Assembly (NCBI GenBank): GCA_947179485.1
Contig: CAMXBY010000012.1
Location: 32,955-96,954 of the forward strand
Length of the DNA stretch: 64,000 nt
Source: Allacma fusca
Lineage: Eukaryota; Arthropoda; Collembola; Symphypleona; Sminthuridae
Reading direction: 5' to 3'
The stretch's first letter is position 1. Each line of letters opens with the position of its first letter. The notes under the pieces are model-generated. The model was given only the letters and a program-made list of their open reading frames with translations. It searched no databases and had not been told where the DNA came from. The position numbers were made by a program, and so were the translations under genes. This document shows positions 1-64,000 of this stretch, one piece after another.

Positions 1-925
1 CACGTAAACTGGTTCATCGAACCCAGGTCTTTTGGGCTTCGTGAAAAAAGGTGTAGTACGAAGAATCGATTCACAATTGGCAAACAATTTAAACATCATT
101 AAGGCGCATTTCCATATCAAGAAGTTGCATGCATATAAATCCTATGTGAAAAGGCATTTTTCGGGTTTGCAGCAGCAAATTCGATGTCACGGTAATCCGC
201 GCGAACGTGCAATAATAAAAACCTAACCTTCCACGTAGCTCGGAATGAAATAGATCAACCGATTCGTTCGGAAACCCTTTCCCCCACAAGTGTAGCCTGA
301 AGCATACTCCAAGGCCGAATGGTCTGCAGCAGCGATGGCACTAGTATAGACAATGCGTGCTAACGGGTACATTTCTTGTAAGCTAAGTACTGGTCGAACA
401 GTGATCCAGAAGATTTCGCCTTGTGGCATTCGCCAAACAATCTGAATAAATCATACGGTAAAAACGAAAATGAATATTTGCAAAAGTGTAAATTTATTCC
501 AAGTTTATTATTAACCAATCCGTCAAAATCATCGCCCAACCATTTTGTAAAGTTTCCCATTCGATTGTATAACTGCATGGAAGTAAGAATAAACATGACC
601 CCGTTCTCCGACACTCTTTGTTTTGCCTCTAACGTTGTTTCGCCCTTAAACCCAATTGCTTTGAATTCCTCCCGCGTGCATATTGCTACCATATTGTTAA
701 CGGTTATCCAGATTGCCTTCTCATCACCCCGCAGCATGCTGTCCACAACAACTGCGGCTGTCTGGCCTGTATTTTCTACTCCCGTGCCATCTAAAATTAA
801 GAAACCCTACCGGTAACCGTTTCGAATTTCTAAATGATTTACAAAGCTCATCCCAATAGTATCAATATGCGGTGATGATATGTTTTTGTTTATTAATATT
901 TCGTTGCTCAAGGAGTATTTGCATA
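1..925 (-). pseudogene. Strawberry-notch (SBNO)-like helicase, decayed fragment
   Basis: Reading right to left in shifting frames, the translation follows the SBNO superfamily-2 helicase core, a nuclear transcriptional co-regulator. The Walker A region reads GFLILDGTGVENTGQT (about 806-759), where SBNO has DGAGVGKGRT, so the phosphate-binding lysine is lost. Next come RGDEKAIWITVNN, GVMFILTSMQL, GDDFDGL and, at 434-414, GECHKAK in place of DECHKAK. Then LQEMYPLARIVYTSA (about 390-340) matches LQNKLPKARVVYASA, and LLDMEMRLND (about 125-95) matches the following MDMKLRG segment. Decay is clear: TAG at 807-809 falls in the GYR-x-GF segment, and two compensating frameshifts flank the DECH motif, a third lying further downstream. 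A 74-bp GT-AG segment (442-515) between DFDGL and the DECH box may be an old intron. The window edge cuts off the C-terminal part. The family call is from remembered motifs; confidence is good because five blocks occur in the right order. Confidence 0.8.
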
Positions 926-1693
926 CAGTAGGTGCGTACGATCTTAAGCTAGAACTCTTCACAAGTAAAGATGGGTGAGGCCGATCAATTTTGAATTAAC
1001 ATATCAAAGGGTAAACCGCCAATGTTTGAATTTTCTCTTCTTTCTTATCTTCAGCTGAGGTGGTGAAATCCATTTGACACAAGTACTAAAATTAAAACGT
1101 TTATTCACATGTGACGAAAAGAGAAACACGAACCGTTGTTGCCGATCAAGCTCGTAAATTGAACTGACATAACACAACAGTTAAATTTAATACAATATCA
1201 CTATACCATCAAACATACAAACACACGAAAACATTAAGCAATGTGTGCAAAAAAGGTGCAAGCGAGGACGCGATAGATTCAGATTTCAGATACCCAGGCC
1301 CACCAACGCGAAATACGAATACGGAAACCGCGACATTCCAGTATATATGCGTGAAATAAATATTAAAATACGCCAATATGATGAAAACGAGGACTTGATA
1401 ATTTCAGGACCGCTTCTGAGAAAATCAAAGACGCGAATATACATGTTTATAAATGTAAATATAAATGTAAATAAATTATTTACTTAAATACAAAGCGAAA
1501 AAGCATGGACGCAAAAACCCCGGACATAAAATTACGTCTGATAAAATATAAAACCATTTACCCCAGCATTATCCTTCACCACCATTTTCACCACCTTCAC
1601 AGTATTTACCAAATAAACTAACTACAGATAATAATAAAATGAATGCATTGCGTATATTAAATGGTTCCCAGAATATAAGCAAATTAAGGACGC
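926..1693. other. AT-rich interval, no gene recognised
   Basis: No coding similarity or splice-bounded frame was found. Several GGACGC/GACGCA words begin here and recur to about 4.5 kb. Confidence 0.5.
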
Positions 1694-1828
1694 ACTACAA
1701 CCCAGCAATTTCCTTAAGTTGTATCAAGGATACATGCTTGGCCCCTTTGAAGCGAGGCATTCCCACTTGCTGGATAACCGCTTCACATCTCCGTTCTTCC
1801 TCAATCATTTCGACGGTACCTGGCGTCA
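1694..1828 (-). other. Exon-like segment, unidentified
   Basis: On the minus strand a pyrimidine-rich tract ends in TTTTTATAG immediately before 1828. The frame then stays open for 44 codons (VTPGTVEMIEEERRCEAVI, later QLKEIAGL) and stops at TAG (1694-1696). The peptide is charged and looks like protein, but I do not recognise it. It lies upstream of the SBNO relic on the same strand and could be part of it or of another old gene. No donor site fits well. Confidence 0.3.
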
Positions 1829-2095
1829 CTATAAAAACCGAAGAAATTAGACGAATAGACGCAAGTTACAATAAATTATTATCTTTACGAAACTGTTACT
1901 TGGATTTGAAAACAATCCATTGGAAGTGCTTATCTGAAATAACAACTGTGTTCAGACATTCTGACGTCTCTCACATGTCAGTAACCGCTGGCGTCCACAG
2001 TGACGTGATGAGTTGCGTCCAAAGTGAGGTTATTGTTCGCGTCCACTGTATTGTCACGCACGTGTTAACGAGATGGTTGTTTGTTCGATCCGCCA

Positions 2096-2325
2096 CTATC
2101 GATCGGTACTACATGCGACAGTGTCTCTACTTGCAATTTCAACCTTGGAATTGAGAGACACAAATTTAGTGATAGGTTGGTCGTCAGAAGAATTCCCGAT
2201 AATGAGTATGTCATTAAAAATTTCTAATCGTTGTAGCGGCCGCATCGGGATCGGCGTTTTCGGTTTTTCAAATTGTTTTGCATCTGACTCGTCAGCGCTA
2301 TCCTCGTCCATTTCCCCAATTTCAG
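2096..2325 (-). other. Exon-like segment with acidic stretch, unidentified
   Basis: The minus strand shows an acceptor (TATACTGTTCAG) ending just before 2325, followed by an open frame beginning EIGEMDEDSADESDAKQFEK, then a basic-proline patch (PKTPIPMRPLQRL) and LEIFNDILIIGNSSDDQ. This resembles a disordered acidic region of a nuclear protein. Possible donors are weak (CAA|GTAGAG near 2130). No function can be assigned. Confidence 0.3.
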
Positions 2326-2648
2326 CTGAACAGTATATAGCAATCAAAGGAAAGCATCGTTAGCCCCCGATTAAACTAGACGTCTGGTATGACCTGACAC
2401 AGAATTCCAGGACGCAGGTTTGAAGTCAGCCAAATAAAGTTCATTTAATAGATACTATATAGCTTTAGCATTTTAACGCGGTATTCTCTCTCCAGTAGCT
2501 TTTCCAAAAATTCGACTATGGGTGAGTATTTAAAGGTAGTGGATGTTGAAAGCGTCTCTGTGAAATCAATCATATCCTAGATGGCTCTAATTTTGGTTTA
2601 AGATGTTACCATCGTTGATCTGATGTCTTCACTGCTCAAAGTTTCTTC

Positions 2649-2897
2649 CTAGTTCGTCCTTTTGCGACCTCCCATGATCGGCCTCGACGACCCGATCAAC
2701 TTTCTTTTCATTCCGACGAAAGGTTCGTTGAATCTGGGACATGTCGGGGTCTCGACTGCACCTGCGACTTGAACGGGCTGACGTTCTAAGCAAGATATAC
2801 TTGTATTGTTCTTTGCTACTTTGTAAGCACGAAAGACCGATATTCCCAATTTGTCTTGCATTGATTCCTCACTTATGCTCACAATATCCATTCTTTG
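2649..2897 (-). other. Exon-like segment, unidentified
   Basis: A strong polypyrimidine tract and acceptor (TTTTTGTTTTTATTACAG) end just before 2897 on the minus strand. The frame that follows runs MDIVSISEESMQDKLGISV to a basic tail (PIMGGRKRTN, stop). A possible donor CAG|GTGCAG lies inside it. With the two segments above it gives three acceptor-led open frames on one strand. I cannot identify the product. Confidence 0.3.
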
Positions 2898-4119
2898 CTG
2901 TAATAAAAACAAAAACAAAATAATTAACACGATAAGAACGCACGCAGATTGACGCAGTAAATTCAGTAATGCTTACTTTAGGAATATAGCACATGCGGAC
3001 AGAGTCGCAAAACTGGATGCATCTAGAAAATGAACTAACATAAGAAATGTCAGAAACTAGGTCCACACGTAAAGAACAGGACGCAAGAAGAAATAAACAA
3101 AGTCAAAGAGGCAACAACCGTATACCGTTTATTACGTGCGTCATTATCGCATCCATTCCTCCCATCAGTGGAGAAACAATAGTTCAATCCTTTGAAATAA
3201 TTGGATTTGCGACTTTATTTAAGCAACAATTTTCTACCGCGTGATTTCTAATTAACTCCTCTTCGACGGTGGAAAAAATCCAAAAAAATGGAAAAAACGC
3301 TGCTCCATAAATCAAAACTTTCGCGCGATTCCTTCTTCAAAGTGGTCATTTCCATAAATCTGGGCCACGATTCAATTGGAAGGTCATCAAGACTTCTTTT
3401 AAATGCTTGCATGAACAGCCCCTTTCACACCAACTGGATTCCTTCCGCTTAAAACTAGCTTGTCCAATACGCCACCGATTTCTTCAATCGCAAACGTAGT
3501 CGTCTAAAAAGTTAGTTTCCCGTTATAATTGGACGCATATAGAACAGTACGTAGCAACAACAGCAAGCAGTATATTGTAAAGGGGACACGCCAAACACCT
3601 GACGCAATAGCTAAAATAAAATACTTGTGTAAGATAAGCTTTTATTCAAGCATATCCACGAAACGGTTAAAACGGGATACACATTACAGAACGAAGTACA
3701 ACCGGATGCAAAACAAGGAGACGAAAATAGCGCAGACACATTAAATTAGATTGAGTATGGAATTATAGTTTTAACAATAACGGGTACTAACGGGACGCAA
3801 ATACAAAAGTACGCAAAGTAGTACGATGCAATTAACAGCAAAAAACACGGACGCATTAGACCAATCAAATTAGGATGACGGCATGCACCTAAATGTACTC
3901 GAACAAAGAAGTTAACTTAAGACAAAAACTATAGTAAAATCTAAATATATTTGTACAATATAAAACAATATGAATACAGGCATACAGAATAAAAGGGCAT
4001 ACAATATAAAAATTGAACAAAAACAACACAAATAGAAAAGTAAAATCATGTACTTACCGGAGAAGACCCCTACACCGATGAATAGTAATGTCTGAACTGG
4101 TTAATAAAACAAAATGTAA
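2898..4119. repeat. GGACGC/GACGCA-rich low-complexity tract
   Basis: The plus strand repeats the word GGACGCA or close variants at irregular spacing (near 3078, 3531, 3600, 3795 and 3848), among A-rich sequence with AACAGCA and AACACGG. It grades into the clear 143-bp tandem repeat at 4120-4510, so it is probably an older, more diverged part of the same array. No gene was seen. Confidence 0.45.
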
Positions 4120-4510
4120 TTACATATATATTGTTCGCAAGAACCACAAGTCGGAAATACAAACGAAAGGAAAGTAATTACCCGCAAATAACAGTAAAAA
4201 ACACGGGTCGAACAAACTAAGGTGGCGGTACGGAGAGCATAACAATGCATTAACACCCAAACAAGAAGCGGTTACAACGACGCGAAGACAACAATTCCGA
4301 AATGCAAACGGACGAAAAGTAATACGACGAAAGTAACAGCAGAAAACACGGGCGAAAGAGTCTAAGGTGGCGGTACGGAAAACATAATGTATTACCATCC
4401 AAACAAGAAGCGGTTACAACTTAACGCATAGACAACAAGTCGGAAATACAAACGGGTGCAAAGTAATACGGTGAAAGTAACAGCAGAAAACACGGAAGCC
4501 AAAAGCTGAG
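4120..4510. repeat. 143-bp tandem repeat, about 2.7 units
   Basis: The words AAGGTGGCGGTACGG (4219 and 4364) and AAGCGGTTACAAC (4266 and 4408) recur about 142-145 bp apart, with AGTAACAGCAGAAAACACGG in matching positions. Units differ by substitutions and small indels. Confidence 0.8.
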
Positions 4511-5158
4511 ATTTTGCGTTAAATAACCTCAGCTCCACGATGTCGTGGGTTTGAGTATATACTACATGAAATGAACCTCTAAAGTTTCAGCATACATTTT
4601 TAAGTTTTGAAGACTGCATCTTTTTCAAAAATATATGCAAGTTTCTCAAAATTTTCATGAGCAAACGTAGTCAGTAGTAGAACTCGATTACCAATGCTAG
4701 AGAAAATCTATCCGCCCGTGCTTAACGATTACCAGAGAGGTCTTTATCATATAGGTCGAGTATCATAGCGCACAATTGGGTTGAAATCAAACGTGTAGTA
4801 GAAAACATACAGCTCAGTACAGTAGATCTTATGTTTTGACTTCCGCGCTTACTTGATAAAGTAATATAAATTCACATCTACTTTTTTCGTCGCTTTGATG
4901 CGAGGTAGGGTACTTATTATAAATAACCCGTCAATCCTCATGAAGGTGTTAAAAATGTGTTCGGGGTCCACTATCAATTCATCCGGATTTTGTTTTGCTT
5001 TATTTATACAGCATTGTATTCTTTTCCCGTTGGTTTTGTTGATCTCAAACATTGCCTAATCTAATGTAGCCACTAATTACAGTTTAAAAACGACAGGTAA
5101 CACCAAATTTTTCCAAATGTTTTTACAAAACCCAACCTTTTGTTCACAACAAACTTTT
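4511..5158. other. AT-rich interval, no gene recognised
   Basis: A short minus-strand open frame (4849-5052) has protein-like composition but no motif or splice context that I can support. Confidence 0.45.
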
Positions 5159-5368
5159 CGGATCGGTGACCTGGATTCAGTCATGTACCTGCAAGAACAA
5201 TGAGCCACTGATATGTAGGATGGCATTGCATACACGTGACAATATGCTGCTCCAGAAATGCTCCGAATTAAGCGTGTCAGCAAATCTACGGATCTGTGGT
5301 CACTGGGGGGCAAGCTGTTTGAACTGTTCTATCCCGAATTATTTATTCCTTTATATGCGCATGCTTAA
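5159..5368 (+). pseudogene. Protein kinase catalytic-domain pseudogene, activation-loop to subdomain IX piece
   Basis: One plus-strand frame reads RIGDLDSVMYL, then YAAPEMLRIKRVSKSTDLWS and LGGKLFELFY. This is the order of a eukaryotic protein kinase: the DFG site is altered to DLD, followed by the APE motif (5249-5257) and the DxWSxG motif (DLWSLG, about 5291-5308). The frame is broken by TGA (5201-5203), TAG (5216-5218) and TGA (5237-5239), all between the DFG and APE positions, and ends at TAA (5366-5368). Subdomains I-VI are not visible upstream. A translation continuing to about 5510 is kinase-like only weakly. It is a dead fragment, perhaps a retrocopy or an exon remnant. The kinase call is firm from motif order; the subfamily is unknown. 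Confidence 0.72.
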
Positions 5369-5797
5369 CGGCACAGTGTATTCTTAGCCAAGATCGTGAA
5401 ACTGTAATGGGCAATATTGCTCACATTCCGCAAAGGGTCACTAGACGTACTCCTATGGCGACCCTCACGTTTGTTAGGTTGTGTCGAATGTAAGTTTGGA
5501 GATAAGTTTTATTTTGACCGAAAGGTTCACCAAGCTTTAGTGGCAAACAGAGACATTAATGGGAGATTTGCCTAAAAACCAAAACGGGCAGTAGACAAGG
5601 AGTAGGTTTTGATGGACGGTTTTGATTGTGAGTCAGAGGAATTGCACAACTTGTCAGGTACAAATAATTGTAAATGAACTTCAATTGTTTTTTCTTCTTA
5701 GTTATATATGTAGTACATTTAGTGATGCATTGATATTTGTTCGAAAGAATGCATTTGTTTAGTTATTCTTGTTATTAAATAAGTTATTGAACGTAAT

Positions 5798-6352
5798 AGA
5801 TTAGCAATTTGACTTGAAATACTAGCGCAAATGTACTTTATCGTTATAATTAGTTATTTTGAATCAATTGTATTGTGATACAGAATCTGTTTGTACGCTA
5901 GTCTATAACGCTTTAATGAAATAAATTGCAGGTGATAGAAGTTCAAGAATTAATGAATTATATGTATAAACGATATATGTATGGCGATTACTTATGTCAA
6001 CATTTGTGTTGTATTTAACTTGTGTAAATACTGTGATTAATTGTAGTAACTTAATGCATAAGTTTTCTTCATTGTTATAGATTGGCTATTTGTCTCAAAT
6101 TAGTAGCGCAAATGTACGCATATGGTTACGATTAGTTTTTAAAAAATCAATTCTATTGTGATACTCAATTTATTTGTGTGCTACTCCATAACGCTTTAGT
6201 GAAAAAAGGTTCATGTGATATTAGTTAAAGAATCAATCATTTACATGTTTTAATATATTTATGGGGTATGCATATCGATTATTTATACACACACGCATGT
6301 TGTATGTCCTTCTGTGAATACAGTAATTGATTTTACTGACTTTATGTATAAA
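5798..6352. repeat. Tandem duplication, about 283-bp unit
   Basis: AGCGCAAATGTAC occurs at 5824 and 6107. The two halves match along their length (ATTGTGATAC, CATAACGCTTTA, the final ACTTTATG-type ends) with roughly 20-30% divergence by eye. Confidence 0.7.
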
Positions 6353-6411
6353 TTGTCGTAATTGTAGTTGTAATACAAACAAAAAACAATAAATAACGGT
6401 TGCAATGAACA

Positions 6412-6452
6412 GTCTCCTCGTGGCGCAACTGGATAAGTGCTCTGCACTGAAC
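6412..6452 (+). ncRNA. tRNA-like 5' half (A-box remnant)
   Basis: GTCTCCTCGTGGCGCAACTG followed by GATAAGTGC resembles the start of a tRNA. The A-box pattern fits (TGGCGCAACTGG) and a D-stem GCGC/GTGC can pair. No B-box (GGTTCRANNCC) or 3' acceptor strand follows within 100 bp, so this is a truncated tRNA pseudogene or a SINE head, not a functional tRNA. Confidence 0.4.
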
Positions 6453-6942
6453 TAATGTTCTAAATATGTCCAAATATGCTTACATTTTTTCAAATCATTC
6501 ACATATAAAACTAGAAACTAATGATTTACTAACAGATTGCATATCTTTGGCTTAAGTAGTTAACTTTATTAAACAAGCTTAGCTGTATTCAAGTTTTCGA
6601 GCACTAACTTACAGTTGTCATCATGTTCTAAAGAGTAATAAGCGAGAGTTTTACAATTTGAATAATTGGGGCAGATGCAACAATTAAGTAACCGTAATTA
6701 TTTACTTTGCCTATGGGTTGAATCATGAAGGGGTCAATCTAAATTAGCCTTAGTTCCTGGGTAGTCAGTATAATTGTTTTCCTCTACATCAACGTATTCC
6801 AATTTCAGTGGGAAATTTCGGATCTCTTGTAGATATTGAGTGTGAAAATAAACATTGAAACAACGCTTTGGATGATTCGTATGAAGCAAATCCTTAACGA
6901 GATACTAAATTGCACAAACTGTTAACTGGAACCAGAATTTCT

Positions 6943-7095
6943 ACCAATGACCCGTAAGTCCTTGGATCCAGGGTGGGGAATAAAGCATGGCCGTTTGAGT
7001 CCAGTGACTTGTTTTTGCAGTTGCTAATGGTCAGCATTTGGACATCATCAGGTTTTGTGACCCACCCTGAATCCAAGGACCTACTGTCCATTGGT
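6943..7095. repeat. Imperfect foldback, MITE-like
   Basis: The arms GTCCTTGGATCCAGGGTGGG (6958-6977) and CCCACCCTGAATCCAAGGAC (7061-7080) are complementary with one mismatch. An outer ACCAATG/CATTGGT pair extends the stem to about 150 bp. No target duplication was recognised. Confidence 0.65.
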
Positions 7096-8735
7096 GAGAT
7101 TCAATACTGTTAGGGTTAGTAAAATCCAATACCCGGTATTGGACCGCCGTACTGTATGTTTCAGAAAAGCCCTCTTTCAGGCGCTCTTCACGGGACGCGA
7201 ATATTTTACCAGTAATTCAATTGCATGGGTTGTTTGCTTAGAAAATGTTTTTATATGAAAATGTCTCAGTAACCGGGAGTACTTCTTCCCAAGTACTTAT
7301 GAACGCAAGTTAGAAATAGGCAGTAAACAAACCAAAGTAGTATAGCTCTTTACAAAAAAAATTATAGTCATGTACAAATTATATAGTATACTTTATTAAA
7401 TTTTAATCAAAGAGTACAGATAATGCTCAACGTGTACACTCCTCCAGAGCAAGACAAGAGATTATGCGGAAGACTTGATGTCCTTTTAAATCAATGGACT
7501 GCTGACTAATGAGACTTATGTCACGGTTTAATGTAATTCTACTGTAATGTTGAATTGAAATCCCCGCTGTTTTCATGTGCTCAAAGTGCTTAAACAACTC
7601 CCAGACCTGTTCCTGCAGGAACAGGAATATTTTTGATATCCCACGTACGAAAAACGAGCGCACAATCTACACTTTTATTCTCAAGGTAACTCAATTTTTT
7701 CATCGCTTTAAACAACCAAATATCAAATCGACTTTATAAAAACTAAATAACATAAAACCATCGCCAACACCGCCACTCGAATTTAAACGATTAATCAGTA
7801 ACAGTCACAAAATTAATTAGCAAAGCGCAAAGTACAGTAGTAACTGAAATTAGATATAACTACAAGTAGCACCCAGAATATAAGTTGCAGAACTAATAAG
7901 AAAACAGCACACTGGGGTTTAGGTTCCGAAGATTTCTATTTTTGCCACATGGTTTGATGCATTTTAAAAAAGGGCGTGTCAAAATTGTGACTTATTTGAT
8001 ATGCTGTGATATAAATACATACATATAGTGACTGTTACATCCTATTCCACTGAACTGCAATGTAGGCTTAATATGAATCTAGATACTACAAGAAAACGAA
8101 ACGGTTACATAAATATTAAGATAAGACTAAGGTAATGTCAGAGATAACGCATTTGCAAAAATCAGGAAGATTAACGGATGCCACCATGCAGGATTCAACT
8201 ACAAGCCAATTTCGATACTTGTTTGACTAAAGTGTACAGGATAAGGAAATTAATCGAAAATATGTATCCAGCTCCTCAGTTTCCGTGCATTATTGAAATG
8301 TATATTTTATACTGTTTTAATAATACACAATGTTGTTTTAGTTTTGGGTTGTTAGACTCTGCAAAGCTCCAAGGCGATATTCGACAAGAACCTACAGAGA
8401 TTTGAATATTCACGAAAAACGAAATTGTGAGAAAGAGACACGTAATTTCAGCATATAAATGGCTCCTCAGAGTTTGTAAAGAAGTCAAAAGACTTTTTCT
8501 GATAGAAGTTTTCTGCTATTCTTTCATCCCCAACCCCAACGCAAGTGATAAGCGAGATTAAAATTAAATCAGATAATTCCTTACAACGGAAGAAAGGTAT
8601 GGTGAGTTCCTCTATAAATATTTGTTAATTAGTTTTTCAGTGAAATGTGAGATATGTTTGTGTAATTCTTTTCAATGTATATGAAAGGAATATTTTTTAT
8701 TGGTTTTCAGAACAAAAGAGGAATACGAGAATCTT
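7096..8735. other. AT-rich interval with a 20-bp palindrome
   Basis: No gene recognised. A perfect 20-bp palindrome, CCTGTTCCTGCAGGAACAGG, lies at 7606-7625 inside a minus-strand open frame (7427-7663) with no recognisable similarity. Confidence 0.5.
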
Positions 8736-9186
8736 CTAAGTGTTGGCATAGTCGGATGTGGTACCGCTGGGGTCATCTACAAGATAAAATAAATAATTTG
8801 ATGCACTACGTGTCCCATATGGTGTTGCTCTTGTTGTTTTTGAAATTTCGTTTGGTTTTGCTTTGCGTTGGTACTTGTTCTTTGTTGGAGGAACATAATC
8901 CTTATATTGGTTTGGTTCTTTGCATTTGATGCAATTGAATTTTTTGTCCACTGGGGTCTACCTGGGTTTCTTTTTATAGCACTATTAGGGACCGGCGGGT
9001 GTTTCGTAAATACCGATTTATAAACTTTGTCACAACACATTCTTTTTGTTGTTTTGGCCTTCCACGCATCTTTGGCAAAGGAATATAAATTTCCCAAGTC
9101 GTACGTGGATGGTGCTGGAGATGCTGTCTACATGTTTTGAATCCATTTTGAATTAAAAGTCTGTAAAGTGGTGTGACAGTAATCAT
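8736..9186 (-). pseudogene. AT-hook / CxxC protein relic, copy 1
   Basis: In two overlapping minus-strand frames the order is QHHPRTTWEIYIPLPK, an AT-hook-like RGRPKQQK, then KRNPGRPQ, a CxxC (FNCIKCKEP), and DYVPPTKNKYQRKAK. The same order recurs at 11.9-12.3 kb with clear similarity, which is the main evidence that this was coding. The AT-hook cores (RGRP, PGRP) suggest a DNA-binding protein. The frame breaks between PGRPQ and the CxxC, so it is not functional as it stands. I do not recognise the family; it may be a transposon-encoded protein or a duplicated host gene. Confidence 0.5.
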
Positions 9187-9962
9187 ATTTGGTAGTAATA
9201 AATAGAAAATTTGTCATATAAAACAAATACAGGAAAACTAAAGCGGTTCAAGGATATCAAAGAATTAAGTTAATGCACTTACCATGTTTAAAATAGACAA
9301 ATGTTTCAAAAAGTTACAGTCAAATCATGCAGCTTGTAAATATATTTGTTTATCCTAATTTGTTTTTATTCGCTATTAAACTAGTAGTAGTAGTAGCAGG
9401 AAAATTAAGATTATTGGAGAGTGTAGTAGTTCGAATAAATTTATTTACGATGCTCAACTGCTAAAAGCCACATACAAGCATGTACTATGCAGAGGTTATT
9501 ACAAGCGTAACATGTATTACATTTAGAAATATGAAGATTTAAAAAGTTTTTTTAATTCTGGCCAATAATTTTTTATGATATCATATGTTATTCATAGATT
9601 TCGATAAAATAAATGAAAGTACTTGAAAGTCTTAAGCTTTTGCAAAAATAAACCAACAATTTCCTCCGGATACTTGAATCGTGATCAGGTAGTTGTTTAT
9701 ACGACTTAATAGCAATCAAGCAAACTTAGCATAATTACAACAGTGTTTTCCAAACGCTCACCAGCCCAACGGGTACAGATGCCGTATGAAAAAACAGCTA
9801 TTACCGGCATAGTTCTTACCAATGCAAGCACGTACAAGAAAGTCTTGACAGAAGAAAACAATCTACACACCTGACCTTGACCGCGGAGTGGTTAAAATAT
9901 TTTTAAGTTGCACAGTAACTCAAGGAATTGCAACCCTGAACTGATAAAGTATTCTTGCATGT
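9187..9962. other. AT-rich interval, no gene recognised
   Basis: Contains a short (GTA)n run near 9385 and no coding signal. Confidence 0.5.
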
Positions 9963-11000
9963 AGATAGATAGATTTATTAAGGGTCGATATGGCCTTAGC
10001 CCTAACAACCCGCTTTTCATCACAATTAGTACAATTAAGTTTTATCTGGCGACAAAATTCGTGGTAAATTAGAATATTGAGTAAATAAATAAATAAATGG
10101 ATATGTTATTGTGGTGTAGGTTAAAAAGATTCCCTGCTATAACAAGGGCCGTCAAAAACCCACATTTCTTTTCATGTTAATTATATGGTTTACATTTTGT
10201 AGCTTAAGACGTTGCGAGGGCGAGTTATCTCAATTTCCACGACTTAGTTTTTGTTGGGCAGACTAGCATACGCTTCCTTTTTTACTTAAGTTACGCGTAC
10301 CGGTCTTGTGGATGAGTACCACTGTGCGATGAACCTTATCTGTGTCCTAGCGTTTAGTTTTACGCTGCGTTTCTTAGTCTGATTACTTCCGTCCAGAATA
10401 GCTTATCCCTTTTATGTGACTGGGTTCGTCTTCTTTATCGAGGAAATATTGTATGAAGTTCTGTCGGTTTAGGTTAGTAGCTTCTGGGATGTGTTTCATT
10501 CTAATGTTATTGTAGGTTTCGCATTCACACATTATGTTGAAGCAATCTTCCGGTTCTTTGAGGCAGGACCAGGCGACGTCATTTGGTCCGCATTTAGGCT
10601 TCCAACTGTACATTATTGCCTTAAGGTTTATGCTTCTTCCTTGTACATTTACTCTTGGTTTATTGAGTCTTAAGTTCTGGATGAATTTGTTAAGTGCCCA
10701 GGTATACTCCTTTTTATAAAGGTTTTCCATCCATACATGGGATTTTAAGTTTATATGGTGTAGACTCTCTGTTCATAGCATATCTTTCACATCCCTATTT
10801 GTAGCGTGAAGATCGATCATTTTCCATAGCTTGATGCTGTTTGTTTGGAGATATTCTGTGTATTCTTGCATGTTAGCCCATGACCACCAGGGTACCCCTA
10901 TGACACATGCCCTGGGATCTTCTCCCCGCCATGCACAACAGTGTTGCAAATTTTTACATGTCTGCCTCAGAGCGCTACCTGACATCCATGAAATACTCTC
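9963..11000 (-). mobile_element. Old LINE (non-LTR retrotransposon) 3' end, same family as 32463-34510
   Basis: The minus-strand frame at 10730-10383 (FIQNLRLNKPRVNVQGRSIN, later CLKEPEDCFNIMCECETYN) aligns with the C-terminal part of the ORF at 32624-34486 (LIQNIRLQIPKIDVGKKMTI, later DHYHIMWECTHYRQF). The frame at 10985-10773 continues upstream in the LINE. The 3' end of the element, on the left, has TTTATTAAGGGTCGATATGG preceded by a (GATA)-type run, matching TTTATTCAGTCGATTTGGCC at the other copy. The first half of the ORF is absent, as expected from 5' truncation, and there are stops. It is older than the 32-kb copy. Confidence 0.72.
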
Positions 11001-11529
11001 ATGATTTGAACCATTGCCTGGTCAAGTTTATAACATCCAGGTAAAGTTCATCCCGTGTTCGTTACCTTGGAATAGGAACATCGTTTTCCAAAGCTCAAAA
11101 AACATCAATCGATCCTTGTTGATCATAGTCCGTTACAGAACTAACCAGTAGTACCGTCATCTGGCTGTTTGTTTAACATTTATATACCATAAAGTCATCA
11201 GATCTTGATTAAACGATGAACCAACACGTATGGTATGAAAACATTTGCCTACCGTCATTGAAACAAATCTTGTTATTCTATCGATAACGAGTTCATGTCT
11301 TCATAAAATAGGATTATAATTAGTTTGACAATTAATTCACGAAAAAATTAAAGTTCAAACTTACAAAAATTAATTGTGAAATATATTACAAGATTTTGTT
11401 GCCTTTAGCAGGCGGAGTCCAATTGAAATACTTTGTATTCCATTTGCACCATTTCCTCTCCGAGACGGACGCATATAATATGGAGAGCATGTGTTCTTGT
11501 GACCTAATGTCACTAGAACAACTTTTTTG
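11001..11529. other. AT-rich interval, no gene recognised
   Basis: No motif or coding similarity seen. Confidence 0.45.
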
Positions 11530-11640
11530 TTTTTTATATCCTTTTTTGCGTTTTCTTTGTTTCTGTTTGGTTTTATATCCTTTTTTGCGTTTTCTTTGTG
11601 TCTCTTTTGTTTTATATAATTTTTGCATTTTCTTTGTTTT
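11530..11640. repeat. T-rich tandem repeat, about 39-bp unit, 3 copies
   Basis: TTTTATATCCTTTTTTGCGT followed by TTTCTTTGT recurs twice exactly; a third copy is shortened. Open frames here on both strands are products of the repeat. Confidence 0.75.
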
Positions 11641-11898
11641 GTTTTGTATTTAGCTGTCTATTTACATTTTGTACAACTTAAAAAATTATTGGAAAATAAG
11701 AAACAATGTTGAAAAGTAAACATCGTACTCAGGGAATACGAGATATATTTGTTTTAATGTTGAACATTTAACCTAGTCAGTGCCACCAATGGAGAACATG
11801 TGTTAATAAACGAAGTTAGTTGGTTTGTTTTAAACGTCAGGTTAAAGGAACTATTTTCAACCTGCTTTCAAATAAAAAATAGTGTAATAAATGGTTAC

Positions 11899-12330
11899 CT
11901 ACTTGTTTGTCATTATGTAGAAGTTTCTATCGGAATAACTGATAGACACATCGCCAATTTTCAAATTCACGCGTGGCAAATACTTGTACTTTGTGTGTGG
12001 GATATAATCCCGGTCTAGATCCTTTGGTGGTATACATTTGGGGAACTTGCAATTATTTTTGTAAACGGGGGATCTACCTGGCTTCCTTTTAACGATTCTA
12101 TTATCGATCCTACGTGTAATGTTTGCATCTTCCATTTTTTAAACTTTTCTAGCATGCAAATTGTATTCTTTGGAGGTCTTCCTCGTTTAGCTACTAATTT
12201 TTTGGAGGTGCATACACGAAGCTGACTACAGGTTTTTTCGGTAAACCATCTTTAGATGCGGGATGATGTTTGTATGATTCTATATCTTTTTGTAGTGACT
12301 TTTTCACATTCTGTTTAACCGACTGCTTTT
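11899..12330 (-). pseudogene. AT-hook / CxxC protein relic, copy 2
   Basis: Minus-strand frames give QKDIESYKHHPASKDG, SFVYAPPK, an AT-hook (KRGRPPKN), a second one (KRKPGRSPVYK), a CxxxxC segment (NNCKFPKCIPPK) and DYIPHTKYKYLPR before a stop near 11900. The matching blocks of copy 1 are HHP, IYIPLPK, RGRPK, PGRPQ, CIKC and DYVPPTKNKY. One stop separates the SFVYAPPKN block from the AT-hook block, so this copy is also broken or is missing an intron. Copy 2 keeps both AT-hooks in one frame. Function is unknown, and DNA binding is inferred only from the hooks. Confidence 0.5.
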
Positions 12331-13375
12331 AATTTGAGTTTAGGGAGTACTTGTGGAATCCTCACATGTAAATTAACTTCGTTACCAATTTGCTTCCCCA
12401 TACTAATGTTATTTAAATCCTGAAAGCAGTCAGTTTGATCTTGTTCTAAATCGTTACATGTACAATTAGTATTGCTTTGGGCAAAGTTTTAAATAGCATC
12501 TTACTCATCCAATACATCTGTTTCAAAATCAATACTACCTAGCTGCCACAAAAAATTTCACTTAATTCAATTACACCCTGACTAACTCTAAACTCCTTAC
12601 TGGGTAACGGCAACCTGCCTTCAACATTATTTTTAAATAAATTTTCAATTCTTAAGCGTCTTCAAAATCTATAGACACGTACTCTATTTTTAAAAAACTT
12701 GATATGTTATACACTTTAAAACTCTTGATTGCATGTATTTTTTCACTTTAATCACTAATATCTTAAAAGCTTTCACTCACTTTTCTAATTACAATTTCTA
12801 AAGAATTGCTGAAATACTGCTAGATCTGATTTAAAAGTCGTTTGGGAGTCTTGATAACACCGAAAAAATAAAAAGAACAAAACGTTTGGTTAAATAAATA
12901 AGTAGTGCGCAATTTTAATGTTTGCAAGCAGTTATTCGGTAATGAAATGGTTATGAGAAATAAAATATTAAAAGAATCAGAAACCATCCCAGAAATTACC
13001 CTCACGGAAGTGCGGAAAATACTGCAGAGGACTACCGGTCTGCCACAATATTTAAATTCGGCTGCTGGTAACTAACAAAAATCGTATTTATATAGGGAGT
13101 AAATAGGTTCGGACGTAAAAGAAGCGGAGTTTTAATTTTTTGGTGAACGAGGCGTGATCGGACATAATTGTTACCAATTATTACAACAAGCCAGAAGATG
13201 CAGGTAAGATCCGATATCAACCACTGGCCTGGACATTAGATTATTTAACTGGATAGTATTGGCGTTTATGATATTTTAGCCAATTAAATCCACATCAAAT
13301 AAACCGGTTGTTACCATTTCTTTCCACTCGATATTTATCGTCCTTTATTGATAAAAGACGGTTTTTTCCAACCCT
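12331..13375. other. AT-rich interval, no gene recognised
   Basis: No coding similarity or repeat structure was resolved. Confidence 0.45.
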
Positions 13376-13519
13376 GATAGCCGTGCGGGGCACCTGGGAA
13401 TCCACTAGGTTCGCGATTGGGAGGCAGCGTGGTGATCGATCAGCAAGCGCGCGGAAAGTTCTCCACGCTGCATCACAACGCTAGCCAGGAAGGTGCCCCA
13501 GGTCCCCAGTTTGGCTATC
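13376..13519. repeat. Long imperfect hairpin, GC-richer than surroundings
   Basis: Nested complementary blocks occur in order: GATAGCC/GGCTATC (13376-13382 and 13513-13519), GGGGCACCT/AGGTGCCCC (13387-13395 and 13491-13499) and GCAGCGTGG/CCACGCTGC (13424-13432 and 13463-13471). This could be a MITE or a structured RNA. Confidence 0.6.
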
Positions 13520-13570
13520 CTAACGCAGAGAGCGAAGTCGCTCCTGCTCTGCGACTGTCAGTTTGAATGT

Positions 13571-13625
13571 GAGTGCGTGACCACTGGGAAGTGCGTACGT
13601 GACCACACGTCCAGTTCACGCACTC
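13571..13625. promoter_or_regulatory. GCGTG/ACGTG cluster with 10-bp inverted repeat
   Basis: GAGTGCGTGA (13571-13580) and TCACGCACTC (13616-13625) are exact complements. Between and around them lie TGCGTGAC, TACGTGAC and CACACGTCC, so (A/G)CGTG bHLH-PAS-type cores recur five or six times in 55 bp. No adjacent gene start was identified, so a regulatory role is only a possibility. Confidence 0.3.
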
Positions 13626-14887
13626 GTGCACACAGCAGGTGCTTGTATATATTGATATATACTGTGCCTGGCTTCTAGAGAGAGACATGACAATTAGTAG
13701 GGTTGATTTGATAAACTATTTTATTATATATACTAATAAATCCTATTAGCAATCAATACAATTTGTAACACAATTTTAAACGTAATCAGTGAAAAATATA
13801 GTAATTCATCTTGGAGATAAGAGAAATTGTGGGAAAGAAAATCAATTTGTCAAGTTAACAATAAATATAGAATGGCCAAAAAATAAGTTACGATCAACAA
13901 TGTATACTTGCTGAGAGAAGTTGCTCTCTGGATATACACGGTCAAATCTGAAGTTGATTCTGTCCAAGTCCTGGTTGGGTGCTCATATTAACGGGTTGTG
14001 GAATGTGAATTCTGCACAGAAGTGTACTTGACCCCAGGAATTTCATTTATTTTGCACTCGATACGTCACGTTTCCTCTGACGGTCACCTGGTCGCTAAAG
14101 CACAAACAATATATGAATTCGGTTTGCAAATTATTGAAACGATAGTTTAAAAACCAACTTGAATTATGTTTGGTTAACGAGAATCCTTATAATATCCTTC
14201 AATAGAATCAAATTCGCAAGTGTACATACTTCCCACCTGCTCTTTCATTGAGTATCTAAACGTTAACTTTGGTTAAATTTTAAATTTCTGAAGCTGGATT
14301 TTTCAGACTGTATTCCCAACAAGCGCGTAGAGGTTGAAATTTTCCATTCTAAATTCTGTTCTTCAGAAAGGTTTCATCTTTCAAAATGTGTAGATCGTTG
14401 CAATCGTTGTCATGACAGGTTCTGTGGTTGCAATTAATTTCATATTCTGATCCAACTGTCCTGTTGATTCCCTTGATAAATAATTTAGGTGTAGACGTGT
14501 TGTCCTGAGCACTAGTATCAACAGAACCTTAAACAATCATATCAAATGTAGGAATATATTAAACATCCTCAGAAATAAATATTTTAAAATTTTGTTCACT
14601 TAAATGTAAACACCTAATACACTTAGAAATTTTACACGGAAAGATGGACGTTTCCCCGAATCGACGTCGGTGCTGGACTACTGGTCATCTGACAAGTAAA
14701 CTTTCCAGACGCATGCTGGTTATCTATTTTTTTATTTACCATAACTTGCGTTTTCAAAAATTTAAACTGCTTCAAACTAAAAGTGAACCCAGAAGGGGAT
14801 ACACAAAGATGTCTTGGGTTAGGTAGTCTTTTCACACAGGGCAGGAATCCTTAAAAATTGATAATGACTCGCGTTTTTCTCCTTCAC
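13626..14887. other. AT-rich interval, no gene recognised
   Basis: Short open frames on both strands near 14640-14830 overlap and show no motif. Confidence 0.45.
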
Positions 14888-14895
14888 AATCAAGG

Positions 14896-15602
14896 TAGGG
14901 TGCCCAGAAGTCCTGATTTGATCAAGACTGACCTGATTTGACCCAGGGTCATCTGATGACCTGATGAGCTTGAATTTAGTCCTGATTTCACAGTTAGTGA
15001 CAAATTAAACAATTTGTTGGCTTTCAAAGTGACATAAATTTATCGTTACTTATCATAAAATCACTTTACCCCAATAATACTAACAATTGGTAACTATGTA
15101 TATCATGAAATAAATGCTGCCCCCGAGTAAAATGCTTTTAATAGATCAGTTTTGAACCTTTTTAGGGTGGAATCGTCCCTACAGTAAAATAACCTTGTCC
15201 GTACGCCCGTGTGTCCTTCCGCACGACATCTCAAAAACGACTGGACAAATGTCAATGAAATATATTATGTACATAACTTGTATCATCCTTAGTCCTGAGT
15301 TCGTGTTTAATTAAAAACATTATTATATTTCAACGGAAATTTTTTGAGAAAAGCATTCTTGAAATGTTATTAATTTATTATTATTATTGCTTATAAAGTT
15401 GGATTTGCCCCGATAGATGTTTCAAAAACGATTCTGAAATTTCAAAAAAATCTCGAAATTCAGTCTACTTTGATGACGGTAACTGACGCCACTCTATGCT
15501 AAATTGTCATATAGGGACGATTTTTAATTCGTAATAATCTAAACTCGAATATAATTTAACTTAGGAGACCTGATTTGAGAATGGAATTATCTGGGCACCC
15601 TA
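14896..15602. mobile_element. hAT-like MITE, CCTGATTTGA subterminal motif
   Basis: The ends TAGGGTGCCCAGA and TCTGGGCACCCTA are perfect 13-bp inverted repeats. The flanking 8-mers AATCAAGG (14888-14895) and AATAAATG (15603-15610) match at 6 of 8 positions, as expected of an aged 8-bp hAT duplication. The left terminus repeats CCTGATTTGA, CTGACCTGATTTGA and CTGATGACCTGATGA; the right has GACCTGATTTGA. The interior (about 15190-15440) contains a CCGTACGCCCGTGTGTCC-type segment common in invertebrate repeats. No transposase was seen. Confidence 0.75.
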
Positions 15603-16059
15603 AATAAATGTGACTGCAAACTAGCTGGAAATCATCGTTCACACTCCTGCTTGTTACACTCAGCATTACGTAGCCCGTAGGCATCCTGCTAGCAACACAG
15701 CAGGCAAGACCTGTTATAAGGAGTTGGGTCCCCAGAAGGGGTTCAACATAATTAACAACCTTGATGTGATTGAACCTTGAGGTCAGGTGGCACATGCGAA
15801 ATAAAAAAAATCCAATTACGATACTAGGTATCACATTAGTAGATGGGCCATTTTATCAAAATAATTAAATCTCAGCCAAACATTTATGAAACATTTGTAA
15901 TATACTATGTTGTAAAAAAACAAAAACTCAAAATCTCAATTTTTGCTACATATAGCGAACATAAGCATTGTTAACACATTATATATTAAGTGATGTTATG
16001 AAATCCTAAAATGCCTTCAACGTATGCTCACAATTTAATCAACCGCCTGACCCCGCCAC
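15603..16059. other. Interval without recognised gene
   Basis: A 92-codon minus-strand open frame (15834-15556) overlaps the MITE end and shows no motif. Confidence 0.4.
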
Positions 16060-16530
16060 TGGTCTCAACGTGACACGTGACCTTTGATATTGACCTGGTA
16101 ATGGGTCAAAATAATTTAGCTTCAATTTGCATATTGAATCCTCTTTAAACGTAAACTGACCACGTAACATTGGAATATGTCTGGCTTACGCGTGACCGCA
16201 GGTCAAATGCCCTGTGACATTGACCCGGGAATGGAACCCAGTATGTCCAACATATATATTTCAGATCATGGGGTAATTTACCTCAGCCGACCAAGTGTTC
16301 TTAAATCTTGGCCCAATACTTGTTCACGACCTTGGTAAGGCTCATGAGATATGACCAGTGACCTTGACAAGATAATGGGTGGAGACATTTTTTAGTTGAT
16401 GTTCCGAGTCAGGGGACTCTTCAACTCAACCGGCCATCTTACATGGCCCAAAACTTGGTCATCTCTTTGCTTCGTCTCTCACGCGTGACTTTAGTTCATA
16501 TTTCCTTTGACTTTGACTCGGGAAATACCC
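16060..16530. repeat. Diverged tandem repeat, about 120-160-bp unit with GTGACCTTGAC words
   Basis: Related blocks recur near 16068 (GTGACCTTTGATATTGACCT), 16190 (CGTGACCGCAGGTCAA), 16348 (ATGACCAGTGACCTTGAC) and 16483 (CGTGACTTTAG...CTTTGACTTTGAC). Each is followed by GGTAATGGG, GGGAATGG or a similar word. These are degenerate direct repeats. Confidence 0.6.
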
Positions 16531-16860
16531 GTCAATTTTATTTAAATACAATTATTTTTGAGTGGTTTAAATACAATTATTAGTCATTTTTGCATTGTTT
16601 TGAAATACAGATTTTGAACCCTAACAGCAAATTTCTAATCGTCCTCCGTTGATATGCTCTGTTGCCCGGATTTTGCCTTTGCCCTCCAGAAATTAAACAT
16701 TGCATCATTTTTAATGTAAATCGTTTTGGAAACCTTAAAACGCCATGCTTGATGTATCGGTCATAATGAAATATACGTTGTTTCCTAGATATTTACCCAC
16801 ATAGTTTTATTTAGTGAGTTAATGGTCAAAATGTTAACACGGACAACAACTAACTAGACT

Positions 16861-17407
16861 TTAAGATTTTGCCAATATCGATTTGCACGCATAGTAATGA
16901 TAGTTTTCCCATAATCCGTCTGATTGAGTTCGCAAAAATTCTTCTATATCCTCCCTGTTATTGACTTGTTCGGGTATTTTAAGCCCATTTTCAGATTGCT
17001 TGAGCAGTTCCATCGTTAGCTTACATTTATAATCGTCAAATTACATGGTTTTCAAGGTGTCGTCAAATCGAGCAGGGTAATCTTGTTTTGAAACTAGTAT
17101 GCATTCAAGAAACCGCAGGCATACTGAACCGCAATTTACTTCTTTATCTAGAAACGCAAGGGTTGTAAAAATACCTGAAATAACTCAACATACTTACAAA
17201 TTCTAATACATAGCCTGTTGCATGTCTTTGCATTTGGCGGATTCAACATTCTTAATTTCACAACCTTCGTGACACTGCAGAAGTCGCGTCTTAAGCACAC
17301 TTTGAGGTATAGTTTCCGCAGTTGTTACGAGGTCTTGGTGAAATCGTTTTCCTTCTATGGGATATAGGTAAACATTTTCAAACAAATCAGTGTACTCGAT
17401 GTTGCGA
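16861..17407 (-). pseudogene. 3' exons of an unidentified gene, probably decayed
   Basis: One minus-strand frame holds three protein-like blocks. The first (17407-17203) contains DLFENVYLYPIEGKRFHQDL and RLLQCHEGCEIKN. The second (17175-17044) contains FTTLAFLDKEVNCGSVCLRF and ECILVSKQDYPARF. The third (17040-16861) contains MELLKQSENGLKIPEQVNN, DIEEFLRTQSDGLWENYHYY and a final stop at 16861-16863. A plausible 87-bp intron (GTTGTG...TTTCAG) joins CHEG to the second block in phase and skips three stops. A single TAA (17041-17043) remains between blocks two and three although the frame is kept, which suggests one nonsense mutation. Cysteines are frequent (CHEGC, NCGSVC). I do not recognise the protein. 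An acceptor at 17408 fits the phase of the exon at 18692-18872. Confidence 0.45.
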
Positions 17408-17629
17408 CTTCAAATTAATAGACACCCACAAAATTAACATCAAGTTTACAGTATGAAATTTTTTTGCGTAATTTTGTTGAAAGGTTCAAGTCTATCCATG
17501 CGATCAGACCACAAGCCCAAACGAGAACACATTAGAGCATCGTAGGAAAGTATGGTGTTATTTTCAAAATCTTCGGATCAATGTGCCTTCTAATTATCTC
17601 CATACACGCATTGACGGTAAGGGCAGTCA

Positions 17630-18592
17630 TCCAGCAATTTCCGGTGTAGTTACAACAAGTTCCGAAAGTACAACAGGTAGTCCACTTCTAACAAGTAACC
17701 CACGACCCATGCCCACTCGGGATCGGAATGAAATTTTGTGGGTGGTTAGGTACCTGGCCCCATGTCGCAGAGAGAGCAAAAGTATGTGCCATCTCGCCCT
17801 GGTTTGCGCGGGAAATCGCGCAGTTTTAAATTCTAATTCATGAACAAAGGGCCCCCCTGTCCAACTTAAAATTTCCTATGTTAAATCCCATAAGGAAACT
17901 TCATTTTCAAATTTCACGAAAAAAATTAAATGCTTAAAACCTAATTGAAAACCCTTATAATAAAATATAGGTGTGTTTGCAAACTTGGTTTAGGCCATCT
18001 CCTCTGAAAGCCAATGGATGTTTTCAATGATATGAAACACTTAAAATTAAAATCAATAAAGACATTTCCACTAATATTCTACTGGTGTAGTTTGGTGACA
18101 TTGCTAATATAATGTTGTATGGCATATTAATGAGCTGTTACTCATTTCTAGGATTTTCATTTTTTTGCGAAATTTGAAAATGGAGTTCTCTTATTGGATA
18201 TAAAATTTTTAATCAGACGGGTAACCTTATATATTTTTAAAAAATTCTAACGTAAATCCGGTTTCCACCGGAAACCAGGGCGAAATGGCCCAAACCAAGT
18301 TTGAAAACATGCTTATATTGTATTATCTGGGATTTCAATGAGGTTTTAAGCATTTTTGTCGTGAAATTTGAAAATGAAGTTTCCTTAAGGGATTTAACAT
18401 GGGAAATTTTAAGTTGGACAGGGGAGACCCTTTGTTCACGAATTAGAATTTAAAATTTCTGCGAGATGGCACATACTTTTGCTCTTTATGGGACATGGGG
18501 CCAGGTACCTAACCTCCCACAAAGTTTCATTCCGATCCCGAGTGGGCATCGTGCGTGGGTTACTTGTAAGTGTATTTACCACGGTTGCTGGA
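17630..18592. mobile_element. Foldback element with about 310-370-bp inverted arms
   Basis: The left arm (17630-18000) and right arm (18284-18592) are inverted copies: TCCAGCAA/TTGCTGGA at the tips, CAAGTAACCCACG/CGTGGGTTACTTG, GGTACCTGGCCCCATG/CATGGGGCCAGGTACC, and AACTTGGTTT/AAACCAAGTT at the inner edge. The spacer contains a further diverged copy of part of the arm (GCGAAATTTGAAAATGGAGT). No target duplication was resolved. The element lies between two candidate exons of the minus-strand gene at 16.9-18.9 kb. Confidence 0.8.
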
Positions 18593-18691
18593 CCCATTTG
18601 AAAATCGCCTTTATAAGATTGAATATAATGTTCATATTTTTATAGGACTAAATACTAAGATATAAATATTAAAATGTCTGGTAACACGTAC

Positions 18692-18872
18692 CCGCCATCT
18701 CCACGAAAATGATCGGTAATATAAATTATTTGTTCCCTTTCGACTTCACCAGTAGAGACATTTCCACTTAACAAACCCCGAGTGTTTTTCGCGAGGACGT
18801 TTAACCTGCAACTGTATCGTATTTGTAAAGCAATGAACGCAATACAGTTAAACCTCTTTGTAGTCACTTTTT
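18692..18872 (-). other. Candidate internal exon, unidentified gene
   Basis: On the minus strand this 181-nt segment is bounded by an acceptor (ATAATTTTACAG) and a donor (GG|GTACGTG). It is open throughout: KVTTKRFNCIAFIALQIRYS, later LLSGNVSTGEVEREQIIYIT and DHFRGDGG. It ends in phase 2, and the acceptor at 17408 supplies a matching T, giving GDGG-RNIEYTDLFENV across the junction. That phase agreement links it to 16861-17407, with the foldback element in the intervening intron. The protein is unknown to me. Confidence 0.42.
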
Positions 18873-21800
18873 CTGTAAAATTATCTAAAATCTTGCATTG
18901 TAGATACTTCATTTAGTTTCGAAACTATGGAATAATCAATTAATTATTATGAATTAGCTTGCAAATTTATTATTTTCTAAAATTCTTGGTGTATATTTTT
19001 GTTACATTAATTAAATACATGATTTATGTGTATGAATAAATGTAGAAAAATCATGCGGGAATAATAATCAGTCATACTGCGAAGCCTTTACTTTGTACAA
19101 CTCATACTCAAATGCTGGCTCATCTGTTCTGCAGTCCAGCTTTTAATGCTATTCTATCTTTAAGCGAAGAACGTTTATAAGATGACCGGTGCGGGCCTTG
19201 TTTACAGAATTTTATTGATCTCCTGCTAGTTTGCCCAGCTAAATCATTTTGCAAGCAAGAATTGAATAATTTTTGTCGGGATGATAGTTATTTAAAAATT
19301 TACATATATTTTAAACCTTAAAAGTAAATTAAAAATAAAATACAATTAAGTCAGATCAGCCAGGAAGTCTCGCCATACTTGGTAGGCCCAATTTTGTTAT
19401 ATTTGAAACACAGCAGGTCAGGTCTTCTCTATATTAACAATTGGTTTATAGTCATGGACGATTTATCTATTTTTTGTGACATTTAAATAATCAACTTGAT
19501 ACTTATCAAGGATGTTTGTGTGAATTATTACACACAGTAAGTCCATGCGGGTGCCGGCGAAGAAACGGAATAAGATTGAAAATAAATCCCGAAGCACAAG
19601 AGGAAGTTGAAGAAACGGGTTTCGGCAGCAGATAATAGCCGAAGCAAACCAGGCCTGAGAAAATATTGAGCAATGGAAGGTAGCCAGACGAGAAGAGTTA
19701 TAGTTTGTAAGTAAAGGTTATTAGTTTAAGTAAGGTTTGTAAAGTTTTAGTGGAAAAACAAGGATTGTCTACCACATCATCGGCTGTAGATGTATCCAAG
19801 TAATCTAAGTATTTGGCTTCAACTAACACAATTAGCCGTTCCTGTCAGTTTTGAGTTTTTAATAAAGAGAGCCCAGGATCGAGGCTGTATTTGATAAAAG
19901 GACTCGGCCAGTTCATTTTATACGCAAACATTTGCTTAGAACAAAGAACTAATTGCATCCGTGAGCCTAACACCTAAAATGGCAGTTAACCAATCATAAA
20001 CGAGGAAATCAGTTGTAATGCTGCAAATTTCCTTTCTAGATGGATGTTGATTTGTCTAACACCGGGAAGGCTATTGGAGGATCTGTGCGTATTGCGTTTG
20101 TATGAGCACGGTATGATGACACGATTTAAGCGTAGAAACCCACGGACTTAAAATTGGAACACCGATTAGGTTGTTTCTTGTTTTTAGGCTTTACTATGCG
20201 ACACAACTACCCATTCTTTTAATAAAAACGGGCTAAATACTAATTTAAATTAGTTGTTAGCGAAAATATGGTAACGTTCCTTGTTGCTTGTGGCTATGAT
20301 TTCTGATTCGTTGCACTCCTGTTTTTTGCTTTTCTGACTATTTATCAGATTTCATTGGAACCAATGCATACATTCAAGAGCTCGTTTACATAATTTTAAA
20401 TATACTTATATAGCCTTCACAAATAATGCGGTGTATTTTTAAACGTCCAAAAACGTGTAATTTAAAAAGGATTGTGCTATAGATGGACACTAGTATTTAT
20501 AAGTTCACCAATACTGCACAACTTAATACAAAAACAACTTCTAATTTAGAAAGGATTGGGAATATAAAAGGACATACTATAATTATTCTTATTCCATACG
20601 TGAAGCTGAATTTGTTTATTCAATTTTAGTCTTGCGTGAGAATTATCAAAATTGTTTTTAATATGTTGTTGTTTTTTATGCACGCGTCATAATTGGACAG
20701 AATTTCAATTCAAACATCTACATTTTTGTCCACCGGGGAAAGATTACGACCAATTGATTAGGTGCGTACTAGAAAAATTCAGTCAGAGGAACAACTACTT
20801 TGCATATGAGGAATACATTTGCGTGGTTGGGGTCTCAATACACCGAAGTTTATAACTGTGTCCGCCTTGATGATCCAGGAATTGTATTACCAATACTGTA
20901 TTGCAACATATTTACTTATCTGATATGAATTTACGTCGGGAAATTTCATATTGTTCAAACTTGGTGTAGACCAAATTTGTTTTAATATTGACCTGATCTT
21001 TACTAAGATTATTATATGACAATCTGAAATGTGAATAGGATATGGTAGGGTGAAAACGTATTCCAAATTTTGCAAGGTTAACAATACTGAACAATGCTGG
21101 TTAAAAACTCCGTGAATTTTCTTGAGGGTTCATCTAAATCCTATGCTTCTACATATTATCAACTTATTACTGCTACAACCCTGAATGTTTGTTGTAAACA
21201 GTTTTACTTGCAAATCTCCCTCGAAAATCATTTATAAATGACCTTACTGCAATTTATTACATAAGAATTTGTCCTCAAAAACTTCAAAAACCCAGCGCTG
21301 AAAAAATATGCAATGATTTCATAAAGTGCCTGTATAAGAAAATAATTCCGTTTGACTTCTAATATATTGTTACGACATTATTGGAATAACCATAGTTATT
21401 ATTGAGTCAAACAATTATTACTAGTTTTAGAAATAATGAATTATAATATATAGATATTAACCAATGCTTACTACACGATGCTTAACTAACTAAACGACTA
21501 CCATCTATCCTGTTGAAGAAAGTAAGGGAGGTCATTCCAGCTTTCACTCTTGACATAGCTTGACCTATCTTTATTACTCATCACCACTGAGTCACACTAC
21601 ACTATCGCTAACATTACATTACACATTTATAGTGTTTTTACAACGCGCCGAGTCCGTGACTGATCCTCTCATTTTGGTAATTGTTTTCAATTTTTACAGT
21701 GCTTTTTTTAAAAATAATTCCACAGTGATCCCCATCTCCTCCTTCCCCAAGTAGAGAATATTCTATCCACATTTCTTTACTATTTATAGCCACGGTTGAT

Positions 21801-21949
21801 ATTTATATCCTACCGAGCTGTACTCACAAAAACACATTTAAGTTGCAATTAATTAATTGCAATTACACAGTGACAATGGCGGTACGTTTTATCACGGGCA
21901 AATACGAGTGTTTTTTATTCCCTTTCATATTTATAATTAACTCTACGGT
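18873..21949. other. Gene-poor AT-rich interval
   Basis: No gene recognised. A less AT-rich patch at 19540-19930 has a donor-like TTT|GTAAGTAAAG near 19707 and AATAAA near 19860, so it could be a transcribed exon or an old LTR. A plus-strand frame at 20652-20855 contains CPPGKDYDQLIRCVLEKF and may be a relic; I cannot name it. Confidence 0.4.
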
Positions 21950-22231
21950 TTGGTTTAAACACCACTACCGGAGTAATACTGTGAAATACAACGGTTTGCT
22001 AGTAATAGCACTACCGAAGTATTAGTCAAGACTACGGTTTGCTAGTAATAGCACTACCGAAGTATTAGTCAAGACTACGGTTTGCTAGTAATAGCACTAC
22101 CGAAGTATTAGTCAAGACTACGGTTTGCTAGTAATAGCACTACCGAAGTATTAGTCAAGACTACGGTTTGCTAGGAATAGCACTACCGAAGTATTAGTCA
22201 AGACTACGGTTTGCTAGTAATAGCACTACCG
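21950..22231. repeat. 43-bp tandem repeat, about 6.5 units
   Basis: ACGGTTTGCT recurs at 21991, 22034, 22077, 22120, 22163 and 22206, each followed by AGTAATAGCACTACCG. Inner copies are nearly identical and the first is degenerate. The array lies 5' of the LINE at 22.8 kb. It is followed by two copies of a block with GTGCAAAT(T/C)TAGGGGGAA (22244 and 22315). Confidence 0.92.
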
Positions 22232-22380
22232 GAATCTGAGAAAGTGCAAATTTAGGGGGAACCCCTGCCCAAAATTTTTAAAAAAATTCTAAAGACTTCG
22301 AATAATTTAGATCAAAGTGCAAATCTAGGGGGAATCCCTGCTCAATTTTTTCTAAAACTATAAAAACTTAGAAAAATAGT

Positions 22381-22755
22381 GTGGAAGTCGCTGCGACCTG
22401 GTTATCTCACTGCCGAGTTTACCCCATGGTTCTTATTAACATTATCGCTTACATTTCACCAGACGAATATCATTATTCTGATTTTACACTACTAAAACAA
22501 TACAACTTGCCAACTGATCCATCTTTAGAAATCAATATTCACGTACCCATTACCAACACTATTTATTACTTAAATTACGAAGAAAATATTGTTACAATTC
22601 GATTAGCTATCAATACCTCTTCAGCTTACGAACAATTGACAAACATTTCTGTTACCTATCAACAACACACCATTCAAGATTTCATTAATAATCCAATACT
22701 ACCAAATATCGAATTAACTGATCCTGACGGTTTAGAGTGGATGCACCGATACTGA
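22381..22755 (+). CDS. Open frame between tandem repeat and LINE endonuclease, unidentified
   Basis: This plus-strand open frame encodes up to 124 residues, for example IIAYISPDEYHYSDFTLLKQ and QQHTIQDFINNPILPNIELT, and ends at TGA (22753-22755). It is rich in N, I, T and Y and has no signal peptide or recognised domain. Its position directly downstream of the 43-bp array and upstream of an endonuclease in the same orientation would suit the end of a LINE ORF1, but no coiled coil, RRM or zinc knuckle is visible. It could also be an unrelated host sequence. Confidence 0.35.
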   Translation: MEVAATWLSHCRVYPMVLINIIAYISPDEYHYSDFTLLKQYNLPTDPSLEINIHVPITNTIYYLNYEENIVTIRLAINTSSAYEQLTNISVTYQQHTIQDFINNPILPNIELTDPDGLEWMHRY

Positions 22756-22799
22756 ATCATGACTTCATTCCTACCTGAATGGCGATAACTGGCATCCCT

Positions 22800-24330
22800 A
22801 GTACATACCCTATCTAAAAACTTGTAAACCTATTCTAGCTTAATGTTAATAACTATGCGATTCACAAACTTGAGGAAATTAAAACACTTATATGTATTCT
22901 TAGCCTAGACTTTGTTGCTCTTATTGAAACATTTTTTAATGATGAAACAGTTGTCGGTATGTACAATATAGCGGGGTATAGCTTGGTAACAAAAACCCGG
23001 ACCCACAAAAGAGGAGGAGGTTTGCTTATTTATTTACATAACAGATTAAGATACAGGGTCATTGAATTTGATATTGAGTACTTCAACTCAGATGCTGAAC
23101 TACTGGCCTGTAAAATTTGTATACCGGAATTTCAATCAGTTGTAGTAGTATTGATTTACAGACCTCCGAAAAGCTCTGTAGCTAACTTTCTGCTGTTTAT
23201 GGACGCACTATTACAGTATATAAGGAACTTGAAACATTTATGTATACTAGTTGGGGATGTAAACATAGACCTGTCTAATGCAACAAATGATGTCACTAAA
23301 CTGTTAAAAAGCCTTTGTATGTTCAAATATAAGCAATTAGTGAATGTGTAAACTAGAAAACATGTTGGCAAGCAACTCTCTAGCTCGCTCATAGACCATT
23401 TATATGTATCTGTTAATTTGTCCCTTGAATAGCAAAGTGATGTTACTGGACTCTCTGACCACGATTATATCTCATTTAAGTAGTTTTAAAACCGCGCTGT
23501 CTCATAATGTAAAAGAAATTCAGTCCCGTAAGATTGACGATATGGACTTCGTTTCGATATGGTCTTTCAATTCAATTTCCTACTGGACCAGCATGTTCCT
23601 ATTATAAAAAACGCGTAAAGTACAAAACTAATTCCTGTGTAAATTCTGACATACGTGCACTTATAACACTTAGGGATAAGCTGAAGAACCTAGCTTGTAA
23701 GGATAGGACTTCACATATGTGGACTGAGTATAAACGGTATCGGTCTAGAATCAAACATAACATTTGCGAAGCTAAGACTTTTCTTTGCAAATGAGCTACA
23801 GAAGAATGTTAGAGGTCAAGGTGTATGGAAAGTAGTCGATAAGATAATGGGTAAAGATAAGAAGAGTGGTACAAGCATTGATGATTTAAACATTAATAAC
23901 ACAGTTGTAAATACTTTCCAAAGTATATGCGATGGTCTTGCTGACTCATTCACTGTTCAATGTAACTATACTGATATGTATTTACTAGCGTTTAAAAATA
24001 CTATACCTGACGACACTTACTGTGTTCCTATAACAGGTAAAGAAATGTGATAGGCTGTCAATGATCTAAAGTGTAAATCAAGTACACATGAAAGTATCAA
24101 TCGCAAGCTATTCTGCGTATAGTAATTCTAAGTACTTACTTCACCTCAAGTCACCTATCATACTCTTGTTTAACCTAATGTTGACTAACTGCACTATGCG
24201 TACATATTTCAAGACTGCTATCATCACTCCTATATATACGAAGTTTTGCATGTCAGTGATATTATATCCAAATGAACTTAGGGCTGTGAAAATGATGTAC
24301 TCGAAAAGGACAGGAAAACAAAATACTCAT
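22800..24330 (+). mobile_element. LINE endonuclease-to-RT-entry fragment (CR1/Jockey-like), degenerate
   Basis: The translation shows an APE-type LINE endonuclease. It begins NNYAIHKLEEIKTLICILSL and then LDFVALIETFF, which holds the catalytic E. Next come KRGGGLLIYLHNRLRYRV, VVVLIYRPPKSS, LCILVGDVNIDL and, after a stop at 23349-23351, SSLIDHLYVS and GLSDHDYISF with the catalytic SDH motif. A linker follows in other frames (23534-24047, including VWKVVDKIMGKDKKSGTS). The last block, LMLTNCTMRTYFKTAIITPI at about 24170-24235, matches the entry to the reverse transcriptase. The RT itself is missing, so the copy is 3'-truncated or deleted, unlike the usual 5' truncation. Several frameshifts and stops make it inactive. 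Confidence 0.8.
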
Positions 24331-27300
24331 TAAAAACAGTTACCAAATAAAATGAAACAATAATCTCGGATGATCAAGATGGTAATATCATGAAGACAGT
24401 AGCCTACCTAGTCCAGTTGGCGGCAATGTTAATTTTCAATATATTTTCTGCTTACGTTAGACTTTATCGCAAACCATCGCTAACATGAGTAGTGTCAAAT
24501 AAAATGATTTCACAAAAAATAAACAACGAATGGTATTGCAGAAGTGTCCAATAAAAACGCCGATATAGGGTCAACTGTTGGAATTAAACGAATGTTCATG
24601 CAGTTGTGTGTCACTGAATCCAAAATAATTTCATTCACTATCATATTTTATATAATATGTCATTTCTAATTCAAAAGTGTTACTGGATAACACAATTTAT
24701 GCTTTATTAACAAAACTTGTAATATAAAGGTATGCACGGCGACGTTTATTACAAATTATGATATGCTACAAAATGTAATGTATATTACGATAGTCGAGCG
24801 ATTTGAACTGAAAACCAAGTTCATCAATGCCCATTATATTTAAGCATTAACAATGAAATTCGTAAACTAAATGCACTGATAATTTATTTCAAAACTACTC
24901 CTTAAATACTAATGGTAACACAAACTAAAGCTAAATTTCTACAATTTTAAAAAGCAGTTGGAATATTTTTGTCAAATACAGCAGCAGGTACACAATGTCA
25001 TTAAATTTTTTGACAAAACTAGTAAAATGTTCGTGTCTGTGCCAAATCTCTAGATTTGTGGAAGTGCTCTCCTGTAGCCTAAACGGAGACAATTGCAGTA
25101 TTGTCGGGTCACTTATATATGCAAAAATTAATCATCAGATTTGCCTCATTTTAAACTATTTATGCATTGCATGGTATGAGCGTAAAAGTAAATTTGACCT
25201 TGGTAAAGTACCTTGGTCCCTTTCCTACAGTATGTACATACATTTTTGGGACTCCCAAATACATAGGGCTTTAAAAATGCATGTTGGGTCACAACGAGCG
25301 TGAATATCACGTTCCAGCTGACTTTCCTGCACACGGTTTGCGTCTGGGATGTTCTGTCGCTTTAAGGCTAGTGCCGTCCTTTTCACATCGTGAAGAGCCA
25401 GAAACACCCTGACCAATCAGCATCACCATCTTCAGTGTAGAATTGTTCTCCAATTTTCCTTTATCTCAAGAAATCATGAAATTTATTACATCTGTGAGGA
25501 AACCAATGCAGTGTTTGAATGGTTTTTTCTCATAATTAGTTTTTTGGTTACATAGACATTAACGACAAAACGAACCATCAAGCGTTGCATCTGGCAAAAT
25601 TGTTAATTCATACTATGAGTCATTATTTTTGTAAACATTAATTAACTTGGCCATCATTTCAAGCATAAAAATTACTCATTTCATAGATGTTGTTTTTAAT
25701 TTACTTTTAAACTTAGAATGCGTGTACTAAAAAATAAACACAAATGGAATCACAATGAATCAATTCAAACAAAAATTGTCACTTTTTTAAAATCACCAGA
25801 GCGCACTCACGTTTAGATCAAATTAGAATTGTATTTAACGAAAGATTATACTTTTACACAATGAAAGACCTAGAACAGAACAAAATGGAACATTGAAAAA
25901 TGTGTATAAACTTTTGAGGTTTTTGCGTATGAATTGTTTTAAATAAATGCGTGTATTCTAAAAGTAAAAGGTAAAACGGTTTTGCGACACGCAATTATTG
26001 TAGTTGAAACCATTATTTACCTTTTAAAAATTGTACCTTGGTATCCAATTTGAGTTATATGTGAAAAATCTGTTAAATCACTGTGAAAATTATATCTGAA
26101 AAAGACCAGAGTAGTGATACTATCAAACATGGTAAATTTTGTGAAATGCGTGTTTATGTGTACATCATCTACCTGTGCTATAAACAATCTGCTTGTGAAT
26201 AATCGAATATCTAATTAAATATAAATAATTAATCATCCTCTTGGGGATATTTTAATGGTTTTTGCTTACGGTTTTTGTAGTACATTAATTAGTTTTTTCA
26301 TCCTAGATATCAAAATGTTAACGTTTTTATAGACTGTGATTTTAAATGTATTTTTAACTTGTTTATATGAGATCTTGCTCGCTTCGCTGGGTCGTACAAA
26401 TAAATGGTTGTAATATTATCACTAGTGCAAAATGCATTATAATTTCACTAAACGTTTTTCCAAATTCAACAGATTAATAAATATTTCACTAATTATTCAC
26501 ATTACAACAAAACGCTACGTACACGAGATTTATCAATTTCAATATTGCAGTTTAGTTTTCAAAAAATTAACTAGTCTTAACCAACCTTGAAATACTATTA
26601 AACACTTTTTTATGCACCCAACAAACGTTCATTTGGTTTGCCAACAGAAATCAACAACGCACTGACAAATCCTCTATTTTCAAGCCAAAACCAAACTCGC
26701 AATAACTCGTCAAGAATCGGTACTTGATATTTCCAGTAAACATTATATTTATATCGCAACATGTTCATCAGTCAAAACCACCAAATAGTCTTGCACTCCA
26801 ATCAAGATCAAACTCATCATAAAATTAAAATTGCACAACAAATTGTAAGCTCATCCATACAAAATTTGTAATACATTTTGTCGGGCTAGAAAAAATACTG
26901 TTTACATAATATCAAACCACTAGAGACCAGCCTTGAATGCACGAACGCTAACGTCTTTAAGTCGAAAGCTTGCATATAATTATGTTGTTATGCTTGTTTA
27001 ATAAAGTTAACTACGTAAGCGAAAGAATGGAATCTATTCACGTCTTTAATGTTTTTGCGAACGGTCGTAAGCACCTGATGATTTACGTTACAGTAATGTA
27101 ATTTTTTTAAATGACCTTGCTGGCAATTTACCCCCAATTACCACGAATTCCAAAACAACTAATATACAAACAATTCAGGTCTTTTTTGTGTGCAATATTT
27201 GGCTAAAAACGAATCTATTTATACAAATAATAGGCACACAACTTGGGTCAAAAGGGTCCGAGGAAATGATGTTCCAACATTACTGGTAATTGTAATATTC

Positions 27301-28029
27301 AAGCCAATTGCCTGTATATTTGGGGATATTTGAGCTTATATAAACACAATTTATTCAAATTAGAGGATAACTATAACTGCTGTCGTAATGTATCGGACGA
27401 TGAAAGTGGCTGATTTATTTAAACTGGGTACATATTCATAATTGTTTCAATATCTTTCTCAACGATTTTCGAAGGTCTGTTAGAAGATTTTTAAATTTCT
27501 TGTAGAATATTGTTTCAGTTTTTCAAACCGGTCGGCGAAAAACTGAAAGTGGATTTGAGGTCTACTGTTTATTTTGTTTTGCAGAAATTGTGACGTGACT
27601 ATAATGAATAATAAGTAAATATTGCGTTTACCACGGTGTACTTTTGAAATGCTGAACTAGCAACAAGAACACGTAAAAGACCACTATAGTCGACCATCGC
27701 GTTTGGTGATGAAACGATTTCAAGTGATTTTTCGCATTTGGTTTATAGACCAGTATTTCTATAAACATTTTTATCACGTACTAGAGTAAAAAGATGATGA
27801 AGAAGTAGCCTTTATAATAAAATTGTAATATTAAACACGTTAATTGATTGATTCATGCTATTGAAAATATTATATAAAGACACCATTTGTCAAACACACG
27901 TGTTTTAAAGCCCATATAAATGATCATTTAAATTTGTATATGAAAACCTGTAAAATAAATGTTTCGATATTTCTTTTGATAATTCATTCCGAAAATCTAC
28001 ACTTGTAATGTCAACAAAAGGCAGTTGAA
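24331..28029. other. Gene-poor AT-rich interval
   Basis: No coding similarity, inverted ends or tandem array was recognised across 3.7 kb. The open frame at 24995-25303 has overlapping frames on the other strand and no motif. Confidence 0.5.
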
Positions 28030-28830
28030 TCAGGTTTAAAAACAACGGATGCAATTTTGGATTTTTTGTAAAAACTACAAAATAAAAGGATCGAAGATTT
28101 CGTTGACAGTAAATCCTTAAACACTCATACAGAAGGACGTCAAATCGTTAAGTTTTAGAATTTTAAAAAATGTTTGTTAATTTTGTCAAATAGTGCAAGA
28201 GGATTGCACTGTCTCAAACACAATTTGTTTTCATTTTGGAATTCTTAAAAACTACGAATGTAGGTGGAAGCTACAATTTTTATATTTTTAAAGAATTTCG
28301 GTGAATTTGGAAAAATAGTGTAAACGTTAGATAGAGTAAAACCGGTTTTTGAAAAAAAATGCATCCACAATTTTTTGACTGAAAATTCTTAAAGGCTCAT
28401 GGGATTAGAGACAAAAGCGGCCGTATTTGGAATTTAAAAATTTTTTTAAAGTTTTGTGTCAAATAATGTCAAAGGTATACATTGTCAAATTGGTGTTTTG
28501 AAAAAAAAATGAAAAAAAAATGGATCGATAATTTTTACGACTGAAAATATTTCAAGGCTCATGCGAATAAAGTAAAAAAAACGACCCTATTTGGAATTTT
28601 AAAAAATGTTTGAAGTTTTTTGCCAGAGTGTAAAAGCCCTAGATTGTCACACAAGATTTTGGACAAAACTTGTAAAATAAATAGATTTATAGTTTTTTAA
28701 CCAAAAATAATAACGGCCCATACGAGTAGAGATGAAAACGACAGTATTTGGAATTTGAAAAATTGTTTGAAGTTTTCTGTTGAATTCGGTCAAAGGTATA
28801 CATTGTATAGACTTGAACAATGAATGCAAA
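28030..28830. repeat. About 160-bp tandem repeat, 4-5 diverged units
   Basis: TATTTGGAATTT recurs at 28426, 28589 and 28745. The block GACTGAAAAT...AAGGCTCAT recurs at 28378 and 28538 and in weaker form near 28697 and 28105. CAAAGGTATACATTGT occurs at 28470 and 28792. Spacing is about 156-163 bp with one deleted unit. Confidence 0.75.
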
Positions 28831-28959
28831 ATTCCTGCATTTATGCACATCATAAGAAATTGCTTGAGCCTACGCTACGAAAATGATCAATAGTTTTGTG
28901 AATTCCTATTAATATAATATTATATTTCAAAAATAACTTTTCAGCCATCGTGTGGCTTC

Positions 28960-29330
28960 ATAAATGATGAAAAGATCACACAGAGTGGACTTGAGGCTAT
29001 TGAGGACCTGCCTACGGGAGCCAGAGTGAGTAAGTTTTTGAAGAATGTGGGGCCCATACATCCAAATAGAATCCAAGTACCGGGTAGGGACGACTTCGTT
29101 GAACCCGAAGGTATACTTGAGAGGCTTTTGGAGGTCAATTTCCACTCAGATGAGAATTAAAAGGAGATAAATATAAGAAGGAACGGTGGGTACCAGCCGG
29201 AGACGGTGCCGTGGATAACAGCGAGTACGGTGACAAGAGCACTGTACTCCTTTAGACCACTGAAGGCACCTGGACCAGACGGGATCTACCCTGCGCAGCT
29301 GCAAGCTGGTGGTGAAAACAAGTATTTCCA
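28960..29330 (+). mobile_element. LINE fragment: endonuclease-RT linker and RT entry motif
   Basis: The plus-strand frame reads SGLEAIEDLPTGARVSKFLK, then PIHPNRIQVPG and ILERLLEVNF, a stop (TAA at 29158-29160), then VTRALYSFRPLKAPGPDGIY followed by PAQLQ. The motif F(R/K)PxKAPGPDGIYPAxLQ is the conserved RT entry of Jockey/R1-type LINE ORF2. Apart from one stop the frame is kept, so it is a fairly young fragment of a different LINE from the one at 32-34 kb. Both ends are lost. Confidence 0.82.
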
Positions 29331-30209
29331 ACCTATATTATAATTATTCTGGTTTCATTATACTAAAGGTTCGTTTTATAACAGGGCAGGTGCAACTGCA
29401 GGATTTTTCACTGCTGGTTTTGGTGTTGTGGTGTCTGTGCAAATGCCGCAAGCTTAAGCGCGGGACGTGTTTAGAATCAATAAGTGAGGTGCAGAGTGCT
29501 GATTCTGTTCCATAATGGAATGCCTTCCTTAACTTCCCTTATAATTTTATTTTATATTTAAGTTCATTTTATGACTTATTACTTTATCCCAAAAAGAATA
29601 AAAAAGTTTTTTTAAATGATTTATTTATTTAAATTGAAATTAAAATTTCATTTCAGATTAACAAAATAAGTTACAGAAAAGATATGAAAACAGAAAGAAG
29701 TGCCTAGGGGTTTTTATTACTGGTTACAATCTCAACCTCCTTCAGCGATAAAAAGTGAACAATAGCGAATTTCGAAGTCATTTTGGAAAATCCTTGGTAA
29801 TCAAAACAAAAGTGAAGTAACTAAAAACCATTTTCACGTGGATAGCAGGCACATTTGCACAACATTACAGGACACTTCCAACATTTCTCTTCAGAAAGAC
29901 TGCTGACGAGATAAATGTCCAATTTTTGAGTCAAGGGTAATTTTAAAACGGCATTTGGTTGGAGTATTTTTGACACGCAGCAACTTCATGGTTTGCCAAA
30001 ACTGCAAAGTTGCTCACTCGAATTACAGATTTATTTTGTAACATACATACATTATTAAAATAATTCATGTACTGCGGCGGTGATAAACCTTCAGGTAAAA
30101 TGTTGAAGCTGTTTTATTTTTTGGGAATCGAAACACTTGTTGTAGATATTGTAGCTTCCTGCGATTCGACTATTCTTCTGTGTACTTGTTGAAGGGGCAT
30201 ATTCGGTTT
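29331..30209. other. AT-rich interval, no gene recognised
   Basis: No motif or coding similarity was seen. Confidence 0.45.
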
Positions 30210-31290
30210 TCACAACATGTATTTCAGCTTTCCTAAATAATTTTTCAATTTAAGTCCACTGAATGCATCTAGTGAACCAAGTTTTAAGGAGTCTTTAGCC
30301 AGTTGTTCGAACCCGTGTACATTGTATGACATATTCAACATATACAACATAAACAATTCTTGAAACTGCTGAATAAACGTTACAAGTAAGGAGTGAGCAT
30401 ATTTATTTAAGACTTTATACTTCTGAATGTCACACAAAATTCGTATCGCCACATGGAGGCGAAGAAAGTTTTTGTAAATTATGGGATGTAGTACGTCTCT
30501 GAGAACACATGTAACCAGATACAACAAAAAAATCTAAACTTACTTGCCTTCCAGCGATCTAATTCGCTTAAACTTCGAGGTTTACGAGCAAATTCTTTTG
30601 GGGAATATGCAACAAGCTGACACAAATTCCGAGCAATCATTCCAGTTTGCTTGACACTACTTTTGTTTGAGCAGGGCTTCGATTTTATCCACAAATTAAG
30701 TAGCTTGCGCACAACTCCAAGACACTGAGTGGATGAATTCGATTGGAAAACTCTTGATTATGTCAAAATTTATACACTGCAAAGGTGAGATTCCAGTATG
30801 GTGAGATGGGTTCGTTTGTTCCCGAAAGCTTTGAAGTTCTTATTTCAAGCCCCGTTTGCAATAACACAACTCGGTTTTCTGTATAATTTCCAACGATAAA
30901 ACATTTGCTACAACAGCTGTATGCGTTGTATCCTTTAATACAAAGAACGTAAGCTCGAGAAGGGTCAGCACACACAAAACAGTCAATAGTGATGTTTGAC
31001 TGTCTGCTGTAATGAAAAAGCCCATTTACCAACATTCCTTACAATTCTTCCAAGAATTTTCGTGAAAAACGGGTGACATTTTCTGGTTTCGAGTTGCCGA
31101 ATAGTCCTATCACAAATGGGGAAATACTTATGTTGTTAACAAATCCTAAAATAGGCCAAAACTGATCACTGGTGCTTTTAAAAGGGCTTAGTCCCTTAGC
31201 AAGTACTTCTATTGAATAGGAATTTTCATGCATGGAGTCATGGTTTGTAAAGAAGGAATCGTTGTTTAAGCCGAGAGACTCTAACATACT
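30210..31290 (-). pseudogene. Transposon-type protein relic (FARKPRSL..ELDRWK / NVHG family)
   Basis: Successive minus-strand frames line up with a widespread arthropod and cnidarian transposase-like family. Residues LSPFKSTSDQFWPILGFVNN lie at 31287-31039. YVLCIKGYNAYSCCSKC with a CxxC lies at 31035-30763. FARKPRSLSELDRWKASKF lies at 30712-30479. After one frameshift, LHVAIRILCDIQK, YNVHGFEQLAKDSLKLGSLD and FSGLKLKNYLGKLKYML lie at 30527-30210. Block order is that of an intact family member and only about three frame changes separate the pieces. I recall this family as transposase-derived, of the EnSpm/CACTA type, but I am not sure of the superfamily. The C-terminal end is lost at about 30210. 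Confidence 0.7.
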
Positions 31291-31394
31291 GTAATTTTGT
31301 TGGTTTGTAGAAATATTAAGGTTTAATGGTGTTGGTGCTGTGATTTCTGCATACTGACAGTATTAACATTTCCATGTTTTGGAATCAATGAGGT

Positions 31395-31555
31395 TTGAAC
31401 TCTTTGCAGTTCAAGGGTAGTTTGAGGCAACCTGTGTTATGATACAGGGAGACGCAGCTGATACATGTAATAGCTAATTTTCTACCGTTAGCTTTTTTGC
31501 ATATCATGCAGATTTCTCCAGCACCAGCCTTATAATATGCCGTCATGCTTGTAAT
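31395..31555 (-). pseudogene. PHD-like zinc-binding fragment
   Basis: A minus-strand frame reads MTAYYKAGAGEICMICKKAN, then LAITCISCVSLYHNTGCLKL. The spacing C-x2-C, C-x2-C, H-x3-C resembles a PHD-type finger. It lies just upstream of the transposon-type relic on the same strand and may be its N-terminus or a separate remnant. Confidence 0.45.
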
Positions 31556-31758
31556 GTTACTTAGTAATTCCTTATTTTAGGGAAGTGTAAGTGTTTTAAT
31601 AATTTTAATTTTAAAGGAACAAATACTCCTAAGCTAGCGCCTAGGAGCTGCTATTGTTGCCTGTTGACCCTTGGTGCGGTGTTTTTGTTGAATATGTCCA
31701 GGGACTGGAAACAGCTGATTGGTTCCCTCGCTGTTACAGCCGGCCGTGATATTATGGC

Positions 31759-31766
31759 GTCAGGAA
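31759..31766. repeat. 8-bp target-site duplication GTCAGGAA (left)
   Basis: Identical to 35063-35070 and directly abuts the TIR CAGTGCTCGGCACGGGTA. Confidence 0.93.
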
Positions 31767-32447
31767 CAGTGCTCGGCACGGGTACGAAAAATCGGTACCC
31801 GTACCCGTATCCGTACCCGAAGTGCGGGTATTACAATAACTGGTATCTATACCCGTACCCATACCCGAGTATACGGGTACGAATTTTTCGTACCCGTACC
31901 CGCAATGTAATCGCAATCCATGTACCTGTACCCGTATTGTACCCGTACCCGAAAAATACTCGTAAATTGTACCCATACTCGGGTATCACAGTGTCGTACC
32001 CGTACTCGTACCCGCGTACTTTATCCAGATGTGTCTAAATGTAATACATAGTACGTTATATGTATGTTGAATGTATGACACCTTAGTAGGTAATTTTGAC
32101 TAGCTGGAGCGGTATTTGACATTGTATATTTTCATTGAAGAGTAGAAAAACTACAGGCATTTTTGATTAGAAATATAATTATTATTATCCGCCTTTGAAT
32201 GTTAATGGGTTGATGGGCTTGATTGACTTATTCGGTCTTTTCCACTAATTTTATCATGTGTTCTCTCTGTGTACATATAACTCATTAATATCTTGTTACA
32301 AATATCCGCCTTTTCCTAATCAACTGCCAGTAACCCAAAATAACTTACCATCCAACTAATCAGATCTCTAATTTGTAAAATGTATTAATTGTGTGTAATG
32401 ACGTATCATGTACGTGTCCCACAGACCCTTTATATGTAATTAGTGAC

Positions 32448-32462
32448 AAAGCACTACATTAT
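32448..32462. repeat. 15-bp LINE target-site duplication (left copy)
   Basis: AAAGCACTACATTAT is repeated exactly at 34511-34525. The uninterrupted target survives, with two changes, in hAT copy 2 at 45756-45770. Confidence 0.92.
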
Positions 32463-34510
32463 AATAATAATAATAATATTTATTCAGTCGATTTGGCCTG
32501 TGGCCCTTACAACTTTTTACAGCGTTTTTCTTATTCTAAGTATTTGATTTAATACATTTTGAACTTAACCTATTCTAATTTAAAATTCAGTTTCGCCTTG
32601 ATCAGGTTTTATGGATCGTTGATCTAAACATCTGCGTAATTTATATATACTTCCCTCAGCTTGCTTGCATTTATCCAAAATAGGGATAGCTTGACATAAT
32701 CTTCTCTTGTGTGGTTTGTGTCAAACATTTTAACAATGTAGTTCTCTCTGGTTGTTTCTTCCTCTCTGAAGTCATTTAATAGCTCTCTAAATTGCCGGTA
32801 GTGTGTGCATTCCCACATGATGTGGTAATGATCTTCTATGGTTTCCATATTGCATAGCTCGCATTTGGTTGTTTTTCCTTCGTTTTTCCATCTTTTATAT
32901 ATACCATTTAATATTGTCATTTTCTTTCCTACGTCTATTTTTGGAATCTGTAGCCTTATATTTTGAATTAGTTGTACTGTCTTCCAGTTCAAATTTAACC
33001 CGTAGAATTTACTTGGCATAATGCTTTTCTTAATTATTGCTAGTTGCGTTAGTTTAGGGTTTTCTTGCAGTTCTCTTACATCTTTATTTATTGACCATAG
33101 GAAGTATTTCGCTATGATTGCTTCTGGTGTAATTGTAGTGTGATCTTGTATTATTTGGTTGAATTCATTTTCCATATCTGCTTCTACGAATACATGTTTC
33201 AACTGGGTTAACCAGTTGTATCTTGGTCCCCCTGTTCCGATGGAATTTAGTAGTTCTTGGAAGCAGTTCGTAGTAATTGATGCTTGGGATCTATGTAGTA
33301 TTGTCTTGTAAAGAAATTTAATTGTAGCTTTGAAAAGTATGCATTTGATGTTCGGAACCCCTGTCTCCAGTCTCAGGGCATACCCTGGAGAAATATTTGT
33401 TGTTTTTAGTAGTTTCCGCAGGAAGTTAGTTTGAAACATTTGTATCTGTTCTATGTATCGAAGTCCCCATATTTGCGCTGAATACAGCAATATTGAAGTG
33501 GCTAGGGAGTTGAATAGCTTTATGCATGTTTCAATGTTGTTAATTCGCGCTCTCCAAAAAATTCCAAACAGGTTAGCTTCTGCTCTTTTTGCCTTTCCCA
33601 TAAAGTGGTTCTTAGCTGTATTAAATATTCCTGTTGATTGGAATGGGACTCCTAGATAGGTATACTCCTGTACCACTTCTATTATGTTTTTGTCCCAATG
33701 AAATGTGTCATTTGCACTGTGTCGGCCATTTCTGGAAAAGATTACAATTTTCGTTTTTCCCAGATTGATTCTCAATTTACTTTTTTCGAAAAATTCTTTT
33801 ATAATGTCAATCTGTTTTTGCAAGTCCTTTTGTGTTTCTGACATTAATACAATGTCGTCAGCATACAAAAGGATGATGATTCTGGCCATATGCATTTGAA
33901 CTCCATTTACTGAGCTTTCTTGCAGTATCTTCACGATTTTATCAATATATATGGAAAAAAGTGTGGGCGATAGTGTCTCCCCCTGTAATACCCCTTTCAT
34001 GATTCTGATTGGGTCAGTGTATCCCTGCTGGCTCCTTATTTGTGTTTTCGCTTTATCGTATAACTCCTTTATTACGCTCACTAGGTACCCGTCTAGCCCT
34101 TCTTCCCGTAATCGCTTCCAAAGTTGCGTTTGCTCAATTGAATCGAAGGCCTGACTCAGGTCTACAAACAGTGTGTATAACTTCTTTCCTGGTTTTTTCA
34201 AGGTCTTGCATATTGTGCTGTACAATGAGAAGATGTGCTCTGTGCATCCCTTCCACTTCTGATAGGCGGCTTGGTTATCCGATATTGTTCCATGCATCAT
34301 ACAATGTGACTGGACCCTTCCGGCAAGTACTGTTGTAAATATTTTAACAATTGTGTTCAGTAATGATATCGGCCTATAGTTGCCAGGGTTGTCCTTGTCT
34401 CCTTTCTTGTGAATTGGGACGGTAATAATAGTGCCCCATTCTTCGGGAATTCCTCTAGCCATAATGTTGTTTATGGTTGTAGTCATATGTTGTAGCGTTT
34501 TCTCGTCCAG
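32463..34510 (-). mobile_element. 5'-truncated LINE inserted in the hAT-like element
   Basis: The element is oriented on the minus strand: its 3' end is on the left, with an (ATT)n tail (32463-32478), and its truncated 5' end is at 34510. It is bounded by a perfect 15-bp duplication. The 3' UTR (TTTATTCAGTCGATTTGGCC) matches the old LINE at 9963. The paralogous hAT copy lacks it entirely, which proves insertion. The single long ORF is still open, so this is the youngest coding insertion in the window. Confidence 0.95.
32624..34486 (-). CDS. LINE ORF2 fragment: reverse transcriptase and C-terminal CCHC-type motif
   Basis: The 620 codons contain RT domain blocks in order: IPEEWGTIITVPIHKKGDKD and NYRPISLLNTIVKIFTTVLA (motifs 0-1, residues 13-57), LFVDLSQAFDSIEQ (motif A, about 106-119), MKGVLQGETLSPTLFSIYID (motif B, about 164-183), and LLYADDIVLMSE with the catalytic YADD (motif C, about 207-218). 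The thumb-like region follows. Near residue 540 a C-x2-C-x8-H-x4-C motif appears (CELCNMETIEDHYHIMWEC), typical of LINE ORF2 C-termini. There is no endonuclease because the 5' part was lost at insertion. RT copies LINE RNA into DNA at the nick during target-primed insertion; this copy cannot do so alone. The clade is not assigned. The start shown is simply the first Met after truncation. Confidence 0.95.
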   Translation of the reverse strand: MTTTINNIMARGIPEEWGTIITVPIHKKGDKDNPGNYRPISLLNTIVKIFTTVLAGRVQSHCMMHGTISDNQAAYQKWKGCTEHIFSLYSTICKTLKKPGKKLYTLFVDLSQAFDSIEQTQLWKRLREEGLDGYLVSVIKELYDKAKTQIRSQQGYTDPIRIMKGVLQGETLSPTLFSIYIDKIVKILQESSVNGVQMHMARIIILLYADDIVLMSETQKDLQKQIDIIKEFFEKSKLRINLGKTKIVIFSRNGRHSANDTFHWDKNIIEVVQEYTYLGVPFQSTGIFNTAKNHFMGKAKRAEANLFGIFWRARINNIETCIKLFNSLATSILLYSAQIWGLRYIEQIQMFQTNFLRKLLKTTNISPGYALRLETGVPNIKCILFKATIKFLYKTILHRSQASITTNCFQELLNSIGTGGPRYNWLTQLKHVFVEADMENEFNQIIQDHTTITPEAIIAKYFLWSINKDVRELQENPKLTQLAIIKKSIMPSKFYGLNLNWKTVQLIQNIRLQIPKIDVGKKMTILNGIYKRWKNEGKTTKCELCNMETIEDHYHIMWECTHYRQFRELLNDFREEETTRENYIVKMFDTNHTREDYVKLSLFWINASKLREVYINYADV

Positions 34511-34525
34511 AAAGCACTACATTAT
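34511..34525. repeat. 15-bp LINE target-site duplication (right copy)
   Basis: Identical to 32448-32462. Confidence 0.92.
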
Positions 34526-35062
34526 GAAGACGTTTTGTAAAAAATTTCGTTGAATCCTATTCTCCACAACTATTTTGGTATTATTCCTCGCCTGTGTTTA
34601 TTTATTTATTCTTCCTAAAACATGTTTCCATAAAAGCATTTATTTTAACAACACATTCTCAAATACATTTACTGTATGTTGTAAGGTTAAAAGGGTATTA
34701 ACAATAAGCTATATGTATTCAGAAATACTAAAAATACCGACAAAAGTTTCCAACGTACGGGCATGATGGCAGAAAATTTATCAAAATGTCTCAAATCTCA
34801 ACGTATCCAAATACTCGGGTACAATTGTCACGGGTACAAGTAAATGACCCCATTATACCCGTACCCGGTGGGTATATACCCATTTTGAAATCCTGGTACC
34901 CGTACCCATACCCGTATCCGTACCCAAAATTTGGAGCCGACCAAAGTGTACCCGAGTAGTACCCGGAATTGTTCGGGTACAAAAAATCGGTACCCGGGTA
35001 GTACCCATACCCGTACTCGTACCCGTTTACCCGAGTATTACCCATACCCGTGCCGAGCACTG

Positions 35063-35070
35063 GTCAGGAA
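35063..35070. repeat. 8-bp target-site duplication GTCAGGAA (right)
   Basis: Identical to 31759-31766. Confidence 0.93.
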
Positions 35071-35198
35071 CCAGCAGCCCTTACAGTTGGGTTAAATCCC
35101 ATTCAACCGTCGCTTTAAAGGCAACCAAGAGCCAACGCAGTGGTTTTTACAACCCAAGAGGCTCAAGAGCCATAGCTTGCTACCTCACTGCTCGGCAG

Positions 35199-37262
35199 TC
35201 AGTGAGGCAGTCCTCCGGTGGATGAAGACGAGGGGGCGTTGACTTTTCGGATAACAAGTCTCAGTGGAATTCTTTTAACTTTTTCAATTTCAGTCCACTT
35301 GAAGCTATTTTGACGTCCAAATATTCTCATGCAACGGATGACAACCTCCTCGGGAAATGATTCCATGTCGTCGACTACTCCCACATGGAAGTTAAAAAGA
35401 ACCAGAAAAGCGACGTAGTTACCAACGCCAGTGTTGCGGTACGATGTCACACTGGAAGCAGTTGGGACTGGACGAAATATTTTATAAGTTGTTGAAGACG
35501 AGTACCTTTTCACAATAATTTGATCTTCACCGGTTGGCTGCAAAGAGTGAATTCCTTTGATCCCGACTAACCTCACTGCCTTCGAATACCTGTGTTCCAG
35601 CTCTTCATGTATTGACATGGCTTCTTCTACCCGAACAAAGACAACATCCATTGTGGTTTTTTCAATCCAGTACTTCTGACAGTATGTTACTATTTCGTCA
35701 TCATTACGAATGAAAACTCCAGGTTTCAGGCTCTCCAGTCGTACAACACGTTTTACAACAGCAGATATTCCATCACTTACAGATTTTCCGTGAGTGGTAG
35801 CCATGTACGTCCATGCAAGTAACATTATAACCGAATTCCTCCTTGAATTGAACAATATTTGCAAGCAACTTGAATTTTTTATATTGGGCTCCGCTTCCGT
35901 CGGACATAAAGTGCAGCGTAGTGATGCGAGGAAAGTCTTGCTTGATTATGGGAATAACTATGCATTGTGTTGTGCTCCATATAGTCGCTTACTCCGACGT
36001 ATGATTTGAACGTCGTTGCACTTCGGTAATACAAGACAAAAGTATGTATCGTTGCTTGGGCGGGGTTCCAGTGAGTGGATTGGACGTCATCCTGATGAAC
36101 AAATGAATAGTTCATGGCGAAATCCACATGACAGATGGCGCTATTATATTCTTCAGATATATTCTGCTTCAGCACAGCTACGTGTTTACCTTGTTTTCTT
36201 GCGATGGCATCGTGGGCACAGCAAATTTTGGTAGTTGCTCTTGCAAAGTAGACGTAAAAACATCTAAACTTTCTGAATACCTCCGTATTTCGGTTCGATC
36301 AGTATACTCCCATTCATAGAACTCAACGTTATCCTCGGCGCATCCTGCCGTGAGATTAGTAAGTTTACCTTCAATTGGACAGAAACAACAAAATCCTAGA
36401 TAACACTCCGGTGTAGCTGGATCGCCAAGAAATTTGCTATGAAATCATTGATGTCGTCTGAATTAAACCAAGAGCCGTGCAAAGTAACTTAAAGTTCTCG
36501 TGAATTATACATACACAGGTGTTGTGGTGACCACGACGACCGGGCCACAGGCACTTACGGGACCGAAGTAGTGAACATTTTGTACGTCCAACCGTAATTT
36601 TCGGGTAGGCTTTTTTAAATTCTTCGTGAAGATCTGTGAGGTTCATATAAACGAGTCTCTTATTCTGGGCCTCTCGAATTACGTCTTTATTTCTCAACAT
36701 TACTGGCAGCCACATGCCAGGCAAACTTCTGCTATTTTGATCGTCTAAACAGAAAGCAACTACTGCAGCTACCACGTGCGTGGAAGTTGATCTCAAGTCA
36801 AATTAAGATGCGCAGCAAAGAAAGCCCCATATTTAGTTTTGTATTCTTTAGCTTTGCGGGATTCGTATGTTGTGCATAGAAACGTCTGTGCAACTTCTTC
36901 AATGGTGAATAACTTTGGTACAAATTTTAGGTACAGATACTTTTCTCTTATAGTTTTAAGATAAGGGAATACCTTTCCAAGGTCTAAATGGATTCGTGTT
37001 GATCAATCTGGCCTGCTGTGGAAGTATCACTTGCTCCTAGTGGCAGCAGTTTTAAAACGGATTTGCTGCAAACAACGCAATATTGATCGTCTAAACTGAC
37101 AGTTATGCTTGGGTAATGTTGCTGTAACAATTCGCGTTGTTCAACGGATATTAGATTTCGTCCTTGTGTTTTCGAGTGGCCTTTCTTGGCAAAGAGATTG
37201 CGGCATAATGTCCTGCTTGTCCTACACATTATTACTAAATTCAATTGCTGTAATAAATTCAA
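35199..37262 (-). pseudogene. Transposon-like protein of the DFAENY...SDGAxxQYK...SHGK family, frameshifted
   Basis: Minus-strand frames, in order, match an uncharacterised protein family abundant in cnidarian and arthropod genomes. The N-terminal block (37262-36984) includes RELLQQHYPSITVSLDDQYC. The second block (36796-36437) includes KAYPKITVGRTKCSLLRSRK and NTCVCIIHENFKLL. The third (36175-35879) includes VDFAMNYSFVHQDDVQSTHW. Then, in a shifted frame, MSDGSGAQYKKFK lies at about 35910-35870. The last block (35864-35199) includes YMATTHGKSVSDGISAVVKR. The acidic residues in DFAMNY (D at 36122-36124), SDG (35890-35904) and HGKxxxDG are where a DDE-type nuclease would place its catalytic carboxylates; that reading is inference. 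At least two frameshifts (about 35960 and 35810) disable it, though the 221-codon C-terminal frame is intact. I do not know an established superfamily name. Confidence 0.75.
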
Positions 37263-37930
37263 AGGAGGGAACTGGTATTATGGATCACGTGTAACCAAAT
37301 CGTGGACGTTCTGCTGGAGCAGTTCTGAATTAAATGATATTAATATTTACGACGATCTTTCCTGAACTTTGCACTCACTTCTGTACAAATAAAGTTGGCC
37401 GTCATTAATGGTAACCGGTAATTACAAGTAGGTACTAACTGATGTTGCAATCATTTGTTGCAGGAACATCTCGAACCAGAAATACATAAACTGGAAACAG
37501 TCATTTATACATTATCAATGCATGTATTCCGTATGTAAAAATTAGTATTTTTTACATATAGAATACTTCATTGCACCAAACATTGGGTACTGCATTTGCC
37601 AGTGACTTGTCTCTCTCCCAGAATAGATGAGTAGTGTATATAAGTTTCGCCCTTTCTCTTTTACTCGAAAATCTTAATAGGTTTTATACATTACTAATGA
37701 ATTGTTATGCATCCAGTGAAAACTTGGGTTATGCACTGTCATCACTATTTGGAGCTAGCATTTCCTATCACAAGCTATTATTTATACTATCATCATATTT
37801 ATACTTCAATGCACAAAGTCGTTGTATTCATGCAGGTATTTGTGACGATTACTGAGGCCAGTTGGGACTTTAACACAAATAATAATTGTTCGTGTGAGTT
37901 ACAACAATGACTCATTGTCATCACAACTTG
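37263..37930. other. Interval upstream of the small secreted-peptide gene
   Basis: No coding similarity was recognised. The promoter of the following gene is placed at its right end. Confidence 0.45.
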
Positions 37931-37937
37931 TATAAAA
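37931..37937 (+). promoter_or_regulatory. TATA box of candidate small secreted-peptide gene
   Basis: TATAAAA lies 81 bp before an ATG in good context (CACCATG at 38014-38020). A start of transcription near 37960-37970 would be expected. Confidence 0.4.
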
Positions 37938-38017
37938 TGACAGATTTTTTAAAACATTACCATACACGTGTTTAGCTTGTATCTGTTAAGGGCATTTCCT
38001 CCTGCTCTACCATCACC

Positions 38018-38455
38018 ATGAACGCAGTTGTTGTCATTCTGTTGGTGCCTCAATTATGTATTGCAACAAGTGTGACTTCGGATGGATTTCAAGTTGCTGC
38101 ACTGTACACATTGTAAGTGACGATTCAATTGCGTTTTACATGTTCTGCTTACATTCCATAAGTAAAAGGTCCTAACTAAAATTAATGTCGTTGAGGTTCG
38201 GGGGCTTTTGCAGTGCTTGTTATTGTTGTTTTCATACTCCGACTTCTTCATCGCTACTACAACTTTGTTAAATCGCTGATATGTGATTTTATGTGCAGTC
38301 ACTTGAGGCGAATGCCGTTCAGCCTGTCTGATAACATCTGCTGAGACGATGAATGTGTCTGACATAACATCGTAAAATTTCAAAAATCTTACGTCTTTTC
38401 ATATTTTTGTATTCACAGCACTGTTGCTTTGTGTGACGTTTTTATTTACCATTGA
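38018..38455 (+). CDS. Candidate two-exon gene for a 43-residue secreted peptide
   Basis: Exon 1 (38018-38112) starts at CACCATG and encodes MNAVVVILLVPQLCIAT, a good signal-peptide sequence, then SVTSDGFQVAALYT. It ends at a consensus donor TT|GTAAGTGA. A 306-bp intron closes at TTTTTGTATTCACAG. Exon 2 (38419-38455) continues in phase with TVALCDVFIYH and TGA. AATAAA follows at 38490-38495, and a TATA box precedes at 37931. Four independent signals in the right order argue for a small transcription unit. The mature peptide would be about 26 residues with one cysteine. I recognise no family. Against it, each signal alone is common in AT-rich DNA, and exon 2 is only 12 codons. An alternative is that the exon 1 donor joins a different, more distant exon. 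Confidence 0.4.
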
Positions 38456-38489
38456 TTAATGTCTCCAGTTTATTATGTTTAATTTAAAA

Positions 38490-38495
38490 AATAAA
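38490..38495 (+). terminator. AATAAA polyadenylation signal candidate
   Basis: Lies 35 bp after the stop codon of the candidate secreted-peptide gene. Confidence 0.3.
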
Positions 38496-38889
38496 TAATT
38501 TGTATGGATGCATTCCAACGTACAATTTAGTTCTCCCGATATCTCCCGTCTACCGGGTAGTAGCCGGGAAGTAACACCACAAACACATGCATTATGGCAT
38601 ACTTCATGTTCAAGTCCTCTATGGTCACATTTCCCGTACGCCCAGTTTTACCTTTACAGGATAAATGTGAACTTACCCACTACAAACGCCTCTTTTAGCG
38701 CTATCATACATACTACACATAACTGCCTTGTTAGTGTAGATACTTTAATTATGATATATGATATACCTAAGTTTGGGAAGAATTAACAAAACGTACAACG
38801 CCGGCAGAACCCCGATTTGACATGGAAAATACTTGTGTATAGGGAGACAACTCAGGCGTTCCTATATCAGCATAGAATTCCTATAGACT

Positions 38890-39135
38890 GTTACATATTA
38901 CTCATAGGCGCAAATATAGGCTAAAATTATGTAGGTGTAAATGTAGGCCGTGGATTTTTTCAAGAATATGTAGGCGTATATGTATAGGCTATAGTTTACT
39001 TTTTAACAAAATAGGCACCTAGAGAGGTTTGCGAATAATCCTTCCGTATATGTCGGTATATTTTTTAGTGACATTACTGCAGGCAAATGTAGGCAGGATT
39101 GGGTATTAAAAATATATGTAGGATATATAACTATT
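38890..39135. repeat. Degenerate TGTAGGC-motif repeat
   Basis: Words such as ATAGGCGCAAATATAGGC, ATGTAGGTGTAAATGTAGGC, TATGTAGGCGTATATG and GCAAATGTAGGC recur. It is similar in style to the motif-rich ends of the hAT-like elements here, but no clear TIR pair or target duplication was found. Confidence 0.4.
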
Positions 39136-39524
39136 TTGCCCACCTTTGCATGGACGCTTTGAAACTGTTCCGAAACATTACGCGCCTTTCATATTTTGCG
39201 TTCAGTGCCTTTCTCTGTACTGGAAACTTTTCTGTAGTAACGTCGTAAATGGAAGAGGCATGAGGCGTGTGTTGTCGCTATTTTGAAAACCAGGGCGTGC
39301 ATGGGACGCGGTGGGTGAAGTCCGTAAATTGTCGTTGAGCAGGTCAATGTTGGGCTGGTGACTTGGCTAGGGTCATCATTGGAGTTTCGTCTGCAACAGG
39401 CGGAAGTTTCGCGATGGGAAATCACGGGTAGATTGATCATTTCTCTCAGTAATTTCAAACGGTAATCCGGGTGTCGGCAAAATTGTTGGTTGACTCGTCT
39501 AGGCATTTTGTGAATGTCTTGAAA

Positions 39525-39874
39525 ATTTTGAGCAGGGCCTCCGGCAGAGGCTGACGCCACAGAAATATTTTGTATAAGTAGTTTGGATAGTACAAAATAA
39601 TGAAGAAAGATAGGAACAAATTGTCGGTGGAAATAAAGATTTAATTAAATGAAAAACTGTGTGACCAAAATATTTTAGATTTTGTAGGAGCCTATTTGAG
39701 AATATAATTCCTAATAAATTTTTACATATACTGTAAAATTTTTATCGATCTAGCTCTACTCCTTGGGGTAAAATGAAATTTTGTAGGGAAAATTTTTGAC
39801 AGGGCCTCCGGCAGAGGCTGACGCCTGACGCCACGAAAAAAAAATTTATAGTAGAAAATTATATAGTTGTATAG
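39525..39874. repeat. Dispersed repeat with GGGCCTCCGGCAGAGGCTGA core
   Basis: The core GGCCTCCGGCAGAGGCTGAC occurs near 39536 and 39804, and a shortened form (GGGCAGAGGCTTACGCCAC) near 40908. The preceding block (GATCTAGCT...TTGGGGTAAAATGA) is shared by 39745-39777 and 40858-40887. The hAT-like element at 39883 sits between the second and third copies. Confidence 0.6.
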
Positions 39875-39882
39875 TGTAATAA
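39875..39882. repeat. 8-bp target-site duplication GTAATAAC (left)
   Basis: Identical to 40691-40698. Confidence 0.88.
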
Positions 39883-40690
39883 CTAGGGGTTGGCATATCG
39901 GTCATTTTTTAAATATCGTTAATATCGTTATCGTTGATTCTAAAAATGACGATAACGATATCGAAGGACGATATAACGATATTTGTTTCAATTTGAAACG
40001 CATCGGTTAATAATATAAAATAATATATAAAATATAAATCGACCAAAAATGCTGAAGTATTGACTATTAATTAAATACTCACCTTATTACTACTGTTTAT
40101 AACAAAAATGTGACAAAAATGCATTGTTCGCAAAATTATCGAAGAACGTTTCTTTTTAAGGATCCCATACGGAACACCGAGCTATAGTTGGTATTAATTG
40201 AATGAGAACTGGTACTGACAATGAGGATTTACGTAAGGCAAACCAAGTATATTTTAACCTCACTGACAGCATAATTGGCATTAATATTTCTGAAACTGGT
40301 GCGATCAATAAGGAATCACGCAAGTTCCACCAAGTATGTTTTGATTCCAGCCGAAACAAACTTGGTATTAATTACAGAAAAATTAGTTCTGACAATGAGC
40401 AAATCCGGTAAGTTACACCTATGCTTCAACGTATGTTTTTACATACATACGTATGTTTTGAGGAAACCAGGAATTTACATGGTATTATTATGAGCTGACT
40501 GACGTGTTGGTTTGAATTAGGTAATATACATTAAAATGTTGGGGGTGAACCATTATTTGGGGAATTGAACCACGTATTTACGATATGGAAACTGACGGAA
40601 GTTTAAGAGACTTATCATTCAATTATCGTTAAGAAAAAAGTACGATATGGACGATAATATCGTATGGCTATATCGGTATTCCAATGTCTA
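39883..40690. mobile_element. hAT-like MITE, TATCG/CGATA subterminal motif
   Basis: The left end TAGGGGTTGGCATATCGGTC pairs with the right end (reverse complement TAGACATTGGAATACCGATA) as an imperfect TIR, and exact GTAATAAC duplications flank it. Both termini repeat AACGATA/TATCGTT: left TATCGTTAATATCGTTATCG, right ACGATATGGACGATAATATC. The interior (40050-40500) has no transposase; a 69-codon frame there shows internal near-repeats of a GTCAGAACTGGTATTGATAATG-like block. Confidence 0.85.
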
Positions 40691-40698
40691 GTAATAAC
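40691..40698. repeat. 8-bp target-site duplication GTAATAAC (right)
   Basis: Identical to 39875-39882. Confidence 0.88.
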
Positions 40699-41033
40699 AA
40701 AGGAAAAGTGTAGGTACATAATAATTTATTCGTTCGTTAAAAGTACAGGAAAAAAACATTTTGGGAAAAATTTACCAAAATATTTTCGAATTTTCAGGAG
40801 ATGATTTTAAAATTAAATTACCCGTAACGTTTTATCTAATCTATGAAATTTTCAGAGATCTAGCTTTATTTGTTGGGGTAAAATGAGAATTGTGTAAAAA
40901 TTTTGGGCAGAGGCTTACGCCACAAAAATATTTTTGGAATGGGATTGCACGGGAGCAAACTCGCTGAGAGGACAGGAATCGTCTATACTCGAATTAACAA
41001 ATTCAAAGTTAAGAAAACGTAGCACCTCTACCA

Positions 41034-42027
41034 TATTAAGGTACAATTGGACTTATACCTTAAAGGAGTGTAGCCCTTATAGTTAAATAATAAAGTATTA
41101 TTAATATTAAGTGAGTATTGCCAATTATAGTAATATTTATTCAGTGTACAAAAAGAATGAGAGGAAGAGTGAGAGCTAGAGAAGGATAGTGGAGTGGAGT
41201 GGAGTGGAGTCCGGCAGAGTAACAGTAAGTTACAATGGAGAAGATCCGAGCCAGACTCCCCTAGTGTGTGAAGGAGCTGGGTTTATATACCGTAGGGTTG
41301 GCTGTAAAACAGGAATTATCCAGTTCAAACTGGTTTTGTTTCCGTTACATTTACATTGTTACTCTTATTCAGAGCTAATACCAATCAGACTACAGAGTCC
41401 AAGCTTCTTAGATGAAGCATCCTTTTTTAACCAATAGTTGAGCACGATACAATAGACAATAAGATTCTCTTTTCTTTACAAATGTAAGTAATATTCCTTA
41501 CGTGTTACAGTTAACAGTAAGAGGCTTCATTGCTACTCTTTACATACAATGTAATATTTTTCTTAAAATACAAGTATGGCTTATAATCATTCCTAAAGCC
41601 AATAATAGCTTAAATATATATATAGATTAGATCACAATTAAACTTAATATTGTCCCCCAGAAGGAATTCATTGGCGGGATTGGTTTGTCAAATATTAGAA
41701 TTTTTGACATGGGCCCCACATTACCACGTGACCTCTGGGGCATTGTCACCTGATTGCTACTTCATCCAATTGGCTTGACACGGTCACCACTTTGTGTCCA
41801 ATGATGTTAGGAGAGCTATTAATTAAATCCAAGTGGATTTAGGGCCCTTTGAATTATTATTCTTAAAGTAGTTTATGATGGGCCCTCGTGCAATGCAAAA
41901 TCATATGGCAGTCCCTGCCATAGCCTGGGTATTTACGCGACACGAAATACCTTGGGAATATAAGGGTTAAATTAAGTTAAAATTAATATTATCTTAATTT
42001 TGGAAATTTTCGTCCCCCCACTTAACA
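41034..42027 (-). mobile_element. LTR-like segment
   Basis: Read on the minus strand it begins TGTTAAGTGGGGGGACG (42027 leftwards), has a TATATAAAC box at about 41291-41283, an AATAAA at about 41146-41141, and ends CTTAATA at 41034. TGGTAGAGGTGCTACG follows at the place of a primer-binding site. This is the layout of an LTR (U3-R-U5), with ends TGTTAAG/CTTAATA. A (GTGGA)n run lies at about 41190-41210. No second LTR or gag-pol frame is present in the window, so it is a remnant at best. Confidence 0.4.
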
Positions 42028-42494
42028 CTTTTTAATGATTGGTACTTGGATACATATGCAATTACTTTTGGTGTTCCCACCTGTTGTTTACTGATGTTCG
42101 CCCTGCTCAACATTTCATAGATTTGCTAAGGTTTTGTATCGTTTTATAAAGTTTGGATTTTTGAACGGCATCGTTGTGATCACATGCTTTCATATTTGAA
42201 CTTGACTGATTGTAAATGTAAAATTTTCCCAATTAGTATTCGGTGTATTTTTGGTAACTTGGAATATTCTTCTTGGCCAATTCACATAATTTTTTGTAGA
42301 TCCGTGATCATACTACTAGTTGGCAAGTTAATTATTGCTGTTTATTTTGTATTATAATTATTGTTCTCCCATTTAATTTTTGTTCTTATTTATAATATAT
42401 AGGTAATCACGGGGAATTTGTTCCAATTTGTCAAGATATTTATTATCCCGTATTTTAACTCATTGTCCTAACTATAGTGTTGGTCACACCCCCT

Positions 42495-42690
42495 ACTTGT
42501 GACCCAATAAGGTCAAACTCAGGTCATGACATCGCTTCTGAACTACTGATATAATATTGAGGTCATGGGACTACTTGTGATCCAATAAGTTCAAGCTCAG
42601 GTCATGGTACTAATTGTGATCCAATAAGTTCAAGCTCAGGTCATGGTACTAATTGTGACCCAATTCTTGTGACCCACTGAGGTCAATTTG
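42495..42690. repeat. 39-bp tandem repeat carrying AGGTCA words
   Basis: TTGTGATCCAATAAGTTCAA begins at 42575 and 42614, a variant starts at 42653, and a more diverged unit precedes them. Each unit contains CTCAGGTCATGG. Similar GAGGTCATG-rich stretches occur at 54540-54690 and inside the dispersed repeats at 55.7 and 62.3 kb. Confidence 0.82.
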
Positions 42691-43701
42691 AGTTCAAAAG
42701 AACAAACTACACGCGAAAAATATTACAGCACTAACCCCAATCGCCAAATCTCTGTCCATCGTTTGAAAATATCCCGAATTTTTCTCCGTGTTATACAAAT
42801 AATTCCTGGCTTATTTTTAATAACAATTGTATTCATAAATAACTATTTCGGCAACATCAATGGCGAAAACTCCTGACCTGTATGGTTGTCATATGAAAAT
42901 CTATGTTGTGTACAAACCTTGGGTAGCTTGGTCTTAATTTCACTTTATTTAGTGAATGAGTAATTTTAAATTAATTTCCAACACGTGTACTATGGAGAAT
43001 GCTGCCTGTCTGAGGCTAGATCTGATGAAATAAAGAGGTAGTTGTCTTATCCTGCATATGAAAACAATGCATATTACTAAAAATCCGGAATCTACGCAAA
43101 AACACATCCTACTTGTTTGTGCATTCAGCAATAACTATACGAATTATGATGAAATAAACTTTGCAGATTTATGTGAGGACAATTTTGGATTTTCAAGTGC
43201 TCAAATTGAGATTTAATTTAATCTAATTACATAGGAAGAAATCAATTAGCAATGTTAATGTCTGAACTTTTATCTGATATATGTAAACGTTGCTAGTATG
43301 AAGACAAGACCAAGGGTAGGACGTCGGCTGAAGGAAAACTTCATGTGATTTGTATTTTCCTGGGACACTTTCATTTCCTTAGGCTGCAATTCGATCCGTA
43401 GCTTACAAGGCTGATTCCTAAAGAAAGCAAGAAAATTAAGGATTTAAGACGCGCTCAAAATTATGATACATTATTATTACAGTTTAAATTAAGTAGCTCA
43501 AACTGGTACTGCATACTTTGCTCTTTCCTTTTATTCTGTGAATTTTAAGTCTGTGTTGCTCACAAATGCAGAGCTATTATTGATACTCTTTCTTTGCTTC
43601 AACTTTTTATGGTAACAAAATAGTAAAATGGAACACCATATAGTGCCGGACACACACCACTACCATAAGTATAAATATATAGTAAGTACGCAAAAACTTA
43701 C
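42691..43701. other. Probable intron and downstream region of the Kazal-like gene
   Basis: The minus-strand donor at 43701 opens into this region. I could not identify the second exon with confidence. Confidence 0.35.
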
Positions 43702-43894
43702 CTTTGCCAGGTGCCCGACATTTAGCGCACTCAAGCTCTTTAGGACTGTCGTAGCCATTCCCATAATTGTCGCACACAGCTTTATACGGCACCTTTTCAC
43801 TGAAATCACAAACACGTTTACAGTTTTGCGCTTCCGCGTATTCATTGCAAATAGTAAATACTATGAAAACGCTTAAAATTATGGCGAGCTTCAT
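43702..43894 (-). CDS. First coding exon of a secreted Kazal-like cysteine-rich protein
   Basis: On the minus strand ATG (43894-43892) is followed by a clear signal peptide (MKLAIILSVFIVFTICNEYA, cleavage probably near EAQ). The mature part contains CKRVCDF, VPYKAVCDNYGNGYDS and PKELECAKC. The pattern YxxVC...GYxSxxxLxCA is that of a Kazal serine-protease-inhibitor domain, except that the fourth cysteine is replaced by Lys52 and NxC by SPK. The exon ends exactly at GGCAAAG|GTAAGT (donor from 43701), in phase 1 after 64 codons; reading on into the intron gives hydrophobic nonsense. A TATA box lies 82-89 bp upstream of the ATG. Kazal proteins usually inhibit proteases in secretions or haemolymph; loss of a disulphide may mean another role. 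At least one further exon is needed for the C-terminus. Confidence 0.75.
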
Positions 43895-43975
43895 TGTGGA
43901 AAATGATTGAAGTTATTAATCTAAGAAGATAGAACTTTTCAACGTTCCTGGATCATTTATGCGCAGAAACGGAGG

Positions 43976-43983
43976 TTTATATA
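43976..43983 (-). promoter_or_regulatory. TATA box of the Kazal-like gene
   Basis: TATATAAA on the minus strand, in a GC-flanked context (GGCGTATATAAACCTCC), about 85 bp upstream of the ATG. Transcription should start near 43950. Confidence 0.65.
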
Positions 43984-44878
43984 CGCCTCAAACGCTGGGA
44001 AATTCACAAGTAAAATATTTGAATTAAGGGATTCCCTTGATTAATTACACCTATTTCTTATTTGAGGTGGACAATCAAACTCACGTTCAGTACAAAGAAT
44101 ATGTAAGTGTACGGAAAGTTAGTGGAATTCCCTAAATTAAAAATCTACCGAATTCATAGAATTTAGAATCTTAATTCACCTTAGAGCACACCGTAACGAC
44201 ACAGAAACAATCAGGAAATTTTACAAAATAGATTTTCCGGAAAATATGTGTTCTGTTTCCAAGAATATTTCATCCATAAGCTGTGTTGAGATTTAAGTTA
44301 CAAGAAATTTCTGGCTAGAAATGGGTACAATGCAAGCGCTGAATTAGGACAGTAATAATTAAGTACTTGGAACAAACACGAACGTCGTTTACGATCTCTC
44401 ATAATGCAAACTCACAATCAGAAGCATCGGATACCCAGAATACATTTGACTCGTGTGCTTGGACAAGGGAACTATTGAAGTATAATTACTGCGGGATATT
44501 TCAATACAATGTATTTGTATGTAGTTACATGTCAAACTTGGAAGTGGTTGATAATAAAGGGCTAATCGATTGATAGCCGTTTCGAAAACAGTTGTGTTGA
44601 GACAACAATCCAAAGCAACACTATGTATTCACTGTGTTGAAAATATTATGCGTACGTGCAAGGGAAAGTCTATCTTCACCTCAACATCCACGATTATAAA
44701 TAATTATTCTTAACCTCTTTCTACAGGACCAAGTCACGTATGTATGTATATCAAGGATTCGCGTCTCTTGCGTGATGACATCAGTATTAGGGACATTGGG
44801 CACGATTTATTTATTATTAACTTATTATCTATTATTGACGTTTGTGAGTCCACAGTTCTCAAATGTGACTTTTCTACA
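43984..44878. other. Upstream region of the Kazal-like gene, no other gene recognised
   Basis: Short overlapping frames near 44370-44610 lack motifs. Confidence 0.45.
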
Positions 44879-45030
44879 AGGATGGGAATCGGAATCGGAA
44901 TTATATTCGAAAATTTGAGGATTTTAATTCATATTGGAATCCCAAATAATTCCTAGGAAGTATTTTAATTCAAAATTACATTCAAAAATTTTTTTGGAAT
45001 CGGAATTGGTATTCAAATATTTTTTACTGA
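44879..45030. repeat. GGAATC-rich segment, possible MITE remnant
   Basis: GGGAATCGGAATCGGAATT, ATTGGAATCCC, GGAATCGGAATTGG and GAATTCCGATT recur within 150 bp. The style matches hAT subterminal arrays, but the termini and target duplication are not identifiable. Confidence 0.4.
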
Positions 45031-45221
45031 ATTCCGATTAAAATAAAGTGTTGTTTTCAATGGTATATTTCATCAAGTGTACATACTTAAACACAAATTT
45101 AAAATTGTCTCAATTTTTTACTTACAACGTAAAGTTAATCAAAGAGCATTGGCGAACGTTTTCTTCATCCAAAATGAAAATGCTTCCGCATTCTACGTAA
45201 AACAGAGTCGAATTATTAGCA

Positions 45222-45229
45222 CTTGTCAT
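45222..45229. repeat. 8-bp target-site duplication CTTGTCAT (left)
   Basis: Identical to 46524-46531. Confidence 0.93.
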
Positions 45230-46523
45230 CAGTGCTCGGCACGGGTATGGGTAATACTCGGGTAAACGGGTACGGGTATGGGTACTACCCGGGTACAGAT
45301 TTTGTGTACCCGAACAATTCCGGGTACTACCCGGGTACACTTCGGTAGGCTCAAAATTTCAGGTACGGATACGGGTATGAGTACGGGTACAAGGATTTCA
45401 AAATGGGTATATACCCACCGGGTACGGGTATAATGGGGTCATTTACTCGTACCCGCGACCATTGTACCCGAGTATTTGGATACGTTGAGATTTTACACAT
45501 TTTGATGAATTTTCTGCCATCATGCCCGTATGTTGGAAACATCTGTCGGTATTTTTAGTGTTTCTGAATACATATAGCTTATTGTTAATAACCTTATAAC
45601 CTTACAACATACAGTAAATGTATTTTAAACTGTGTAGCTAAAATATGCTTTTGGGGAACGTTTTAGAAAGCATATAAATAAATAAACAGACGAGGAGTAA
45701 TAACAAAATAGAAGTGGAGAATAGGATTTAAAAAAATTTTGTGCTAATCTTCTTCATAATGTAGTATTTTGACACTAATTACATAAAGAGTCTGTGTGAC
45801 ACACTGATGATACTTATTAGCCACAATTAATACAATTTACAAATTTCAGTTCTGAAAAAGTTGGATGGCAAGTTATTTTGTGTTATTGGCAGTTGATTAG
45901 GACAAGGCGGATATTTGTAACAAGATATTATTGAGTAATATTTAGACAGAGCTACTGATATACGAAAATTAGTGGAAAAGGTCGAATACATCAAGAAGTG
46001 AAAAATCGAGTCGCCAAGTCTCAAGCCAAACCTGCATGTTAGTTATCTCTATGCACAAAAATGCATGTACATGTGGGCTGGGTGCAGCCCATAAGCAATC
46101 AAATGGGATAATAGTAATTTTATTTTCGCTTCTTAAAAACGCTTCTAGTTTTTCTACTCTTTAATGAAAATATACAATTTCAAATACCGCTCTAGATAGT
46201 CAAAATTACACACTAAGGTCTCATACATTATTACATTTCACTTACTATGTATTACATTGAGACAAATCTGGTTAAAGCACCCGGGTACGAGTACGGGTAC
46301 AACACTGAGATACCCGAGTATGGGTGCAATTTTCGAGTATTTTTCGGGTACGGGTACAATGCGGGTACAGGTACATGGGTTGAGATTACATTTAGGGTCC
46401 GGGTACGAAACATTTGTACCCGGATACTCGGGTATGGGTACGGGTATAGATACCAGATATTGCAATACCCGCATTTCGGGTACGGATACGGGTACCAATT
46501 TTTCGTACCCGTGCCGAGCACTG
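45230..46523. mobile_element. hAT-like element, GTACCCG family, copy 2
   Basis: This copy has the same TIR as copy 1 (CAGTGCTCGGCACGGGTA) with an exact CTTGTCAT duplication. It is 1294 bp long and inserted in the opposite orientation to copy 1. The internal part (for example GCATATAAATAAATAAACAG and CATACAGTAAATGTATTTTA) matches copy 1 in reverse complement and has no LINE. Both motif-rich ends translate to Tyr-Pro or Gly-Tyr runs in several frames, which should not be annotated as proteins. Confidence 0.93.
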
Positions 46524-46531
46524 CTTGTCAT
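46524..46531. repeat. 8-bp target-site duplication CTTGTCAT (right)
   Basis: Identical to 45222-45229. Confidence 0.93.
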
Positions 46532-46588
46532 AGGTTTTTAACGGTTGTGCTCAAACCTATTGTTTGTCCTACAAGTTAATTATTCAAG

Positions 46589-47002
46589 TAGGGTTTTTTA
46601 AAAATAAAAACCAATGGTTTAAACCAAACACCTAAAATTTTAATATTTTCAATCCAAAACGCTTATATTTCGTCGTGTTACTGTGATATTGTGTAGTTAA
46701 ACTTTAGTGAAGTAAATAATACGATTAGCTTTTAGTCTTGTACATTTAGAAATTCGGAATCGTTTGTAAAATAAAAAATGCCAAACTTGTGTTTATGCTG
46801 CAAAGTTATCATTAAAATTATATCCAAATTATTAAATATTTAATGCTTTGGGATACTTACTGAGTTTGGGAAATAAGTAAATTTGTTCGAATTCACATGT
46901 TTTTGCGTACTAATGAATGTTTTGGATTGAAAGTTTGTTTAAACCAAAAAAACCTGATTTAAACCAAAAAACCCGGTTTAAACCAAAAAACCCCCAACCC
47001 AG
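46589..47002. mobile_element. hAT-like element, GGTTTAAACC family, copy A (worn ends)
   Basis: It aligns in reverse complement with 49017-50056: ATGGTTTAAACCAAACACCT, TTTAGAAATTCGGAATCG, AACTTGTGTTTATGCTGCAA and the GTTTAAACCAAAAAACC array at the right. The right end CCCCCAACCCAG is close to the TIR of copy B. The left end is eroded and no target duplication is visible. It contains the uninterrupted site (ATATT, 46686-46690) corresponding to the insertion in copy B. Confidence 0.75.
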
Positions 47003-47124
47003 ATTTAAACCAATATCAATCGATTAAGAGGAATGAGTTGAGGTGGTAACCAACATTAAACCTCATTATTCTGCCACTAGGAAAAATTCAGTGTCATTGC
47101 TTTTTATCACAACGTTGGGATGAA

Positions 47125-47290
47125 TTGTATACTGCGCAATGCTAACTTTGCGATAAATACCTATACTGCGCAATGTTTATTTTCATGGAAATTTCAATAA
47201 AGCACAATGGTAATTTCGTGATAATTCCATATATGGCACAATGTTAGTTTTGTGTTAAATTCCTAGACAGCGTAAAGTTATTTTTGTGGC
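47125..47290. repeat. About 34-bp tandem repeat, 5 degenerate units
   Basis: ACTGCGCAATG (47132 and 47166), GCACAATGG (about 47203), GCACAATGTTAG (47236) and GCGTAAAGTTA recur, each followed by a TTTTGTG/GATAAATTCC-like block. Confidence 0.7.
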
Positions 47291-49008
47291 CAATCTTTTT
47301 TTCGGCGCGGTTTGCTTTCGACGCAGTTTCAAAGAATCACACGGTAGAATGAACTACTAAGCTCAATTAACTTTTCTATTAGATATTTTTGCGTTTAAAT
47401 TATTTAAGGCCTTTATATTTCGATTATTATAAATTTTATCATCACAATTACCGACAACTAAGAGGCTGGGTGTGTATGAATATAGTGTTGACTGAGTGAA
47501 CTAATTACTCTAAGAAATATTTTTCGGCAAGTTGAATTTAGTATTCGTAAATAAAGAACATTTCAATATTTCTAGTTTCCTGCTACATGGGGTGCCATGG
47601 AAATTAGAATGTGGGAAGAATTTTCACCAAGTAACTATGCAAATATTAATAATTTTAAAAAAATAATTTGCAAACTGGCAAGGCTGTTGTACCAAGTTAT
47701 TATAAATTTAAAAAACAAAATGTGAACAGAATTTTGGAATTTACAAAATTGAGTTACTGATTTCCTTGTAATTCACAAATATTGTGCCATTTATATAGGA
47801 AATGTCTTTTGGAATCGAAAATATTAAATAACTCCCTAAACTTTCCCTCAAAATTTGAAATAGCAGAAACCCACACAACAAAATCCAAACGACCAAAGCA
47901 GACAAACAAGCAACTTCCTAAAATGCCAGGATATTTTAGCCCACTACTTAAGAATGAAAAAACATTTTTTACTATGTATTTTGGATTTTATAACATATTT
48001 TCAACATACCAGGAAATGGCAAACCATTTTAGGAATGTTTAGAAACTGAAACTAATATTTTAGTGCCGCCACGTATTGAAGAATTGGAAAACAATTTTGG
48101 ACAGCTTCCTAGAATGACAAAAATAATTCTTCGAATGAAAACTTCATTCGTCACAGTGACAAATAATCCTATGACCTCCCACTGACCTTCATGCAACACC
48201 TTTTGTTACTTTTTTTCACATAATCTCATGTAGACCGCAGTGGGCACAACAGTCTCATGACCTAAAATTCACGACTCTAACGAGTGGTCCGATGACCTCA
48301 GTTTGCCCTTAATACAACTGTGTATAAATATTTACCAACTGGTAAAAAAAATAATTATCCAACTTTCTCGAAATTAATTCAAATATCTTGCCAAGTCTTT
48401 ACGCACAGCGAAACCGGTAATAAATTATGGGATAAAACATTTGATAATATGTTTAGACACACGTTACAAATTGTAGTTTCTGGCGAGATATTTGATTGAT
48501 CTCTACGTTGAGAATGTCCGCGGATACAAGGAGCGAAACTTGAGAAGCACAATGGAAGAAAATGCTGAGGAGATAGAGAGTTCTGATGATCTTGTGATGG
48601 AAGACAGGGCCGTGATAAAAATATTCGAAAGTACTGGGATTCCCGAAAATTTCATTGTAATTCATTTTTATCAAATGTCTCAAATCTTGGGGTAACAGCA
48701 TCCAAAAATGTGAGAAAAGTTATGAATTATTTCTGTAGGCTGTCATCAGGGATGAAAGGTTCTGCTCGAAATTAAAGAAACGAAGTCAACCAACTTTCCA
48801 GTAATTGAGATAGTTTTTTAGGAATTGGAACTACAATTTTGGGGGAATTTCACAACAACTGTTTTTTGGAAAACAATTTTGGCGAAATTCCCACTAATTG
48901 AAAATCAAACACATACAAGAAAGTAGTAAAAAAAGACCACAAAATAACTTCATATCGAGAAATTTCCAAAAACATGTGGCTAACTAGCTTTGAACGGCAA
49001 AAATTTAG
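47291..49008. other. AT-rich interval, no gene recognised
   Basis: CATGACCT/GACCTCA words cluster at 48170-48310, as in the AGGTCA-bearing repeats elsewhere. Short open frames at 47782 and 48492 have no motif. Confidence 0.45.
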
Positions 49009-49016
49009 GTTCATGT
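49009..49016. repeat. 8-bp target-site duplication GTTCATGT (left)
   Basis: Identical to 50057-50064. Confidence 0.9.
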
Positions 49017-50056
49017 CAGGGTTGGGTTTTTTTTTGTTTTTTTTTTCAAAAAAACCAAACAACTAGATTTTTTGGTTTAAACCGGGTTTTTTTGGTTTAA
49101 ACCAGGGTTTTTTGGTTTAAGCAAATTTTCAACCCAAAACATTCATTAATATGCAAAAACATGTGAATTTGAACAAATTTACTTATTTCCCAAACTCAGT
49201 AAGTATCACAAAGCATTAAATATTTAATGATTTACATATAATTTTAACGACAACTTTGCAGCATAAACACAAGTTTGGCATTTTTCATTTTGCAAACGAT
49301 TCCGAATTTCTAAATGTACAACACTAAAAGCTAATAGTATTATTTACTTCACTAAAGTTTAACCACACAATATTGTAAGGAATAAATACATAGTTGTAAG
49401 AAGTGATTTTAGTCATGTAATAAAATTGTTATTAGTGTTAAAGGTCAGCTCTAGCTGCGTCTAGAGCAGAGTAAAGAATCCCTGACGAGGGACTTCTCAC
49501 GCTCCACTTTTGGACGCGTCTCATCTCATGAAATGATGTAATGATGTATGAATCACACACGACAGTGTTAAAGTGTGTGCAAATCTTATTTGAGAACTTC
49601 AGTCTTAGACTGAGAGCTATTCCTTTCTGTTTGATTTTTAGAATCCTCTGAAATTCCCCTTTTGTTCTATCTTTAAGTTTCTGAGGTTATTGTTGAAGTG
49701 ATTACCATTTCGTTTTCAGTTTCATTTTGAATAAATAATCAGCCTTCGGGTTATCTTATTCAATCATTGTGTGGATTACATTTGACTTTTATTAATTGCT
49801 TTCATCCAATTAATTACATTTTTAGCACGATTTACAACTGATCAAGTTTGGAATGTTACTCAAATGGAGTGACCTCATCTTGACCTTAATAATATCACAG
49901 TAACTGCACAAGTTTTGTGCACGACGAAATGTAAGCATTTTGTATTGAAAATATTAAAATTTTAGGTGTTTGGTTTAAACCATTGGTTTTTATTTTAAAA
50001 AACCGTTTGGTTTAAACCATGGTTTAAATCATTTGGTTTAAACCAAACCAACCCTG
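49017..50056. mobile_element. hAT-like element, GGTTTAAACC family, copy B, carrying an insertion
   Basis: The ends CAGGGTTGGGTTT and AAACCAACCCTG form a TIR flanked by exact GTTCATGT duplications. Both termini repeat TTTGGTTTAAACC. The interior matches copy A except for a 517-bp insertion (49374-49890). No transposase frame is present. Confidence 0.9.
49374..49890. mobile_element. 517-bp insertion inside GGTTTAAACC copy B, LTR-like
   Basis: AATAT is present on both sides (49369-49373 and 49891-49895) and once in the empty paralogous site of copy A, so this is a defined insertion with a 5-bp duplication. It starts TGTAAGG and ends CCTTAAT. It contains AATAAATAATCAGCCTTCGG, resembling a polyadenylation region. 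A 5-bp duplication with TG-type ends suits a solo LTR. Confidence 0.6.
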
Positions 50057-50224
50057 GTTCATGTGCACTTATACACTGGAAATTCCTGAAAATCCCTATT
50101 GATTCAAAAGTTTAGCAATTACTTACATACATACTTGGGGTGATTGTCCTACCATAAAATTCTGGACGGTACGAGATTACAATAACATTTAGTTTTACTT
50201 TCACTTTCTCTCCCAATCCTCCTG

Positions 50225-50433
50225 TACGCATAATTACCTATACCCAAATATCGGGTACGACAAAACGCTGACCTCATACCGGTACCCGAGTACCCCGGTA
50301 AATATTTCCAGTACCCGTATCCATACTTGAAAATAAAATCAAGTATCTGTACCCACAATTTACCCGTACCTGTAATGTACCCAAAACCTATCCCCGTACC
50401 CGAGTACCTATTATTTATATCCGGGTATTACTC
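50225..50433. mobile_element. GTACCCG-type hAT remnant
   Basis: Degenerate GTACCCG words (CCGGTACCCGAGTACC, CCAGTACCCGTATCC, CCCGTACCCGAGTACC) without intact TIRs. It ends where the AAATGCC element begins, so the latter probably inserted into it. Confidence 0.55.
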
Positions 50434-51293
50434 GAGTACTGAGGGGTTGGCCAATTGAAAATGCCCTGCGATTTTTGCTTTTCTAGTTGAAAATGCCAAA
50501 TATCCCCAATTTGTCCAGTTTTTCCTCACTATTGAAAATTCTGGGGATTTTGGGTATTTTCCCTAGGCATTAAGAGTATCTTATCAGATTGTTTAAAAAA
50601 TCATTTAAATTTTTTATGGTTTATTTTTAATAAACACTGAAGAATTTCAAATTCTACTATGCCAAAATAATAACCAGATGAATGAAATGAAAGATGTTCT
50701 CGCGAATTGGTTATGTAAAATTCTTGAATGGTGTAAGGTTATCCAATTGGAACGAATTATTTAATTCCAAATTATTCATAACCGAAAATCTGCTTTTAAA
50801 CTTCGAGAACATGAAAAATGTTTGTTCCTGGCTAAATATTTGTCTCAAAAATCTTTAGTCATAGAAGATTCTAAGATACTTTTCACGAAGCTTCTTTGTA
50901 GGCATCTACGTTAAGATTTGTGTACATTACCGTTAAAATAGGACGCTAGGTAAGTAAATTAGTAGGAAAGTAGGATGTTTTTATCTTGCCATTTTCCCAT
51001 CAACGATCTGACGTATTTACAAAACAATATATTTGAACACTGTGTTTTGAAAATATTATACGGATTAATCTGAATTAAGCAGCATGTCAAATATTGTGAT
51101 TTTAGATCGGAAATATAGGAGCCAAGACAGAATATTTATTTTGTATTACATCTTTATGAAACAAAAATTCATAAAATTTGTCTGAGGTTTGTAATGCCTG
51201 AGACAGCTGAAATTAGACTCAAATCCATCCTCATGAGAGTTTTGAAAACCAAGCACAGATGGCTCCGCTAATAACACCAAAATTATCAAGAAT

Positions 51294-51301
51294 AATCAAA
51301 G
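51294..51301. repeat. 8-bp target-site duplication AATCAAAG (left)
   Basis: Identical to 51797-51804. Confidence 0.9.
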
Positions 51302-51796
51302 TAGTGTTTCTGAACGGTCCAAAAACATGGACTCGACCCGACTCGTTTTCCCGAACCGAAAAAAATCCCTTTTCTGTTCCCGAAACCGGAACCGATATGT
51401 TCGAGTCCGGGACATTTTTGCCTTCCCGGAACCGATCCGGAAAATAAAATCGGTTCCCGGACCAGTTCCGGTTCCTTCCCGAACCGGCAGAAAATGCATA
51501 GGATTCATTTTCATCGATGTCAAAATTGTGTCGCGTTTTCAAATGATAGTTGACAAATGCTTGACAAATGCATGTTTCACGTTTTCATCCAAAAAGGCAG
51601 CTTTACCAAACCCTTCCCGAAAACTTTCGGTTTTGATTTTTGTACCCGAAACCGGACCGAATGTAACGGTTCTTTAAACCGTTGACCCGAAACCGGACCG
51701 AAATTTAACGGTTCTTTAAATCGTTGACCCGAAACCGTACCGGAACCGAAACCGAACCGGAACCTCGGGAATTCCCGATACCGAACAGAAACACTA
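51302..51796. mobile_element. hAT-like MITE, CCGAACCGG motif
   Basis: The ends TAGTGTTTCTG and CAGAAACACTA are perfect 11-bp inverted repeats with exact AATCAAAG duplications. The 495-bp element repeats CCCGAACCG, CCGAAACCGG and ACCGGAACCGAAACCGAACC along most of its length. It is the GC-richest segment in this part of the window. Confidence 0.92.
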
Positions 51797-51804
51797 AATC
51801 AAAG
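51797..51804. repeat. 8-bp target-site duplication AATCAAAG (right)
   Basis: Identical to 51294-51301. Confidence 0.9.
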
Positions 51805-52158
51805 AAGGGAATGATATTGTCGAAAATTTCATAGATTTCTAAAATTGTTTAAATATTTACGACAATAAATGTTCAATGTGCCATAAATGCCCAGGATTGA
51901 AAACGCCCAAAATGCCTTTGCATTTGCAAATGGCCAACTCTGGGTACTTGTAGGGATAAGAAACAGTTCTGCCTTGAAGTTAACAAATGTATATTTATTG
52001 GGAACTTATCTCATAATACGTCTTAAAATAATTTTAATTTTGTGCTACCAATGAAGCTCATTAAATTTAACCTCAAGAACCTGCCCCTTGAAATTTTTGA
52101 TTGATTAGCTCCATTTCATGTCGATAAATAGGCGATCTGGCTGACTCTTGACATGCTA

Positions 52159-52331
52159 CAGTGAACACTTTCTACAAGGGATACCCTTATAAGGGATTTT
52201 TCGGTATAAGGGATCAGGATTTGCAGTTAGGATTCCCATTTACATAATGTACTATGCTTACAAGGGATTAATGTATATAAGGGACATATTTTGCCGGTCC
52301 CTTGAGCATCCCTTATAGTGAGAGTTAACTT
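52159..52331. mobile_element. Pogo/Tc1-like MITE, AAGGGAT motif
   Basis: Left CAGTGAACACTTTCTACAAG and right (reverse complement) AAGTTAACTCTCACTATAAG are imperfect inverted ends with TA on both sides (52157-52158 and 52332-52333). AAGGGAT or its complement occurs about seven times in 173 bp. The TIR resembles those of pogo/Tigger elements. Confidence 0.6.
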
Positions 52332-52499
52332 TACTTGTTTATTAGATTCCTGAAAAGAATCGTTAGAAGCATAGCTGCACGTAATTACATATGCACTAGT
52401 CTAATCAAGTCTAATCTTTGGATGAACTTATATAAGTTGTTTATTGGAAATTGATTAAGTCTGACGTTTTCTTACAATTAGCACTCTACCAGACTTAAA

Positions 52500-52645
52500 C
52501 AATACTGTTTCCGTTCGTTATTGAATCGCGACCATATTTCGATTTAAATTTCCGTCAGAATCAATGTGGGAATTCGTACTGCTTGTGATTGTCGATTTGA
52601 TTTCCGATTCAAAATTTCGACTAGGATTTCGAAATTTCGGTTATT
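52500..52645. repeat. TTTCGATTT/GAATTTCG-rich segment
   Basis: ATTTCGATTT, GTCGATTTGATTTCCGATT, AATTTCGACTAGGATTTCGA and AATTTCGG recur, resembling the motif-rich end of a hAT-like element, but no ends are defined. Confidence 0.35.
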
Positions 52646-53472
52646 ATTTTAGCATGTAGAGCATATACATAGTAGTTTTAAATTAGGTACGAGTGGTCGA
52701 GAAACAGCATCTCACTCAAATGGTAATTTCAAGAGTATCAAGGCGTCCCCGGCGAACAAAAAGACAACACTTCGTATAAAGAAATAATTAGAATATCGTC
52801 AGTCCCTAACACACAAAATATTCTAACAAATATGCAGCAGTCGAATTTTTTGGTCTATGGATGCAACAATCTGGAGGTGAACCGAAATGAGTCTCAGACC
52901 CAGTGGAATCAGAAGTCAGAACGTGTATTCACATGACCTCACAGTGACCTTAACGCATCAGAATTGGCTACATGGCCTTAATTAGACCTTTGGGGTCATA
53001 AGTCATCTCACAACCACAGACTAACGATAATTTGACCTCGGAACTATCTTGCGGCACAGTCCGCTTATAACCTATTGGGACCACAAATCCCCGAAAATAC
53101 CAAAACAATTCTTTCATCTTCGTAATTTATCACGGAATCTACCCTTGCCTTACGTTTTGTAAAAACGCGGAACAGAGCCATTAAGGTATAGTAGAAAACC
53201 ATTATAGCAAAAATTATGTTATCGATCTTGTACTTACAGACACACGAATACACATAATTGGAGTAAGAATTGAAAGATACGATTTTTTCAATGAAATTTG
53301 ATCGAATAAAAACTTTTCAGGCTAATTCTACCCGACAAATGGTTCGGAGGGTTGGGACTTTACTGTACTGCACACTCATCATGACCTTCAAGGACGAATA
53401 AAAACTTACATTGAGCTGAATGGTGTCAGACTGTACTGTACAATAGCAATGCTGTACAAAAACATGCGCACG
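52646..53472. other. Interval with AGGTCA-type words, no gene recognised
   Basis: CATGACCTCACAGTGACCTT and related words occur at 52930-53040. Confidence 0.45.
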
Positions 53473-54493
53473 TAGACCATTTTGCCTCTTCAGCGACGTT
53501 ATACACCTTTTTAGAAATTATTCCAGATATTAATGGTTTCGATTGGTCAAGCGTAAAAATGCGCACACAGGAAATAAACTCAATCGCTTTGACTGGATTA
53601 ATGGATTAAAGGAAAAAATTCCAATCACTTGGATTGGATTAACAGATTAAAGCAAAAATTCCGATCACCTGGTTTAAGGGATTGAGGGAAAAAATTCCGA
53701 TAATTTGGATTGGATTAAGGGATTGACGGGGAAATTCCAAACACTTGGATTCGATTAAAGGTTTGATGAATAAAACATCGCAGATTTACATTGGATTTCC
53801 AATAAAGATCCAGATATTAAGGATTGACGAAGAAAATCAAAAAATTTCAAATGGATTGGCACACATACCAATTTAAATAGCGGTCCACCAACGTTTGATA
53901 CTTAGCTGGTTTGCGCTATAGATGGCCACCATATATTCGGTAATTCAGATTGGGTTAATGCGATGACGTGAATATCCTAATAGTTGGTTAAAATTACAAG
54001 GTTGGTTCCATTTATTCAAAGACATCAGTACGCAGTAAATTATTGTGGATGGAGTGTAACCACAAATAGTGTGCTTAAAATAGAAAGATACAGTTCAAAT
54101 CACAAATCCAACCATTTTATTTATGATACACATTTCAATAATTATATTAAACAGCTCAAATACTAATAATCAAAATATGCACATATTTGAGGCAAGCTTA
54201 GAGAGAAGTTGTTACTCCGTAATCCGTAAAAAATCATCGCTACGCGATAATTTGAGGCTTCGCGTAGGGCCACAGTTGTCTGATCACCTTGCACCACAAT
54301 TCATTACATGACATCAGTTTCTGTAGTGCATGCAAATACATATAGTAATATGACCCCAGCTTAATTTTAGTGGGTAGCATGAATTCTCATGACTTAAGAT
54401 TGAAAACAACCCTAGCCCAATGAATGGGGAAAATTACACTTAAGTGAAGGATGGGGATGGGACTGTTCGTCGCTGAAGAGGCAAAATGGTCTA
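53473..54493. mobile_element. 1.02-kb element with perfect 26-bp terminal inverted repeats
   Basis: TAGACCATTTTGCCTCTTCA plus GCGACG (53473-53498) is the exact complement of 54468-54493. If the outer TA is counted as the duplication, the TIR is 24 bp with TA target sites, as in Tc1/mariner; no 8-bp duplication is seen. The right flank (CGCATGCACATATAGACCAT) resembles the left flank (CATGCGCACGTAGACCATTT), so it may have inserted next to or into a related end. It contains the tandem repeat at 53585-53830 and no transposase. Confidence 0.8.
53585..53830. repeat. About 39-bp tandem repeat inside the 26-bp-TIR element
   Basis: AAAATTCC(A/G)ATCAC-T-TGGATTGGATTAA-type units recur with CC at 53621, 53661, 53697 and 53737, about 36-40 bp apart, and degrade toward 53830. 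Confidence 0.75.
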
Positions 54494-54539
54494 AGTAATT
54501 GCAAACGCATGCACATATAGACCATGTTATTTTTATCAA

Positions 54540-54690
54540 CCGTCTAAGGTCAATCTGAGGTCATGAGAATTCTTGTAACTATTTGAAACCCACTCAGTTC
54601 AACCAGAGGTCGTGGGATTTCTTACCCACTCATGTCATTCTGAGGTCATTTTACTACTTGTGATCCACTTAGTGAGGTCATGTAATCGAT
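54540..54690. repeat. GAGGTCATG-rich direct repeats
   Basis: AAGGTCAATCTGAGGTCATG, CAGAGGTCGTGGG, CTGAGGTCATTTTACTACTT and AGTGAGGTCATG recur about 30-50 bp apart, as in 42495-42690. Confidence 0.6.
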
Positions 54691-54839
54691 TGTGGTGAAT
54701 CAAGGTGAACCAAGGGCAATAAAGAACATAGTTCAGAGAAACATGTGGAGCCAATTTGAGGAAAATCTAACGCAAGTGAACCATACCCACAATTACTTGG
54801 GCAATTTTACATGTGCACTAAGAAATTGTTAGCTTAAAT

Positions 54840-55010
54840 GCCAGGCCCTGTTTTTTAGGGGCTAAGCGAGGCTGAAATAATGTTTATTGCGAAGATCGGA
54901 ATGTCTGCTACTCTGGTTGTTGTCCCGACGATAGCTGCCGATCCAAGATCACCCGGACATTCAAAGTTTTTGTAGGGGCAGATTAGTTAAAAGGTAAGTC
55001 TGTTTTGCTA
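54840..55010. repeat. Dispersed repeat R1, partial copy a
   Basis: CCAGGCCCTGTTTTTTAGGG, GCTGAAATAATG and GACGATAGCTGCCGATCCAA match 56150-56400 (copy b) and 62745-62950 (copy c) in direct orientation. Confidence 0.7.
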
Positions 55011-55370
55011 AATAAATTTGGTCATGTAATTACACATCCAAACACATGCGTTTAGAAGAAGGGAAGTAAAGCTTGAGCCAAGATTTTTCCTTAAGAGTAA
55101 ATTGTGTTTTCCATGATTCGGTAGATGTCGCATAAACTCGCACAGGCGTAATTTGAATATTTTGTAAACGTTTTTTAAAACTTTTGTGGTTGCACACTCA
55201 TTTTAATTAGACGTGGGAATTTTCAATTCATTTAGTTACTATTTTACGCTCACTGGTCCATAGATGCATTTATACATAAACGTTTTAGAGTATTTATATT
55301 TGATTTTTCGCTTTCCTCATGTGAGAACAATATTGGCTATTTGTCGCAGGGAATTAAGTAGATACTAGGG

Positions 55371-55445
55371 ATGCCAATAGTCAGGTCCGAACCATTTATA
55401 ATGGTCAGTTACTGGTCTGGTCCGGCATGATCCAACACTTGGAGC
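55371..55445. repeat. GGTCCG-motif fragment, possible hAT end
   Basis: TAGGGATGCCAATAGTCAGG then GGTCCGAACCA, TGGTCTGGTCCGG. It has a TAG-type start and repeated GGTC words, but the partner end was not found. Confidence 0.3.
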
Positions 55446-55739
55446 AGAACACAGAACCATGGTCCTAAAAGTGCGCAAAATTAAAATTTATGAGTTAACC
55501 AAATACCATGGAACGAATTAAAAATGTCAATTCTAGTGATGAAATGGGAATTTCAATGGATAAAATATGATTATTAAATAACCAGCGATTTATTTTTGTC
55601 CATTTAGTACATTAGGACAAATCTTTTTTTGTTAATCTCTAGGAATTAGATGGTTGAAATGTTTTGTATATATTTCACTTTATTTGCTCATTGTTTTTCC
55701 ATTATAAGTTGTGTAAACTGTGCTTTCCAATATAGAACT

Positions 55740-56575
55740 ATTTGCTATTTTATATAATAAATTATTTATCCTATCTTGGAATAGAAATTTGCAAGGTTTG
55801 TTGTTTAGCGATTGAATTTCTTTAAAATGGGCTCTTAAATAACCTCACGTAGACCCAAGGGATAGCAACTAAAAAGTTTCACCGTCAGATTATTTGCAAT
55901 AAAAAAGCTGCTCCGTTGTTTTGGACATTCTGGTGAGGTTAGTTCAGTCTGGACAATCCGAGGTATTGTAATCAACTCTGATGCATTAATATTAATAGGA
56001 GGTCATGGGATCATTTGATACTCATCATGACCAATAAACGACCATGGCAACATTTGGAGCTATTCGGAGGAACACCTGACTCAAGTGATCCTAAATTACT
56101 GGAACAGATTTTATGCATGCTGAAATGTGTACGAGGAAATGACCTTTAAATGCCAAGTCCTGTTTTTGAGGGGCAAGGTGAAACGAAGTCCAGTATTCTG
56201 AGCGTCCTGATTTTTAGGTTCGTAGCGAAGCTGAAATAATGTACATTGCGAATGTCGAGGTGTCTGCTTGCCTGATTGTTGTCCCAACGATAGCTGCCGA
56301 TCCAATGGCAGCAGGTCAATCGAATTTTCCGCAGGAGTAGACCAGGTAACAAGTAAGAAGCCTTATTTGCTAATTAATTAAATTTGGTCGCGTACATTTT
56401 CAAAATTAGGGGATGCACACTCATTTCAACTAGACTTTAAATTAATTCATATCTAGTTTACTGTACTCTGCTCACTGGAACATTTACAATACCCGGGGGC
56501 GCTTCGCCCCTTAGTGACTCCGCACTAGTGCTCATCACCGATGATTTTTAATTTTGCTCATGTGAGTAAAATTAA
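55740..56575. repeat. Dispersed repeat R1, copy b
   Basis: Collinear with 62333-63152 over about 830 bp in the same orientation. Shared blocks are TTGTTGTTTAG, AAGGGATAGCAA, CTCTGATGCATTAATATTAA, ACTCATCATGACCAATAAAC and GAGGAACACCTGAC, ending with GGGGGCGCTTCGCCCCTTAG and GTGCTCATCACCGATGATTT. The final 70 bp is the best conserved part and contains the hairpin GGGGGCG-CTT-CGCCCC. Confidence 0.85.
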
Positions 56576-57299
56576 ATTAGTTATGATCTGTAATAATTGT
56601 GGTCCTTTTAACGACCTTGAAATAATTTTGTACAAGTTCCCCATTTTATTATATAAATATTGTGAGCAAAAATGTAAAAACATTCAAAATTTTAGTCTTT
56701 CCTGAAAATGACGTTTCTCCATTTACCTGAGTTCTGTTCGATATTTTCTATTCGAATCAAATTTATTCTGCATTGAGAATTTTAAATGCATTTTAAAATC
56801 GGAATGCATTCGGGCGTTATGTATGACGGAAAATTCAAATTTCTGAAATTGTTTAAAAATCGGGGTTTCCGGGTAGTTCCGATTCTTGTTTTTCCCATGT
56901 GGGTGGCTTATGGTGTAGTCAAATAGTGGGTATTTAATGCAACTTAATTGTTGGCAAATTGTTTTTTGATTCCAGCATTTTTTAGATTGACAGGTTTCAC
57001 GATTCCTGAGTAATTGGTAAAATGGTTTTGTGAGGAATTTTATGAAAAAGCTGAAATTTTAAAATGCTTTGAATGTTTACTCAAATTTTAAAATAAAACA
57101 AATATTTGACTCTCATTTGTAGAAAATTTCAAGGGCTTTCAGATGAGTAGAACATGAGATCGTTGCGTCAAATGGTTTAGACACCGACCGCAAAAGGGTG
57201 AATCACAATTTAACCAGAGAATTGTTAAAACCGAACAACCTTATAAATCGGAAAGTAAAAAATTAAATTAATAAAATAAATAGTCTCTAATAATTGTTG
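56576..57299. other. AT-rich interval, no gene recognised
   Basis: No coding signal was seen. Some AAAATTTTAAA-type segments resemble the neighbouring R2 repeat. Confidence 0.45.
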
Positions 57300-59310
57300 T
57301 GGTCTTTTGCATGCCCTTGAAATTTTGTACAAGTTCAAAATCTTATTGGGGAAATATTTCAACGAAAATTCAAAACCATTCAAAATTTAAAGTTTTCCCG
57401 AAAATGACGTTGCTCCATTTCCATGAGTTATGTATATCGAAGTTCTTTGAATTTCCATGAATATAAAAAAAATTAAATCTGGAAGAAACTTTTCTGTCAA
57501 TCCAATTTATATTTTTACCGTTGCCTGGAATGTTTGCAATTTTGTATACAATTTGAATAATATTTTTTTAAAATTTTTACAGATTTAACAAAACAACTAC
57601 AGTTTGGTCCAACACTTGTATATACCTGAATACTTGAATTTTTGTTCATTCCCAAGTAGATGGTCAAATACAGTCCCGAGGAAGTCGGTCGAAATATTTA
57701 TGACATTTGTTGTTGTTTTCTGAGCAATCGTTTTTAAATCCTGTGACATTCTCCCAAAAGATCGTTTCATATTTTATTAGTAAGGATTTGGTTTTTTTAA
57801 ATTGACGCTTAATATTTCTGAGTGTTTTTAACAAATTAGATTTTATTCCACGTTCTCAAATACTTTTATCTCAAGTGTAGGCTAGATTGCGGAAATTTTT
57901 CCACAATTCCGGAAAAGTTGGTTAATATTGTTTTAAATTTCGTTAGAAGAAATATTCTGTAGCAGTTTTCTAGGGACTTGTTCGATAGTGGACTACGTTT
58001 GTTTAATTTCGAGGAAAACCTGTCTTTTCGGATGACACTGTATGGAAATAATTCATAACTTTTCACACATTTTTGAATGTTGTAGCCCCAAATTTTGAAC
58101 CGGAACGTTGACTTTTAATAAAAATTAATCCCAATGAAATTTTTGATCCCAGTGCTTTCGAATATTTTTATCACTGCCTTGTTTTCCTTTACAATATCAT
58201 CAGAAGTCTCTGTCTCCACCATTTTCTTCCATAGCGCTCCTCATTCTCGAATTTCGATGCTTGTCCTATCTGGGAATTCTCAACATAGAGATCAATCAAA
58301 TATCTCCCCAGAATATACAGACGTATTCTCAAAAGCATTAAACCACATTTAAATGACCAAACGTTTTCACTATGCTCAAAGAAGAAAATATGTTAATCAG
58401 TTTCTGGGAAGTTGGTCAAATATTTAGTCAGTTCCCAAATAATTGGCCAAATAGTGTTGTGTAAATTTTTACAAAGTTGGCCAACCAGTTTTTTACCAGT
58501 TCATAAATATTTTTAGAGCATTTTTGCCTTCTCCCTGTACATGGTGAAAGGTAAATATTTTCCAAAAATAAAAATGGAATTACAATTTAGTGGATTTTCA
58601 AACGATCCCTTCATTCAGTAGTTTAGACAAAGCACGGAAAAGAGCAAGATTTAGTCAGAAAATAAAAAATGAACCTCATCAATCCAAAAATTGAGATTAA
58701 ATATATAAAGATGAATTTAGGGCAAACTGAGCTCATAGGACTATACACGTTCTGTAATGAGCTGAAAAACCGCCTTGAGTGAAGCCTAACGCAGGATACG
58801 TCTCGGGAAATAATCACTGCGTCTTCTGGAAGACTGAAAAGTAGAAGATGAAGGCTGGAATTGTGATGCGTGAGTAGAACGCCAGGACGCTTTAGATGTG
58901 TCCCTAAACATTAAAAGTGCCCTTTCACTTTTTCCACTCCGAGATACTTTAACCGTGGAGTCTCAGTTTACTTTTATATGCATGTCGATGGTTCCTTTTA
59001 AAGACTGTCTCAGTGTTGTGTTGGAAACGTTTAGTAGACCCTACCAAAGAAATTCAAAGACCAGGAACAGGGATTCTCAAACTCTTGCACCCGAAGTCAC
59101 TAATTGTAAACGGCATTTGTTTCTATTAAATTTCTCATTTTCCACGTGAGCCAATGTGTAGCTGTGGATCGTTCCTTTTAAAGACTGTCTCGGTGTTGTG
59201 TTGGAAACGATTAGTCGACCTTACCGAAGAAATGGAGAGACCTGGAACAGGGACCCATCTAAAACTCTGTAACAGGCATTTGTTTCTATTTTCGAATTTT
59301 CAAAAAACCG
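57300..59310. repeat. Dispersed repeat R2, copy 1
   Basis: Segments match copy 2 (59640-61080) in direct order: ACAGTCCCGAGGAAGTCGGT, AATCCTGTGACATT, AACAAATTAGATTT, then GACTGAAAAGTAGAAGATGA, GATGTGTCCC, AACCGTGGAGTCTCAGTTT and GACTGTCTCAGTGTTGTGTT. Within copy 1 the last block is itself duplicated (58990-59075 and 59170-59255). It contains the uninterrupted counterpart (57673-57680) of the MITE at 59991. No protein similarity was recognised. Confidence 0.7.
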
Positions 59311-59639
59311 TAACCCTTCCAGCAAAATGAGGCTGTTTAATTTTTAATTCTGTCATTCTTTTATGGACAGTGATTTTTCCTAATTCCTGGGAAGTTCGCC
59401 AGATTTTTGTGTATTTTGCTGAAGATTGCGGCTTGATATTTTTTTCAATGAAAACAAATTGGCTGAAACTTTCTCCCATTTTAAGCACTTTCTGTCAAAT
59501 CCTTTGCTCAATTATACGGTAGCTAGCAAACGAATTTTGTCGTGAAGATTTGGGAATTAGTTTTTTGAATTCCGGGGAGTTGGACGAAATTTGTTTTCAG
59601 TTCTAGGTAGTTAGCACAGGCGTTGACTGAGCAACTAGT
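59311..59639. other. Interval between R2 copies, no gene recognised
   Basis: Overlapping short frames only. Confidence 0.45.
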
Positions 59640-59982
59640 TTTGTAAATTATATTTATTGTAAGGTAGTCTCCGAAATGTTTGTGTAGACTCCTGTGAATT
59701 TCGGCCAAAATCTAATCATTTTTGTCCTCTCAAGGGAGTTGGAACATTGGACTTTCGGGTCTGATATCGTTGAAAAGCCCTGACAATTGGGGAAAATTTC
59801 AGAAATTCGCCATATGTAGATTGGAAAATTTTGCGACAATACTTGCAAATTTGTAAACAATTAGGGTAATATTTTTTGGAAATGTGTACATTTTTAACCA
59901 AACAATAGGAGTTTTATCAAATACGTGCACCTGATTGTGAGTACTTGACGTTTTGTCCATTTCCATGTGGATGGTCAATACA

Positions 59983-59990
59983 GTTCCGAG
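59983..59990. repeat. 8-bp target-site duplication GTTCCGAG (left)
   Basis: Identical to 60171-60178; single copy (GTCCCGAG) in the paralogous site at 57673-57680. Confidence 0.92.
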
Positions 59991-60170
59991 TAGGGCTTCT
60001 GTTCGGGACGGGACGTCCCGAGGTTTTCGGGACGGGATCGGGACAGTTTCGGGACAAAATTTTTGTCCCCATGTTATTTCGGGACGGTGTGGGGATACAC
60101 ATTTTTGTCCCGAGGATTTCGGGACGGAATTGTCTGCGGGACACAAAAATTGTCCCCATTTGAAGCCCTA
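59991..60170. mobile_element. 180-bp hAT-like MITE, GGGAC motif
   Basis: The ends TAGGGCTTCTG and (complement) TAGGGCTTCAA are inverted repeats, with exact GTTCCGAG duplications. GGGAC/GTCCC occurs more than ten times (GGGACGGGACGTCCCGAGG, TCGGGACAGTTTCGGGAC, TTGTCCCGAGG). The duplicated locus at 57.67 kb lacks it, so insertion followed duplication of R2. Confidence 0.93.
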
Positions 60171-60178
60171 GTTCCGAG
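60171..60178. repeat. 8-bp target-site duplication GTTCCGAG (right)
   Basis: Identical to 59983-59990. Confidence 0.92.
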
Positions 60179-61080
60179 GTAGTTGGTCGACATATTTATG
60201 AAATTAGTTGTTTTCGGAATAATATTTTTTTAAATCCTGTGACATTTCCCCAAAAGTTATGCTTCCTACAGATCGTTTTTTTTAATAGTAAGGGTTTGAG
60301 TGTTTTAAATTGACGGTCAAAATTTTTGAGTATTTTTAACAAATTAGATTTACAACGCATAACAGCATCCACTTCGGAGTCCAGCTCTTGAGAATTTAAG
60401 GTTGCTATTGTAGCGATTTGTGTACAAATTTAGTACTTTTTACATCAATATATTTGATTTGATTTTGGTTTTACGGGTCATATTATCGTAACTGAGTGCT
60501 TGACAGAGCTGAATATTAAATAAATTTTTCATATTAGAGTAAATACAACCCGATAGTCATTACTTTTTCATCTCAGACCTTTGTAGTTGGAGAATGTTTT
60601 TAAATGAATAATAATTAGATATTATTAAACAGAGTATACTCTCTCTCTAGGTGAAAAATGTCTTAAGGGAAGCTTAAGGTAGGACACGTCTCGAGAGTGC
60701 TGTAATCTCGAAAAATAATCATTGCGTCTTCTAAAAGACTGAAAGGTAGAAAATGAAGGCTGCAGTTGCCATGCGTGAGTAGAACGCATGGACGCTTGAG
60801 ATGTGTCCCAAAACTTTAAGTACCCTTTCACTTTTTCAACTCGGAGATGCTTTAACCGTGGAGTCTCAGTTTCCTTTTCCACGTAAGCCAATGTGTAGCT
60901 GTCGATGGTTCCTTTAAAAGACTGTCCAGTGTTGTGTTGAGAACGTTTGGTTGACCCCACCTAAGAAATGCAGTGACCAGGAACAGGACCCTTCTGAATC
61001 TCTTGCACCCGAAGTCACTATTCAACTAATTGTAAGTCTTATTCGTTTCTATTCAATTTTCTAAAAAGCTGCAACCCATC

Positions 61081-62332
61081 TAGCAAGAAGGGGGGGTTTG
61101 ACACCGGTATTTTATTTTTCCGCCAGCCGTTTATTAAAGGCCTTTTAAATAAAAGGTAGACAACACGATCCCTTAAACGGTGATTTTGAGGACTCACAGG
61201 AATTGTAATAAACATTTTACGTCCACCCCCACAAATTGAAACAAACGCGAGGAAAAACATAAGGAAGTACCTGGTAGTCAGTTTCAGCATGTTGGATTTT
61301 TTCGAGGAATATGGTTAGTGCCGGAAGTGTAGTGCTGTTCTGCAGAATACCTTTTTTGAAGACAGAAATATGACTCCGTTGTTGATCAAATTATGTGTTC
61401 ACACGTAGGTACATAGTAAACAAGTGTTAAACTAATTTTTGACCTTAAACTTTGCTACCTGATTTTATTTTTCGAGGAGCCTTGAATGAATAGTTGTGGG
61501 TGCGGGAATAAGTTCACATTTCAATTCATGTTTCTACCCTTTTAGAGAAATATCTGTTGTAAGGGATCCCATATATTGGGAGTGTACTGCATATTTTTCT
61601 GTAAAACTAGATATTTACGGCTTTTTATTTTATTTCTAGTCAGCGGTCATTTTGGAGAACGTGAATGTTTGACTGCACTTTTGTGATTTTAAGTAGCACT
61701 TCAAAGGTACATAAATAAATGTGGTATATAATTACATTGTTGGCACCAAGCATTTACGCATTATTATTGAGAAAATACTAATAAACTAAACAAGTTTACC
61801 CTTGATAGCTATTACTTACTCTGGCCCTAAATGCTCGTTTTATTTTTTGTTTTCGAAAACGAGAAACAAACCAAACGCGGAAAATATTGTAAGCATTATC
61901 TACGGCCTTTACTAATTTTGTTGTCAAGTCATAGTCGCTGGCCAAACCATATTTCAATACGAGAGTTGTAGATAAAAAAAACTTTGTCCTTTAAGAAAGA
62001 TTTCCACAAAGAGTGCCTAATATTTTCGTCAGTTGACGAAAACTGAATCTGATTTATGTAAATGTGTTTTAGTAAAATGGTCGACTTTTTTCCTTAATTT
62101 CTGGGGATAGTTTTTGCACTTCCAATTGGGCGAAATTATTTTGTCAATTTCTTTGAACTTGTACACAATCACTTAAAAAAACTTTTGAATAATATATGTA
62201 ATGTTTAGCATTTAATATTTGTTTTTAAATTCCGGGAATTTTCTCAGAATTATTTATCAATTTCTCGAATTCTCACGTAATTCACTAAACTTCAACTGTT
62301 TTCAAGTAGCCTACGAAACATTTTTGGGAAAT
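61081..62332. other. AT-rich interval with a 20-bp palindrome
   Basis: No gene recognised. TTTTCGTCAGTTGACGAAAA (62024-62043) is a near-perfect palindrome with a GT spacer. GTAAGGGATCCCATATATTG near 61560 resembles half of the AAGGGAT MITE. Confidence 0.45.
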
Positions 62333-63152
62333 ATTTGGTATTTTATATAATTTTTTATCCTCTCTTCGAAGAGAAATGTGCAAGTTTTGTTGTTTAGTAA
62401 TTGAGTTTCTTTAAAATGAACTCTAAACTAACCTCACGAAGCCTCAAGGGATAGCAAATAAAAGGTTTCACAGTCACGGAAAGCTATTTGCGATAAAAAC
62501 GGTGGTCCGTTGTTTCAGACATTCTGGTTGGGTTAGGTCACACTGACCAATCAGAGGTCAGGTAACCGACTCTGATGCATTAATATTAATAGTAGGTCAT
62601 GTGATAATTTGGCACTCATCATGACCAATAAACGACCGTTGCAACATCTGAAGATATTCTGAGGAACACCTGACCCAAGTGACCCTGAATTACTGGAATA
62701 GATTTCACGTATGCTGAAATTAGGAAATGCTTGTTTTAAGGCCAAGTTCTGTTTTTTAGGTGCAAAGTGAAACGAAGTCCCTTATTCTTGGTGTCCTGAT
62801 TTGTAGGGGCGAAGCTGAAATAATGCATATTGCGAATGTCGGGGTTTCTGCTTGACCGGTTTGGAAGATAACTGCCGACCCAAGGGCACCAGGTCATTCA
62901 AATTGTGTGTAGGAGCAGATCAGGTAAAAAGTAAGAAGCCTTTTTTGCTAATTAATTAAATTTGGTCGCGTACATTTTCAAAATCTAGTGGATGGACACT
63001 CATTTCAACTAGTCGTGGGAAATTAAAATTAATTTATAGTTTACTGTAATCTGCTCACTGGAACATTTACAACACTCGGGGGCGCTTCGCCCCTTAGTGA
63101 CTTCGCACTAGTGCTCATCACCGATGATTTGTCGTTTTGCTCATGTGAGTAC
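62333..63152. repeat. Dispersed repeat R1, copy c
   Basis: See copy b at 55740. The same block order is kept, with small indels. The terminal 70-bp block with the GGGGGCG hairpin differs by only a few bases. Confidence 0.85.
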
Positions 63153-63331
63153 AAGATGGACTTCTTGTCGCAGAAAATTAAAAAACCTTGTGCAAATAAA
63201 ATGACATTCTAGTAAATTTAATTGAAATTTAATTCTTATGCTTGCCAGCAGGATTAGAATTACTGTGTCCCACGTTGCACACAGGAATATTTCACTTCGG
63301 CCCTTCATGACGTTACGTAATTATTACATAT

Positions 63332-63790
63332 TGTAAGGTATGTATATAGAAATTACACAAATTAGTTAAGTTCACACATGAATAAATAATTAAGTTGTGA
63401 TGACACAACCATAGGTTAAGTCAGTTCAAAGGAACTCAAACACTTTTTTGTAAAGGTGCAATGTAAGCACTTCCCATCGGCTCAAGCCGACAAATGTCAA
63501 CGTCCGGTTACATCCATTATGATGTGACGTCTAGACTTAAGATTGTAAAAATAGGCTCAAGTAGCCACTTGTTAAGTTTAAGATTCTTCCAGACTCTTCA
63601 GTGAATAACTGAGTCATTCCAGTAACACCTATTTTTAGTTGTTAATCTCATTTCCTTTTCCTTTTGATTTCAGTTATTAAATAAAAGCAATTAGTCTTCG
63701 GATTAATAGAAAATCACAATCAACCGTTTATTCATAATCATTCCTTCCATCAGCACGATTTCCAATTATTTACAATTTCTTGGTAATTAC
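63332..63790 (+). mobile_element. LTR-like segment at the window end
   Basis: It begins TGTAAGG like the insertion at 49374. It has TTAAATAAAAGCAATTAGTC then TTCGG, comparable to AATAAATAATCAGCCTTCGG in that insertion, and later CAGCACGATTT, which both share. Overall identity is low. A related LTR is the best reading, but the right boundary is not defined. Confidence 0.35.
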
Positions 63791-64000
63791 ATAAGTAAAT
63801 AATCCAGGAGTTAGGATTTCATGGTATAACCATAACCTACTCTTTCAATATTCAAGATTTTGAAAATATGCTTAGAAACTCCTCTTCCTGCGTGCAATTA
63901 AAACTTACAACTAGATGCGACGTGACTTCGGGCTGTTCAAAAACTTCGGATTGGTCCGATTTATTAAATATTTTTAGTAAATCGTTATAAAAGAAGCTTT

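Follow-up and report, generated by a model that had tools for sequence, protein, structure and literature searches.

Candidate non-autonomous hAT elements in a 64-kb window of Allacma fusca carry different subterminal words in a common end layout

The window, by which we mean the whole stretch of 64,000 nucleotides analysed here, consists of eukaryotic DNA with a G+C content of ~36% and contains frames of a LINE-type reverse transcriptase and endonuclease. Within it lie elements of seven families, each named after the word found near its ends. The features are as follows (TIR, terminal inverted repeat).

14888..15610 including the duplication (element 14896-15602), plus strand: CCTGATTTGA element, TIR TAGGGTGCCCAGA, 13/14
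31759..35070 including the duplication (element 31767-35062), minus strand: GTACCCG copy 1, exact duplication GTCAGGAA, TIR CAGTGCTCGGCACG
32449..34511 (one flanking-repeat copy included), minus strand: LINE-type insertion in GTACCCG copy 1, RVT_1, E 3.1e-37
39876..40698 including the duplication (element 39884-40690, 807 bp), plus strand: CGATA/TATCG element, exact duplication GTAATAAC, TIR 10/14
45222..46531 including the duplication (element 45230-46523, 1294 bp), plus strand: GTACCCG copy 2, exact duplication CTTGTCAT
~46592-46990, minus strand: GGTTTAAACC copy B, homologous to copy A, truncated
49009..50064 including the duplication (element 49017-50056), plus strand: GGTTTAAACC copy A, exact duplication GTTCATGT, TIR CAGGGTTGG
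49374..49890 (517 bp), unstranded: insertion in GGTTTAAACC copy A, AATAT on both flanks, missing in copy B
50236..50441, plus strand: GTACCC-rich stretch, 135 bp of it with ~70% identity to a GTACCCG end
50434..51950 including the duplication (element 50442-51942), plus strand: AAATGCC element, TIR and duplication both imperfect
51294..51804 including the duplication (element 51302-51796), plus strand: CCGAACCGG element, exact duplication AATCAAAG, TIR TAGTGTTTCTG
59983..60178 including the duplication (element 59991-60170, 180 bp), plus strand: GGGAC element, exact duplication GTTCCGAG, TIR TAGGGCTTC

GTACCCG copy 1 bears word arrays at both ends and lies in the orientation opposite to copy 2. 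Its LINE-type insertion is flanked on both sides by a 14-bp repeat (AAGCACTACATTAT, at 32449 and 34512) and includes a reverse transcriptase frame at 32627-34516. By its coordinates, the CCGAACCGG element sits within the AAATGCC element. The GTACCC-rich stretch, for which no boundaries were found, may be an old GTACCCG relative or a separate family. An earlier note on this DNA had counted two copies of the GGTTTAAACC family; copy A stands with its exact duplication, while copy B is truncated and its target duplication was not found by eye or in either of the structural scans described below.

The TIRs of hAT elements begin YAGNG. The tips observed here read CAGTG, CAGGG, TAGTG, TAGGG and CAGAG, the exceptions being the right end of the CGATA element (TAGAC) and the left end of the AAATGCC element. 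The statement in the earlier note that the TIRs start with TAG or CAG holds for most tips and fails at the latter end, which has no YAG. P, Merlin and Mutator are other superfamilies with 8-9-bp duplications; they were provisionally set aside as the class because of the YAGNG tips. Six copies, belonging to five families, show an exact 8-bp target duplication, a hallmark of hAT elements, which confirms the exact duplications claimed earlier and corrects their count from five copies to six. The duplication is imperfect in the AAATGCC element and in the CCTGATTTGA element (6/8, AATCAAGG/AATAAATG). Among the six exact duplications, T at the second position and A at the seventh each occur in 5/6, a combination with a joint chance of ~2e-4 if the positions are independent, and a central TA occurs in 0/6. 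The six fit nTnnnnAn, the duplication consensus described as a mark of the Ac family (PMC8961557). The best explanation is that the elements are Ac-type hAT transposons of the non-autonomous kind, a class assigned from ends and duplications. No hAT or BED domain was detected in 20 frames tested within the window (17 of the 54 frames of at least 90 aa and three shorter ones inside elements). The earlier claim of at least six families with one hAT architecture is borne out for five; the CCTGATTTGA and AAATGCC families, with their imperfect duplications and few words, fall short of it.

Two structural scans blind to the words were performed. The strict scan asked for YAGNG at the tips, for at least 8/14 in the TIR and for at most one mismatch in the 8-bp duplication. 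It returned five places in the window, all five with exact duplications and all five already named in the earlier note; in 40 Markov shuffles the mean was 0.7 places, with zero exact duplications, and the reversed window gave zero places. The looser scan required only YAG tips, a TIR of at least 9/14 and a duplication with at most two mismatches, with 20 shuffles as the control. It returned 36 places versus 28.6 expected by shuffling, and its inexact matches therefore carry little meaning. Exact 8-bp duplications occurred at seven of its places versus 0.30 expected (20 shuffles), and six of these seven are word-bearing elements of five families that together make up 11% of the window. The seventh, at 5881-6155, has a poor TIR and is possibly a chance match. 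An inverted-repeat match at 17748-18510 with AGGTACCT, situated within a long fold-back, was not accepted as a target duplication. Two candidate word families were also seen by eye, without bounds: AAGGGAT near 52160-52330 and GGAATCGG near 44880-45040. In viral contigs, the seven TIR patterns matched 3, 5, 0, 3, 0, 0 and 0 stretches, and none of the 11 carried a dense word array. Words were scattered at three of these matches (L001-L003), and at the others (L004-L011) at most two copies of any word lay within 250 bp of the match. Since dense arrays were absent from all 11, the matches were taken as chance.

The family words were picked after the sequence had been seen. A sliding scan for over-represented hexamers, in which five shuffles reached maxima of 5.2-6.1, scored CGGGTA/TACCCG at 27-32 in each of the four ends of the GTACCCG copies. 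The score was 22 for CGGGAC, ~10.5 in the CCGAA/CCGG element and 5.8-8.8 for GGTTTA, and ACGATA reached 10.8 and 7.2. Ten of the 19 hot spots scoring at least 7 overlap the six elements with exact duplications; the remaining nine lie outside them, and some of these are tandem repeats. The CCTGATTTGA element holds only four words at up to two mismatches, and its ATCAGG score (5.9) lies inside the shuffle range; the AAATGCC element holds four exact words.

Only the GTACCCG family is represented by two copies that are nearly complete. Counted at up to one mismatch, the words number 22 + 21 at the ends of copy 1 and 19 + 20 at those of copy 2, where they are confined to the terminal 270 bp, and none occurs in the middle 695 and 754 bp of the two copies. 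The copies were aligned with the LINE removed from copy 1, taking 270 bp as the ends and, as word bases, TACCCG intact in either copy. In this single pair of copies, 3/183 word sites differed, compared to 31/345 other end bases and 104/681 sites in the middle, so that word bases are ~5-fold less diverged than the remaining end bases (Fisher 6e-4). When the word mask was shifted round the ends, three or fewer differences were obtained in 0/514 shifts. A neutral simulation of the ends, with uniform substitutions starting from copy 1 and unchanged masking, gave three or fewer in 0/1000 runs. Under four alternative word definitions the Fisher value was weaker (0.004-0.03), and the number of equally low shifts was 8, 3, 2 and 0 out of 514. 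This conservation is what selection for mobility would leave; homogenisation within the arrays could also cause the low divergence of the words.

The position of the words relative to the tips was compared across 16 ends, using one exact word per family chosen by the analyst. The first word starts at nt 12-18 from the tip at 13/16 ends (11/14 with GTACCCG counted once), the exceptions being the left ends of GGTTTAAACC (nt 58) and CCGAACCGG (nt 50) and the right end of CCTGATTTGA (nt 29). At 4/16 ends, nt 6-45 contained a perfect palindrome of 12-16 bp, compared to 1.6% of 3000 random segments. Palindromes stand at the right ends of GGTTTAAACC copy A (16 bp, TTTGGTTTAAACCAAA, from nt 10), the CCGAACCGG element (TCGGGAATTCCCGA, from nt 19) and the AAATGCC element (CATTTGCAAATG, from nt 11, including the family word only partly), and at the left end of the GGGAC element (CGGGACGTCCCG, from nt 19). 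When gaps were allowed, one end carried a palindrome or inverted pair in six of the seven families, its counterpart at the opposite end being weaker or absent, and the ends of the CCTGATTTGA element held no inverted pair with arms of at least 5. The combined p for a one-end palindrome was 3e-6 with the rest of the window as control. With windows taken within the same arrays, the fairer control, it was 0.023, a modest effect. In the latter control none of GTACCCG (0.475), GGGAC (0.82, from 6 windows only), CGATA (0.18), AAATGCC (0.18, with control windows that take in part of the nested CCGAACCGG element) and CCTGATTTGA (1.0) was significant individually. The combined test ignored arms containing at most one G or C, among them a T/A hairpin at the left end of GGTTTAAACC that scored 7.0 in the unfiltered scan.

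Word polarity was also recorded at both ends. The GTACCCG words favour the same strand at either end, with 17:5 + 16:5 in copy 1 and 5:14 + 5:15 in the inverted copy 2. The same holds for CCCGAA (3:0 + 4:0) and, over four words only, for CCTGATTT (3:0 + 1:0). AAATGCC shows this pattern in its exact words (2:0 + 2:0) and loses it at one mismatch (2:3 + 5:1). No strand preference shared by both ends was seen for GGGAC (7:2 + 2:2) or CGATA (4:3 + 3:2), and the GGTTTAAACC word is a palindrome in itself, so it has no strand polarity to read.

Three known systems bear comparison: Ac/Ds of maize, Tol2, which codes for its own transposase, and Hermes, whose host is the house fly. Ac/Ds shares short TIRs, 8-bp duplications, nonautonomous copies and repeated words near the ends, the latter being described as AAACGG hexamers in the outer 200 bp that the transposase binds cooperatively (PMC3260210). 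Its words are other ones, whereas here several families with unrelated words lie within 64 kb and are known from DNA alone. The end lengths given as required are ~200 bp at each end of Ac and 200 and 150 bp in Tol2 (PMC10368747), against which the earlier suggestion that long word arrays distinguish the present elements from known hATs is weak. For Tol2 of medaka the same source describes ends whose first 50 bp hold five short words, a fall in activity when the words are mutated, and a perfect palindrome, AAGTACTT, straight after the left TIR (PMC10368747). Short words near the ends are a feature in common, and a palindrome beside one TIR may be another; the Tol2 word, AAGT, is different. Hermes is described as having BED sites just inside the TIR, a word layout that is asymmetric between the ends, a palindromic pair confined to the left end, to which two BED domains bind cooperatively, and words that run in opposite directions at the two ends if read from tip to centre, and so share one strand overall (PMC10368747). 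Words just inside the TIR and an asymmetry between the ends are seen here as well, and the palindrome or inverted pair near one end in the six families mentioned above may be the counterpart of the Hermes pair; the Hermes word, again AAGT, differs, and the GTACCCG arrays appear denser near the tips. Mutation of the inner Hermes words is reported not to lower activity dramatically (PMC10368747), so long arrays need not be bound throughout. In Kat1, the polarity of the repeats is said to differ between the ends (PMC4763223).

DNA-binding domains of hAT proteins have been described as having varied specificities, with motifs occurring in the subterminal regions of their own elements (PMC8097297). 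As for the CGGBP and hAT-19 proteins, three of the words here contain CGG, and the density of CGG/CCG is 72-95 per kb at the ends with such words versus 12.8 in the window; that work took proteins as its starting point, whereas here there are DNA words alone. The element class and its varying words are already known from Ac, Tol2, Hermes and CGG-binding proteins. A literature search, mostly of non-subscription papers, found neither a one-end palindrome rule across hAT families nor hAT ends built of CGATA.

These observations support, with high probability, a model of non-autonomous hAT elements in which the words are predicted to be the BED-finger sites of their transposases. The words look functional and are most likely transposase-binding sites. 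The analysis contributes the ends, the duplications, the confinement of GTACCCG and its conservation between two copies, the first-word distance and the one-end palindromes; the transposases, their BED binding, the match of word to transposase and the growth of the arrays are what we infer. A transposase supplied from elsewhere in the genome would cut at the YAG tips and give rise to the 8-bp duplications, and its N-terminal BED zinc finger would recognise the family word, repeated in the outer 100-270 bp. One end would be bound first through the palindrome or inverted word pair just inside the TIR, as proposed for Hermes, and the extra words would increase local binding of the transposase. 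That the family words differ, as claimed earlier, is real for the five families, each with exact duplications, and several transposases may plausibly stand behind the different words. We propose that different words imply different BED specificities, and hence that each family would be served by a transposase of its own or by a group of close relatives. The arrays would change by single words or by ~40-bp duplications, with selection for mobility preserving the words.

The words might instead be simple or tandem repeats that grew inside hAT elements by slippage and duplication without a role in transposition. Two 6-bp indels in the ends distinguish the GTACCCG copies, each the length of one word unit, and Tandem Repeats Finder reported units of 42 bp in the CCGAACCGG element, 41 bp in the GGGAC element and 12-27 bp in the GGTTTAAACC copies, all as expected from such growth. 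The same program gave no report at the GTACCCG ends, which do not form a uniform head-to-tail array; their words occur in both orientations and are missing from the middle, and they are the least diverged bases of the ends. We consider this origin unlikely, and because the GTACCCG words are better conserved than their surroundings, the repeat expansion unrelated to a transposase that the earlier note had named as a refutation is improbable in that family. About as little probability attaches to a single hAT lineage with one transposase that reads the TIR only, the words having drifted apart. YAGNG is common to most tips, as such a lineage would predict, and the CGATA and AAATGCC families have TTGGC near one tip in common. 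However, when the GTACCC-like stretch and seven elements were used as eight BLAST queries on the window at E 1e-3, families did not match one another; the only exceptions were the GTACCC-like stretch with the GTACCCG copies and one T-rich GGTTTAAACC match outside any element, and the words are conserved within the GTACCCG family.

A third alternative, that the words bind host proteins attracted by the elements, such as insulator or replication factors of the BEAF or DREF kind, draws on the CGATA element. CGATA is the site of BEAF and is contained in that of DREF. A BEAF dual-core-like element is described as a cluster of at least three CGATA in 200 bp, accompanied by another cluster no more than 800 bp away (PMC2605929), and the CGATA element, with nine words in its first ~100 bp and six near its right end, ~600 bp apart, fits this definition. 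Three CGATA within 200 bp were found at three further places in the window. The exact DREF site, TATCGATA, was absent from the CGATA element, which holds six one-mismatch sites. Binding by host proteins would require a separate factor for every family, while the constant spacing between the tip and the first word suggests a transposase complex; moreover, BEAF is known from Drosophila, and the host may not have it. We regard this alternative as very improbable.

Under the preferred model of words bound by BED-finger transposases, the match to BEAF and DREF has a further bearing. The BED finger is named after these two proteins, both of which have been called domesticated (PMC3606216). The match is a lead and not proof, since with seven families and several known BED sites to compare, agreement over five bases can easily arise by chance. 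A joint reading, which we put forward tentatively and hold to be rather doubtful as a whole, combines an end code for hAT elements that is independent of the word with descent of the BEAF/DREF site from a transposon end. In such a code, the end bound first would be marked by the family word standing as a palindrome or inverted pair immediately inside its TIR, the remaining words would share one strand between the two ends, and evolution of the BED finger would alter nothing but the word. On this reading, the CGATA element would be a still mobile element showing the specificity used by BEAF and DREF in Drosophila.

The interest of these elements lies in the occurrence of several unrelated words in one common layout, in real elements of a known kind. 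If the layout rule holds genome-wide, DNA alone would reveal the binding word of each hAT transposase, and BED-finger sequences could be paired with words over many families to yield a recognition code. Such a rule would also test the generality of the Hermes model, in which one end is bound first, and the origin of the sites of BED-type host regulators.

Words of the form AAGGGAT/ATCCCTT are clustered at 52160-52330, where AGGGAT scored 7.7 in the hexamer over-representation scan and the left tip resembles CAGTGAAC. This cluster is possibly an additional word family, that is, one of the non-autonomous hAT-like elements with a family-specific repeated word near both ends, and is treated as a candidate with tentative boundaries. 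A stretch rich in GGAATCGG at 44880-45040, in which ATCGGA scored 6.1, equal to the shuffle maximum of the same scan, is possibly a single end of another candidate family.

The loose hAT-structure scan returned a 275 bp segment (5881-6155) with the exact duplication TTGTGATA and a TIR of 9/14. It was absent from the word hot spots in the hexamer scan of the window, and may be either a wordless element or a chance occurrence. A fold-back of ~880 bp (17688-18570), pieces of whose arms are 77-93% complementary, may represent a rearrangement or a long-TIR element of another class.

One open frame has a domain match:

363-806, minus strand, open frame matching Pfam AAA_34 (E 5.8e-11)

The AAA_34 domain is found in strawberry-notch-like host proteins. 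Among other repeats, a tandem array at 21991-22231 contains 5.6 copies of a 43 bp unit (matches 98%). Blocks at 55891-56571 and 62485-63154, ~6.6 kb apart, are 82-91% identical, a sequence similarity that suggests a tandem or dispersed duplication.
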